Below, in pieces: positions 1-45,111 of a DNA stretch of 45,111 bases. The notes under the pieces were generated by a model, which was given only the letters and a program-made list of their open reading frames with translations, did no database searches and was not told the origin of the DNA. Source of the DNA: Bacteroidota bacterium. GTDB lineage: Bacteria; Bacteroidota; Bacteroidia; Chitinophagales; Saprospiraceae. The first letter of the stretch is position 1. The number at the start of each line of letters is the position of its first letter. The stretch spans positions 1 to 45,111 of the forward strand of contig CAUJEY010000018.1 of NCBI GenBank assembly GCA_963169325.1, given 5' to 3'. The position numbers were made by a program, and so were the translations under genes.

Positions 1-121
1 GAGGTTTGGGGGTTTAGGGGTTTGGGGGTTTGGAGGTTTGGGGTGAGTTGGGGGGAGATGTTTAAGTTTTCTGGATGGTACCAAGTCTCTAAACCTCTAA
101 ACCTCCAAACCTCAAACCCCC
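1..121. repeat. Inverted pair of 8-nt-period arrays after pyrE
   Basis: Positions 1-44 are five units of the GAGGTTTG / GGGGTTTA kind. Positions 87-121 are four units of the CTCTAAAC / CTCCAAAC kind, the reverse complement of the first block. The spacer (45-86) is unique. The pair could fold in RNA or DNA and ends 2 nt after the pyrE stop, so it may also serve as its transcription end. The period here is 8, not the 7 seen in most other arrays of this window. Confidence 0.8.
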
Positions 122-123
122 TT

Positions 124-759
124 TCAAGCATACAACGCGCCCCAGCCTTCCGGGTTTTCGCGCCATTGCCGGAGGATTTGCAGGTCTTCCTGGTCGATAT
201 AACCCGTTTCGAGGGCCTCTTGAACGAGGATATCGTAATGGGTCAGGGTTTGAAACGGTATGTTTTTGGCGTCAAAAGCCGATTGGGCTTTCGCAAAACC
301 ATATTGAAAAATAGCCAGTACGCCCACGACGATACAACCGGCATCGCGCAGGGCTTCCGCCGCGGTGATGCAGCTGCCGCCGGTGCTGATGAGGTCTTCG
401 ATGACCAATACCCGTTGTTGCGCGTGGATTTCGCCTTCAATCAGGTTTCGCCGGCCGTGGTCTTTGGCGCTTCCGCGCACATACACGAAGGGTTGGTCCA
501 GTTTGTCGGCTAACAAAGCCCCATGCGCGATACCGGCCGTGGCTACGCCCGCAACCACGTCGAAGGGGCCGAATGATCCGGCTTGTTCCGCAAGGCAATT
601 TTTTAAAAAAGTGCGAACGGCAGGGTAGGAGAGTGCTACCCGGTTATCGCAATAAATCGGCGACAAAATACCCGAAGCCCAGGTGAATGGATCGCGTGGG
701 CTGAGTTTGACCGCTTTGATCTCCAGCAATTGGCGAGCAACTTCGGCGGCGTGGTGCAT
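124..759 (-). CDS. pyrE: Orotate phosphoribosyltransferase
   Basis: This 211-residue protein should convert orotate plus PRPP to orotidine 5'-phosphate, the fifth step of UMP synthesis, in the cytosol. The PRPP-binding signature VLVIEDLISTGGS lies at residues 117-129. The flexible-loop motif KDHGRR lies at about 99-104, and the N-terminal part carries the GILSPIYCDNR segment of bacterial PyrE. The length matches the family (about 210 residues). The gene is divergent from the NUDIX gene, with about 120 nt between them. No other pyrimidine gene is in the window. An inverted 8-nt array begins right after its stop codon. Confidence is high from the motif set alone. Confidence 0.95.
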   Translation of the reverse strand: MHHAAEVARQLLEIKAVKLSPRDPFTWASGILSPIYCDNRVALSYPAVRTFLKNCLAEQAGSFGPFDVVAGVATAGIAHGALLADKLDQPFVYVRGSAKDHGRRNLIEGEIHAQQRVLVIEDLISTGGSCITAAEALRDAGCIVVGVLAIFQYGFAKAQSAFDAKNIPFQTLTHYDILVQEALETGYIDQEDLQILRQWRENPEGWGALYA

Positions 760-878
760 GCAGTACGGCGTTTGAGACGTTGGGGAAATTAGTTCTGAAT
801 ATTGATATTAGATATTTCAAGCCGTTTTTTTGGTTGGCTTGGCGGAAGCTCGTTCTTTTGACGGGCAAAAAAATCAGC

Positions 879-1526
879 ATGCCTGCGCAGCAAATGTACA
901 AAGTCTATATAAACGACGTCCCGGTTTTTCTTGGAACGCCGGAAAGTGTCGGAGAATTGGGCCTTTTACCCACCAAAGACGTGTTTACGGCCCCATATAT
1001 CGGCAAAAAAAAGCAGATCCGGCAATATCTCGATTTGTTGGACAAAAATAAAAATGTCCGGGCTGTGGCCCTCTACGGCGAAACGGCCGAACAACTCTGG
1101 GCCGATTTCTGTGCCTGTTTCACCCAACTGGAAGCTGCGGGCGGTTACGTGACCAATGCAGAAGGCCGGTTGCTGGTTTTTTACCGGCGCAATTCCTGGG
1201 ACATGCCGAAAGGGAAAATCGACCCCGGCGAGACGCCCGAACAAGCCGCCCTGCGCGAAGTACAGGAAGAAACCGGCCTGCAGCAGGTAACCTTGGGCCC
1301 GTTCCTTGCCCACACCTGGCATACCTACACCCAAAAAGGGGAACGTATCCTCAAACGCACCTGGTGGTATCGTATGACCACCACGGACACGAAAGTAATA
1401 CCACAGACAGAAGAAGATATAGAGGAAATCCAATGGGTGGAGCCGAATGCCTGGCTGGAAACGAAACCGGTCTTGTATAAAAGTATCCGGGAGGTGATTG
1501 AGTTGGCAGTAGGCGGTGGGCAGTAG
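879..1526 (+). CDS. NUDIX hydrolase
   Basis: With the ATG at 879 the protein has 215 residues. It has a full Nudix box, GX5EX7REUXEEXGU, at residues 112-134 (G112, E118, R126-E127, E130-E131, G133), so it should hydrolyse a nucleoside diphosphate linked to another moiety using Mg2+; the substrate cannot be told from sequence. An upstream ATG at 780 in the same frame adds 33 hydrophobic, basic residues and seems less likely. A further ATG at 894 is also possible. The first 100 residues form an extra N-terminal region without a recognised domain. The last codons and the TAG stop (1524-1526) lie inside a 7-nt array, so the C-terminus (AVGGGQ) is repeat-encoded. Confidence 0.85.
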   Translation: MPAQQMYKVYINDVPVFLGTPESVGELGLLPTKDVFTAPYIGKKKQIRQYLDLLDKNKNVRAVALYGETAEQLWADFCACFTQLEAAGGYVTNAEGRLLVFYRRNSWDMPKGKIDPGETPEQAALREVQEETGLQQVTLGPFLAHTWHTYTQKGERILKRTWWYRMTTTDTKVIPQTEEDIEEIQWVEPNAWLETKPVLYKSIREVIELAVGGGQ

Positions 1527-1546
1527 GCGGTAGGCAGTTGGCGGAT
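1505..1546 (+). repeat. Heptanucleotide array (GGCAGTA / GGCGGTA)
   Basis: There are six consecutive 7-nt units: GGCAGTA, GGCGGTG, GGCAGTA, GGCGGTA, GGCAGTT, GGCGGAT. The array starts inside the NUDIX gene and provides its stop codon. The same unit family recurs at 44974-45043 and, in reverse complement, at 2995-3078 and 36816-36906. Confidence 0.9.
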
Positions 1547-1590
1547 AGTCATTTAAAAATATTTAGACCGGGATAAAACACGCTATTTTT

Positions 1591-2385
1591 ATGCAAACGG
1601 ATCAGTCCGCATCCTACTCGTCTGACGACTCCAAGTCGTCTGACGAGTGGGATAAAAACTACCTTCAATTCATGCAAACTGACCTCGTCGCTTACTACGC
1701 TTCCCGCGCAGCGGAATACGAAAAACTCTACGAAAAACCGGAGCGACAGCAAGACCTGGCGCGCCTGACCGCCATTTTGCAAGACATCTTTCGTGAAAAA
1801 AACCTGCTTGAAGTGGCCTGCGGTACCGGTTGGTGGACGCAGCGCCTGGCGCTCACAGCCGGTTCCGTATTAGCAACCGACATCAACGAATCCATGCTGG
1901 ATATTACCCGGAGCAAGTATTACGCTAACAACAATGTCCGTTTCCAACGCGACGATATTTTCCAAAGCACCGTGGAGCATACGTTTGAAGGACTGTTCGG
2001 CGGATTTATCTGGTCGCATATCCCGCTGGAGCAGCTGGATGTTTTTTTAAGACATATCCGTCGGCGCCTGCAACCGGGGGCGACCCTGGTTTTTATCGAC
2101 AACCTTTTTGTGCCGGGCAGCAGTACGCCCATTAGTCATACCGATATGGCTTCGATCAAAACGGACGAATTCTACGAGCCCGGCAGCAGTGCGCCGCTAA
2201 GTCATACCGATAAAACCGGCAATACGTACCAAACACGGCTTTTAGCGGACGGCTCCGAACACCAGGTGCTGAAAAATTTTCCGGCGCCGGAATTTTTGAA
2301 GGAAAAACTGTCTGGAATTGGAGTTGAGGTTGAATACCGGGAGTTGGATTATTACTGGCTGGCTGCTTGTAAAATGCCGGATTAA
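1591..2385 (+). CDS. Class I SAM-dependent methyltransferase
   Basis: The protein has 264 residues from the ATG at 1591, or 237 from an in-frame ATG at 1672. It has a Rossmann methyltransferase core: motif I EVACGTG at about residues 74-80, the acidic ATDIN at about 95-99, and the later QPGATLVFID strand. The substrate is unknown. Residues 1-27 are encoded partly by a DNA hairpin (1611-1653) and are acidic and serine-rich, so the 1672 start may be the ancestral one. A segment of about 22 residues containing PGSS-P-SHTD occurs twice in tandem (DNA offset 66 nt, 2114-2146 and 2180-2212), an apparent in-frame duplication. I chose 1591 for its AT-rich leader; the start is uncertain. Confidence 0.8.
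   Translation: MQTDQSASYSSDDSKSSDEWDKNYLQFMQTDLVAYYASRAAEYEKLYEKPERQQDLARLTAILQDIFREKNLLEVACGTGWWTQRLALTAGSVLATDINESMLDITRSKYYANNNVRFQRDDIFQSTVEHTFEGLFGGFIWSHIPLEQLDVFLRHIRRRLQPGATLVFIDNLFVPGSSTPISHTDMASIKTDEFYEPGSSAPLSHTDKTGNTYQTRLLADGSEHQVLKNFPAPEFLKEKLSGIGVEVEYRELDYYWLAACKMPD
1611..1653. repeat. Near-palindrome within the 5' end of the methyltransferase gene
   Basis: Two 20-nt arms (1611-1630 and 1634-1653) are reverse complements at 18 of 20 positions around a 3-nt loop. If translation starts at 1591 it is translated as an acidic, serine-rich stretch. If it starts at 1672 the hairpin lies in the mRNA leader and could affect initiation. Confidence 0.7.
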
Positions 2386-2435
2386 CCTGAATCCAAACTA
2401 TCCGCCTGACATATTAGGTTGTGCTCCCCCTTTTT

Positions 2436-2921
2436 GCCATAGCCATCCACTTAATACTACTTTGCCACGTTAAAAAAACGGTGATCAATCTCCTTCAATT
2501 CCCTTTACCGCCGAACATCGGCTGTGCATAATCCGCGAACCTACCCTGTAACTCCTTTTCTTCCCCCCATGCGCTTGTCATCCCGAAGGGAGCTGTCCGC
2601 TCTACAACTTTGCTTATCACATTAGGCGCTGTGTTTACCCTACATTTGTTTTAAGAATAGTTCAACTAAAGCAAAGGCGAAGCGTAAACGGTTCCTTACA
2701 GAGGCCGAAAGCCTTCTTCGAAAAACTGCCGGAAGGCTTTTAAAGCAAAGGCGTAGAGCGGACAGTTCCCTTCGGGATGACAAGCGCGCGGGGGGAGAAA
2801 AAGGGGTAGGGCCGGTTCGCGGATTATGCACAGCCGGCACTCGGCGGTATCGGGAATTAAAATGAGATAAACAGTACACTTTTCTAAGGTGGCAAAGTAG
2901 TATTAAGTTGATGGCTATGCC
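2436..2921. repeat. Large foldback element of about 486 bp, no gene
   Basis: The gap between 2386 and 2970 has no convincing gene. It holds a long imperfect inverted repeat. The outer arms 2436-2468 and 2889-2921 match at 31 of 33 positions as reverse complements. A middle block including GCTGTGCATAATCCGCG (near 2521-2541 and 2816-2836) is also matched. The inner arms near 2572-2608 and 2752-2787 contain TGTCATCCCGAAGGGA and its complement. The central 2609-2751 is less paired. It resembles a non-autonomous foldback or MITE-like insertion. The right end reaches just upstream of the next gene's likely start. Confidence 0.8.
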
Positions 2922-2970
2922 CCTTTTTCCCCCAAATCCGTACCTTCCCCCCTTCAAAATTTACTATAAC

Positions 2971-5907
2971 ATGCCTTTGCCATTTTTTCGCGGCCTACTG
3001 CCCAATGCACACTGCCTACTGCCCAATGCCAACTGCCTGCTCCTCACAGTCTACTGCCTGCTGTCCACTGCCAATTGGCTATCTGCCCAAAAACCCACCC
3101 CTGCCGACGCCCGTCTGCAAAGCTTCGAGCAGCATAAAACCCTGAAAAAAAACACCTTGCTCGGCAGCCTGAAGCCCGAAAACATCGGCCCTTCCATTTT
3201 CTCCTGCCGGGTTGTCGATGTGGAAGCCAATCCCGACGATCCCACTGAAATGTACGTCGCTTACGCTTCCGGCGGATTGTGGTACAGCAACAACAACGGC
3301 ACCACGTTCAGCCCGGTATTCGACAAGGAGGCCTCCATGACCATTGGCGACATCGCCGTCGACTGGCAGCGCGGCGTCCTGTGGGTCGGCACAGGCGAAT
3401 CGAACAGCAGCCGGTCTTCGTATGCCGGCACGGGGATCTACCGCAGCGCCGACGCCGGCAAAACCTGGGAATACCGCGGCTTGCCCGAAAGTCACCACAT
3501 CGGACGAGTCGTGCTGCATCCCACCGATCCGGAGGTGATCTGGGTAGCCGTTTTAGGCCACCTCTACTCGCCAAATGCCGACCGCGGTGTGTACCGCAGC
3601 ACCGACGGCGGCCGCTCCTGGAAACGTACTTTGTTCGTGAATAACACCACCGGCGCCGTCGATCTCTGTCTCGACCCATCGGCGCCCAACACCTTATACG
3701 CTGCCACCTGGCAACGCGAACGGCAAGCCTGGAATTTCAACGGCGCCGGCGAAGGCTCGGCAATCTGGAAAAGTACCGACGGCGGCGGCACCTGGGGGCG
3801 GGTCAGCATACCCGGAAGCGGGTTCCCCACCGGCGCAAACACGGGCCGCATCGGCCTGAGCGCCGGGGCAAAAGACGGGCAAACCGTGCTATACGCCACC
3901 GTGGACAATCAAAACCCCAAGCCCAAAAAGGAAAAACCGGAGGAAGACGTGCTCACCAAAGACCAACTGCGCGATATGCCGGTCGCCGCTTTTGCAAAAA
4001 TCCCTGATGAACAGCTGGATAATTTTTTAAAAGACAATGGCTTTCCTGAAAAATACTCGGCTAAAAAAGTGAAAGACCAGGTGGAAAAAGGCAAAATCAC
4101 GCCCCAAACCCTGGTCGAATACCTCGAGGACGCCAATGCCAAACTTTTCGATGTGGACTACATCGGCGCCGAGGTATATCGCAGCGACGACGGCGGCCGC
4201 AGCTGGCAACTTAGCCACGTGGAGCCGCTCGACGGCATCAATTTTACCTACGGCTACTACTTCTCCAATGTTCGTTGTGTGCCGGATAATCCCGACAAAG
4301 TGTATCTGCTCGGTTTCTACATTATCAAAAGCGACGACGGCGGTAAAACATGGAAGGAGATTAATGGCGATAACGTGCATGTGGATCATCACGCGCTTTG
4401 GATCAACCCGAATCGTCCCGGACATCTCGTGAACGGCAATGATGGCGGCCTGAATATTTCCTGGGACGACGGCGCCTCCTGGATGTTGTGCAACAACCCG
4501 CCCGTCGGGCAGTTTTACGCCATCGGCGTAGATGAGGCTGAACCGTACAACGTATACGGCGGCGCCCAGGATAACGGCGTGTGGGCGGGCCCCTCCATCT
4601 ATAAAGCATCTGCCGGCTGGCAAAGCACCGGCCGCTACCCTTACGAACGCCTGCTCGGCGGCGACGGTATGCAGGTGGCCGTGGATACCCGCGATAATGC
4701 CACAGTGTACACCGGATTCCAGTTCGGCAACTATTTCCGGATCAATCGCAAAACCGGAAAACGCAAAAAAATCACCCCCGAACACCAGCTTGGCGAACGC
4801 CCCCCACGGTTCAACTGGCAATCCCCGATATGGCTCAGTACCCACCAGCAGGATGTGCTCTACTTCGGCGCACACCGCCTGTACCGCTCTTTCAACCAGG
4901 GCGACGATTGGGAAGCCATCTCCAACGACCTCACTGCGGGCGGCAAACCCGGCAATGTCCCCTACGGCACACTCTCCAGCATCCACGAAAGCCCGCTCAG
5001 ATTCGGCCTGCTCTACACCGGTTCCGACGACGGCCTGGTACACGTCACCCGCGACGGTGGCGACACCTGGATGCGTATATCCGATTCGCTTCCGCGCAAC
5101 TTATGGGTCTCCCGGGTGATCGCTTCGGCCCACGAAAAGAGCCGGGTGTACGTCAGCCTGAACGGCTACCGCTGGGATGATTTCAACGCATACCTCTACG
5201 TGTCGGAGGATTATGGCAAAAAATGGAGCCGCCTGGGCGCCGGCCTGCCCGCAGAGCCCGTTAACGTGGTGCGCGAAGACCCCGTCAATCCGGACCTGCT
5301 CTACGTGGGCACCGATCACGGGGTGTACGTATCACTCGACCGCGGACAATCTTTCCAGGCCCTCGACGGCGATTTTCCGGCAACGCCCGTGCATGACCTG
5401 GTCGTTCAGTCAAAGGCAAAAGACCTCCTGATCGGCACACACGGCCGCTCCATGTATAAGGTGCCTGTCGGGGCGCTTCAGCAACTGACTTCGGAGGTGC
5501 TGGCTCAGGTCATTTATTTATTTGATCTGCCAAAGAAAAAATACGCCAAAAACTGGGGCAAAAAACAACCCTGGCGCGAACTCCGGGATCCCGAACTGCC
5601 GGTGACCTTTTACGCGTCCAGCGTCGGAAAGGCCACCTGGACGGTAAAAATGAAAGACGGACTCGTGCTCAACAATGGGCAAGTGGATTGTGTTAACGGT
5701 TTGAACGCCTTTACCTTCACACTTGACTTTCAGGAAGCGGCCCTTAAAAAATACCAAAAGGCGTTGACAGATGCCCAAAAAGACCCAAAAAAGCCGATAG
5801 AATGGACTAAATCGGATACCGGAAAATATTATCTTCAAAAAGGCGTATATCTGTTTGAAATTCAAAAAGAGGGTAAAGTCGCCATTAAGGAGCTTGTTAT
5901 TGACTGA
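2971..5907 (+). CDS. Sortilin/BNR-type beta-propeller exported protein (glycosyl-hydrolase-like)
   Basis: From the ATG at 2971 the protein has 978 residues. An N-terminal hydrophobic stretch ending in WLSAQ looks like a signal peptide. The body carries many Asp-box/BNR repeats of the S-x-DGG-x-T/S-W kind (for example STDGGRSW, STDGGGTW, SDDGGRSW, SDDGGKTW, TRDGGDTW). This is typical of the VPS10/sortilin-like propeller family that is often labelled glycosyl hydrolase in Bacteroidota. No catalytic residues can be assigned, so the function (glycan binding or hydrolysis at the surface or periplasm) is inference. An insert rich in Lys, Glu and Pro lies at about residues 310-385. An in-frame ATG at 2908 would start inside the foldback arm, so 2971 is preferred. 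Almost the whole signal-peptide core is encoded by a 7-nt array. Confidence 0.85.
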   Translation: MPLPFFRGLLPNAHCLLPNANCLLLTVYCLLSTANWLSAQKPTPADARLQSFEQHKTLKKNTLLGSLKPENIGPSIFSCRVVDVEANPDDPTEMYVAYASGGLWYSNNNGTTFSPVFDKEASMTIGDIAVDWQRGVLWVGTGESNSSRSSYAGTGIYRSADAGKTWEYRGLPESHHIGRVVLHPTDPEVIWVAVLGHLYSPNADRGVYRSTDGGRSWKRTLFVNNTTGAVDLCLDPSAPNTLYAATWQRERQAWNFNGAGEGSAIWKSTDGGGTWGRVSIPGSGFPTGANTGRIGLSAGAKDGQTVLYATVDNQNPKPKKEKPEEDVLTKDQLRDMPVAAFAKIPDEQLDNFLKDNGFPEKYSAKKVKDQVEKGKITPQTLVEYLEDANAKLFDVDYIGAEVYRSDDGGRSWQLSHVEPLDGINFTYGYYFSNVRCVPDNPDKVYLLGFYIIKSDDGGKTWKEINGDNVHVDHHALWINPNRPGHLVNGNDGGLNISWDDGASWMLCNNPPVGQFYAIGVDEAEPYNVYGGAQDNGVWAGPSIYKASAGWQSTGRYPYERLLGGDGMQVAVDTRDNATVYTGFQFGNYFRINRKTGKRKKITPEHQLGERPPRFNWQSPIWLSTHQQDVLYFGAHRLYRSFNQGDDWEAISNDLTAGGKPGNVPYGTLSSIHESPLRFGLLYTGSDDGLVHVTRDGGDTWMRISDSLPRNLWVSRVIASAHEKSRVYVSLNGYRWDDFNAYLYVSEDYGKKWSRLGAGLPAEPVNVVREDPVNPDLLYVGTDHGVYVSLDRGQSFQALDGDFPATPVHDLVVQSKAKDLLIGTHGRSMYKVPVGALQQLTSEVLAQVIYLFDLPKKKYAKNWGKKQPWRELRDPELPVTFYASSVGKATWTVKMKDGLVLNNGQVDCVNGLNAFTFTLDFQEAALKKYQKALTDAQKDPKKPIEWTKSDTGKYYLQKGVYLFEIQKEGKVAIKELVID
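2995..3078 (+). repeat. Heptanucleotide array encoding a signal-peptide core
   Basis: There are twelve 7-nt units, mostly CTACTGC, CCAATGC, CAACTGC and CCACTGC (reverse complement of the GGCAGTA family). They encode about residues 9-36 of the sortilin-like protein, a Leu/Cys/Asn/Ala-rich stretch just before the predicted cleavage site. Confidence 0.9.
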
Positions 5908-5979
5908 TTAGTCATTAGTCATTAGTCGTCATTCATCATTTATAATTCATCATTCATCATTTATCATTTATAATTCATT
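5907..5979 (+). repeat. Heptanucleotide array (ATTAGTC then ATTCATC / ATTTATA)
   Basis: Three ATTAGTC units (5907-5927) are followed by GTC and seven units of ATTCATC, ATTTATA or ATTTATC (5931-5979). It fills the 80-nt gap between the sortilin-like gene and the lipoprotein gene and begins on the last base of the stop codon. It would be transcribed if the two genes are co-transcribed. Confidence 0.85.
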
Positions 5980-5987
5980 CCACTTCA

Positions 5988-6734
5988 ATGAAAAATTTTA
6001 AGAACCTGTTCCTTGTAGCGCTTGCAGTTGGCAGTTTGACGCTTAGCGGCTGCCTGCATATTCTGGAAGACGTAACTTTCAAGGGCAACGGCTCCGGCAC
6101 CTATAAAATGACGCTCGATATGAGCGAAATTAAAGGCATGATGGACATGTTTAAGGGCATGGAAACAGACAGTTTGTCCGGGGATTCCCCGGAAGATGCT
6201 GATGCTGCCGGTGCCCCCGAAGACAACGGCATGACCGAAATGGGCCAGCAACTCAGCAGCGTCGCCGCAACCCTGAAAGGTGTAGAGGGCCTGAGCAATG
6301 TGACGGAGATCAACGACACCTCTGCCTTTAGTTTCGGATACTCTTTCGATTTTGCCAACGTGGCCGCCCTGAACAAGGCCATGAAAGTGATCAACAAGGA
6401 GAAGTACGACAGTAAAGTAGAAGAAGTCTTCAAGTTCAACGGTAAGAACTTTGAACGCTTGTCTGCCGGTGACCTCGGCGCAGAGATCAAAAAAGCGCTC
6501 GCTGAAAACGAAGATGCAGAAGCGGAAGGCAGCATGGATATGATGAAAACCTTCTTCGCCGACATGACCTACAAACAAACCTACCATTTCCCCGATCGCG
6601 CGGTCAAAAAATCGACGAACGAATTGTCAGAAATTTCAAGTGACGGCCATACGCTGACGATCACACTCAAGCCTTTTGATGAAGAGCAGGAGAAGAAAAA
6701 AGTGAACGTGGGCACGGAAGTGAAGCTGAAGTAA
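5988..6734 (+). CDS. Predicted lipoprotein of unknown function
   Basis: The protein has 248 residues. It starts with a basic n-region and a hydrophobic core followed by the lipobox LSGC, with the lipidated cysteine at residue 22. It should therefore be a periplasm-facing or outer-membrane lipoprotein. The mature part is acidic and Met/Lys-rich, with segments such as MSEIKGMMDMFKGME and a C-terminal strand-like section (GHTLTITLKPFDEEQEKK). No known domain is recognised. It lies 80 nt downstream of the sortilin-like gene in the same direction and may share its transcript. A 7-nt inverted array follows immediately. Gene reality is well supported by the signal and codon pattern; the function is not. 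Confidence 0.85.
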   Translation: MKNFKNLFLVALAVGSLTLSGCLHILEDVTFKGNGSGTYKMTLDMSEIKGMMDMFKGMETDSLSGDSPEDADAAGAPEDNGMTEMGQQLSSVAATLKGVEGLSNVTEINDTSAFSFGYSFDFANVAALNKAMKVINKEKYDSKVEEVFKFNGKNFERLSAGDLGAEIKKALAENEDAEAEGSMDMMKTFFADMTYKQTYHFPDRAVKKSTNELSEISSDGHTLTITLKPFDEEQEKKKVNVGTEVKLK

Positions 6735-6839
6735 AGTCAAAAGTCAAAATGTAAAAGTCAAAATGTAAAAGGCCACCCACGCGGCACTTTTACATTTTGA
6801 CTTTTACATTTTACATTTTGCCTTTTATATTTTGACTTT
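6734..6839. repeat. Inverted heptanucleotide arrays (AAAAGTC / AAAATGT) between convergent genes
   Basis: The left block (6734-6770) uses AAAAGTC and AAAATGT units. The right block (6787-6839) uses TTTTACA and TTTTGAC units, its reverse complement. A 16-nt G+C-rich spacer separates them. The pair forms a long A/T hairpin that would act as a bidirectional terminator between the lipoprotein gene and the convergent transferase gene. The right block runs into the transferase gene and includes its stop codon. Confidence 0.9.
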
Positions 6840-7587
6840 CCTCATCCCACTTCCTTACCGGCACCCGCGCACACGCACTCCACTCTCCTGTTACCCAATC
6901 CATAGATTCCAAATTATTGAAATTCAGTTTGTAATCAAACTGAGAAGGGACGTCGTAAGTGTAACCATGGTAATAGTATTGTTTTCCCATTTGTTGGGCC
7001 AATTGTAATTCGAGCAGCATGGTAAAAGCGCCGGGGCTCAGCTGGTTGTAGGCCGGATCGAAAAAACAATAGGTGCCCGATATCGCGTTTTCCCCAATAT
7101 GAAAATAACTACAGGCAACTAAGCGCTCGCCGTCGCGTACGGTAAATTCGAGCCCCGACACCGGCATTTCATGAGCATGCGGGTGCAGAAAAGAATACAC
7201 CGACAACGGGTGCCGGTCCTGGAAACGTTCGGTGTGGGTGAAAAACAGGGCTTCTTTTTCCGGCGTTATACGGATAGGCGCGCAGTGTACCTGCAAATGC
7301 GCGTTCCGGCGGAGCAGTTGCCGCTGACTTTTAGAGAGGGTAAAGTGCTCGTCGAGACGGATACGCAAGGGGATCGTGCGGCATATCCGGCCCCGGGAAA
7401 CGGCAAAATTGTGCCGGATAATCGAATATCCCAGGAATCGCCAGCCCTGCAACAGATATTGGTCGAACCCGGCAGGTTCCATCGGCTGCAATTCAATGCT
7501 CTCGTCGATAATGTCTTCCAGAAACGAACGATGGGTTTGCATAACAATATCAGGTAATACGGACCGGGCTTTAAAAGTTCCAGGCAA
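6811..7587 (-). CDS. Arginyl/leucyl-tRNA-protein transferase family protein (Bpt/ATE1-like)
   Basis: The protein has 258 residues. It matches the bacterial Bpt/ATE family that transfers an amino acid from aminoacyl-tRNA to N-termini in the N-degron pathway. Visible signatures are PLRIRLDEHFTLSKSQRQLL followed by RRNAHL (the S-x-SQRR-x-x-RRN block), LFFTHTERFQ, and the C-terminal YYYHGYTYD...FDYKLNFNNLE segment with the YK motif. The N-terminal paired cysteines typical of eukaryotic ATE1 are not obvious, so whether it is active, and with which tRNA, is unclear. The last residues (SQNIKGKM) and the stop lie within the 7-nt array. An internal Met at residue 16 is an alternative start. ClpC, a possible degradation partner, is encoded 4 kb away but not in the same unit. 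Confidence 0.8.
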   Translation of the reverse strand: MPGTFKARSVLPDIVMQTHRSFLEDIIDESIELQPMEPAGFDQYLLQGWRFLGYSIIRHNFAVSRGRICRTIPLRIRLDEHFTLSKSQRQLLRRNAHLQVHCAPIRITPEKEALFFTHTERFQDRHPLSVYSFLHPHAHEMPVSGLEFTVRDGERLVACSYFHIGENAISGTYCFFDPAYNQLSPGAFTMLLELQLAQQMGKQYYYHGYTYDVPSQFDYKLNFNNLESMDWVTGEWSACARVPVRKWDEESQNIKGKM

Positions 7588-7719
7588 TTTTACGAATAAT
7601 TTGAGTGGTCCTATTCCTTGTAACAGCGTTCTTTGTTGTTTAGATTAAAGTTTCAAGTTTTTGAGTTGTTCGCCTGCTGTTGAAATAACTCATAACTTAT
7701 TACCCATAACTTTTTTCCC

Positions 7720-10464
7720 ATGAACTTCGACTCGCCTGTAGCTTTACCGTACCACACCTATAATAGTTTGTTTCTCAGTTTGCCATTTCGCGGCATCGAA
7801 GCAACCGGTACCCATTTGGCTTTGTTCGGCCAGGCCTGCAAGGAGGGGTTTGCCGCCGGCCAGTCGCCTGAACAAATCATTGAGGCGTTTTGGTCGGAAT
7901 ATTTCGAAAAAGCAACTCCCGACGAACGGCTCGATCTGCTTTTTTATTTTATCCAATACCTGGAACGGCAGGTGGTGTTGTTCGATTCGGTGGAAGATGC
8001 TCTTTTTGAACAAATGCACGACGGGAACGGCGCCGGATCGCTGAACCATCTCCTGCTTCGGTTGTCAGAGGACGACCGGGAAAAATTGGTGCAAAAACTA
8101 CGCGATTTTCAGGTGCGGGTGGTGCTTACGGCGCACCCTACACAATTTTATCCGGGAAAGGTGCTGGGCATCATCAACGATCTGGGGAAAAAAATCCGGC
8201 GGAACGACCTCGCACAGATCCGGTTGCTGCTCATGCAACTCGGGAAAACCACTTTTTTCAACCGGCAAAAACCCACGCCCCTGGACGAGGCGATCAGCCT
8301 GGGCTGGTACCTGGAAAATGTGTTTTACAACACCTTGCCCGACACCTTATTCCAACTGCTCCGTGCCTTGAACCAGGATGTGACCACTTTTGCCAACCCG
8401 CACCTGCTGGCGCTCGGCTTTTGGCCCGGCGGCGACCGGGATGGCAACCCCTTCGTAGTAGCCGAAACTACCCTCGCCGTGGCTTCCCGTATGCGGGAAG
8501 CAATCCTCCGCCGGTACTACTACGATATCCGCCAACTAAAACGCCGCCTTACTTTCCGCGGCACGGAGGACTGGATTGCCGCTGCTGAACAAAAAATAAA
8601 CAATACACTGTATTATCCCGACCGCGAAACGTATGCTTCCTGCCAGGAATTGTTAACCGATCTGCTCGAAGCCAGGCGTATCCTGATTGCCGACCATGAC
8701 GGCCTTTTTTTAGATGATCTTGATCGTTTTATCCTGAAAGTCAGGGTCTTCGGATTTTATTTTGCCAGTATCGACGTCCGGCAGGACAGCCGCAAGCACA
8801 GCGAAGTTTGGGATGCTATTTTGAAAAACCGGAGCGAAAAAGACCCGCAGTTCGATCTGGCTGCTTTCCAGCGCTCCGATGAGGACGTCAAAATAAATTT
8901 CCTGTTAAACACCCATTTCCTGCCCGACGAAAACGACTACGCCGACGCTTTTATTAAAGAAACGCTCCGTTCCTTCCGGGCTATTTCCACCATTCAGCAG
9001 GCGAACGGTGAACTCGGTTGCCACCGCTACATCATCAGCAATTGTGGTAGTGCCCTGAACGTGGTAGAGGTGCTGTCTTTAATCCAGGAAACTATGCATG
9101 GTGGACGGTCGACGGTCGACGGCGGACGGTCGACGGTCGACGGGGGAGGGCTGACCGCCGACAATATGGTTGCCCCTGCTTCAGATTCGTCCACCGTCCA
9201 CCGTCCACCGTCTACCGTCCACCGTCCACCGTCTACCGTCCACCGTCCACCGTCTACCGTCGACCGTCCACCGTCTACCGTCTACCGTCCACCGTCTACC
9301 GTCGACATTGTGCCGCTGTTCGAAACAATCGAAGACCTGGCCGAGGCGGGCGCCGTGATGGAAAAACTGTACACCAACGAACATTATGCCCGCCATTTGG
9401 CCGGCCGGGGCATGCGGCAAACCATCATGCTGGGTTTTTCCGACGGCACCAAGGACGGTGGCTATCTGCGGGCCAACTGGAGTATTTACCGGGCGAAACA
9501 GGAACTGACCCGTATGGGCCGGCTCTACGGCGTGTCGGTCATCTTTTTCGACGGCAGGGGCGGCCCCCCCGGCCGCGGCGGCGGCAACAATGCCGACTTC
9601 TATGCTGCACATGGTTCGGACATAGAAAATTGCGAAATTCAGGTGACTATTCAGGGACAAACGGTGAGTAGCACGTATGGCACACAACCTGCTGCCCGGT
9701 TCAATATTGAACGGCTGTTGACGGCAGGTTTGGAAAACCACCTCTTTGAAACCCATTCCCGGGAACTATCCGAGGCAGATTCCGCCCTGCTGGACGAACT
9801 GGCAGACGCGGCCTACCAGGCATATCTGGACCTGAAAAACCACCCGGAATTTGTACCCTATCTGGAAAAAATTACCCCCCTGAAATGGTATGGCGATACA
9901 AATATCGCCAGCCGCCCGACCAAACGCGGCGCCGCCACGGGCCTGAAATTTGAAGACCTGCGCGCGATTCCTTTTGTAGGCGCCTGGGCGCAAATGAAAC
10001 AGAATGTGCCGGGTTACTATGGGTTCGGGTTAGCCCTTGAGGCGCTTTTCAAGTCCGGCCGCCGTACCGATTTACAAAACCTGTATCGTCGGTCGTTGTT
10101 CCTGCGCACGCTGGTGGAAAACTCGATGCAGTCGCTGCGTAAATCCAATTTCGACGTAACGCGTTACTTATCGGAGCATCCGCAATTCGGCCCGTTCTGG
10201 CATAAATTACAGGATGAATATGACCGTACGTACGGGGCTTTGCTGGATTTGTCCGGACAGAAAGAAATACTGGCTCAAAACCTGAATTCGCGTGCCAGTA
10301 TTAAACTCCGGGAAGATATCGTGTTGCCACTGATTGCTATTCAGCAGTTTGCATTACAACATTTGCAAAATGAAAAAGTACCGGCTGATATGCTGGAAAT
10401 TTACCGAAAACTGGTGTTGCGGGCGATGTTTGGGATTATCAACGCGGCGCGAAACGCGGCGTAA
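7720..10464 (+). CDS. ppc: Phosphoenolpyruvate carboxylase with an in-frame repeat insertion
   Basis: This 914-residue enzyme should carboxylate phosphoenolpyruvate to oxaloacetate, an anaplerotic step. Signatures: TAHPTQ with the catalytic His at residue 139, WPGGDRDGNPF, GFSDGTKDGGY and FFDGRGGPPGRGGG. Two family positions differ from the Escherichia coli consensus: FDGRGG replaces FHGRGG, and the C-terminus ends RNAA instead of QNTG or RNTG. These may be normal for Bacteroidota enzymes, which I cannot check here. Residues of about 462-528 are encoded by a pair of inverted 7-nt arrays (9103-9302) in the loop before PLFETIEDL, so the protein carries a Pro/Ser/Thr/Val/His insert made of repeats of HRPPSTV. 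The frame stays open throughout. No RBS is visible; the ATG follows a run of T and C. Confidence 0.95.
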   Translation: MNFDSPVALPYHTYNSLFLSLPFRGIEATGTHLALFGQACKEGFAAGQSPEQIIEAFWSEYFEKATPDERLDLLFYFIQYLERQVVLFDSVEDALFEQMHDGNGAGSLNHLLLRLSEDDREKLVQKLRDFQVRVVLTAHPTQFYPGKVLGIINDLGKKIRRNDLAQIRLLLMQLGKTTFFNRQKPTPLDEAISLGWYLENVFYNTLPDTLFQLLRALNQDVTTFANPHLLALGFWPGGDRDGNPFVVAETTLAVASRMREAILRRYYYDIRQLKRRLTFRGTEDWIAAAEQKINNTLYYPDRETYASCQELLTDLLEARRILIADHDGLFLDDLDRFILKVRVFGFYFASIDVRQDSRKHSEVWDAILKNRSEKDPQFDLAAFQRSDEDVKINFLLNTHFLPDENDYADAFIKETLRSFRAISTIQQANGELGCHRYIISNCGSALNVVEVLSLIQETMHGGRSTVDGGRSTVDGGGLTADNMVAPASDSSTVHRPPSTVHRPPSTVHRPPSTVDRPPSTVYRPPSTVDIVPLFETIEDLAEAGAVMEKLYTNEHYARHLAGRGMRQTIMLGFSDGTKDGGYLRANWSIYRAKQELTRMGRLYGVSVIFFDGRGGPPGRGGGNNADFYAAHGSDIENCEIQVTIQGQTVSSTYGTQPAARFNIERLLTAGLENHLFETHSRELSEADSALLDELADAAYQAYLDLKNHPEFVPYLEKITPLKWYGDTNIASRPTKRGAATGLKFEDLRAIPFVGAWAQMKQNVPGYYGFGLALEALFKSGRRTDLQNLYRRSLFLRTLVENSMQSLRKSNFDVTRYLSEHPQFGPFWHKLQDEYDRTYGALLDLSGQKEILAQNLNSRASIKLREDIVLPLIAIQQFALQHLQNEKVPADMLEIYRKLVLRAMFGIINAARNAA
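9103..9302 (+). repeat. In-frame inverted heptanucleotide arrays inside ppc
   Basis: The left block (9103-9144) has six units of GGACGGT / CGACGGT type. The right block (9191-9302) has sixteen units of CCACCGT, CTACCGT and CGACCGT, the complementary family. The spacer is 9145-9190. Three 7-nt units equal seven codons, so the right block reads as a heptapeptide repeat HRPPSTV. The structure is identical in plan to the intergenic foldbacks. Confidence 0.95.
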
Positions 10465-10490
10465 GAAAAAGGGGTTAGAAGGTTTGAAGG

Positions 10491-10766
10491 CTATCGATTA
10501 CCCACAAATCCAACATTTTTTAGCAGATGTCTCGCTGCGCTCGACATGACAAACAATTGAATATGAACCATTTATCCAGATTTCTCGCTGCGCTCGAAAT
10601 TAACACGGGAACACATTGCCTCACTGCGTTAGGAATGCCAGACGTATCCGGGTAATTTCGAGCGCAGCGAGAAATCTGGATAAATGGTTCATATTCAATT
10701 GTTTGTCATGTCGACCGAAGGGAGACATCTGATGGATCAATATGCGGATTTGTGGGTAATCGATAG
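10491..10766. repeat. Foldback element, copy 1
   Basis: A 276-bp near-palindrome. Both ends read CTATCGATTACCCACAAATCC in inverted orientation. The arms also contain TGTCTCGCTGCGCTCGACAT and TTTCTCGCTGCGCTCGAAAT blocks. The central loop of about 50 nt (10605-10655) is asymmetric and gives the element a direction. A second copy at 43246-43518 is in the opposite orientation. There is no gene in 10465-10907. Confidence 0.9.
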
Positions 10767-10770
10767 GGTT

Positions 10771-10897
10771 TGAAGGTTTCTAGTTGGAAGGTTTCTGGTT
10801 AGAAAGTTAGAGGGTTTCTGGTTAGCGCGGTGCAACCAGAAACCCTCTAACTTTCTAACCAGAAACCTTCTAACCTTCAAACCAGAAACCATCCAAC
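10771..10897. repeat. Inverted 15-nt (8+7) arrays attached to foldback copy 1
   Basis: The left block (10771-10834) uses GAAGGTTTCTGGTTA-type units. The right block (10844-10897) uses AACCAGAAACCTTCT-type units, its complement. The hairpin abuts the foldback at 10766, and the two look like one composite unit. The same composite occurs at 43131-43560. Confidence 0.85.
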
Positions 10898-10907
10898 CTA
10901 AAAGGTC

Positions 10908-11285
10908 TTATTCTTCCCCCCGTTGCAGTTCCCTTTCAATTTCTTCCATTTTCACATAATCAACGGCTTCGCTGAGCGAAGGTAGCATCAGAAGGATGGT
11001 GTCTAAGCGGGAAATTTCAATAAGTTTGGTGACCATCGGTTGAAGTTGACCGGCAATAATGAACGAACCGGTGTCCTTCCAGAGCCGGTGCGCTGTCAAA
11101 ATGGCACTCAAGCCACTGGAGTCAACGAATTTGACATTGGTCAGATCGAGAATCAGGTTGCGGATACCTTCCTGGTTTAGGAAGATAAAGTCGCTCTTCA
11201 GGCCCGGCGCAATGATGGAATTCAGGTTGTCCTCCTCAAGCGTTAGTACCGCGTATTGATCCTGTTTATCGATGTTGTATTTCAT
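10908..11285 (-). CDS. STAS-domain protein (anti-sigma factor antagonist family)
   Basis: The protein has 125 residues. It is a single STAS domain with the signature FVDSSGLSAIL, where Ser57 corresponds to the phosphorylatable serine of SpoIIAA/RsbV-type antagonists. It would bind an anti-sigma kinase or act in a partner-switching relay. No RsbW-like kinase or PP2C phosphatase is encoded in this window, so its partners are unknown. The acidic C-terminal tail (EEIERELQRGEE) is short. A TACATTTG box lies about 75 nt upstream of the start. The gene is divergent from clpC. The fold assignment is solid; the pathway is inference. Confidence 0.9.
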   Translation of the reverse strand: MKYNIDKQDQYAVLTLEEDNLNSIIAPGLKSDFIFLNQEGIRNLILDLTNVKFVDSSGLSAILTAHRLWKDTGSFIIAGQLQPMVTKLIEISRLDTILLMLPSLSEAVDYVKMEEIERELQRGEE

Positions 11286-11358
11286 ATTATTCTGATTTAC
11301 AGCGTGGTTAAGGAATCCGAAGCAACCTTTTTAGGTTGCCGCCGGTCAAAAATGACTG

Positions 11359-11366
11359 CAAATGTA
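11359..11366 (-). promoter_or_regulatory. Candidate -7 box of the STAS gene
   Basis: Reading on the minus strand, TACATTTG matches the Bacteroidota -7 consensus TAnnTTTG. A TTG occurs 25 nt further upstream, which is longer than the usual spacing, so only the -7 element is supported. Confidence 0.4.
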
Positions 11367-11571
11367 GGGATTGCGCACCGGTTTTTGATAACAATTTAAA
11401 ACGCTTTTTTCGATTGTTTGCCGGCCTGACAGGGCGTCAGGTTATCTGGACTGGCATTATTTTTTCATTAAAAGGTTTTTGCCGGCACCGGCTGTTTTCC
11501 GACTGACGTGTTTGCGACGAGAACCAGCCCGTCGATTTTTTGTTAAAAGAATACCTATTCGGGAATAAAAA

Positions 11572-11603
11572 TTGAATTTTACCCGGCAATAAGATTAAAC
11601 TTG
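11572..11603 (+). promoter_or_regulatory. Candidate promoter of clpC
   Basis: TTG at 11572-11574 and TAAACTTG at 11596-11603 (7 of 8 to TAnnTTTG) are 21 nt apart. This predicts a leader of about 50 nt before the ATG at 11660. The rest of the 370-nt gap from 11286 shows only A/T-rich DNA and small hairpins. Confidence 0.4.
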
Positions 11604-11659
11604 TCCCGACTTTGAAAAAAGCCGCTTCAACCATTCATCCTTTTACTCTAATTTGGTTC

Positions 11660-14242
11660 ATGAATAAGAAGTTTTCCCCTGTTGTCAAGCAGATCATTCA
11701 TCAAAGCGGCCAGGAAGCCCGGCGGTTGGGGCATGATTATATCGGCGCAGAGCATCTTTTACTGGGCATTATTGCCGAGCGCGACAGCCTTCCGGTGCGG
11801 GTGCTGGATGCCTTGTTGGTAGATGTGCATGACCTGAAAAAACGCCTGGAACGTTCCATTCCCCGATACAGCGCCTACCCGCCGGCAGAAAACCTGTTTG
11901 TGGGCGAGTTTCAGGTGACCACACAAGTACAGCGCGTCCTGAAAGTCACCTTTTTGGAAGCCAAACTGATGAAAAGTGAAGAAATATTTCCGGAGCACCT
12001 GATGATGTCGCTGCTCAAACATACCGACACTTTTGCTACTAAACTCTTAAACGAATACGACGTGGACTACGAAACCTTTAAAAAGGAACTCGAATACGTG
12101 CGCTCCGAACAAGACCTTGCGCACCCCAATCTGTTCGCTCAAGCCTCCAACGAAGGCTCCGGCGAATATGACGACGAAGATGACCGCAATTTCCGCTCCA
12201 GCCAGAAAGGTCAGCAAAAAAGTCGTACCCCTGTTTTGGACAACTTCGGTCGCGATATCACCAAGTTAGCCGAAGAGGGCAAGCTGGACCCCATCATCGG
12301 TCGCGAAACCGAGATCGAACGGGTTAGCCAAATACTCAGCCGGCGCAAAAAGAACAACCCGATCCTGATCGGCGAGCCGGGCGTGGGTAAAACGGCGATC
12401 GTGGAAGGCCTGGCCCTGCGGATCATGCAAAAAAAAGTGAGCCGCACCCTGTTCAACAAACGTATTGTGATGCTCGACCTGGCTGCCCTGGTAGCCGGCA
12501 CCAAGTATCGCGGCCAGTTTGAAGAGCGGATCAAAGCCATTATGAATGAACTGGAAAAAAGCCGCGATGTCATTTTGTTTATCGACGAGATACACACCAT
12601 CGTGGGCGCCGGCGGCGCTACCGGTTCGCTGGATGCGTCCAATATTTTCAAACCGGCGCTGGCCCGCGGCGAACTCCAGTGCATCGGCGCCAGCACGCTC
12701 GACGAGTACCGCCAATACATTGAAAAAGACGGCGCGCTCGACCGCCGTTTCCAAAAGGTAATGGTGGACCCGCCCAGCCAGGAAGATACGATTCATATCC
12801 TCCAGAACATCCAGTCCAAGTACGAGGAATTTCACAACGTGGTCTACTCCCCCGCAGCCGTCACGGCTTGCGTTCGCCTCAGCGACCGCTATATCACCGA
12901 TCGTTTCCTGCCGGACAAAGCCATCGACGTGCTCGATGAAGTGGGCGCCCGCGTACACTTGAAAAATATAATTGTGCCCAAACACATTGAAGAACTGGAA
13001 CTGAAAATAGAAGAGCTGAAGGAACAGAAAAACCAGGCAGTCAAAAACCAGCAATACGAAGATGCCGCTAACCTGCGCGACCAGGAAAGCAAACTTGTTC
13101 GCCAACTGGAATTCGCCAAGGTAGAGTGGGAAGAAGACAGTAAAACCAAACGTTACCCGGTAGAAGAAGACGATATCGCCGAGGTGGTGGCCATGATGAC
13201 CGGCATACCGGTCAAAAAAGTAGCGACCAGCGAAAGTAAAAAACTGGTGAGCATGTCTGACGACCTCCGTAAAATGGTCATTGGGCAGGACGATGCTGTT
13301 GTCAAAATTGCAAAAGCTATTCAACGCAATAGGGTAGGCCTGAAAGATCCGAAAAAACCGATCGGTTCCTTTATTTTCCTGGGCCCGACCGGTGTGGGTA
13401 AAACGGAGTTAGCCCGCGCGCTGGCCCGCTACCTGTTCGATACCGAAGAGGCGCTGGTTCGGATTGATATGTCGGAATACATGGAGAAATTCTCCGTGAG
13501 CCGGCTCATCGGCGCGCCTCCCGGCTATGTGGGTTACGAAGAAGGCGGCCAACTGACCGAAAGGGTGCGCCGCAAACCATACTCCGTGGTGCTGCTCGAC
13601 GAGATCGAAAAAGCCCACCCCGACGTGTACAATATCCTGCTCCAGGTGCTCGACGACGGTCAATTGACCGACGGCCTGGGTAGGAAGGTGGATTTTAAAA
13701 ACACGATCATTATCATGACCTCGAATATCGGGGTGCGGCAGTTGAAAGACTTCGGCCAGGGCGTCGGTTTTGCCACTAAAGCCCGCCAGGAAGCCGCCGA
13801 AGACAATACCAAGGCGGTGATTCAAAACGCGCTGAAACGGACCTTCTCTCCCGAGTTTCTCAACCGGATCGACGATGTAATGGTGTTCAACGCGCTGGGA
13901 CGGGCAGAAATTTTCAAGATCATCGACAATGCGCTGGCCGGCCTGATGAAACGTTTGAATACGATGAAATTCCACCTGTCGCTCACGGACGAAGCCAAAG
14001 AGTTTGTGGCCGATAAAGGTTACGACCCGCAATTCGGCGCCCGTCCGCTGCACCGTGCGATTCAGAAATACATCGAGGATCCGCTCGCAGAGTTTATCCT
14101 GAGTGAAGGCCCCGCCGAAGACGCTTACCTCCAGGCTGTGATGAACGAAGCCAAAGACGGGTTGGTGATTTCTTTTGCAGAAGTGGAAACCGACGACATA
14201 AATAAAGTGACGGAGGGTAAAGAAAATACGGAGAACGCCTGA
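11660..14242 (+). CDS. clpC: ATP-dependent Clp protease ATP-binding subunit ClpC
   Basis: The protein has 860 residues from the ATG at 11660. It is a Hsp100 AAA+ unfoldase that would feed substrates to ClpP. Domain order: double Clp-N repeat (about residues 1-150); AAA module 1 with Walker A GEPGVGKT at 238-245 and Walker B FIDEIHT; a UVR motif in the middle region ([15 protein letters not shown], about 455-475) typical of ClpC; AAA module 2 with Walker A GPTGVGKT at 575-582 and Walker B LLDEIEK; and the D2 small domain. The in-frame TTG at 11612 would add 16 residues that do not look like Clp-N, so it was rejected. No adaptor (mcsB, mecA) or clpP is nearby. A foldback array starts 12 nt after the stop. 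Confidence 0.95.
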
Positions 14243-14253
14243 GGCTTTTAAAG

Positions 14254-14450
14254 TTTTGAGTTTTGAGTTTTGAGTTTTGAGTTGGCAGGCAAGGGGTAGA
14301 TTTAAGAGAAGGGACAAGCGTAAAAAGGTAATATTTGCCTTTTACCGCTTGCCCCTTTCTTTTTTTACCCCTTACCTGCCAACTCAAAACCCAAAACTCA
14401 AAACTCAAAACTCAAAACCCAAAACTCAAAACTCAAAACTCAAAACTCAA
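14254..14450. repeat. Foldback bounded by inverted TTTTGAG heptamer arrays
   Basis: Four TTTTGAG units (14254-14281) face ten CTCAAAA / CCCAAAA units (14381-14450). The inner sequence also folds: GGCAGGCAAGGGGTA pairs roughly with TACCCCTTACCTGCC, and GACAAGCGTAAAAAGG with CCTTTTACCGCTTG. The arrays thus form the base of one long foldback. It lies between clpC and the Lgt-like gene and reaches to within 7 nt of the latter's start. Confidence 0.9.
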
Positions 14451-14456
14451 TACACT

Positions 14457-15173
14457 GTGCCCTACCACCGCTTGTTCGAACTTCTGGCCTTTATGCTGGG
14501 CTACCGTCTGTATGTTTGGCTGCGGGCCCGTTCGCAGGATCAGATCGGCGACGAACACCGGCTCTGGATTTTTCTCGGGGCGGCTGCGGGGGCCTGGTTG
14601 GGCAGTCATGTGCTCGGTATTTTGGAATACCCCGACCGGCTGGGCCAAATCAGTTGGTTGCAACTGCTCACCGACAAAACGATTGTCGGTGGATTGCTTG
14701 GCGGACTTATTGGCGTAGAACTTACCAAAAAACAGCTCGGGGTTACCGCTTCCTCGGGCGATCTGATGACCTATCCTATCCTGCTCGGTTTGGCGATCGG
14801 ACGTTTGGGCTGCCATTTAGCCGGCCTAAACGACGGCACGCACGGCAATCCCACCGCCCTGCCCTGGGGTGTTGACTTTGGCGACGGTATTCCCCGGCAC
14901 CCGGTAAACCTGTACGAAATCCTTTTTTTAGGTTTGCTCGCCCTTTTTCTATTTTTGCTGGAAAAACGACGGCCATTGGCGGATGGCGCCCGCTTCAAAT
15001 CATTTATGATTTGCTACTTGCTCTGGCGGTTTTTTATCGAATTCTGGAAACCGGTTTGGGTGTTTCCCTTCGGATTGTCCACGATACAACTTGCCGCGTT
15101 AGCCGGACTGTTGTATTATGGTTTAACGGGTTATAAGGATTTATGGCGTGATGTGGGTTTAGAGAAATCCTGA
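14457..15173 (+). CDS. Lgt-like integral membrane protein (variant prolipoprotein diacylglyceryl transferase family)
   Basis: From a GTG at 14457 the protein has 238 residues and about six to seven membrane segments. The start is placed after the repeat array; reading further upstream only adds array-encoded residues. It belongs to the Lgt superfamily: GRLGCHLAG at 115-123 sits where Lgt has GR-x-GNF-x-NGE, then LPWGVDFGDG, RHPVNLYE at 147-154 and WRFFIEF with Arg191. However, the Lgt positions usually occupied by the essential Asn are Cys118 and Ala122. The conserved HGG before the motif reads LGG here (IVGGLLGGLIG), so the usual catalytic His is missing. It may not be a classical lipoprotein-modifying Lgt. 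Its TGA overlaps the ATG of the radical SAM gene (TGATG), implying translational coupling. Confidence 0.8.
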   Translation: MPYHRLFELLAFMLGYRLYVWLRARSQDQIGDEHRLWIFLGAAAGAWLGSHVLGILEYPDRLGQISWLQLLTDKTIVGGLLGGLIGVELTKKQLGVTASSGDLMTYPILLGLAIGRLGCHLAGLNDGTHGNPTALPWGVDFGDGIPRHPVNLYEILFLGLLALFLFLLEKRRPLADGARFKSFMICYLLWRFFIEFWKPVWVFPFGLSTIQLAALAGLLYYGLTGYKDLWRDVGLEKS

Positions 15174-16600
15174 TGAAAGCACTAAAAATGGAACGACCTT
15201 ATATTTATTACGATTTTACCCTTAGCCTCTGTTCCAGCTGCCTGCGCCGGGTAGATGCTAAAATTGTGTTTGAGGGCGAGCTGGTTTACATGCTCAAACG
15301 TTGTCCGCAGCATGGCCCGGAAAAAGTATTGATCGCTACCGACGTCGAATACTACCGCAACGCGCGCAACTATGCCAAACGCAGTGAAATGCCTAAGCGT
15401 TTCAACGTCAATACCCATTTTGGATGTCCCTACGATTGTGGCCTCTGCCCGGATCACGAACAACACTCCTGCCTGACCATTATTGAACTGACCGATCGGT
15501 GTAACCTGTCCTGCCCCACCTGCTATGCCGAAAGCAGCCCGCATCATGGCCGGCACCGCAGTTTGGATGAAATAGAACGTATGCTGGATTTGGTGGTGGC
15601 CAACGAAGGCGAACCAGATGTGGTGCAGCTCAGCGGCGGCGAACCTACGCTGCATCCGCAATTTTTTGAGGTGCTGGACATGGCCAAACAACGCCCGATA
15701 CGCCATTTGATGGTGAATACCAACGGGATTCGTATAGCCAAAGACCCGGCTTTTGCTGAAAAATTGGCCACCTACGCGCCGGATTTTGAAATTTATCTGC
15801 AATTCGATTCCTTGCAGGCCCGGCCGCTGGAAATATTACGAGGCGTCGATTTACGGGAAATACGGCAAAAAGCCCTGGAGCAGTTGAATCGGCTCAACCT
15901 GTCTACTACCCTGGTAGTTACCCTGCAAAAGGGGCTTAACGATAACGAAATTGGCGATATTATTGACTTTGCCCTGAAACAACGTTGCGTCCGTGGCGTC
16001 ACTTTTCAGCCGACACAAGTGGCCGGGCGGCTGGAACATTTCGATCCCGCTACCGACCGGATTACGCTGACGGCAGTGCGGCAGGAAATTTTGAAACAGG
16101 CGCCCTTGTTTACCCCGGCCGATATTATCCCGGTGCCCTGCAACCCCGATGCGCTGGCCATGGCCTATGCCCTGAAAATCGATGGCGAAGTTTTTCCGCT
16201 CACCCGGTACCTCGATCCGGGCGATTTGTTGGACAACTCCCGGAATACCATCGTTTATGAGCAGGACGAACGCCTGCAACGGCACCTTATCCGCTTGTTC
16301 AGCACGGGCAATTCGGTGGAGTGCGCCACCAACGAGTTGCAGGCGCTGATGTGCTGCCTGCCGCGTATCGAAGCGCCCAACCTGAATTACGAAAACCTCT
16401 TCCGGATCATTATCATGCGATTTATCGACGCCTACGATTTCGATGTGCGGGCCATTAAAAAATCCTGCGTACACATCGTGAATCAGGAAGCCGACCGGAT
16501 TATTCCCTTCGAAACCATGAATTTGTTTTACCGCGACCAGCAAAAAAGAGATTACCTGGCGCAATTGCGCTTAAATGAAGTTATAACTCAAAACTCATAA
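15173..16600 (+). CDS. Radical SAM protein of the MJ0619/Tes (class D methyltransferase-like) family
   Basis: The protein has 475 residues. It has an N-terminal CxxC...CPxHG ribbon (C20, C23, C44, H47), then a first CxxxCxxC (C85, C89, C92) plus C100, then a second CxxxCxxC, CNLSCPTC, at C110, C114 and C117. A GGEP motif (SGGEPTLHP) follows, then a C-terminal half with further cysteines (VPCNPD, ECATNELQALMCC, KSCVHI). Two CxxxCxxC motifs plus a ribbon are the layout of archaeal MJ0619. That protein was first assigned to methylate a pterin precursor and later shown to be the tetraether lipid synthase Tes. The bacterial reaction is unknown; C-C bond formation or methylation on a lipid is a reasonable guess given the coupled Lgt-like gene. 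An ATG at codon 6 is an alternative start. The last codons and stop fall within a 7-nt array. Confidence 0.85.
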   Translation: MKALKMERPYIYYDFTLSLCSSCLRRVDAKIVFEGELVYMLKRCPQHGPEKVLIATDVEYYRNARNYAKRSEMPKRFNVNTHFGCPYDCGLCPDHEQHSCLTIIELTDRCNLSCPTCYAESSPHHGRHRSLDEIERMLDLVVANEGEPDVVQLSGGEPTLHPQFFEVLDMAKQRPIRHLMVNTNGIRIAKDPAFAEKLATYAPDFEIYLQFDSLQARPLEILRGVDLREIRQKALEQLNRLNLSTTLVVTLQKGLNDNEIGDIIDFALKQRCVRGVTFQPTQVAGRLEHFDPATDRITLTAVRQEILKQAPLFTPADIIPVPCNPDALAMAYALKIDGEVFPLTRYLDPGDLLDNSRNTIVYEQDERLQRHLIRLFSTGNSVECATNELQALMCCLPRIEAPNLNYENLFRIIIMRFIDAYDFDVRAIKKSCVHIVNQEADRIIPFETMNLFYRDQQKRDYLAQLRLNEVITQNS

Positions 16601-16634
16601 TAACTCAAAACTCAAAACTCAAAACTCAAAACTG
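16584..16634 (+). repeat. Heptanucleotide array (AACTCAA type) across the radical SAM stop codon
   Basis: Units of ACTCAAA, broken once by CATAAT, run from 16584 to 16634. The array encodes the last residues (TQNS) and TAA stop of the radical SAM protein and fills the gap to the next gene. It is the reverse complement of the TTTTGAG family at 14254 and 24326. Confidence 0.85.
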
Positions 16635-16639
16635 AATAA

Positions 16640-16960
16640 ATGGAAACACCATTGGATGAATCCAACACGCGTCCACCTGAGGAGGATAATAGAATATTTG
16701 GCAAAATTCTGCTCTGGAACTTCGGACTTATGTTAGCGGTCATGCTCTTGTCGAGTATTGGCGGCGCGGACTCCGTTATATTCGACCTGATGTTTATGAT
16801 CCTGCAAGTGATCGTAAACCTGCTGTTGGGCCTGTTTTTAATCTTTTCACAGCGGCGAAATGCCGGCTTAGCCCATTTGCTCAGCGTATTTCTTGTCGTG
16901 CTGGTCGGGTTCGGCGCATGTGCCGGCAAGTTGGAGCTTTTAGGCGGATTAAGGTTCTAA
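16640..16960 (+). CDS. Small membrane protein of unknown function
   Basis: The protein has 106 residues. A polar N-terminus (about 20 residues, acidic) is followed by three hydrophobic segments at about residues 23-42, 46-70 and 77-98, with RR(N) between the second and third. No family is recognised. It lies 39 nt after the radical SAM gene in the same direction, so it could be the third member of that operon. Its stop codon overlaps that of the convergent PorP/SprF gene by 4 nt. The low number of stops and a clean ATG support a real gene. Its role might be membrane anchoring or partnering of the module, but this is only positional inference. Confidence 0.65.
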   Translation: METPLDESNTRPPEEDNRIFGKILLWNFGLMLAVMLLSSIGGADSVIFDLMFMILQVIVNLLLGLFLIFSQRRNAGLAHLLSVFLVVLVGFGACAGKLELLGGLRF

Positions 16961-17991
16961 AACTTCGGGCACAAAATTGCCTCGTTTTCATATTCGCCTA
17001 AGTAAGCGACAGAAATTTCGAAAGCGCCCTGGCGCTGATTAAACGAAAGGGCTTTCAGATTCAGGTCGTAACTCAATCCAACCAGTACGTTGCTGAATTC
17101 AATGCCCACGAGCGCTACGACGGCATCCAGGCCGAAGGAATCATTATTGCGCACCGGCCTGGCCCAGCCGCCGATATGAAAAGCGGTAGTGCCGTATTTG
17201 CCCATGGCCGTACGGAAATTAGCGCCGGCATTCACCTGGGTATGCGGACCTTGTTTGGCAAACAATACGCGGGGCATAATGGAGGTCCGGCTGCCTTTAA
17301 GCGGAATGGTGGCCGCCAGTTGGCCGGAAAGTTTCATATACAGTTTGTCGCCGTCGCCGGTATTTTCGTAAAAGGAAATATTCGGTTGCATAAAATGATG
17401 CATGGCCACCCCGGCAAACAGCGCCCCGGCGCGCCCGATACGTGCCGAATAATTCAGACCGACGTTAAAATCGGCGTAGGCAAAATTGTTTTCCGGCAAT
17501 GTTTCCCCTGTCCCCAGGTTATATCCGTTCACGCCGTCGAATTCATCCTGAAAATCGAGCGATTCGTAGTTGATGTTGCGTTGCGTGAGGCCCCCTTGTA
17601 TGCCGAGGGATAAATAATGCCGGTTGTCCGACCCCAGCGATTTATGGTAGGCCATCGACAGGGCAATCTGGGTCGTGCTAAAATCGACCACATTCACTTT
17701 ATCATTAAAAAACATCAGGCCCAGGCCGAAGGCGTCGTCGTACACCGACTTGCCCGGAGCGTCGAAACGCAGGTCGGCCGCTACGGCAAAGGTGCGAATG
17801 GGATTGTCCAGCACTTGCCGCCATTGGTCGCGGTAAATGGCGCCTACCCGGTAACGTCCTTCAAAACCGCCGGTCATACCGGGGTTCAGGGTGAGGGGCG
17901 TGGCGTAAAATTGGGTAAATTGCTGATCCTGCGAGCGGCCGGTTTGGACAAAAGCCGCGATAAAAAGAGTAAAGAGGAGAATTTTCTTCAT
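16957..17991 (-). CDS. PorP/SprF family type IX secretion system membrane protein
   Basis: From the ATG at 17991 the protein has 344 residues. A signal peptide (MKKILLFTLFIAAFVQTGRS) is followed by QDQQFTQFYATPLTLNPGMTG, the N-terminal hallmark of PorP/SprF proteins. The rest is an outer-membrane beta-barrel (alternating strands, PIRTFAVAADLRF..., SLGIQGGLTQRNI..., aromatic end residues). In Bacteroidota these proteins partner T9SS or gliding-motility secretion; several paralogues per genome are usual. An upstream in-frame ATG at 18144 adds 51 residues without a signal peptide and was rejected. A TATTTTTG box lies 21-28 nt upstream. The T9SS cargo at 40702 and 43569 fits its presence. The exact paralogue cannot be told. 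Confidence 0.9.
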   Translation of the reverse strand: MKKILLFTLFIAAFVQTGRSQDQQFTQFYATPLTLNPGMTGGFEGRYRVGAIYRDQWRQVLDNPIRTFAVAADLRFDAPGKSVYDDAFGLGLMFFNDKVNVVDFSTTQIALSMAYHKSLGSDNRHYLSLGIQGGLTQRNINYESLDFQDEFDGVNGYNLGTGETLPENNFAYADFNVGLNYSARIGRAGALFAGVAMHHFMQPNISFYENTGDGDKLYMKLSGQLAATIPLKGSRTSIMPRVLFAKQGPHTQVNAGANFRTAMGKYGTTAFHIGGWARPVRNNDSFGLDAVVALVGIEFSNVLVGLSYDLNLKALSFNQRQGAFEISVAYLGEYENEAILCPKF

Positions 17992-18011
17992 GCGTTTGGG
18001 AAAATTTTCGG

Positions 18012-18019
18012 CAAAAATA
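18012..18019 (-). promoter_or_regulatory. Candidate -7 box of the porP/sprF-type gene
   Basis: On the minus strand TATTTTTG matches TAnnTTTG and would give a leader of about 14 nt. No good TTG box is seen at the expected distance. Confidence 0.4.
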
Positions 18020-18420
18020 GGCAAATACGGTTCAGCATAACGCCCGTTTTGTTGGGAAATTGGATACTGGGGAAGTTTAACTTTGACGCCTGGCTTGTGG
18101 ACAAAAAGGGCATATAAATAAAAAGCCGCCAAATGCTTGCGCATTCAGCGGCTAATAAACCCCAAAAAACCAGTTGCAAAGATAATGCTCTAAATCAATA
18201 AAGCAAGCGAAATTTTGCAAGGGGCAAAAGTATTTGAGTGTTTTAGTGCCTGAAGATGCCAAATGTGATCTGAACGATTTTTTTGAGCGTTCTTTTTTTG
18301 TATAAAAACACAAAAACACGGAGGTAACCAAATAGTCACAAATTTTCTACCTTTCGGCCACGTCAGCGCCCCTTCAAATCCAAGTCCACATTCGTGATAC
18401 CTGTTACCCAACTTTGTGCT
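18020..18420. other. Intergenic region without a visible gene
   Basis: This 400-nt stretch lies between the divergent PorP/SprF and OPT genes. I see A/T-rich DNA, a TACCTTTC box at 18350-18357 (7 of 8 to TAnnTTTG) that may serve the OPT gene, and no repeat array or convincing reading frame. Confidence 0.5.
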
Positions 18421-20469
18421 ATGCAAGAAACGAATACCAACCATTTCAAACCGTATGTAGCATCGACCGACACCTCGGTAAAGGAATTTACCCTGCGCGC
18501 CATTTTACTCGGCTCCATGTTCGGCATCCTGTTCGGCGCTGCCACCGTTTATCTGGCGCTGAAAGCCGGCCTCACGGTTTCCGCTTCCATTCCCATCGCC
18601 GTGCTGGCTATCTCCCTGGGGCGCCGGTTTTTGGGAACCACTATCCTGGAAAATAACATTATTCAAACCACCGGCTCGGCAGGCGAATCGGTAGCGGCAG
18701 GGGTGGTATTCACACTCCCGGCTTTTCTTTTTCTCAGCGACGGCATTGGCAAAGGGTATTTCAACTATTGGACGATCCTGATGCTCGCCATTTTCGGCGG
18801 CATTCTCGGGGTGTTGATGATGATCCCGCTGCGCCGGTCCCTGATTGTAAAAGAACATGCGAATCTGCCTTATCCGGAGGGCACTGCCTGCGCACAGGTG
18901 CTCATCGCCGGTGAGAAAGGCGGCGATTTTGCCCGCACGGCCTATCTGGGCCTGGGTTTTGCCTTCGCCTACGCCGTGCTTCAGCGGGTACTCCACGTCA
19001 TCGCCGAAGTACCGGCCTGGACGGCCAGTGCAGTTAATAAATATATCCCGGCGGCCCGGCTCAGTGGAGAAATAACCCCCGAATACCTCGGCGTGGGTTA
19101 TATCATCGGCCCACGTATTGCCGGCGTGCTCGTGGCCGGCGGTGTATTAGCCTGGCTGGGCCTGATCCCGCTGCTGGCTACCTTGGTGCCCCCGGAAACC
19201 ATTGCGGCACAACTCGCCAAACTCGACCTGCTGAACGCCATCACTTCGGCCGACGGTTCGGTGCGGTATCCTTTCGGATGGGACCCCTACTCGCACAGCT
19301 TCACCGACCTTACCAGTGCAGTGTACCGGGCTTACGTGCGCCAGATCGGCGCCGGAGCGGTAGCGGGTGCGGGCTTTATCACGCTCATCAAAACGATCCC
19401 GACGATCATATCTTCTTTTACGGAAAGTTACAGCGCTTTGCGCAACCGCGACGCCTCGGCTGTTGTGTCGCGCACGGATAACGATCTTTCTATAAAAGTG
19501 GTGGCCTTCGGCAGCCTCGGACTAATCCTGCTCATGGCCTTGCTGCCCAATATCCCCGGCGACAGTATTATGAGCAAGTTGCTTATCGGCGTGTTGGTGA
19601 TCGTATTCGGCTTCTTCTTCGTCACGGTTTCCAGCCGTATCGTCGGCATTATCGGTTCCAGCAACAACCCGATTTCAGGTATGACGATCGCCACCATTAT
19701 GGGCACGGCGCTGGTGTTTATCGGTGTGGGCTGGACTGGAAAAGTATTCGAACCGATGGCCCTGGTGGTCGGCAGTATGATCTGTATTGCCGCGGCCAAT
19801 GCCGGCGCCACTTCTCAGGACCTGAAAACGGGCTATATCGTGGGGGCCACACCGCGCTACCAGCAATTGGCGCTGTTCATCGGCGTAGTGGTCTCTTCTC
19901 TGGTGATCGGCTTCACGGTTCAATATTTGGATACACCTACCGCCGACATGCGCGCCATGGGTATCGAACACGCCATCGGCGAAAAATTCAACGCGCCGCA
20001 GGCCACACTCATGGCTACGCTGATCAAAGGCCTGCTGTCGTTCAACCTCGACTGGCAGTTTGTGCTCGTGGGGGTGTTTATCGCCATCACGCTGGAATTG
20101 TGCAACGTCAAATCGCTTTCTTTTGCCGTGGGGCTCTATCTGCCGCTCAGCACGACCCTGCCGATCTGGATCGGTGGCGCCATGCGCGGCCTGACCAACT
20201 GGCTCGCTGAACGCAAAGGCGAAGCGCCGGAAGACGAAGAATTGGGCAAAGGCAGCTTGTTTGCCACCGGGCTGGTGGCCGGCGGCGCGCTGGCCGGCGT
20301 AGTAGTGGCCATGTTGCAGGCTACCGATGGTACCGCCGCGGCCATGAATTCGATTAGCCTGGAGCATATGGTTACAGGCATGGTGGGCGAAGGAGGATAT
20401 CAAATACTGGGCGTGTTGTTCTTTGCCGCATTGGCGTGGGCATTGGTTCGTATAGCGGGGCGGAAATAA
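18421..20469 (+). CDS. OPT family oligopeptide transporter
   Basis: The protein has 682 residues with about 14-16 membrane segments. The N-terminal part reads EFTLRAILLGSMFGILFGA followed by YLALKAGLTVSASIP, the typical start of bacterial OPT proteins. NIIQTTGSAGESVAAGVVFTLPA, PYPEGTACAQVL and the SSNNPISGMT segment are further OPT signatures. It would import small peptides or metal chelates with protons; the substrate cannot be told from sequence. The start is at the ATG 18421 rather than the in-frame ATG at 18394, because the extra nine residues are not family-like. The rhomboid gene begins 40 nt downstream in the same direction, which may reflect a shared transcript. Confidence 0.9.
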   Translation: MQETNTNHFKPYVASTDTSVKEFTLRAILLGSMFGILFGAATVYLALKAGLTVSASIPIAVLAISLGRRFLGTTILENNIIQTTGSAGESVAAGVVFTLPAFLFLSDGIGKGYFNYWTILMLAIFGGILGVLMMIPLRRSLIVKEHANLPYPEGTACAQVLIAGEKGGDFARTAYLGLGFAFAYAVLQRVLHVIAEVPAWTASAVNKYIPAARLSGEITPEYLGVGYIIGPRIAGVLVAGGVLAWLGLIPLLATLVPPETIAAQLAKLDLLNAITSADGSVRYPFGWDPYSHSFTDLTSAVYRAYVRQIGAGAVAGAGFITLIKTIPTIISSFTESYSALRNRDASAVVSRTDNDLSIKVVAFGSLGLILLMALLPNIPGDSIMSKLLIGVLVIVFGFFFVTVSSRIVGIIGSSNNPISGMTIATIMGTALVFIGVGWTGKVFEPMALVVGSMICIAAANAGATSQDLKTGYIVGATPRYQQLALFIGVVVSSLVIGFTVQYLDTPTADMRAMGIEHAIGEKFNAPQATLMATLIKGLLSFNLDWQFVLVGVFIAITLELCNVKSLSFAVGLYLPLSTTLPIWIGGAMRGLTNWLAERKGEAPEDEELGKGSLFATGLVAGGALAGVVVAMLQATDGTAAAMNSISLEHMVTGMVGEGGYQILGVLFFAALAWALVRIAGRK

Positions 20470-20509
20470 GTTTAGTCAGTCGGTAAAATACGTGCAAATT
20501 GATCCACCC

Positions 20510-21352
20510 ATGGATACCATTGGAATAATTACCCTGCTTCTGATCGTCGCCAATGTCCTGGTGTCTTATCAGGGCTTTAAAGATCACCGTTTCCTCGATA
20601 AATACGCCTTCGAGGTGGACAGCATTCTGGTACAAAAAGATTACCAGCGGCTGTTCACCTCGGGGTTTTTGCACGTGGGATGGGCGCACCTGGCCTTTAA
20701 CATGATTTCGCTGTACGCTTTCAGCGATTACCTGCAGGATTTTCTGGGCGGCCTGAATTTTTGCATCGTTTATGCGGCCAGTTTGTTGGGCGGCAATTTA
20801 TTTGCGCTCTATATGCACCGCAACCACCCCGATTACAGCGCTGTGGGCGCTTCCGGCGCTGTGTGCGGAATTATCTTCGCTTCCATTGCGGTGATACCCG
20901 GCGTAGAAATCGGCTTTTTCGGGGCCGGCGTATATATTCCCGGTTGGTTATATGGTATTTTGTTCGTGCTGGTTTCGGTGTACGGCATTAAATCAAAAAA
21001 GGACAATATCGGCCATGAGGCGCACTTGGGCGGCGCATTGGTGGGGATGGCCATCGCGCTTGCCATGCGCCCGGAGATGTTTGCTTTTACGTATAAAGCA
21101 GTTTTGGCGGTAAGCGTTTTATCGCTGATTTTGATCTGGTTCATTATTGCGAGGCCGCAGTTTTTATTAGTCGACAACTTTTTTTATAAAAAAACAAAAC
21201 ACTATACGCTCGAAGACCGGTATAACGCGGCAAAACTCGACAGGCAAAAAGAAGTGGACCGGATACTGGAGAAAGTACACAAAAGCGGGATGGGGAGTTT
21301 GACTAAAAAGGAAAAAGAGGTGTTGGAGGAATATGCTAACAGATCGAAATAG
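20510..21352 (+). CDS. Rhomboid family intramembrane serine protease
   Basis: The protein has 280 residues from the ATG at 20510 (a GTG at 20492 would add six residues). It has six or more membrane segments with rhomboid signatures. HVGWAHLAFNM (about 55-65) is the HxxxHxxxN helix. The catalytic serine is in GASG, Ser115, and the catalytic histidine is His172 in GHEAHLGG. It would cleave membrane proteins within the bilayer; its substrate is unknown. The C-terminal 60 residues are cytoplasmic, charged and Lys/Glu-rich (about 220-280). The last codons overlap the reading frame of a decayed ATPase fragment. It follows the OPT gene by 40 nt. Confidence 0.92.
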   Translation: MDTIGIITLLLIVANVLVSYQGFKDHRFLDKYAFEVDSILVQKDYQRLFTSGFLHVGWAHLAFNMISLYAFSDYLQDFLGGLNFCIVYAASLLGGNLFALYMHRNHPDYSAVGASGAVCGIIFASIAVIPGVEIGFFGAGVYIPGWLYGILFVLVSVYGIKSKKDNIGHEAHLGGALVGMAIALAMRPEMFAFTYKAVLAVSVLSLILIWFIIARPQFLLVDNFFYKKTKHYTLEDRYNAAKLDRQKEVDRILEKVHKSGMGSLTKKEKEVLEEYANRSK

Positions 21353-21552
21353 AAGGGGATGTAAATTTAAAAAACAGGCTATGTAATTTCAAAATAAAAT
21401 CAACGCAAACCATTCTGCCTCCGCTCTTCAAGGGCATGGACTATTTTGCGTCGCTGGCCGGCAATTCGGTTTCTGCCAAAACACTGATCTACGGAGGAAA
21501 CGAAAGTCAGGATCGCACGCATTATCAGGTGCGGGCCTGGCATGATGTGTAA
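21340..21552 (+). pseudogene. C-terminal remnant of a DUF4143-type AAA+ ATPase
   Basis: An open frame of 70 codons without a start overlaps the last codons of the rhomboid gene. It reads QIEIEGDVNLKNR, like the nuclease-fold EVKA-x-x-NLKAKSLK segment of DUF4143 ATPases, and ends with LIYGGNESQDRTHYQVRAW, like the usual end of that family (LIYGG-x-E-x-Q-x-R...V-x-W). The sequence between them (about 20 residues) is much shorter than expected, and the AAA+ domain is missing. It ends at TAA 21550-21552. I infer a truncated, internally deleted relic. The first part is the less certain; the last 25 residues are convincing. Confidence 0.55.
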
Positions 21553-21572
21553 GCAATACTGTTGTAATAAAA

Positions 21573-21609
21573 GAGGCCGTATGACCAGTCGATCTGGTGA
21601 TACAGCCTC
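21573..21609. terminator. Bidirectional terminator-like hairpin
   Basis: GAGGC and GTATGACCAG pair with CTGGTGATAC and GCCTC around a 5-nt loop with one G-G mismatch in the stem. It is followed by ATTATTTTTA on the plus strand and TTTTATTAC on the minus strand. It lies between the rhomboid/relic side and the convergent DUF2911 gene. Confidence 0.65.
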
Positions 21610-21636
21610 AATTATTTTTAGGCATTCCGTAGAATC

Positions 21637-22494
21637 TTACATTTTCTTCTTCCAATCCGCGATCGACTCGTCGTTCATGCGCGGATAATCGGTATTGCCG
21701 TCGGCTTTAGCCAGTTCGGTGCTTTTGGCGGCTGTGGCGATGGCGTCTTTGTACATCTTGAGTTCGGCCTGGATATTAGCTTTCAGGCGGAGAATCCAGA
21801 ATTTGTCGCCACCTTTTTCCAGGCTGGCATTTACCCATTCCAGGGCTTGCTTCATGTCTTTTTTCTCTTCGTAGTAGTAGCGGGCCGCAGCATAGTAGTC
21901 GCCGGGTTTCGGGCCGGCCATGGTGGACTGGATGTCGGCCATCACTTTGCTGTCGGTATCCATTTTGATCGGAATGATCACTTTGGTGTTTTCCCACATC
22001 ACTTCCAGGTCGGCGCCGTCGTTGCGCAGGTTGGCGATTTCGATGGTAAAGGTTTCCACTTTGCTGGACAAAGATTGTGCGGGTACGCTGAACCGCGCTG
22101 CAACGTCTTCTTCCTTGAAGTCTTTCGGTTGAGGTGCGCCCCAAATGGACGTGTTTTTATAAAAAATGATCGTCCACGTCGTTTTTTCCGGAATCGTGTA
22201 CAGCGCATAAGTGCCTTTTTCCAACGAGATATTGCCGGCCATCGCCTTTTCGCTAAAGGTTACTTTGGTGGAGGCATTGGCCCCGGTGCGCCACATTTCA
22301 CCGAAGGGAACGAGGTCGCCGAAAATTTTCCGGCCTTTCGCGCTCGGACGGGAGTATTCCACATCCATGTTCATCAGGCCGACTCCCTGGGAGATTTTTG
22401 CCGTTGGACTGGCGGAGGGTGTTTTGATTTGGGCAAAGCCGAAAGTGGCTGCCAATAAGAGGGTAAGGACTGTTAGGCATGTTGATTTCGTCAT
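21637..22494 (-). CDS. DUF2911 domain exported protein
   Basis: The protein has 285 residues from the ATG at 22494. It has a signal peptide (TCLTVLTLLLAATFGFAQ). The DUF2911 domain spans about residues 25-175 with the usual DVEYSRPSAKGRKIFGDLVPFG and WRTGANASTKVTF motifs. A helical C-terminal part (about 190-285; ALEWVNASLEKGG..., LKANIQAELKMYKDAI) looks like TPR-like repeats. The function of DUF2911 is unknown; it is common in Bacteroidota and periplasmic by its signal. An upstream in-frame ATG (22545) adds 17 residues ahead of the signal peptide and was rejected. A TACCTTTG box lies about 50 nt upstream. Confidence 0.88.
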   Translation of the reverse strand: MTKSTCLTVLTLLLAATFGFAQIKTPSASPTAKISQGVGLMNMDVEYSRPSAKGRKIFGDLVPFGEMWRTGANASTKVTFSEKAMAGNISLEKGTYALYTIPEKTTWTIIFYKNTSIWGAPQPKDFKEEDVAARFSVPAQSLSSKVETFTIEIANLRNDGADLEVMWENTKVIIPIKMDTDSKVMADIQSTMAGPKPGDYYAAARYYYEEKKDMKQALEWVNASLEKGGDKFWILRLKANIQAELKMYKDAIATAAKSTELAKADGNTDYPRMNDESIADWKKKM

Positions 22495-22542
22495 AATAAA
22501 GATATTTTTTTGGTTGAAACACCTGTAAGTTAAAATGGTTGG

Positions 22543-22550
22543 CAAAGGTA
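22543..22550 (-). promoter_or_regulatory. Candidate -7 box of the DUF2911 gene
   Basis: On the minus strand TACCTTTG matches TAnnTTTG exactly and predicts a leader of about 42 nt. The TTG box is not evident. Just upstream are two direct copies of GTTTATATAG (22557-22576) and a third partial copy. Confidence 0.4.
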
Positions 22551-22556
22551 AAAATT

Positions 22557-22586
22557 GTTTATATAGGTTTATATAGGTTTAGGAAG
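22557..22586. repeat. Short 10-nt direct repeats
   Basis: GTTTATATAG occurs twice in tandem and is followed by GTTTAGGAAG. The repeat is in the divergent promoter region of the DUF2911 and GNAT genes, so it could be a binding site, but it may be coincidental. Confidence 0.5.
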
Positions 22587-22645
22587 GTTATAAAGGGTCA
22601 AAAACAACCATTAAACTTCTAATTTGGCGGCAAATTCCGATTCCT

Positions 22646-23101
22646 ATGCTTCGTTTTTCCTGTTTACCTTTCAACCAACTCACCCCACGGGAATTGTACG
22701 CCATTATGGCATTGCGTCAGGAGGTCTTTGTGGTAGAACAAAACTGCCCCTACCTCGATGCCGATGGTAAAGACCTTGCTGCCTGGCACCTGATGGGCTT
22801 CAATTCGGAAAATAATCTCATCGCATATACCCGCTTGCTGCCGGAAGGCGTATCTTATGAAGGGTATTCTTCCATCGGACGGGTGGTGAGTTCGCCTGCG
22901 GTGCGGGGCGCCGGCGCCGGACGCGAAGTGATGCAACGAAGCATCGACATGTGCCGGCATTTGTTTGGGCCGTTGCCCATCAAAATCGGGGCGCAAACGT
23001 ATTTGTTGCGGTTTTACGAAAGCCTCGGGTTCCAGTCCACGGGCGAGGAATACCTGGAGGACGGGATACCGCACACTAAAATGATCTTAATTCTTCAGTA
23101 A
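22646..23101 (+). CDS. elaA: ElaA-type GNAT N-acetyltransferase
   Basis: The protein has 151 residues, the size of Escherichia coli ElaA. Family signatures are the N-terminal QLTPRELYAIMALRQEVFVV followed by EQNCPYLDADGKD (residues 11-43). A GNAT acetyl-CoA loop follows at about 80-93 (RVVSSPAVRGAGAGREVM), then FYESLGF and EYLEDGIPH. It should acetylate a small molecule or protein; the substrate of ElaA is not established. Its 3' end overlaps the convergent tocopherol-cyclase-like gene by 15 nt. No clear promoter box was seen beyond TCTAATTTGG. The family call is secure; the function is not. Confidence 0.88.
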   Translation: MLRFSCLPFNQLTPRELYAIMALRQEVFVVEQNCPYLDADGKDLAAWHLMGFNSENNLIAYTRLLPEGVSYEGYSSIGRVVSSPAVRGAGAGREVMQRSIDMCRHLFGPLPIKIGAQTYLLRFYESLGFQSTGEEYLEDGIPHTKMILILQ

Positions 23102-24058
23102 TAATTCTACCGCTCCGGCAACCTCCAGCCCGGATGTTTTAGACGTTCCTTCAAAAATACGCCGGCCGTTTTCCAGAAGTTCGGCATGGACGGTCGCTTG
23201 CAGGCTTTCGTTGATTTTTCCGGTCATTTCACCGGAAATGGGCGATTGAAGCGCGGTGCCGGGCGCCTGGTGGGCTTGCAGGCGCAGTTCGGTTTTTGAA
23301 TTTTTGAAAATTAAGGACACCTTGTCGCCGGCAATTTCCAGGTATTTTTTTGCACCGGTATAGGTAGCAAACCGAAACAGGCGCCCTTCGAGCCATAACC
23401 CGCCGAGGAATCCGATAAAAGAACTGCCCATCCAGGGAATATGCGCCACGGAAGCCAGCAGCGAAACGCGGTCGGCAGTGTCGAAATGGTTGGTTTGCAT
23501 CCACACATACGCGCGGGGGAAAGAGCGGCCCCAGTCTTTTTCAATATATCCCCTGCCGCCGCTGAAATCAATTTTCTGCTTACCGTATTGCAGGGCGCCT
23601 TCGAGGCTGTGATGAAGGCTCACTACACCGTGAAAACATTCCATAAACGGCACAAAAGAGTACCAGCCCATGATGCCCGGCGCACCGAACATTTTGGGCC
23701 AGGGGTTGGTGTTTTGAAAGCGGATTTCGCCGGAAATACCGGGCAGGTCGAGATGCATTTGTGATGCGGAAAAAGAATTAGGTCCCAATTGAAGATCGAA
23801 TTCCCGGTGTGAAGGTTGAAATTGACCGGCCGGAAAGGGGTGGTACTGTGCCGTACAGGCCATGCCGTCCATCACCTGAATAAAGGCGTGCTGCTCACCG
23901 GACTCCGTCATCGAAATGCCCGGAATAAAGGCCAGCGCTGCGCTTTGATTTGCGTTCACTATCTTGAAATACCAGCCTTCGAAATAGCGGCGGGTACGGC
24001 CCCAGCCGTGATACATATCGGGATTCCAGGTGGCGCGTAAGCGGTGAAAAAGGTCCAT
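23087..24058 (-). CDS. Tocopherol cyclase-like protein
   Basis: The protein has 323 residues. It matches the tocopherol cyclase family: YFEGWYFKIVNA (residues 25-36), AFIPGISM, ECFHGVVSLHHSLEG, and GYIEKDWGRSFPRAYVW. In plants and cyanobacteria that enzyme closes the chromanol ring; many bacteria have homologues of unknown role. Its ATG begins 3 nt after the stop codon of aroC, so the two are very likely one operon. This links it to chorismate-derived compounds only by position. No tocopherol prenyltransferase (vte-like) gene is here. No membrane segments or signal peptide are evident. Confidence 0.8.
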   Translation of the reverse strand: MDLFHRLRATWNPDMYHGWGRTRRYFEGWYFKIVNANQSAALAFIPGISMTESGEQHAFIQVMDGMACTAQYHPFPAGQFQPSHREFDLQLGPNSFSASQMHLDLPGISGEIRFQNTNPWPKMFGAPGIMGWYSFVPFMECFHGVVSLHHSLEGALQYGKQKIDFSGGRGYIEKDWGRSFPRAYVWMQTNHFDTADRVSLLASVAHIPWMGSSFIGFLGGLWLEGRLFRFATYTGAKKYLEIAGDKVSLIFKNSKTELRLQAHQAPGTALQSPISGEMTGKINESLQATVHAELLENGRRIFEGTSKTSGLEVAGAVELLLKN

Positions 24059-24061
24059 ACG

Positions 24062-25174
24062 TTATAAACTACTGATTTTCAGTCGCAACCAGTGATCTGT
24101 CAATACCAGCGCCGCCATTGCCTCTACGATAGGCACTGCCCGCGGCACCACGCAGGGGTCGTGCCGGCCCTTACCCTTCACTACTGCTGCTTCCCCGGCA
24201 GCATTGACGGAATCCTGATCCCGCATGATGGTTGCCACCGGCTTGAAGGCCACCCGGAAATAAATATCCATGCCGTTGGAGATGCCGCCCTGGATACCGC
24301 CGGAGTGGTTGGTAGCTGTTGCCAGTTTTGAGTTTTGGGTTTTGAGTTTTGAGTTATCAGGAGGTGCGTTTGGGATAAAACGGTCGTTGTGTTGCGATCC
24401 GAGCATTTTTACGCCGGCAAACCCGGAGCCGTATTCGAACCCTTTGGCGGCGTTGATGCTGAGCATGGCCTTTCCGAGATCGGCGTGCAGTTTATCAAAC
24501 ACCGGCTCGCCCAACCCGGCCGGACAGCCCTGTACCACGGCACTGACCACTCCGCCGATAGTGTCGCCGTCTTTTCGCACTTTTTTGATCAGGCGGATCA
24601 TTTTTTCGGCCATGGCGGGATCCGGGCAGCGAATATCATTGGTTTCGGTTAGGGTAAGATCGAGTTCGGAATATGGTTGTTCGAGCGCCAGATGTCCGAC
24701 CTGGCTTACATAGGCCTGGATTTCGATGCCATGTGTTTTTAAAAATAGCTTAGCCAATGCGCCTGCGGCGACGCGGGCGGCCGTTTCCCGGGCACTGCTG
24801 CGCCCGCCACCCCGGTGGTCGCGGTGGCCGTATTTGGCCTGCCAGGTATAATCGGCGTGACTGGGCCGGTAGGCTTCGGCCAGGTGGCTATAGTCGTGGG
24901 AGCGCTGATCTTCGTTGGGAATCAGAAAAGCGATGGGTGTTCCGGTAGTTTTGCCTTCAAACACACCGCTTAACACCTGTACGGTATCGCTTTCTTTGCG
25001 CTGGGTAACGATGGCGCTTTGGCCCGGCCGGCGCCGGTCGAGTTCGTGCTGGATAAAATCCAGATCGAAATCCAGCCCTGCGGGACAGCCGTCCACAATA
25101 CAGCCGATGGCCGGACCGTGGGATTCACCGAAGGTGCTGACGCGAAAAAGAGTACCGAATGTGTTGCCTGCCAA
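24062..25174 (-). CDS. aroC: Chorismate synthase with an array-encoded loop insertion
   Basis: The protein has 370 residues (family about 350-365). It converts 5-enolpyruvylshikimate-3-phosphate to chorismate using reduced FMN. Motifs: [20 protein letters not shown] at 7-26, [12 protein letters not shown] in the flavin-binding region, [11 protein letters not shown] and [10 protein letters not shown]. Between HNDRF and TNHSGG is an insert, [12 protein letters not shown], encoded by four TTTTGAG-type 7-nt units (24326-24353, read on the minus strand as CTCAAAA). Homologues have a short variable loop in this place, so the enzyme probably tolerates it. It heads the aroC / tocopherol-cyclase-like pair. 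A hairpin terminator lies just upstream, closing the thioredoxin-like gene. Confidence 0.95.
24326..24353 (-). repeat. Heptanucleotide array inside aroC
   Basis: Four 7-nt units, TTTTGAG, TTTTGGG, TTTTGAG, TTTTGAG, are on the plus strand. They read as codons for about residues 274-283 of chorismate synthase. They are the same family as 14254-14281 and 16584-16634. Confidence 0.9.
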
Positions 25175-25231
25175 AATAAGTAGCGCCCGGATACGATGGG
25201 CAGATTTGAATTAATGAAGTGCAAATTTACT

Positions 25232-25270
25232 AAAAAACAGGAGCCATCCCGAATTTCGGGATGGCTCCTG
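25232..25270 (-). terminator. Rho-independent terminator of the thioredoxin-like gene
   Basis: On the minus strand a perfect stem GGAGCCATCCCGAA / TTCGGGATGGCTCC is followed by a run of six T. It lies 26 nt after the stop at 25296 and before the start of aroC (25174), separating the two units. Confidence 0.85.
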
Positions 25271-25295
25271 TTCACCTCCTAAAGTGAGGAGGAAT

Positions 25296-26102
25296 TTATC
25301 GCTGATTGGTATTAAATTTTTTCTCGTACGTTTCCCAGGGGGTCGTTCTGTGGCTGTCGGTACCGAAATAATTTAAAATGGTTTCCATTTTCGGAGCCTC
25401 CAGGTAACCGGGAATGGGCTGAATGAGGTTCATACTTTCGTCGAGGAACACTACCGTCGGGAAACTGAGTCGGTTATTGAGCAGTTCGGCAGCGAGTTCG
25501 TGATACCCCCGGGCGCCGTTCTTTTTGAAATGGTAGGTTTTGTTGTTAAAAATGATGTCCTGTTGTTGTTCGGCGTTAAATTTAACGGCGTAATAATTAT
25601 CGTTCAGGTACTGGGCTACTTCGGGATTCACAAAAGTAGATTCATCCATTCGTTTGCACCAGCCGCACCAATCGGTAAATACGTCGATAAATATTTTGCG
25701 CTTCTCCGTTTTTGATTTTTCCAGGGCTTCTTCCAGGCTCATCCATTGTACCTGAATCTGGGGCTTCTCCTGTTTGAGGGTCGGCGCAGCGGGCATTTGT
25801 GCGGGAACGGTTTTAGGGGTTGGTTGTTTGGCCGTGGTTTTAGTGGTGCTGCCGTTTGCCGTCGCGGCGTTGGCATTTCTGGTATTGGTTGGCGTCGTTT
25901 CCTGGCGGCCGGAGGTAGTATTTGCAGGCTGCTGCAAGGAGGAAGCCGGCCTGGCATCTGCTGTAGCGGCGCCGGAACGCGGTTTTGCGGTCGTGGGCGT
26001 GTTTTTGGATGTCGCGGGTTGCGCATTGGAACGCAATGGCGTCTGCGCCGGAAGGGCATACGTCAGAGCGGCAAAAAAACACAAAATGAGGACTTTGCGC
26101 AT
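25296..26102 (-). CDS. Exported thioredoxin-like protein with a low-complexity linker
   Basis: The protein has 268 residues. A signal peptide (MRKVLILCFFAALTYALPAQ) is followed by a Thr/Pro/Ala/Asn-rich linker of about residues 21-115. The thioredoxin-like domain holds the redox motif CGWC at 146-149 (DVFTDWCGWCKRM) and the cis-Pro segment NRLSFPTVVFLDE. It would be a periplasmic thiol-disulfide protein, tethered or extended by the linker. In T9SS bacteria such linkers are common in exported proteins. It has an independent promoter (TTG and TACTTTTG upstream) and its own terminator. The substrate is unknown. Confidence 0.88.
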   Translation of the reverse strand: MRKVLILCFFAALTYALPAQTPLRSNAQPATSKNTPTTAKPRSGAATADARPASSLQQPANTTSGRQETTPTNTRNANAATANGSTTKTTAKQPTPKTVPAQMPAAPTLKQEKPQIQVQWMSLEEALEKSKTEKRKIFIDVFTDWCGWCKRMDESTFVNPEVAQYLNDNYYAVKFNAEQQQDIIFNNKTYHFKKNGARGYHELAAELLNNRLSFPTVVFLDESMNLIQPIPGYLEAPKMETILNYFGTDSHRTTPWETYEKKFNTNQR

Positions 26103-26136
26103 AGCGAAATGGTTTGGATTGAAAATTTAAAGAACA

Positions 26137-26168
26137 CAAAAGTAATACGGGGATAACCGTAAAACCAA
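26137..26168 (-). promoter_or_regulatory. Promoter of the thioredoxin-like gene
   Basis: On the minus strand a TTG (within TTTGG, 26166-26168) and TACTTTTG (26137-26144) are separated by 21 nt. The -7 box fits TAnnTTTG exactly, with a leader of about 28 nt to the ATG at 26102. Confidence 0.6.
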
Positions 26169-26194
26169 AGATTGGCTTTTGCAGTGGGGTTACT

Positions 26195-26383
26195 TTAAAG
26201 AAAGTTTAACCCTTTTATGGTGTAAGCAAAGCCACCGAACTGATGGCCGCGAACATAGCGCCTTCTTTCGAGGTATTCTGCTAAAAGGTTGTCGTCGGGT
26301 GTGGTATTTGTTTCCAATAGTTTGGCAGGAATTTCCCCTAACCTTTCAGTATAAACGCCTGAACGTCTTTTGCGGGATTTGAA
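26195..26383 (-). other. Open frame without a start codon in the DUF547 upstream gap
   Basis: The gap between the thioredoxin-like gene and the DUF547 gene is about 360 nt. On the minus strand, 62 codons are open between a TAG (26384-26386) and a TAA (26195-26197). They read as a balanced, protein-like segment containing LLAEYLERRRYVRGHQFGGF and AYTIKGLNFL. There is no ATG in the frame (a TTG is possible), so this is at best a gene fragment. I do not recognise the family and cannot exclude chance. Nothing else is seen in the gap. Confidence 0.3.
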
Positions 26384-26463
26384 CTATTATGCCCCAAAAA
26401 TAAACAATTTTAGCCCTCGCCTGTAATCCTATAAACTATAAACACCATGCTAAATCCAAAACT

Positions 26464-27243
26464 ATGAATCTTCGAGTGCTGATTATTACGCTGCTTACCC
26501 TTTTTAGTGCTGCAACTTATGGCTGTTCGGATAATAAGGCCGACCGCCCTGCCACCGATACCACTCCGGTCAGCCATGTCCTTTGGGACAGTTTGTTGCA
26601 TCTTCATGTAAAAACCGGTGGATTTGTCGACTACAAAGGGTTTATTCGCGACAGTGTGGCGTTCAAACAATATCTCGCCCTGCTTTCGGGGGCTAACCCC
26701 GATTCCGAAAATTGGACACGGGAAGAAAAAATGGCTTTTTGGATTAATGCCTATAATGCCTTTACCGTCCAGTTGATCGTGGATAACTACCCCATTTCCA
26801 GCATTAAGGATATTAAGAGAGGTTTGGTCTTTGTCAACACAGTCTGGGACATCAGGTTCATCCGCATTGGCGGCAAAACATACGACTTAAACAACATCGA
26901 ACACAGCATTCTCCGTCCGGAATTCAAGGATGCCCGCGTCCACGCAGCCATCAACTGTGCCTCGTACTCTTGCCCCGTTTTGCGGTCGGAGGCCTTCACG
27001 GCGGACAAATTAGACGCCCAACTAACCGATGCCATGCGCAGGTTCGTCAACGACCCGCTTCGCAACCGGGTATCGGCTAAAAAAGCAGAAATTTCCGAGA
27101 TATTTAAATGGTTCAGGGGCGATTTTGTCCGGGATGCCGGGTCCGTCCGGGCGTACATCAACCGGTATGCGGACGAAAAACTGGCGTCGAACGGGAAAAT
27201 TTCCTACTTAGACTACGGTTGGAGCCTGAATGAAGCCAAATAA
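26464..27243 (+). CDS. DUF547 domain protein, probably exported
   Basis: The protein has 259 residues. The first 21 residues form a signal peptide, and Cys21 may be a lipidation site although TYGC is not a strong lipobox. The DUF547 domain covers about residues 45-230, with the signatures AFWINAYNAFTVQLIVDNYP, GGKTYDLNNIEHSIL and HAAINCASYSCPVLR. DUF547 is related to cysteine-peptidase-like folds by its conserved Cys/His/Asn pattern, but its activity is not established. It converges with the LOG gene, 9 nt apart. The terminator between them is not obvious. Confidence 0.85.
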   Translation: MNLRVLIITLLTLFSAATYGCSDNKADRPATDTTPVSHVLWDSLLHLHVKTGGFVDYKGFIRDSVAFKQYLALLSGANPDSENWTREEKMAFWINAYNAFTVQLIVDNYPISSIKDIKRGLVFVNTVWDIRFIRIGGKTYDLNNIEHSILRPEFKDARVHAAINCASYSCPVLRSEAFTADKLDAQLTDAMRRFVNDPLRNRVSAKKAEISEIFKWFRGDFVRDAGSVRAYINRYADEKLASNGKISYLDYGWSLNEAK

Positions 27244-27252
27244 CGATACGCA

Positions 27253-27816
27253 TTACCACTTCGCCACCGCATTATACTCATACGTCGTCATTTTTTTCAA
27301 TAACTCCGGCACCGTAGCGGCATCAATACAAAGTTCGCGGTTTTGGGTTTTCAGGAAGCCGTTTTCCACCATATTGCCTAGCATCTGCAACATCGGGTCG
27401 TAGTAGCCGCGCACATTCAGTAACCCGACCGGTTTGCGGTACTGGTGCAACTGGGCCAGCGTAAGTGCCTCGAAATGTTCGTCCATGGAGCCGTAACCGC
27501 CGGGCAGGGTAATCACGCCGTCGGTTCCTTTGATGAGCAGGGTGCGGCGTTCGGCCATGGATTCGACGACAATCATATCGTGTACCCCCGGGTGCCCCAA
27601 TTCCAGGTCGTTCAGTTGATCGGTGATCACGCCGGTGATTGGGCCGCCATGTGCCAGCACGGCATCGGCCAACACACCCATGAGGCCTACGCTTCCGCCG
27701 CCGAACAGCACGCGGATGCCACGTTCGGCCAATGTTTTGCCCAACTCAGTAGCGGCTTCGGCAAACCAGGGCTGGTTGCCGGTGTTGGCTCCGCAAAAAA
27801 CGGCTACAGATTGCAT
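27253..27816 (-). CDS. LOG family protein (cytokinin riboside 5'-monophosphate phosphoribohydrolase)
   Basis: The protein has 187 residues, the length of LOG / TIGR00730 proteins. Motifs: the Rossmann start VAVFCGANTGN, GGGSVGLMG at 39-47, AERRTLLI and PGGYGSMDE at 105-113 (usually PGGxGTxxE; the Thr is Ser here). The family releases a free base plus ribose 5-phosphate from nucleoside monophosphates. In non-plant bacteria the natural substrate is often AMP-like or unknown. It converges with the DUF547 gene and diverges from the lipoprotein at 27991. A short hairpin (near 27858) lies upstream. Confidence 0.9.
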   Translation of the reverse strand: MQSVAVFCGANTGNQPWFAEAATELGKTLAERGIRVLFGGGSVGLMGVLADAVLAHGGPITGVITDQLNDLELGHPGVHDMIVVESMAERRTLLIKGTDGVITLPGGYGSMDEHFEALTLAQLHQYRKPVGLLNVRGYYDPMLQMLGNMVENGFLKTQNRELCIDAATVPELLKKMTTYEYNAVAKW

Positions 27817-27926
27817 ATAAGATTAGTGTTTATGTCTGCCATGAAAAATCGAAAGGCGAAAAAACGACGTTTTTTCAGGTTTATGAAAAATATACCTTCA
27901 GATCACCCGAATTAACGCTTTGGACC

Positions 27927-27956
27927 TTGTCCTGCGGGAAACCGGGGCTATTTTTG
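27927..27956 (+). promoter_or_regulatory. Promoter of the lipoprotein gene at 27991
   Basis: TTG at 27927-27929 and TATTTTTG at 27949-27956 (exact TAnnTTTG) are separated by 19 nt. The predicted leader is about 28 nt. This is one of the better Bacteroidota-type promoters in the window. Confidence 0.55.
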
Positions 27957-27990
27957 CACTCTTTTATTTCCCAAACTGATTTAAATCGCC

Positions 27991-29280
27991 ATGCCCACAT
28001 ACCGCATCATATTATTCGGGTTCCTCTTACTGTTTATCGGTTCTTGTCGAAAAAACGAAAACCCCGATCCGCCGGTAGCGCCGGCATTTGAAATGACGGT
28101 ACACAACGAATTTAACCTGACTGAGGCAGAATATGCCGTGTTTCTGTCGGATGAAGATGGGGTAGTGCGCGCCTTTCGTCAATTGCCCGGCAACGATACC
28201 GCCCGCGTTTCCGTTGCCGATGCCAAAACCGGCGAGGTATTCGACTGCACGGTGGCCCGGATCACTACCCTTACTATACCGGGAACCGGGGTGTACGACA
28301 CCACTGTGGTGCTGACAACTTATACCAATTTCTCCAACGGCGCCGAAATTCACCTGCGCAGTCCCGATTTTGTGCAAACGACGGATTTGCTGGTAAATCT
28401 GACCAACTTCAATACCCTGGACGAGATCGTCGTTCCCGACGGACTGACCTTCGCGCAACCGCAGGCGGGCAATAACTACCAGGGAGAGTACCGCGTGTTG
28501 CACAGCGGGCGTTTTTGGCTTCGCCTGCGAATCAATGGGGAGTCCAACTGGCGCTATGCCACTTTTGACCCGGTGAACAGTGCTACGTTGACCGTTACGC
28601 TCGATGCCGCCACTTTGCCCGCCATCACTGCTGCACCGGCCACCATTACCCTGCCTTTTTTTGCCGCCTGGAATTGCCGGATCGACCGGGTAATTGACGC
28701 CGGCCAGCAACAGTTTTTGTCCATCAGCGGTCTGATTCCGGTGCCCGGCGGTCCCGTCCCGATCTTCGACCAACTGGATGTGGTGGAGCCGCCCAATCCA
28801 TCTGCCGGCGCTTACCGCCTGCGCCTGAGTGGCGCCGATGTAACGCCGGGTGGCTACACCTATTTCTGCGACCGGGTGGCAAGTCCCCTGCCCGCAACAC
28901 TGCCGGAGCCCACCTTCGATGTGCAACCCACCACCGTAACCGGGCCGCGGGTAATTGCCGTAAAATGTATCGGCGCGTTCGACCTGCTGGCGCTCACCCG
29001 CGAACAAACCGGTACCACCAACTTCCGCTGGGAAGTGCTGATGGCGCCCGCCGGCAACAATGGTATCGTCACCAACCGCCTGCCGGATGTTCCGAAAGAC
29101 TTGAGCGACCGCTTTTCTCGCCTAAAAAACTACGATTTTTTTGGCAACTCGGTGCGGGTACGGGCGGAAAATTACGACCTGTACAACGGCTATCCGGCTG
29201 CCGTTGCCCCGCGATTGTTGCTGGACGATCCGTTGTGGCAAATGAAAGCGGGGTACGTGGCGAAAGAGCGTAATTTTTGA
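27991..29280 (+). CDS. Predicted surface or periplasmic lipoprotein, unknown function
   Basis: The protein has 429 residues. The N-terminal signal ends at the lipobox IGSC (Cys19), so the mature protein is lipid-anchored. The body is rich in Thr, Val, Pro and Asn with alternating beta-strand segments, consistent with one or more beta-sandwich domains. I do not recognise the family and see no enzyme motif. It has its own upstream promoter. It converges with hypF; a perfect 28-bp hairpin lies in the 180-nt gap. The gene is real on signal and codon evidence. Confidence 0.85.
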   Translation: MPTYRIILFGFLLLFIGSCRKNENPDPPVAPAFEMTVHNEFNLTEAEYAVFLSDEDGVVRAFRQLPGNDTARVSVADAKTGEVFDCTVARITTLTIPGTGVYDTTVVLTTYTNFSNGAEIHLRSPDFVQTTDLLVNLTNFNTLDEIVVPDGLTFAQPQAGNNYQGEYRVLHSGRFWLRLRINGESNWRYATFDPVNSATLTVTLDAATLPAITAAPATITLPFFAAWNCRIDRVIDAGQQQFLSISGLIPVPGGPVPIFDQLDVVEPPNPSAGAYRLRLSGADVTPGGYTYFCDRVASPLPATLPEPTFDVQPTTVTGPRVIAVKCIGAFDLLALTREQTGTTNFRWEVLMAPAGNNGIVTNRLPDVPKDLSDRFSRLKNYDFFGNSVRVRAENYDLYNGYPAAVAPRLLLDDPLWQMKAGYVAKERNF

Positions 29281-29369
29281 GCAAAAAGTAGTTTGCGAAA
29301 ATTGCCGGCCGCTTACACTATTAAGGCTGTGCAACAAATCACTTTTTAAACACATGGCAGATTTTTATC

Positions 29370-29433
29370 TTAACACATAGGCACATAGGCCACATAGAGC
29401 GAAGACTATGTGGCCTATGTGCCTATGTGTTAA
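29370..29433. repeat. Perfect 28-bp foldback of CACATAG units between convergent genes
   Basis: The arms 29370-29397 and 29406-29433 are exact reverse complements with an 8-nt loop (AGCGAAGA). Each arm is built of CACATAG units with G or GC between, close to the 7-nt pattern. It is followed by A/T-rich DNA on both sides and probably ends transcription from the lipoprotein gene and from hypF. Confidence 0.9.
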
Positions 29434-29462
29434 AATAATTTTGTGTTCATATTTTCGTGTTA

Positions 29463-31877
29463 CTATTGATACGGCCATTTTAAGTCCATAAAAAGTTGCC
29501 CGAACGACACCCCTTCGTCATTCGGCGACAACTGCCGGTGAAACAACAATTCGAATTCCGGCCGGAGCCACTCGAGGGCAAGATCGACGAGCAGGGCATT
29601 TTGCCAAACCCCGCCGCTAAAGGCCAATACCCGGCAACCCTGCAGCCGCGCTTGCCGGCGGATTATTTCGATCAGCGCCGCATGAAAATAAGCGGCGGTT
29701 TGTTCCGGCGGCGTGCCGTGTTGTACTTGCCACATAATTTGCCGGACAATGGATTTTGTAGGCGCCAAATGTGCCTCCGCCGCCTCCGGTAAAACGATAT
29801 CGAACGGTTTCAGCCCGTGTTGCCGGAAATACCGGGCCGCCGACTGTTCCAGGAGCATCGCCGCTTCGCCTTCATAACTAACCCGGTTTGCAAGGCCGAG
29901 CAACGAGGCCACGCCGTCGAAGAGTCGGCCCACCGAGGTGGTTTGCAACGGGGTTCCGCGGGATAACATCTTACCATACAGCGCCCATTCCTGCGGCGAA
30001 AATTTTGATTCGAGCAGGGCAGCGCTTCCTTCCAATCCTTGCGTCAGACTCAGGGCGGAAATACGCGGCTCGCGGGGCATTTTGTCGCCCAGCAAAAAGG
30101 AGAACGGCTCGAAGTGGCCAACCCGTTCTATTTTTTGTCTATCGAAATAAAAAAAATCGCCTCCCCAAACCTGGCCGTCGTCGCCGTAGCCGGTGCCATC
30201 CCAAATCACCCCGAGCACGGGTAATTCAAGGTTTTTTAGGTCTGAAAAATAACCGTTTTCCGCTAGAACAGCGGCAAAATGCGCTTTGTGATGTTGTGTT
30301 TCCCGGATTGGAATTTGCCAGTCGATCGCCAGTTGTTTACCCAACCGGGTGGAAAAATAATCCGGGTGTTTGTCTACTACAATGGCTTCCGGGCGATGGC
30401 GGAATAACCCCAAAAAATGGTGCAGCGTATGCTCGTAAGCCTCCTGCGTATCAAAACTATCCAGGTTGCCGAGATACTGGCTGATATACAAATTGTCCCG
30501 GTGTTGCCAGGAGAAGGTGCTTTTGAGGGTGGCGCCGAGAGCGAGAATGGATTGTGAAGTTTGAGGTTTGAAGTTTGGAGTTTGAAGTTTGAGGTTTGAA
30601 GTTTCAAGTTCGGAATTTGAAGTTTGAGGTTTGATCCCGAGTCCTCGGGATGAAGTTTGAAGCTCGCGGGGGGCTGTTTCAAAAAGAAAGGTGGGGGCAT
30701 ATCCCCGCGAGCGGCGGAGCACGATTTTTTGTCCGTGCACGGGGCTGAAACGGATCACGCTGTCGTCCTGGGGGATGGCAATGTCGCGATTATTCATCAG
30801 CAGGCCGTCGGCGATAGGGGCGAGTTCGTGTTGTGCTTTTTCATCTTCGTAAAGAATAGGCGAGCCACTTATGTTGCCGCTGGTGGCCACGAGGGGTTTC
30901 CCAACACGCCGGGCGATCAATTCCAGCAGGGGTGAGTAGGGCAACATAACGCCGATTTGGTCCAGGCCCGGGGCGACCAGTGCGACGCAGAGTCCGGAAG
31001 CAGGGCGTTCCTGCAAGGGCGCCAGCACAATGGGCGCAGCTGGACTTTGCAGCAGTGTTTTTTCCTGTTCGACTAACCGGGCGTCGCCATCCAGTGCCGT
31101 GATGCCGGGGTACAACAGGGCTAAGGGTTTGGACGGGCGGCGTTTGCGCTGGCGCAGTAAAGCCAGGGTTTCCGGGCTTGTGGCGTCGCACAGCAGCAGG
31201 TAGCCGCCGATGCCTTTGACGGCTAATATTTTACCACGTTGAAGCCAGGTTATGGCCGTTTCAAGTGGACTTTCCCATTCCCGGCCTGTCGAATCGACCA
31301 GTCGGAGGGAGATGCCACAGGTCGCGCAGGAATTGGTTTGCGAATAATACCGGCGGTCGGCCGGATCGGCGTATTCGGCGGCACAATCGGGGCATTGGAG
31401 AAAAGGCGCCATGGTGGTCCGTTCCCGGTCGTAGGGCAGGCCGGTGACGATGGAAAACCGCGGACCGCAATTGGTGCAGGTAATGAAAGGGTATTGGCGC
31501 CGGCGATTTTCGGGATCAAGCAGTTCGCGGCGACAATCGTCGCAAAGCCCGAAATCGGGCGTCAGCAGCAGGTTCGGTTCGGCGTCTCCGGCGCTATGTA
31601 CAATTTGAAAATCCGCAAAAGATTGTAGTTCGATGATCTCCAGGGTGTGGTCGGTTATTATGGACAATGCCGGTGCGTCCCGGAGCAGGACTTGTACAAA
31701 TGCCTCCGCTTCGCCGGCCACGGCATTGAAAATCACGTGTACGCCGTCGGTGGTGTTATTCACCCATCCGCACAAGCCCTGCGCCCGCGCCATGCGCCAC
31801 ACGAAAGGCCGGAAGCCGACCCCTTGTACCTGGCCGAGCAGGTGGAGGTGGTATGTTTGGAGGACGGATTGTGGCAC
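29463..31877 (-). CDS. hypF: Carbamoyltransferase HypF, [NiFe]-hydrogenase maturation
   Basis: From the GTG at 31877 the protein has 804 residues. HypF makes the CN ligand precursor of the hydrogenase active site by transferring a carbamoyl group from carbamoyl phosphate to HypE. Domain order: acylphosphatase (LGQVQGVGFRPFVWRM, about 13-28); two zinc-finger pairs (CDDCRREL...CTNCGPRF; CPDCAAEY...CATCGI); YrdC-like (LAVKGIGGYLLLCDA); Kae1-like with VIWDGTGYGDDGQVWGG and FSGGVWQN. A start further upstream would run through the tRNA gene and was rejected. Residues of about 406-442, between the YrdC-like and Kae1-like parts, are encoded by a 7-nt array (30553-30662). No other hyp or hydrogenase gene is in the window, so it may belong to a unit elsewhere. 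Confidence 0.93.
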   Translation of the reverse strand: MPQSVLQTYHLHLLGQVQGVGFRPFVWRMARAQGLCGWVNNTTDGVHVIFNAVAGEAEAFVQVLLRDAPALSIITDHTLEIIELQSFADFQIVHSAGDAEPNLLLTPDFGLCDDCRRELLDPENRRRQYPFITCTNCGPRFSIVTGLPYDRERTTMAPFLQCPDCAAEYADPADRRYYSQTNSCATCGISLRLVDSTGREWESPLETAITWLQRGKILAVKGIGGYLLLCDATSPETLALLRQRKRRPSKPLALLYPGITALDGDARLVEQEKTLLQSPAAPIVLAPLQERPASGLCVALVAPGLDQIGVMLPYSPLLELIARRVGKPLVATSGNISGSPILYEDEKAQHELAPIADGLLMNNRDIAIPQDDSVIRFSPVHGQKIVLRRSRGYAPTFLFETAPRELQTSSRGLGIKPQTSNSELETSNLKLQTPNFKPQTSQSILALGATLKSTFSWQHRDNLYISQYLGNLDSFDTQEAYEHTLHHFLGLFRHRPEAIVVDKHPDYFSTRLGKQLAIDWQIPIRETQHHKAHFAAVLAENGYFSDLKNLELPVLGVIWDGTGYGDDGQVWGGDFFYFDRQKIERVGHFEPFSFLLGDKMPREPRISALSLTQGLEGSAALLESKFSPQEWALYGKMLSRGTPLQTTSVGRLFDGVASLLGLANRVSYEGEAAMLLEQSAARYFRQHGLKPFDIVLPEAAEAHLAPTKSIVRQIMWQVQHGTPPEQTAAYFHAALIEIIRRQARLQGCRVLAFSGGVWQNALLVDLALEWLRPEFELLFHRQLSPNDEGVSFGQLFMDLKWPYQ
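30553..30662 (-). repeat. Heptanucleotide array inside hypF
   Basis: Ten 7-nt units of TTTGAGG, TTTGAAG and variants (30560-30629, plus strand) are followed by a small palindrome ATCCCGAG-TC-CTCGGGAT (about 30633-30650) and one more TTTGAAG. They are read on the minus strand as a Gln/Thr/Ser/Leu/Lys-rich insert (such as NLKLQTPNFKPQT). Confidence 0.9.
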
Positions 31878-31918
31878 GTGACTGAATCTTATCCGGCAAA
31901 AGTAACAGCGAATGGCCC

Positions 31919-31959
31919 AAAAAAATGGGCCATCGCCAAAGTGGTGATGACCCATTTTT
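31919..31959 (-). terminator. Terminator of the tRNA-Arg gene
   Basis: On the minus strand an 18-bp stem with one mismatch (AATGGGTCATCACC pairing with GGCGATGGCCCATT) is followed by a T run. It lies between the tRNA 3' end (31967) and the likely hypF start (31877). Confidence 0.75.
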
Positions 31960-31966
31960 AAAACCG

Positions 31967-32039
31967 TGATCCCGACTGGGGTCGAACCAGTAGCCGCTTG
32001 CTTAGAAGGCAAGTGCTCTATCCATTGAGCTACGGGACC
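31967..32039 (-). tRNA. tRNA-Arg (anticodon UCU)
   Basis: The cloverleaf can be drawn: acceptor GGTCCCG / CGGGATC (one G-U pair), D arm GCTC AATGGATA GAGC, anticodon arm CTTGC / GCAAG with loop CTTCTAA (anticodon TCT at 32004-32006), variable loop, and T arm ACTGG TTCGACC CCAGT. Length is 73 nt with discriminator A and no encoded CCA. It reads AGA codons. A TATTTTTG box lies about 21 nt upstream of its 5' end. Confidence 0.95.
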
Positions 32040-32059
32040 ATCGATCAAAGAACGAGCGG

Positions 32060-32067
32060 CAAAAATA
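32060..32067 (-). promoter_or_regulatory. Candidate -7 box of tRNA-Arg
   Basis: On the minus strand TATTTTTG matches TAnnTTTG and lies 21 nt before the tRNA 5' end. No TTG at the standard distance was found; a TTTC occurs 15 nt upstream. Confidence 0.5.
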
Positions 32068-32199
32068 GCGCTTTTTCGCACAGAAACTACGAGTACCCTG
32101 CAAAAGTTCCATTCCTCCTCATCTGCCACCTGCTGCCCGCGCAAAGGGGACAGTAAAATAAGTATTAAAAAAATGCAAGGTTTCCGGGCCCGGTCTGGC

Positions 32200-32207
32200 T
32201 AAATTTG
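32200..32207 (+). promoter_or_regulatory. Candidate -7 box of ung
   Basis: TAAATTTG fits TAnnTTTG and lies 27 nt before the ung start codon. No clear -33 TTG box was found. Confidence 0.35.
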
Positions 32208-32233
32208 CCCACAACTAAAACAATGAAACTGCC

Positions 32234-32920
32234 ATGCCTGAAAATGTCGATAATGTTCAAATTGATGAAAGTTGGAAAAAAGTGCTGACCGATGAGTTTA
32301 AGCAGCCTTACTTCGCCGCGATCAAAACCTTTCTGGTCAACGAAAAAAAGGCCGGCAAGGTCATTTACCCGCCGGGGCCGCTGATTTTCAACGCGTTCAA
32401 TCAAACGCCCTTCGACCGGGTGAAAGTCGTTATTATCGGACAGGACCCCTACCACAACCCGGGCGAAGCGATGGGGTTGTGTTTTTCGGTGCCCAAAGGC
32501 ATAAAAACGCCGCCTTCGCTGGTTAATATTTACAAAGAAATCAACCGCGATCTCGGGCTGCCTATACCCAACCACGGCGACCTGACCCAGTGGGCCGAAC
32601 AAGGCGTCCTGCTGCTCAACGCTATGCTTACTGTAGAAGCCAACCAACCCGCTTCGCACCAGAAAATCGGTTGGCAAACTTTTACCGATGCCGCCATTCG
32701 CCGCATTTCGGAGGAAAAAGAGGGTATCATTTTCCTCTTATGGGGCAAATATGCCCAGGGTAAAAAAATACTCATCGACGAAATGAAACACTATGTGCTC
32801 ATCGCGCCGCACCCTTCCCCGCTGGCCGGCAACGGCTTTCAGGGCTGCGGGCATTTCAGCCGGACCAACGAACTGCTGGAAAAACAAGGGAAAATGCCCA
32901 TCAATTGGGGCGTGGTGTAA
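32234..32920 (+). CDS. ung: Uracil-DNA glycosylase, family 1
   Basis: The protein has 228 residues. It removes uracil from DNA to start base-excision repair. The catalytic water-activating motif GQDPYH is at residues 69-74 with Asp71, followed by LCFSVPKGIKTPPSLVNIY. LLLNAMLTVE holds the uracil-contacting Asn, and the minor-groove loop HPSPLAGNGF starts at His193. The C-terminus RTNELLEKQG / PINW is also typical. The start ATG is the first in the frame. It is transcribed away from the tRNA-Arg gene. The next gene begins 46 nt downstream and may be unrelated. Confidence 0.97.
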   Translation: MPENVDNVQIDESWKKVLTDEFKQPYFAAIKTFLVNEKKAGKVIYPPGPLIFNAFNQTPFDRVKVVIIGQDPYHNPGEAMGLCFSVPKGIKTPPSLVNIYKEINRDLGLPIPNHGDLTQWAEQGVLLLNAMLTVEANQPASHQKIGWQTFTDAAIRRISEEKEGIIFLLWGKYAQGKKILIDEMKHYVLIAPHPSPLAGNGFQGCGHFSRTNELLEKQGKMPINWGVV

Positions 32921-32966
32921 GTCGGGTCAACAGATGCTTAAGGACGAATAAGGACGTTAAGTAAAA

Positions 32967-33866
32967 ATGAAAATATTACATCTTCCGCTCCTACTTATCT
33001 GCTTCAACACTACCTGCACCCAAAATCACCCGGCCCAAGAAGCAATGATAGCGCCGGTAACTGAAGCGCCGGCACTCGAATTGAAACCGGCGCCTTGCCG
33101 CGATTCATTTTCCCGGGATACCATCCTGGCACAGCTGCGATCCCAAATAAAACAAGGTAAGCGGTTAACGGTCCACGTCTTCGTCCCGCTTTGTGATAAC
33201 GAGCATCAAGGTATTGTCCCGGTAAACAAACAACTTGGCGACGGCCTTAACCTGCGCACCAACCTGTACTGGGGCGCCGGTTACGGAGTAAAATCCTTCT
33301 TTAAAGCGGACAAATCCTGGAAATTACTGCACGCACAACCCGACCCAACCCCTGATATCCTCGAACGGGTCGTTTTTGAAAAAAAATACCCTACCGGCGC
33401 CCGTGTTATGCTGGTGGCCGACGCCTATCGCGGCGACAGAATGAAAGTTTGTATTCGCGATTTCCTCAATACCCTCTCCGGCCACATACTCGACACCATA
33501 CGGCTGAAAGACACCACACTACTGGCCGGCACTCCCGACTTTTCGATCCTGAACGGTCATAACGGACTGATGGATATGGAGTTCACTCCTATTGCGCCGG
33601 CAATCAACAACCTCAAAGATGCAGCCGTAATAGCCTGCGCCTCCCACAATTACTTTAAAGAGTTCTTACAGTGCGCTGCCGCCTTTCCGGTGCTCACCAC
33701 CGTGCATTTGCTGGCGCCGGAAGCGTACGTCATGGGTGCAGCCATAGACAGCTGGGCTAATTTGGAATCAGAAAAACAAATCCGTGTAAGTGCCGCCCAG
33801 GCGTACGCCAAATATCAAAAATGTGGCTATAAAGGCGCCAGCCGGATTTTTCACGCAGGATGGTAG
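32967..33866 (+). CDS. Conserved exported protein of unknown function
   Basis: The protein has 299 residues. The first about 18 residues (MKILHLPLLLICFNTTC) form a signal peptide. The mature part includes HVFVPLCDNEHQGIVPVN followed by LGDGLNLRTNLYWGAGYGVK (about 70-107), and later NGHNGLMDMEF and CASHNYF. The combination of conserved Cys, Asp, His and Asn looks enzyme-like, but I cannot name a family. It lies 46 nt after ung and converges with lptD only 6 nt away, so transcription must end within one of the genes. The gene is well supported; the function is open. Confidence 0.8.
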   Translation: MKILHLPLLLICFNTTCTQNHPAQEAMIAPVTEAPALELKPAPCRDSFSRDTILAQLRSQIKQGKRLTVHVFVPLCDNEHQGIVPVNKQLGDGLNLRTNLYWGAGYGVKSFFKADKSWKLLHAQPDPTPDILERVVFEKKYPTGARVMLVADAYRGDRMKVCIRDFLNTLSGHILDTIRLKDTTLLAGTPDFSILNGHNGLMDMEFTPIAPAINNLKDAAVIACASHNYFKEFLQCAAAFPVLTTVHLLAPEAYVMGAAIDSWANLESEKQIRVSAAQAYAKYQKCGYKGASRIFHAGW

Positions 33867-33872
33867 TCGACA

Positions 33873-36554
33873 TCAGAAGCCGCCCTGCGCATCAAATATA
33901 TTCTTCCGGTAAGGCAGTTTCAAGAACTCGAGCGTGCCGGGTTTTACCGCGATAAAAAACTCGTAGGTACCGCGGGCGGGTTGCCAGCGCAGGCTGAATT
34001 GCCAGCAATGCAGGTCGCGGGTGAAGCCGAGGTCGGGATACGGCAGGGTTTTCGATTTAAAATCGTAACTGATGTTGCCGATATCGATCGACCATTTCGG
34101 GGTGAGCGGAATACTGCCGGAAAAACGGATGTTGTGGTTGCCCACCAGGAAGGTGTCGCGGTTGGTACCGGGAATTTCCGTGCGATCGAAGGAGATATAG
34201 TGCGTGAACCTGAAGTCGTCGAACCAGTCCATAAAACCATCCTTTATGGTGGCCTGTGACGGCGTATTGGGTGTGGTTTCGTCTTTATCTCTGTCGAACT
34301 GGTTACGTAATTCGCGGATCGACATTTGAGTGTTCAGTTGAATACTGAGGCGGGTGGTCCGCAGCAATTTTTTATCTTCTTTCAGAACAAATTTATCGAT
34401 TCGTACGCCTTTTTCATTCCGGACATACGGATCAAACGTGGCATTCCAGGTCAGGTTTGTCAACCCTTTGAATAGCCGGAACAGACCGCCGGTACCGATG
34501 GTACTCCATTTCAGGGAATCGCGGGTGAGGCTGTAACTGCCGGAGAAATTCAGTCCGTCGAATATTTTTACCCGTTTTACCGTATCCCGTTTGGCACTGA
34601 AAAATTTCATTTCCAGGATATTGCTCAAACTATAACTCACTGCCAGGTCGCGCGGGGCGTTGGAGGGCCTGCCGTACACCGCCTCGTCAAAAATACTGTA
34701 GGTGGTTGAGTCGATCCGCCCGGGCTGGTTCGACGTCAATACCGTTCTGAAAAAGTCGGATTCTGAATAATCGGGCCGGTATCCCATCGAGATGGAGGGT
34801 TTCATCGTGTGGCGAACTCCGCGAAACCAGCCTTTTTTAAATTGTTTGGTAAAAAACAGAGCCGTATTAGCGCTCACGCCGGCGTCGTATTGCCGGAAAG
34901 GTTTGAATCCCCATCTCCGGAACGTGGTATCGCGCCCCCAAACGGTGGCATTGCTGTCCACCACCAATATGCCTTCGATGGTGTCATATTTATATTGAAT
35001 TTCTGGCAGGAACTCTTTTTCAACACTGTACGGATACCAGTTCTCTTCGTAGCTGACCCTCGGCGCAATGTTGATGTATTTGAACAGTTTAAAGTTGAAG
35101 TCCGTGCTGGCCTGGTGCTGGATGCCCATGCGCGATTTGGTGAGGGTCTCCTTTGTAAACAGCAGGGTATCCGCCACCTGCACCGTGTTTTGAAGCCGGG
35201 AAGAATACGTAAGCGACAGTTTTTCGTACCAGCGTTCATTCCCGATCGGATTTTTCCGTTTGAACGGATATATGCGTTGCAGGTTGAATGCCGCGGTGGG
35301 AAAACTGATGTTCATGACGCGGGTGCGGGTATTTTGGGAATGGCTGAGGCTGGCGTTGAACTGGTAGGGCTTGCCCGGAAAAGTCTGGGAATAGTTCAGG
35401 TTGGAGCTCAACTGGTTTTGAACCACACTGTTGTAGTCGTTCCGGTTCCGGTTCTGGTCGCGATTGGTTTCAATATTGACCGAGCCGCCGAATTTGCGCG
35501 AAGGGTGTGCTTTTGGGTCCTGCTGGTGCGACCAGCGGATACCGAACGACTTGGCCGGAATTTTATCGGCGCGCGGGCTTTCGGTTACCCGGTTGTTGTA
35601 GCGCAGCACCAGGTTGCCGTTGTAACGGTAGCGTTGGTTGTAGCGGGTTTCCGACAGCACCCCCCAGGAACCGCTGGTGTACAAATTGAGGGTAACTTTT
35701 TCGTCTATATGTTCCGAAATGGGGAAATAATAGCCCCAGTCCTTTAATCCGAATCCTTCCTGGTCGGCAAATTCGAAGTCGCGTGGGATGATCAGTCCCG
35801 CTTTTCTGGTTTTTGTAATGGGGTAAAACCCAAAGGGCAGTATGAGCGGGGTGGGAATACCGGCAATTTCCACGTTCGAAAAACCGGTGACGACTAATTT
35901 GTCGGGTATGACTTTCAGTTTTTTGGTCCGGATGCCGAAGTGCGGGTGCGGGTCGTCGCAGGTGGTAAGCAGGGCATTCTGGTTGTATACGGTGTTTTGT
36001 ACCTTGCCGGTGGTATCGGCATTAGGGGAGCCGACAAACTTGGCTTTTTCACCCAGCACAAACAGGTCCTGCTGTTTGGTGCGGGCTTCGTAGATGAGGC
36101 CTTTTTTCGACCGGAAATTATAGCGCAATTTGGTGGCGGAAAACTCCTGTTCACCGTCTTTGAATTCCGGCAGCCCGGCCAACTGCCCGGTACTGTCGGC
36201 AAACTCTTCGGCCGACACCTCGTTTTTTTCGTAGTCCAGCAAAATATAACCCGCTTTGAGGTCGATGGACGTATATTTCACAAACGCTTCGCCGTACAGG
36301 TGGAGTTGTTTTTTCTTTACATCGAACCACATCGAGTCAGTGGCGCCGTATTCCACTTCAGCGTCGAGGCCGTCCGAAGAAATTTTTACCCGGCTCAAAT
36401 CGACGCTCAGGGAATCGCGAAAGCCCGGCGCCAGGGTATCGACAGGGGCAATAGTATCCACAGGCGCCACTGGTTGTTGGGCCGAAACAGGTGTGCAAGC
36501 TAAAACGCAGGCGATTTGCCAGAAAAGGCGATATTTGCCCGGAAATTTATACAC
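33873..36554 (-). CDS. lptD: LPS-assembly protein LptD (Bacteroidota-type OstA)
   Basis: From a GTG at 36554 the protein has 893 residues. It has a signal peptide (YRLFWQIACVLACTPVSAQ). An OstA/LptA-like domain spans about residues 45-170 (DSMWFDVKKKQLHLYGEAFV, LDYEKNEVSAEEF). The large C-terminal barrel begins near GIRTKKLKVIPDKLVVTGFSN, GFYPITKTRKAGLIIPRDF. It would insert lipopolysaccharide into the outer membrane. The barrel has many strands ending in aromatic residues, down to RKNIFDAQGGF. An in-frame ATG further upstream (36668) would overlap the divergent amidase gene and lacks a signal peptide, so the GTG was chosen. It is divergent from the amidase and MCE genes, a common Bacteroidota arrangement. 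Confidence 0.88.
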   Translation of the reverse strand: MYKFPGKYRLFWQIACVLACTPVSAQQPVAPVDTIAPVDTLAPGFRDSLSVDLSRVKISSDGLDAEVEYGATDSMWFDVKKKQLHLYGEAFVKYTSIDLKAGYILLDYEKNEVSAEEFADSTGQLAGLPEFKDGEQEFSATKLRYNFRSKKGLIYEARTKQQDLFVLGEKAKFVGSPNADTTGKVQNTVYNQNALLTTCDDPHPHFGIRTKKLKVIPDKLVVTGFSNVEIAGIPTPLILPFGFYPITKTRKAGLIIPRDFEFADQEGFGLKDWGYYFPISEHIDEKVTLNLYTSGSWGVLSETRYNQRYRYNGNLVLRYNNRVTESPRADKIPAKSFGIRWSHQQDPKAHPSRKFGGSVNIETNRDQNRNRNDYNSVVQNQLSSNLNYSQTFPGKPYQFNASLSHSQNTRTRVMNISFPTAAFNLQRIYPFKRKNPIGNERWYEKLSLTYSSRLQNTVQVADTLLFTKETLTKSRMGIQHQASTDFNFKLFKYINIAPRVSYEENWYPYSVEKEFLPEIQYKYDTIEGILVVDSNATVWGRDTTFRRWGFKPFRQYDAGVSANTALFFTKQFKKGWFRGVRHTMKPSISMGYRPDYSESDFFRTVLTSNQPGRIDSTTYSIFDEAVYGRPSNAPRDLAVSYSLSNILEMKFFSAKRDTVKRVKIFDGLNFSGSYSLTRDSLKWSTIGTGGLFRLFKGLTNLTWNATFDPYVRNEKGVRIDKFVLKEDKKLLRTTRLSIQLNTQMSIRELRNQFDRDKDETTPNTPSQATIKDGFMDWFDDFRFTHYISFDRTEIPGTNRDTFLVGNHNIRFSGSIPLTPKWSIDIGNISYDFKSKTLPYPDLGFTRDLHCWQFSLRWQPARGTYEFFIAVKPGTLEFLKLPYRKNIFDAQGGF

Positions 36555-36608
36555 GATTTGTTCGTTTAGGGTGCTTGTGTTGCAAAACCGACATAACGAC
36601 TGAAAAAC

Positions 36609-38102
36609 ATGAGAAAACGAATTGCCCATCAAACGTTGCTGTCGCTGGTAGCGTGGCTTCTTTTGCAAAACTTTAACTTGTCTGCTTCGGAATCCGGCTT
36701 CCGGCGCCCGGACCCGGGCGTGGGCAACCGGCCGGGGGATACCGAACTTGTGTCAGCCCGCGGCAAAAGTACGTATTCCTGCTGCACTGCCAATCCCATC
36801 GGACAGTTTTCAGTTGGCACTGCCCCCTGCCCACTGCCTACCGCCCACCGCCTACTGCCCACTGCCCACTGCCTACTGCCTACCGCCTACTGCCCACAGC
36901 CCGTTGCATACCGTATAAAAAAAATTGTACTCGATGCCGGCCATGGTGGCAAAGACCCCGGCTGCATCGGGGCTTCTTCGAAAGAAAAACACAATGCACT
37001 GGCCATCGTGCTGAAATTAGGCGCTCTGATTAAAGCGGAATTCCCGGAGGTACAGGTCATTTATACCCGCGAAACGGATGTATTTATCGAGTTGAATGAG
37101 CGCGCGGCCATTGCCAACCGGAACAACGCCGATCTCTTCATCAGTGTACATTGCAACTCGATTAGCGTGTCGCGCATTCACGGCGCTGAAACCTATGTGA
37201 TGGGTCTGCACACCGCCCAACACAACCTGGAAGTAGCCAAACGCGAAAACGCCTCTATTTTTCTGGAAGATAATTACCAGAAAAATTATGCCGGTTACGA
37301 TCCCAACAGCCCGGAGGCGCATATTTTCGGCAGCGTATTGCAAAGCGCGTATTTAGAGCAAAGCATTCTGTTTGCCAGTTTTGTTCAGAAGTACGCTTTT
37401 GAACGCGCCGGGCGCGAGGATAAAGGTGTAAAACAGGCGGGATTCCTGGTGCTGCGCGAAACGGCCATGCCTTCCGTACTGGTGGAAGCCGGCTACCTGA
37501 CCAACCGCGCGGAGGAAGCGTTTATCGCCTCGGAAGAAGGACAGGAACAAATGGCCGATGCTATCTTTGAAGCGTTCCGGGCATACAAGGCCCAATTGGA
37601 AGGCGCTCCGTTTGCCGCCCGGCCCAAACCGGCGCCGACAAAAAGCCCGGCTCAAACAGGCACGCCCGCAGCCATAACTGCCAGCACCAAAACACCGGTG
37701 GAGCAGCCCGTCAAAACGGCGGCCAAACCTCCGGCAAATACAACACCGGTGAAACACACTGGTTCCCCTGCTGCTCACCCGATACAAGCGGGCGCCGAAA
37801 CATCCAGTAACACCGGCCACCGGGATGCCTATGGCGATGAAATTCCCGTATCCACCGTTTCAAAAAAATCCGCAGCCGACGGGTTCCGGATATTTCTGAT
37901 GAGCTGGCCCTCCCGGCTGGATAAAAGCGCCGGGCAACTCGGCCTGCTGGGCGATGTGGAAGAAGTAAAGTCGGCCGGCCAGTATCATTATTTTACCGGT
38001 AAATTTGCGACCCGGGCGGAAGCGGAAAAAATGTTGCCCGAACTGTTCAACCTGGGATTTCGCACGGCCAAAATTGAACAATCCACCCCACAAACTAATT
38101 AG
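36609..38102 (+). CDS. N-acetylmuramoyl-L-alanine amidase with an array-encoded N-terminal linker
   Basis: The protein has 497 residues. It cleaves the amide bond between muramic acid and peptide in peptidoglycan. A signal peptide occupies about residues 1-28. The Amidase_3 domain (about 103-345) has zinc ligands His112 (DAGHGGKDPG), Glu126 and His181 (SVHCNS), and a catalytic Glu in VEAGYLTN. A Pro/Thr/Ala-rich linker (about 350-425) precedes a SPOR-like C-terminal domain (about 430-497). Between the signal region and the enzyme, residues 70-100 are encoded by thirteen 7-nt units (36816-36906; [15 protein letters not shown]). The gene is followed by MCE and methyltransferase genes in the same direction. 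A role in cell separation or outer-membrane integrity is inference from this context. Confidence 0.93.
   Translation: MRKRIAHQTLLSLVAWLLLQNFNLSASESGFRRPDPGVGNRPGDTELVSARGKSTYSCCTANPIGQFSVGTAPCPLPTAHRLLPTAHCLLPTAYCPQPVAYRIKKIVLDAGHGGKDPGCIGASSKEKHNALAIVLKLGALIKAEFPEVQVIYTRETDVFIELNERAAIANRNNADLFISVHCNSISVSRIHGAETYVMGLHTAQHNLEVAKRENASIFLEDNYQKNYAGYDPNSPEAHIFGSVLQSAYLEQSILFASFVQKYAFERAGREDKGVKQAGFLVLRETAMPSVLVEAGYLTNRAEEAFIASEEGQEQMADAIFEAFRAYKAQLEGAPFAARPKPAPTKSPAQTGTPAAITASTKTPVEQPVKTAAKPPANTTPVKHTGSPAAHPIQAGAETSSNTGHRDAYGDEIPVSTVSKKSAADGFRIFLMSWPSRLDKSAGQLGLLGDVEEVKSAGQYHYFTGKFATRAEAEKMLPELFNLGFRTAKIEQSTPQTN
36816..36906 (+). repeat. Heptanucleotide array inside the amidase gene
   Basis: Thirteen consecutive 7-nt units (CCCACTG, CCTACTG, CCTACCG and variants) are the reverse complement of the GGCAGTA family. 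They encode a linker of about 30 residues ahead of the amidase domain, with no frame break. Confidence 0.93.
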
Positions 38103-38152
38103 ACTACTGCGCCGAGGCGCTTTACATTCCTGACAAAGCACTATTTCCAAAT

Positions 38153-39268
38153 ATGTTCAAAATTAGAAATGAAACAAAAATCGGCTTGCTCGCCATAGCA
38201 GCCATTGCCCTGGCTATCTGGGGCTTCAAATTCCTGAAAGGCCAGAATGTGCTGACCACCTCCCAAACGTATTTTATCCGGTACGAAAATGTGGAACAAT
38301 TGCGGCCCTCCAGCCCGGTGTTTATCAATGGTTTGCAAGTCGGCATGGTGAAAGACATGTATGTCGACCCGGATGATGACAAAACGATCATCACGGTCAT
38401 CAATCTGGAAGGCAGAGTAGATATTCCAAGAAATACTGTGGCCACGATCGTCAGTGCCAGTATCATGGGCGGCAAAGCCATCAACCTGGAAATATCAGGT
38501 CCATGCTCGGGCGACGACTGTGCAAAAAGCGGCGACTTCCTGATCGGGCGAACAAAGTCTTTCGTGGAAAGTATCATCGGCAATCCGGATCAGTTTGAAG
38601 AATACCTGGAGCGCCTGTCGGTTATCTACGACTCCCTCGCCAATCCCAACAACCCGAAAGGAATCGGCAAAACCCTGCTTTCCCTGCAACATTCGATGGA
38701 AAACCTGGAGGTGTTGACCCGTAAAATGAATATACTTCTCGATGTCAGTACCACCGGCATCGGCGCTACTTTCGACAATACGGCCGCTATTACCGCCAAC
38801 CTGCGCAAAAGCAATGAAAGTATTTCGGCCCTGCTGGGCAATATGAACACCTTCAGCGAACAGCTCAAAGGCGCCAACCTGGACCAGGTCGGCCAGAAAG
38901 CTTCGGGTACGCTCGACTCGGTGTCGATAGCCATGACGGGCCTGCAAAATACCTTGCTGTCGGCCAAAAGCGCCATCGGGAAAATAGACACCCTGGTGGC
39001 AGGACTTTCTTCGGGACAAGGCACCGCCGGTCAATTTTTCACAGACCCGGAATTATACGCCAACCTTGTGCGTACGAGCCGCCAACTGCAATTGGTCCTG
39101 CAAGACCTGCGCCTCAACCCCAAACGGTACAATACGGTGAAACTGAAAATTTTTGGTAAAAACAAAACCCCGGAATATCAAAACCCGATTGAAGACCCGG
39201 CCTATCAAATGCTGATCGACAGTCTCGAAGAAGATTACCGTCTGCGGGCGAAGATGATCAAGAATTGA
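38153..39268 (+). CDS. MlaD/MCE family lipid-transport protein
   Basis: The protein has 371 residues. An N-terminal membrane anchor (GLLAIAAIALAIWGFKFL, about 12-29) is followed by an MCE domain (about 38-125; YFIRYENVEQLRPSSPVFIN, GLQVGMVKDMYV, ASIMGGKAINLEI). The C-terminal part (about 140-310) is helical with heptad-like segments (LLSLQHSMENLEVLTRKMNI), consistent with a coiled-coil channel. It would be the periplasmic lipid-binding part of a Mla-type transport system. The permease and ATPase genes are not nearby. It follows the amidase by 50 nt, and its stop overlaps the next start (TGATG). Confidence 0.9.
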   Translation: MFKIRNETKIGLLAIAAIALAIWGFKFLKGQNVLTTSQTYFIRYENVEQLRPSSPVFINGLQVGMVKDMYVDPDDDKTIITVINLEGRVDIPRNTVATIVSASIMGGKAINLEISGPCSGDDCAKSGDFLIGRTKSFVESIIGNPDQFEEYLERLSVIYDSLANPNNPKGIGKTLLSLQHSMENLEVLTRKMNILLDVSTTGIGATFDNTAAITANLRKSNESISALLGNMNTFSEQLKGANLDQVGQKASGTLDSVSIAMTGLQNTLLSAKSAIGKIDTLVAGLSSGQGTAGQFFTDPELYANLVRTSRQLQLVLQDLRLNPKRYNTVKLKIFGKNKTPEYQNPIEDPAYQMLIDSLEEDYRLRAKMIKN

Positions 39269-39819
39269 TGAAAAGTATACGCCCGCTTTATGACGAACAC
39301 GGGGTAGAAAATTACTACCGTGACCACGCCGGGGCGTACGAAAATCCCCATTTTCCGGAAATAAATTTGTTGCTGGCGCAAAATCTGCACCGGCTGGACA
39401 CCAGCGCCGTGCTTGATTTCGGCGCCGGTGGGGGAGAGGTGACGCGGGCGCTACAAGCCCGGGGTGTACAACATGTTACCGGTTGCGACCCGTTCACGTA
39501 CGAGTTGTACGAACAAAATACCGGCCGCCCCTGCCTTCGGTTGTCGTTTAAAGACGTGATCAAATCCGGGATTCCAGAGACGTATTCGGTGATTATCAGT
39601 TCGTTTGCCCTGCATTTGTGCCCGGCCAAAGACCTCTTCCCACTCACCTGGAACCTGTTGCAGGCAGCGCCGCTATTGGTTGTGCTGACGCCGCACAAAC
39701 GGCCGGAATTAGAAACACTCTCCGGCATGGAGTTGGTTTGGGCCGATTTTGCCCTGACCGACCGCGGCAAAAAAGTGCGTTGCAAGGCCTACCGTCTGGC
39801 CAATATGCAGGCAGGGTAG
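39268..39819 (+). CDS. SAM-dependent methyltransferase, small
   Basis: The protein has 183 residues. The ATG at 39268 overlaps the MCE stop codon (TGATG), a sign of translational coupling. A Rossmann core is visible: motif I LDFGAGGGEVTRAL at about 49-62, the acidic TGCDPF, and the later PLTWNLLQAAPLLVVLTP. Substrate unknown. The first residues RPLYDEHGVENYYRDHAGAYENPHF resemble small bacterial methyltransferases but give no substrate clue. It may modify a product of the envelope operon or simply be the last co-transcribed gene. A foldback array follows. Confidence 0.8.
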   Translation: MKSIRPLYDEHGVENYYRDHAGAYENPHFPEINLLLAQNLHRLDTSAVLDFGAGGGEVTRALQARGVQHVTGCDPFTYELYEQNTGRPCLRLSFKDVIKSGIPETYSVIISSFALHLCPAKDLFPLTWNLLQAAPLLVVLTPHKRPELETLSGMELVWADFALTDRGKKVRCKAYRLANMQAG

Positions 39820-39859
39820 GGGAGCAAAGCCATCAGTTTAAGGATTTTGGGAGCGTTTT

Positions 39860-40010
39860 TAAAGTCAAAATGTAAAATCTAAAATTTAAAACTCAAAAGG
39901 AATATCGCAGAAGGGGGGCTGTGTGCCGACATTTAGACCACTAAATATCCGTATCCACGGTATCCCACTTTTACATTTTGACTCTTACATTTTACATTTT
40001 GACTTTAAAA
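39860..40010. repeat. Inverted AAAAGTC / AAAATGT-type arrays after the methyltransferase
   Basis: The left block (39860-39898) has AAAGTC, AAAATGT, AAAATCT, AAAATTT and AAAACTC units. The right block (39968-40010) has TTTTACA and TTTTGAC units, its complement. The spacer (39899-39967) is unique. The family is the same as at 6734-6839. The remaining intergenic DNA (40011-40134) holds only a promoter candidate. Confidence 0.85.
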
Positions 40011-40098
40011 GCAACAAATTTCCCTTAACCTATTGGCTATGGAGTAGGGGAGCCGGGGCGTTATTTCGCCCTGGGAAACTAATCCCCGATTCTTTTCC

Positions 40099-40106
40099 TA
40101 AATTTG
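40099..40106 (+). promoter_or_regulatory. Candidate -7 box of the HdeD-like gene
   Basis: TAAATTTG matches TAnnTTTG and lies 28 nt before the start codon. No TTG box was found at the expected distance. Confidence 0.4.
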
Positions 40107-40134
40107 TTCTTTTAACCAACAAAACGACATAACC

Positions 40135-40677
40135 ATGATTCTTCAGATTTTAGCCAAACACTGGTGGTTGCAAGTACTCCGGGGAGTTGTTGCGCTGGCC
40201 TTCGCAGCCGTGGCATTTTTGATGCCGGCTTTTACTTTTACGGTTCTTGTTATGACAATCGGCGTATTTCTGCTGGCCGACGGCCTGCTGGCTACCTGGG
40301 CGGGTTTGCACCTGCGCGGCGAAGATGACGATTGGTGGGTGGCTACCCTCGAAGGATTGCTTGGGGTGGGTTTGGGAATCGCTATCCTGGCAAAACCCGA
40401 AATTTCAGCCTCCTTGTTAGTCACTTTTATCGCCCTGTGGTGCTTAGTTACCGGCGCCTTCGAAATCATATTAGCCTTTCGAATTCGCCATGAAATCGAA
40501 AATGAATGGCAACTGATGCTCGCCGGTGGACTTTCCGTGATGTTAGGTGTGCTGATGATGGTGCAACCCCGTATCGGGTTTATCTCCATTGCGTGGTTGA
40601 TCGGTTTTTATGCCCTCTTTTTCGGATTGTTGATGGTGGGTTTGGGACTGAAACTGCGGCGGCGGCTGAAGGCGTAG
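40135..40677 (+). CDS. HdeD-like (DUF308) membrane protein
   Basis: The protein has 180 residues and six predicted membrane segments, with short loops such as HLRGEDDDWW and FRIRHEIENEW. The N-terminus WWLQVLRGVVALAFAAVAFL and the later ALWCLVTGAFEIILAFRIR are typical of the HdeD/DUF308 family (acid-resistance membrane proteins in enteric bacteria). Its role here is unknown. The M1 peptidase gene begins 24 nt downstream in the same direction, so they may be co-transcribed. An upstream array foldback separates it from the methyltransferase. Confidence 0.85.
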   Translation: MILQILAKHWWLQVLRGVVALAFAAVAFLMPAFTFTVLVMTIGVFLLADGLLATWAGLHLRGEDDDWWVATLEGLLGVGLGIAILAKPEISASLLVTFIALWCLVTGAFEIILAFRIRHEIENEWQLMLAGGLSVMLGVLMMVQPRIGFISIAWLIGFYALFFGLLMVGLGLKLRRRLKA

Positions 40678-40701
40678 ATTCTTCTTTTAAAAAAAAACGG
40701 C

Positions 40702-43122
40702 ATGAGAATTCTCTTTACCATCCTGGCCGCATCGCTGGCATTAAGCACTTTTTCCCAAAAAAGAATTCCCGCCGCTGAATGGTGCGCCGCCGGCAAAAAA
40801 CACTTGTCCGAAGCGCCCCCAACAGGCAGCACCGACACCCGTAGCGACTCCATCGATATTTGGGAAACGATCATTCAACTGGATACAATTGATTTTATCA
40901 ACCAACAGATTTCAGGGGCAACCACACTGAAATTCACGGCAAAAGTGGACGGCGTAACCGAAATCAGGCTCGATTTGCTCAACATGACCATCGACGCTAT
41001 TTTTGGTTTTACGCCCGACGACTGGACGTACGACGGCGAACAACTGAAAATCAACTATCCCCTGATGAACACCGGGCAAAACGGCATCCTGAAAATTTAT
41101 TACCACGGAAAGCCCGTGCAGGACGCTTCCGGCTGGGGCGGTTTCTACTGGCAGGGCGAATACGCCTACAACCTCGGCGTGGGCTTCGCCGCCGACCCGC
41201 ACAACTTCGGCCGGGCATGGTTTCCCTGTTTCGACAATTTTACGGAACGCTGCGCCTTCAAGTTCCAAATTACAACGCCGGCAGGCCGGCCCGCCTTTTG
41301 CAACGGCCGGCTGATGGCGGAAACGCCCAAAGCGGGCGGCATGGTTACCCGGGATTGGTGGTTAAACGAAGAAATTCCTTCTTATTTGGCCTGCCTGGCC
41401 ATCGGCCCTTTCACGTCGTTTCAACGCGAATACCCGGGCGAAACCGGCACCGTACCCGTCGAAATCGCCGTGGCGCCGGCCGACTCCAACAAACTCCGCG
41501 CTTCCTTTCTGCACCTGCCCGACGCCCTGGCGGCTTTCGAACACTGGTACGGCCCCTATCGCTGGAACAAGATCGGCTACTCCATCGTGCCCTTCAACCA
41601 GGGCGCCATGGAGCATGCCACCAATATCGCCTACATGAGCGCCGCCGTGGACGGCAGCACCAACAGCGAAACCCTCATGGCACACGAACTCAGCCACCAT
41701 TGGTGGGGCGACATGGCCACCTGCTCCACTGCGGAAGACATGTGGCTCAACGAAGGCTGGGCTGTGTACTCCGAACACTTGTTTGAAGAATGGGTGTATG
41801 GCCGCGAGCGCTACGACCAGGCGGTGCGCGGCAATTTTTTAAATGTGCTGGAGGGCTCTCATGTTCGGGAAGGCGGCTATCGCGCCGTTTCAGGCCTGCC
41901 GCACGATCTGACCTACGGCGAACACAGTTATAATAAAGGCGCCGTGGTGGCGCACAACCTGCGCGGCTACCTCGGCGATTCCCTGTTCCGGGCAGGCCTG
42001 CGCGCAGCCCTCGAAGACAACCAGTTTGCCGACTGGAGCAGCACCGTTTTTCGCGACAAACTCGGCGCGGCAACGGACTACGACTTGGCCCCGTTTTTTG
42101 ACGATTGGGTGTTGAGCCCCGGGTTTGCTCATTTTTCGGTAGATTCCGTAAGAATGGTCTTTTCTCCCGTCGATGCCCCTACGCAGGTCTTTGTTTATGT
42201 GAAACAAAAACTGCGCGGTGCAAACCATTTTTATACTAACGTCCCTCTGGAATTTACATTCGTCAATGCGCTCGGGCAAAAAACTTACCGCACCGCCACG
42301 GTATCTGGTGAGCGCACAGAATTACAGTTTGAATTTCCGGCCTTTCAGGCGCCTGTAATCCGGGTGTGGGTAAACACCCGCCAACGCCTCACCATCGCCC
42401 GCGGCGAAAAAGAGATTGTGGTCACGGCCCCGGTGAGCTACAATTTCGCGCCGGCTAAAATGTCCATCAAGGTAAATTCCCTTGCCGGGGATTCTGCGCT
42501 GGTGCGGGTGGAGCACCACTACGCCATGCCCGACACCGCCGCCGCCAACCCACACGGCTTTTTCCTGAGCAACCGCTACTGGACCGTCGACGCCCTGCCG
42601 GCAAACGGTTTTGACGGCGACGCCAGCATTTTTTACGACGGAAAAGGCCAGTTGGACCAGTTGGATACCGAACTCTTCGCCCAAACCGGCCCTTCGGAAG
42701 ACAGTGTCATCGTCGTTTACCGGCCCGGCCCGGGACATCCCTGGCAGGTATATCCGGATTTTACCAAAAACACCGTCGGCTCCGCGCAGGACCGCTCCGG
42801 GTTACTGCGTATTTTTCACCTGAAACCAGGACAGTATACTATTGCTAAAGGCGCCGTCACTGTGGCCGCTCAGGAGCCCCGGCCCGCCACCTTTTCGGCA
42901 ACAGTGTTTCCCAATCCGGGCTCCGGCCGCATTCAGATAAAAGCACAGGAATCTTTTGAAAAATTAATGCTCATTAATGCGAGCGGTGAGATCATCCGCG
43001 ACCTGAGCTTTCCCCGGGCAACCGAAGCAGAATTGTCTGTTGCCGGTATTCCGGTGGGCGCTTATTGGATCGTACTATTTGGGGAAAATAAGTCGGCGGC
43101 CCTGCTTTTTCAGAAAATTTAG
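40702..43122 (+). CDS. M1 family metallopeptidase with a T9SS sorting domain
   Basis: The protein has 806 residues. A signal peptide (residues 1-19, ILAASLALSTFSQ) leads to an M1 aminopeptidase fold. Zinc-binding HELSH is at residues 328-332 with the third ligand Glu351 (WLNEGWAVYSE). The GAMEN exopeptidase motif reads GAMEH (NQGAMEHATNIAYMS), a common variant. The C-terminal about 70 residues (FPNPGSGRIQIKAQESFEKL, then GAYWIVLF) are a type A T9SS sorting domain, so it should be secreted or attached to the cell surface through T9SS. It would trim peptides outside the cell. The gene is followed by array DNA and foldback copy 2. Confidence 0.92.
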   Translation: MRILFTILAASLALSTFSQKRIPAAEWCAAGKKHLSEAPPTGSTDTRSDSIDIWETIIQLDTIDFINQQISGATTLKFTAKVDGVTEIRLDLLNMTIDAIFGFTPDDWTYDGEQLKINYPLMNTGQNGILKIYYHGKPVQDASGWGGFYWQGEYAYNLGVGFAADPHNFGRAWFPCFDNFTERCAFKFQITTPAGRPAFCNGRLMAETPKAGGMVTRDWWLNEEIPSYLACLAIGPFTSFQREYPGETGTVPVEIAVAPADSNKLRASFLHLPDALAAFEHWYGPYRWNKIGYSIVPFNQGAMEHATNIAYMSAAVDGSTNSETLMAHELSHHWWGDMATCSTAEDMWLNEGWAVYSEHLFEEWVYGRERYDQAVRGNFLNVLEGSHVREGGYRAVSGLPHDLTYGEHSYNKGAVVAHNLRGYLGDSLFRAGLRAALEDNQFADWSSTVFRDKLGAATDYDLAPFFDDWVLSPGFAHFSVDSVRMVFSPVDAPTQVFVYVKQKLRGANHFYTNVPLEFTFVNALGQKTYRTATVSGERTELQFEFPAFQAPVIRVWVNTRQRLTIARGEKEIVVTAPVSYNFAPAKMSIKVNSLAGDSALVRVEHHYAMPDTAAANPHGFFLSNRYWTVDALPANGFDGDASIFYDGKGQLDQLDTELFAQTGPSEDSVIVVYRPGPGHPWQVYPDFTKNTVGSAQDRSGLLRIFHLKPGQYTIAKGAVTVAAQEPRPATFSATVFPNPGSGRIQIKAQESFEKLMLINASGEIIRDLSFPRATEAELSVAGIPVGAYWIVLFGENKSAALLFQKI

Positions 43123-43130
43123 GGAGGAGG

Positions 43131-43245
43131 ATTTGAGGGTTTCTGGTTTGAAGGTTTCTGGTTTGAGGGTTTCTGGTTAGCAGCAGCAACCCTCAAACCA
43201 GGAACCTTCAAACCAGAAACCTTCAAACCAGAAACCTTCAAACCT
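43131..43245. repeat. Inverted 15-nt (8+7) arrays attached to foldback copy 2
   Basis: The left block (43131-43179) has GAGGGTTTCTGGTTT / GAAGGTTTCTGGTTT units. The right block (43189-43245) has AAACCAGAAACCTTC units, its complement. It is the counterpart, in reverse orientation, of the array at 10771-10897. Confidence 0.85.
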
Positions 43246-43518
43246 TATCGATTACCCACAAATCCAACATTTTTTAGCAGATGTCTCGCTGCGCTCGACA
43301 TGACAAACAAATGAATATGAAGTGCTTATCCAGATTTCTCGCTGCGCTCGAAATTACCCGGATACGTCTGGCATTCCTAACGCAGTGAGGCCATGTGTTC
43401 CCGTGTTAATTTCGAGCGCAGCGAGAAATCTAGATAAATAGTTCATATTCAATTGTTTGTCATGTCGAGCGCAGCGAGACATCTGCTAAAAAATGTTGGA
43501 TTTGTGGGTAATCGATAG
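43246..43518. repeat. Foldback element, copy 2
   Basis: A 273-bp near-palindrome with the same arms as 10491-10766. Its central about 52 nt are the reverse complement of the copy 1 centre with a single difference, so copy 2 is inverted relative to copy 1. The two arms carry small differences (for example GCTTATCC against AGATAAAT). The flanking arrays match the copy 1 layout. Confidence 0.9.
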
Positions 43519-43560
43519 CCCTCACACCTTCAAACCAGAAACCCTCAAACCCTCAAACCA
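43519..43560. repeat. Short trailing array of foldback copy 2
   Basis: CCTTCAAACCAGAAACC and CCTCAAACCCTCAAACC units follow the foldback, matching the short GGTTTGAAGG / GGTTAGAAGG piece at 10470-10490 next to copy 1. The 43123-43568 interval has no gene. Confidence 0.75.
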
Positions 43561-43568
43561 TTTCATAT

Positions 43569-44909
43569 TCACATCCTGGTAATTTTACCGGAAAGCATTT
43601 TATTCCCTGTTATGATCCGATAAAAAGCCAGCCCCCCGGCCGACACTGCACTGGCCGGGATTTCGAGTTGATGCCGGCCTTGAGGCAGTTCACAGGATTG
43701 GGAATAGGTGAGGCGCCCGGCCGTATCCGTTACTTCCAGATGCAGGGTTGCCGGGCGTTCCAGCGCCAACGATATGGTTGTTTTTTCAGAAAAAGGATTT
43801 GGGAAAGCCGGTTTGACCCAGGATACGGCCGGGTAATCGGTTACCCCGGATGTGGCATCAAAGTCCAGTACAATCTTACCGGCAAGGTCGCAGCCGGCAG
43901 AAAACATGGGTTGCAGCGCAAGGGTATCCAGTTCAATGACATCTGACAATTGCCCGCCGGACTTAACTAAAAAACGGACAACCCCCACGGTATCGGAGAA
44001 GCCAAAATTAACAGAGGCATTTTTCAAAACCCCTTCCGAAGCAAAAAAGGCCCAATCATTCTGCGTGGTACCTGCGCCGGGGATAATATCCATGAGTTGT
44101 AAAACGGAAGTATCGTATCGCAAGGCAAACTGAATACCATGCACCCAAAAAGGCATTTTCTGATAAATCGGAACATCTATGGACACGCCGGCTGCCAATG
44201 CCAGATCTGGCAGGTATAAATACATGGAATCGGACTTAGTGTCGGTTTGGTAATTCCCGTCAAAGTCATAGTCGCCGTTTACATCGCCGATCTTTATGGC
44301 AGTCAAGTTGGCCGGCTGGTTTTCGAACCGAACCAGGGAATCGGCGGGAAAGGCCTGACAGTAGGGTTGAAAAGGATTCAAAGGGTTGGGCAAAGTGCAA
44401 TTTGCCGGCCAAATCCGCCAACTGGGCGAATTGGGTAGTTTGTCGTAAATACCCAACAGCAGTTTGCGGAGTTCTACCAGGTCAAATCCGGTAACAGAAC
44501 CGCTTTTATTGACGTCGGCAGCGAGTAGAGCGTACTGCGACAAGGGGTTGAGGCCCAGAATATGTTGGTTGATACAAACCAGGTCGCTAATGGAAATGCC
44601 GTTTCGGTAGTCGTTTATGGTGTCCGGTTTGTTTCCATATATCCAAAAATCGGGAATCGTCTGCTGTGCGTCGGGAACTACCGTCGCCTGGCTGCATGGG
44701 CTATTAATATCGGCCGTGCCGGCAAAGGTCAAATCCGATGAGCCGGGATAATCCAGTACGACGTCTATACTCAGGTTATTCACCGGATGGTCGTTCGCCC
44801 AGAATTTGGCGCAGCCGGTTACCTGGAACGTATCAGGTGTTTGTGCAGAAAAAATAGTGGGAAACAAAATCGCGAGCAGTGCTGCGCAGGCAGGGTAGAG
44901 ACTTTTCAT
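43569..44909 (-). CDS. T9SS cargo with dockerin-like and cohesin-like regions
   Basis: The protein has 446 residues. It has a signal peptide (MKSLYPACAALLAILFPTIFS, cleaved near residue 22). A region of about 100-160 resembles dockerin type I repeats (NGISISDLVCINQHILG; DVNKSGSVTGFDLVELRKLLLG). A third short DVNGD motif is at about 210-214, whose Asp/Asn residues would bind Ca2+. A cohesin-like beta section (about 235-330; GVSIDVPIYQKMPFWVHGIQ, FALRYDTSVLQL) follows. The last about 75 residues (FPNPFSEKTTISLALERP, GRHQLEIP, IITGNKMLSGKI) are a T9SS sorting domain. It likely sits on the surface or in a secreted complex. It has a clear upstream promoter, and a 7-nt array borders that promoter. 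Confidence 0.85.
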   Translation of the reverse strand: MKSLYPACAALLAILFPTIFSAQTPDTFQVTGCAKFWANDHPVNNLSIDVVLDYPGSSDLTFAGTADINSPCSQATVVPDAQQTIPDFWIYGNKPDTINDYRNGISISDLVCINQHILGLNPLSQYALLAADVNKSGSVTGFDLVELRKLLLGIYDKLPNSPSWRIWPANCTLPNPLNPFQPYCQAFPADSLVRFENQPANLTAIKIGDVNGDYDFDGNYQTDTKSDSMYLYLPDLALAAGVSIDVPIYQKMPFWVHGIQFALRYDTSVLQLMDIIPGAGTTQNDWAFFASEGVLKNASVNFGFSDTVGVVRFLVKSGGQLSDVIELDTLALQPMFSAGCDLAGKIVLDFDATSGVTDYPAVSWVKPAFPNPFSEKTTISLALERPATLHLEVTDTAGRLTYSQSCELPQGRHQLEIPASAVSAGGLAFYRIITGNKMLSGKITRM

Positions 44910-44941
44910 CGGTGATTACATTTTAGAGATAAAAGTGGATT

Positions 44942-44972
44942 CAAAGTTATCTCTATTGACCGGGAAAAGCAA
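44942..44972 (-). promoter_or_regulatory. Promoter of the dockerin-type T9SS cargo
   Basis: On the minus strand TTG (44970-44972) and TAACTTTG (44942-44949, exact TAnnTTTG) are separated by 20 nt, with a leader of about 26 nt to the ATG at 44909. A heptanucleotide array begins 2 nt upstream of the TTG box. Confidence 0.6.
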
Positions 44973-44973
44973 T

Positions 44974-45043
44974 AGGCAGTATGCAGTGGGCGGTAGGCAG
45001 TAAGCAGTGGGCAGTAGGCGGTAGGCGGTAGGCGGTAGGCAGT
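44974..45043 (+). repeat. Heptanucleotide array (AGGCAGT / AGGCGGT) at the window end
   Basis: Ten consecutive 7-nt units (AGGCAGT, ATGCAGT, GGGCGGT, AGGCAGT, AAGCAGT, GGGCAGT, AGGCGGT three times, AGGCAGT) are followed by a G-rich tract. It is the same unit family as 1505-1546. An inverted partner may lie beyond the window. No gene is seen in 44974-45111. Confidence 0.9.
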
Positions 45044-45111
45044 AGGGGGGGGGCCGGATGGAGGGGGGGTCACGGAGTATTGGCGAACGCAAACAGGCTA
45101 AAGGGCACCGC

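Follow-up and report, generated by a model that had tools for sequence, protein, structure and literature searches.

Heptanucleotide short tandem repeats (STRR) occur in heterocystous cyanobacteria, and MITEs and REP elements are palindromic, intergenic sequences present in many copies. The GGGAATC repeats of Xanthomonas have been described as dispersed heptamers, mostly intergenic and nearer to the ORF on their 5' side (Rehm et al. 2015, PMC4692102). In Xcc, 186 of these repeats were reported, with 70 cases of two sites facing each other; Xanthomonas repeats were more frequent between convergent (16 %) than between divergent genes (8 %), and prominent lengths were observed at different genes in two species (PMC4692102). 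Arrays of the heptamer TAACTGA have been reported from Beggiatoaceae, Cyanobacteria and five Bacteroidetes (MacGregor 2015, PMC4679880), BOGUAY having 169 sets of direct repeats and a single indirect one, and in Gramella forsetii and A. sublithincola 'other heptamer direct repeats' share gaps with TAACTGA. The same paper credits Mrazek 2007 with the observation that 7-nt units are the commonest long-repeat class in most genomes and with the idea of polymerase slippage.

The window analysed here, a stretch of 45,111 nt, belongs to a Saprospiraceae-like genome (G000) whose arrays share with the Xanthomonas repeats, as described in PMC4692102, dispersed intergenic heptamers, facing pairs and a preference for convergent over divergent gaps; unlike them, they are not confined to a single unit family with a G-quadruplex motif, and they go further in their periods of 7–10 and 15 nt, their long stems and their occurrence within genes. 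With TAACTGA, as described in PMC4679880, they have in common intergenic 7-nt direct repeats oriented to gene starts, with other heptamers nearby in two Bacteroidetes, although TAACTGA is one unit placed mostly before starts, whereas the hairpins reported here lie mostly at 3' ends. The dominance of period 7 and the slippage idea also apply to STRR and the long simple sequence repeats of Mrazek 2007, for which the descriptions cited by PMC4679880 and PMC4692102 give no paired hairpins with species-specific vocabularies. Like MITEs and REP elements, the arrays are palindromic, intergenic and multi-copy, but in the main families neither ends nor loops looked constant, and target duplications were not seen. 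As in LSSR-type repeats, the G000 arrays consist of head-to-tail 7-nt units above chance, lie mostly between genes and differ in copy number among close relatives (G007 versus G009, at a handful of loci); a single dominant unit per genome, which is a trait of the Xanthomonas and Beggiatoaceae repeats and not of the class, was not found. Single-word heptamer repeats are already known, also in Bacteroidota, where the initial annotation knew of no similar system, while their many-worded, paired hairpin form appears to be new.

Table. Repeat arrays and hairpins of the window. For single arrays, the strand given is the G/T-rich one, and '.' marks hairpins. The last column gives the unit family as named in the initial annotation.
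Feature	Position	Strand	Context and RNA folding	Family
Hairpin, 8-nt units GGTTTGGG.../CTCTAAAC	3..118	.	Contig start; abuts 3' end of gene 759..124	8/15-nt
Single GGCAGTA array	1501..1544	+	Overlaps NUDIX gene 3' end	GGCAGTA
Single GGCAGTA array (GCCTACT on +)	2993..3072	-	Near BNR-repeat ORF start	GGCAGTA (complement)
Two adjoining 7-nt arrays, ATTAGTC then TCATTCA	5907..5978	.	Between two genes; no hairpin	ATTCATC
Hairpin, AAAAGTC/AAAATGT units	6733..6839	.	Between convergent genes; fold of 6728-6845 -45.9 kcal/mol, z -10.8	AAAAGTC/AAAATGT
Single ATAACTC-type array	7685..7727	-	Directly before PEP carboxylase start	
Hairpin array GGTCGAC / CGTCCAC	9100..9303	.	In frame within PEP carboxylase	CCACCGT
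Hairpin, 8+7 units (GGTTAGAAGGTTTCT)	10768..10899	.	Between convergent genes; fold -83.2 kcal/mol, z -14.8	8/15-nt
Hairpin, AGTTTTG/AACTCAA arrays	14252..14450	.	Between clpC and lgt; arrays enclose a second, non-repetitive stem with T-run	TTTTGAG (14252-14283, 14381-14450)
Single AACTCAA array	16583..16633	-	Between genes 15173-16600 and 16640-16960; no RNA structure (-0.3 kcal/mol)	TTTTGAG
AGTTTTG array	24324..24355	+	In frame within chorismate synthase (gene on minus strand)	TTTTGAG
Hairpin, CACATAGG units (8-9 nt)	29374..29429	.	Between convergent genes; fold of 29366-29440 -51.1 kcal/mol, z -13.4	CACATAG
TTTGAAG array	30555..30634	+	In frame within HypF (gene on minus strand)	TTTGAAG
Hairpin, AAAATGT-type units, 68-nt loop	39858..40000	.		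AAAAGTC/AAAATGT
Single CACTGCC array	36818..36913	-	Upstream of amidase gene or at its N-terminus; no RNA structure (z +1.2)	GGCAGTA (complement)
Hairpin, 15-nt (8+7) units	43132..43246	.	After M1 peptidase gene; fold -80.7 kcal/mol, z -13.3	8/15-nt
C/A-rich array	43519..43559	-	272-bp palindromic element between it and 43132-43246	8/15-nt
Single GGCAGTA array	44969..45046	+	Upstream of gene 44909..43569	GGCAGTA

The unit families listed in the initial annotation lie about where it had placed them; one of them, CACATAG, taken there as a 7-nt unit, proceeds in steps of 8–9 nt. Across 735 kb of G000, 214 tandem arrays were counted against 16 in one second-order Markov control, and a smaller sample of 366 kb held 120 array groups against four in one first-order control. 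The relatives G022 and G009 carried 64 and 36 arrays in 200 kb each (controls, 5 and 3), compared with 107 (control, 53) in thirty loci of named genomes, mostly Flavobacterium (677 kb), where only six of the 107 had period 7. Among the 214 arrays, period 7 accounted for 65, followed by 8 (37), 15 (22), 9 (18) and 10 (17). Exact 12-mers recurred in G000 at lags of 7 (52 counts), 14 (53) and 21 (45), so that the peaks fall on 7 and its multiples, while lags 15, 8, 10 and 9 gave 39, 18, 17 and 7 and lags 6 and 5 were near-nil (1 and 0); in one third-order Markov control, no count was recorded at any of lags 5–10, 14, 15 or 21. Seven is thus the chief period in G000, and the lag and period counts mark 8, 9, 10 and 15 as genuine as well. 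The enrichment over randomised sequence was borne out by these counts, which also support the proposal in the initial annotation of one period class carried genome-wide by many unit sequences that do not stem from one seed; its period of 7 survives as the main period within a real range of 7–10, with 15 in addition.

When periods 1, 12, 18, 24, 36 and 42 (24 of the 214 arrays) had been dropped, the repeat words of the G000 sample fell into eleven family clusters. The vocabularies of congeners were unlike one another, each species having its own words at many loci. The GGCAGTA doublet was present in 15 of 100 genomes, including G000, and in 7 of 52 genera (reversed control, 4 of 100), and (AACTCAA)3 in 8 of 296 genomes of the phylum, G000 among them; reversing the latter word yields an identical string, which therefore provides no control. 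In viral contigs, (AACTCAA)3 occurred in 19 stretches (about 14 distinct by reading contexts) and three permuted words in 8, 6 and 15, which shows no clear preference for the former, and BLAST searches of plasmids with the low-complexity filter on gave no match.

Neighbouring arrays of the same family were inverted rather than direct in a ratio of 42:2 in G000 and 11:0 in G022, an arrangement that makes long stem-loops possible. Halves of inverted pairs constitute 84 of the 156 family arrays of G000, the other 72 being single. On RNA folding, four hairpins of the window reached z-scores of -10.8 to -14.8, and two single arrays were unfolded. Within a family, the same word always occupied the 5' arm in all 41 G000 pairs that were left after one mis-paired locus (L168:15888-16019) had been dropped; 37 of these pairs fall into six sets of at least two hairpins, and the other four are one-hairpin families and hence uninformative. 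A rule by which the G/T-rich arm is always 5' was rejected: neighbouring G000 arrays of any family (n=50) were G/T-first in 33 cases, A/C-first in 9 and otherwise arranged in 8, so polarity is set by family and not by composition. Stop triplets in the inward direction were more numerous in 27 and fewer in 10 of the 42 G000 hairpins (9 and 1 of 11 in G022), but 5'-arm stop codons were set aside as the cause of polarity since the families are not independent. An arm was matched better by its own partner than by all other loci in only 11 of 38 G000 and 2 of 8 G022 pairs; strict arm-to-arm correction is therefore not general. Neither the inverted pairing nor the fixed polarity of the arrays featured in the initial annotation.

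With gene starts and ends taken from a home-made gene caller, hairpins in G000 were found in 13 of 92 convergent and 2 of 91 divergent gene pairs (p=0.005), the rest of the 42 being codirectional (18, against a background of 293 pairs), coding (6) or at an edge (3). No convergent-over-divergent preference was observed for the 72 single family arrays of G000 (11 convergent, 21 codirectional, 13 divergent, 17 coding, 10 edge), which differ in this ratio from the hairpins (p=0.017), and in G022 convergent gaps were not over-represented, with 3 of the 11 hairpins in each of the convergent, codirectional and divergent classes and 2 in coding sequence. Convergent gaps without arrays had a median of 19 nt (n=66); in the 13 hairpin-bearing ones, a median of 7 nt remained, with 126–331 nt in 3 of the 13. 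T-runs were not enriched at hairpin bases (20 of 106, against 200 of 945 random intergenic 20-mers), which indicates that the hairpins are not ordinary intrinsic (rho-independent) terminators.

Past stop codons, the G/T-rich strand was the sense strand in a ratio of 64:17 in G000 and G022 and of 28:9 in six other, held-out genomes (background 190:166, p=0.008), the pooled test leaving out the low-array G008, G012 and pooled G011, G025 and G035 (3' counts 2:0, 2:0 and 1:1). At gene starts, orientation was skewed 14:1 in divergent gaps and 21:3 within 30 nt, and before start codons it stood at 40:6 in G000 and G022 (p=0.015), but the held-out ratio of 14:5 matched a background of 329:135 (p=1); a special orientation at starts was thus rejected as largely reflecting A/C-rich leaders, and the orientation claim is kept for 3' ends only.

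Three core enzymes encoded in the window contain arrays in frame. The linker of PEP carboxylase that is encoded by the hairpin array comprises 74 residues compared with 12–36 in relatives, and in G022 another heptamer, AATCCGC, encodes the same place. The array in chorismate synthase corresponds to residues 274–284, where nine residues are extra with respect to PDB 7rca, and that in HypF to residues 504–530, mostly in the gap 486–525 between two parts matched by PDB 3vth.

Rapid change is apparent between G007 and G009, which are 95 % identical at one compared locus. Between the same flanks, a TGTTGGT array measured 411 bp in G007 and 54 bp in G009, a difference of 51 heptamers (357 bp); a GTTGTTC array had 14.6 versus 10.4 copies, and a hairpin region spanned 250 versus 69 bp, its loop having been replaced while the arms stayed. 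Arrays crowd the contig ends of G000, where 8 of 20 contig starts (C1–C20) have one within 300 bp (one of the eight being a 23-nt low-complexity row). Such crowding might suggest an assembly artefact, an explanation that can hardly be credited given that arrays of this type also lie inside megabase contigs of G007 (9 contigs) and G009 (7 contigs), at orthologous sites with matching flanks, and that in-frame arrays sit in conserved genes. The arrays rather break the assembly, and those of G000 are thus probably under-counted.

SbcCD is a nuclease that cuts hairpin (palindrome) DNA. The SbcD model scored above its cut-off in 5 of 42 genomes of the genus (four at 180–210 bits, G014 marginal) versus 12 of 19 from other genera of the family, and G000 encodes a shorter Mre11/Rad50-like pair in place of canonical SbcCD. 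The hairpin-rich genomes lack canonical SbcD, as do several hairpin-poor ones. Inverted repeats whose arms measured at least 25 nt reached 13.3 per 100 kb in G000, 11.3 in G022, 9 in G005, 6.2 in G007 and 6 in G021, compared with 2.5, 1.7, 1.7, 0 and 0 in the SbcD-positive G008, G012, G042, G059 and G047; the survey behind the G000 and G022 values also took in 20 longer loci of named genomes. Among SbcD-negative genomes, densities were also low in G009 (3.4), G025 (1), G011 and G035 (0 each), and none were found in small samples (17–24 kb) of G001, G003, G019, G029 and G039. Arms of at least 35 nt were absent from 80 kb of G007 and occurred twice in 120 kb of the SbcD-positive G008. G023 yielded no SbcD at all, though it is 94.5 % identical to G008 at one locus, so where a genome is fragmented, failure to match the model may reflect a gap in the assembly. 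In view of the hairpin-poor SbcD-negative genomes, loss of SbcD is at most permissive for hairpins, and it is confounded with ancestry and genome size.

The reading preferred here, with a probability of about 0.5, is that these are slippage-prone repeats of the heptamer type, kept as 3'-end hairpins where the palindrome-cutting SbcCD has been lost. Dense, fast-changing simple repeats of 7–10 nt, mostly in short intergenic gaps, would be born and resized through slippage and recombination, and the two arms would keep common words via template switching or conversion inside the hairpin, as suggested by arms that share words but often not word order. Hairpins may persist because canonical SbcCD is missing; beside stop codons they would be tolerated, or favoured by selection, as highly stable RNA stem-loops at 3' ends, whereas leaders and coding sequence would chiefly tolerate the unpaired form, A/C-rich in sense. 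The spread of words from locus to locus is not accounted for by slippage, since a local process would not be expected to put identical words at dozens of loci. Rather speculatively, a species-specific vocabulary might be actively copied among hundreds of gene ends into long hairpins of fixed orientation with respect to genes, as a self-spreading element that conserves period and architecture while its sequence turns over between species, enabled by the loss of canonical SbcCD.

The hairpins could alternatively be mobile palindromic elements of the MITE or REP kind, moved by a transposase and keeping their polarity in either insertion orientation, of which the arrays would be decayed or expanded copies. 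Such an origin is conceivable, if doubtful: polarity is constant within families, hairpins of both G000 and G007 contain the loop core CGTAGARTACACCG, a palindrome family of about 168 bp has dozens of matches in G007, and the 272-bp palindrome adjoins two arrays of the window. A 124-bp element with 8-nt repeats in its arms is present with a 7-bp target duplication in G009 and absent from the same site of G007, but its constant terminal inverted repeats and target duplication set it apart from the main array families, which by eye have neither; on the same visual inspection, loops, ends and flanks are not shared between their loci. The loop exchanged between G007 and G009 and the many partnerless arrays (72 of the 156) also argue against transposition. 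The Y1 transposase (PF01797) matches 34 of 42 genomes of the genus, with no conserved hairpin foot noticed by eye; it is unsupported as a necessary maker, being without a match in G039, which has GGCAGTA arrays, and matching seven times in the array-poor G025.

By analogy with the proposal for TAACTGA, the words may instead be signals under selection, either marking 3' ends for processing or being bound by a protein of the S1, cold-shock or Csr-like kind that recognises RNA or DNA. The placement of arrays at gene borders and their orientation after stop codons would fit, as would Flexibacter litoralis, where, according to PMC4679880, 12 of 14 TAACTGA sets precede starts in forward orientation and one follows a stop in reverse. 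Signals are nonetheless an unlikely explanation, as the many unrelated words per genome and the differing vocabularies of congeners do not resemble one binding site. If a telomerase- or DRT10-like reverse transcriptase wrote units onto two DNA ends that were then joined, the outcome would be a fixed facing polarity and loops specific to each locus, and DRT10 is reported to copy an RNA template into cDNA with 9-nt tandem repeats (PMC12632851). Such an origin is highly improbable, and RVT_1 as a required array maker is not supported by G005 (98 % complete, 9 long inverted repeats per 100 kb) and by G006 and G010, both hairpin-rich in 24-kb samples, none of which has a match.

The dominance of 7-nt units in some bacteria is an old question, to which a single genus here contributes many words. 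These words, together with two nearly complete genomes sharing 95 % identity at the locus compared and with members that do and do not possess canonical SbcD, make slippage, transposition and the loss of a palindrome nuclease separable by comparison. The arrays disrupt genome assemblies and, in the loops and linkers of core enzymes, are a source of new protein segments.

The array pattern (tandem runs of short words, mostly of 7 nt) in the genome that contains the window (G000; 8.07 Mb in 349 contigs, the window being contig 18) is real. Tandem Repeats Finder detected 214 arrays in 735 kb of G000 (29 per 100 kb) compared with 16 in a second-order Markov control. Period 7 was the commonest (65 arrays), followed by 8 (37), 15 (22), 9 (18), 10 (17), 12 (16) and 14 (11), which bears out the period-7 excess proposed in the initial annotation. 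A second, independent measure, the number of exact 12-mers recurring at a fixed lag, yielded 52, 53 and 45 at lags 7, 14 and 21, and 18, 17 and 39 at lags 8, 10 and 15, with almost none at the short lags 5 (0) and 6 (1). A third-order Markov control gave 0 at each lag shown, and no peak at lag 7 was seen across thirty loci from named genomes, most of them Flavobacterium. Pfam families, mostly of ordinary metabolic, transport or cell-envelope genes, were matched by 26 of 30 window ORFs scanned; four had no Pfam match.

Clustering by sequence placed 156 of 190 G000 arrays in 11 families. Successive same-family arrays within 200 bp formed 42 inverted and 2 direct pairs (11 and 0, respectively, in the relative G022), and the inverted pairs constitute long stems with short or medium loops. 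RNA folds of four window hairpins reached -46 to -83 kcal/mol (z-scores -10.8 to -14.8), and no fold was found for the two single window arrays examined. Within each family, the 5' arm of G000 hairpins always carries the same word (GTTTGAA-type 22/22, AAAATGT-type 4/4, GTCATT-type 4/4 and three smaller sets 7/7); one of the 42 pairs (L168:15888-16019), composed of two different words and not a true hairpin, was dropped from these counts. The arms of one hairpin share a common dialect, often in a different word order, and an arm's own partner was its best match within the family in 11 of 38 G000 and 2 of 8 G022 arm pairs. Loops and flanks appear specific to each locus. A core loop sequence, CGTAGARTACACCG, is conserved between two species whose array hairpins are built from different arm words. 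AACTCAA-type hairpins in viral contigs (IMG/VR; L285, L290, L296) also show, by eye, G/T-first polarity. The window contains a further inverted repeat with 65-nt arms and a 127-nt loop, partial copies of which occur in L091, L095 and L107.

On gene calls made by a simple hexamer method, 13 of the 42 G000 hairpins lay between convergent genes, 18 between codirectional and 2 between divergent ones; another 6 fell within coding sequence and 3 at piece edges. Hairpins were thus found in 13 of 92 convergent versus 2 of 91 divergent gene pairs (Fisher p=0.005), and single arrays in 11 of 92 versus 13 of 91 (p=0.67). The convergent excess was absent among the 11 hairpins of G022, a small set (convergent 3, codirectional 3, divergent 3, coding 2). 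The 66 array-free convergent gaps are short, at a median of 19 nt, and those with hairpins retain a median of 7 nt besides the hairpin, with three exceptions of 126-331 nt. The stem bases are not enriched in T-runs, and the array hairpins therefore do not qualify as textbook terminators. Where an array end follows a stop codon, the sense strand was the G/T-rich one in 64 of 81 cases for G000 and G022 and in 28 of 37 for six other genomes, counts that are not fully independent because both arms of one hairpin enter; the array-free flanks of all eight genomes gave 190:166. The corresponding strand bias ahead of start codons showed no excess over the A/C-rich background in held-out genomes (14:5 vs 329:135). 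One AGTTTTG hairpin in the window encloses another stem, which is not repetitive, carries a T-run and may be the terminator of clpC; the arrays are positioned at the base of this existing stem.

Arrays are also found within core enzymes. A hairpin array makes a 74-residue linker in PEP carboxylase, which spans 12 to 36 residues in relatives (28 sequences, two duplicates among them), and in G022 a different, AATCCGC-type heptamer array at the linker is translated as NPQSAIRNPQSEIPNPQS. Among the named genomes fetched, the closest PEP carboxylase is encoded on a contig bearing the label Thermoanaerobaculia MAG.385 (74%), followed by a Saprospiraceae MAG (63%) and other Bacteroidota. The first contig is probably a mislabelled relative, because its loop region aligns exactly as in the genus member G040, and G000 is accordingly taken to be probably Saprospiraceae-like. 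In chorismate synthase, array-encoded residues 274-284 lie where the protein is nine residues longer than PDB 7rca, and array-encoded residues 504-530 of HypF fall mostly within a gap (486-525) between two parts matched to PDB 3vth, a chain with 4 residues at that place. Since the period is not divisible by 3, every frame reads one same peptide word after 21 nt.

Coordinates of elements described in the text
Feature	Location	Remarks
Inverted repeat	window 2551-2807	
PEP carboxylase linker array	window 9100-9303	hairpin
Stem enclosed by AGTTTTG hairpin	window 14284-14380	
MITE-like element, 124 bp	L183:12588-12712 (G009)	7-bp target duplication
Palindromic element, 272-274 bp	window 10492-10765, 43246-43517; L165:9789-10060	ends TATCGATTACCCACA / TGTGGGTAATCGATA
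Loop core CGTAGARTACACCG	L092:15537, L161:11421, L262:3400, 4019, 4092, 4165	
Short Mre11/Rad50-like pair	L247:792-1919 and 1982-4387 (G000:C298)	

The changes in array length that the initial annotation proposed to seek between strains were observed between the relatives G007 and G009 (9 and 7 contigs), which share 95.4% identity across a 4,086-bp stretch containing PEP carboxylase. One TGTTGGT array, bounded by the same flanks in both genomes, measures 411 bp in G007 and 54 bp in G009, so that the two versions differ by exactly 51 heptamers; GTTGTTC copies number 14.6 versus 10.4, and one hairpin region measures 250 versus 69 bp, with different loops. A G007 stretch with 10-nt arrays contains 26 GTTGAT words in 1.2 kb, and the matching G009 piece none. 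The words are species-specific (AGTGTTTT and TCATCAC in G005, GTTGATGAGG in G007, GGACGGT and GGATTGC in G022). Slippage would account for the period and the length change, but does not explain one word at dozens of loci. As to candidate makers, no reverse transcriptase (PF00078) was matched in G005, which is hairpin-rich and 98% complete, or in G006 and G010, both hairpin-rich in 24-kb samples. The Y1 transposase (PF01797) had no match in G039, although GGCAGTA arrays are present there, and seven matches in array-poor G025. True mobile palindromes are present in these genomes as well, namely the 124-bp element (the G007 site is empty and many copies lie elsewhere), a family of ~168 bp and the 272-bp palindrome of the window, whose 272-274-bp copies are 93% and 89% identical. 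The arms of the 124-bp element contain 8-nt repeats (CACAAAGG) resembling the small CACATAGG and CTTTGTGT hairpins of G000. Both window copies of the 272-274-bp element adjoin array hairpins, and the copy at 43246-43517 was apparently inserted into the arm of an array.

Long palindromes are cut by SbcCD. Matches to the SbcD model passed the score threshold in 5 of the 42 genomes of the genus (G004, G008, G012 and G036 at 180-210 bits, G014 only marginally), compared with 12 of 19 genomes in the family's other genera and 10 of 39 in the rest of the order. G000 has adjacent genes for a metallophosphatase (375 aa) and a Rad50-like protein (801 aa), and a Rad50-like frame of 801-845 aa was found in 26 of the 37 genus genomes searched; across much of the genus, this short pair apparently replaces the canonical SbcCD. 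Long inverted repeats (arms of at least 25 nt) per 100 kb numbered 13.3 in G000, 11.3 in G022, 9 in G005, 6.2 in G007, 6 in G021 and 3.4 in G009, as opposed to 2.5, 1.7, 1.7, 0 and 0 in five SbcD-positive genomes (G008, G012, G042, G059 and G047, respectively). The SbcD-negative G011, G025 and G035 are nevertheless poor (0, 1 and 0 in 100 kb), and five further SbcD-negative genomes (17-24 kb each) had none. SbcD absence may permit hairpins, in a comparison uncorrected for ancestry, genome size and assembly gaps, but is not itself their cause, because several SbcD-negative genomes are hairpin-poor.

The supposition that Bacteroidota offer no described precedent was not borne out, as the TAACTGA paper reports heptamers in five Bacteroidetes (PMC4679880). 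A second close precedent is that of Xanthomonas heptamers, for which pairs facing each other, a location near the 5' neighbouring gene and a higher frequency between convergent than divergent genes are described (PMC4692102). A 2025 short tandem repeat survey reports high density in Bacteroidota (PMC12699852). No paper on heptameric tandem repeats in Saprospiraceae was found in a search of the open-licence literature. As far as that literature was searched, the new features are the multiple words within one genome, the neighbouring arrays that as a rule are hairpins with polarity fixed per word, the vocabulary turnover between congeners, the arrays within core enzymes and the SbcCD contrast. 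The G000 arrays are an unusually rich, real example of an already known kind of repeat.
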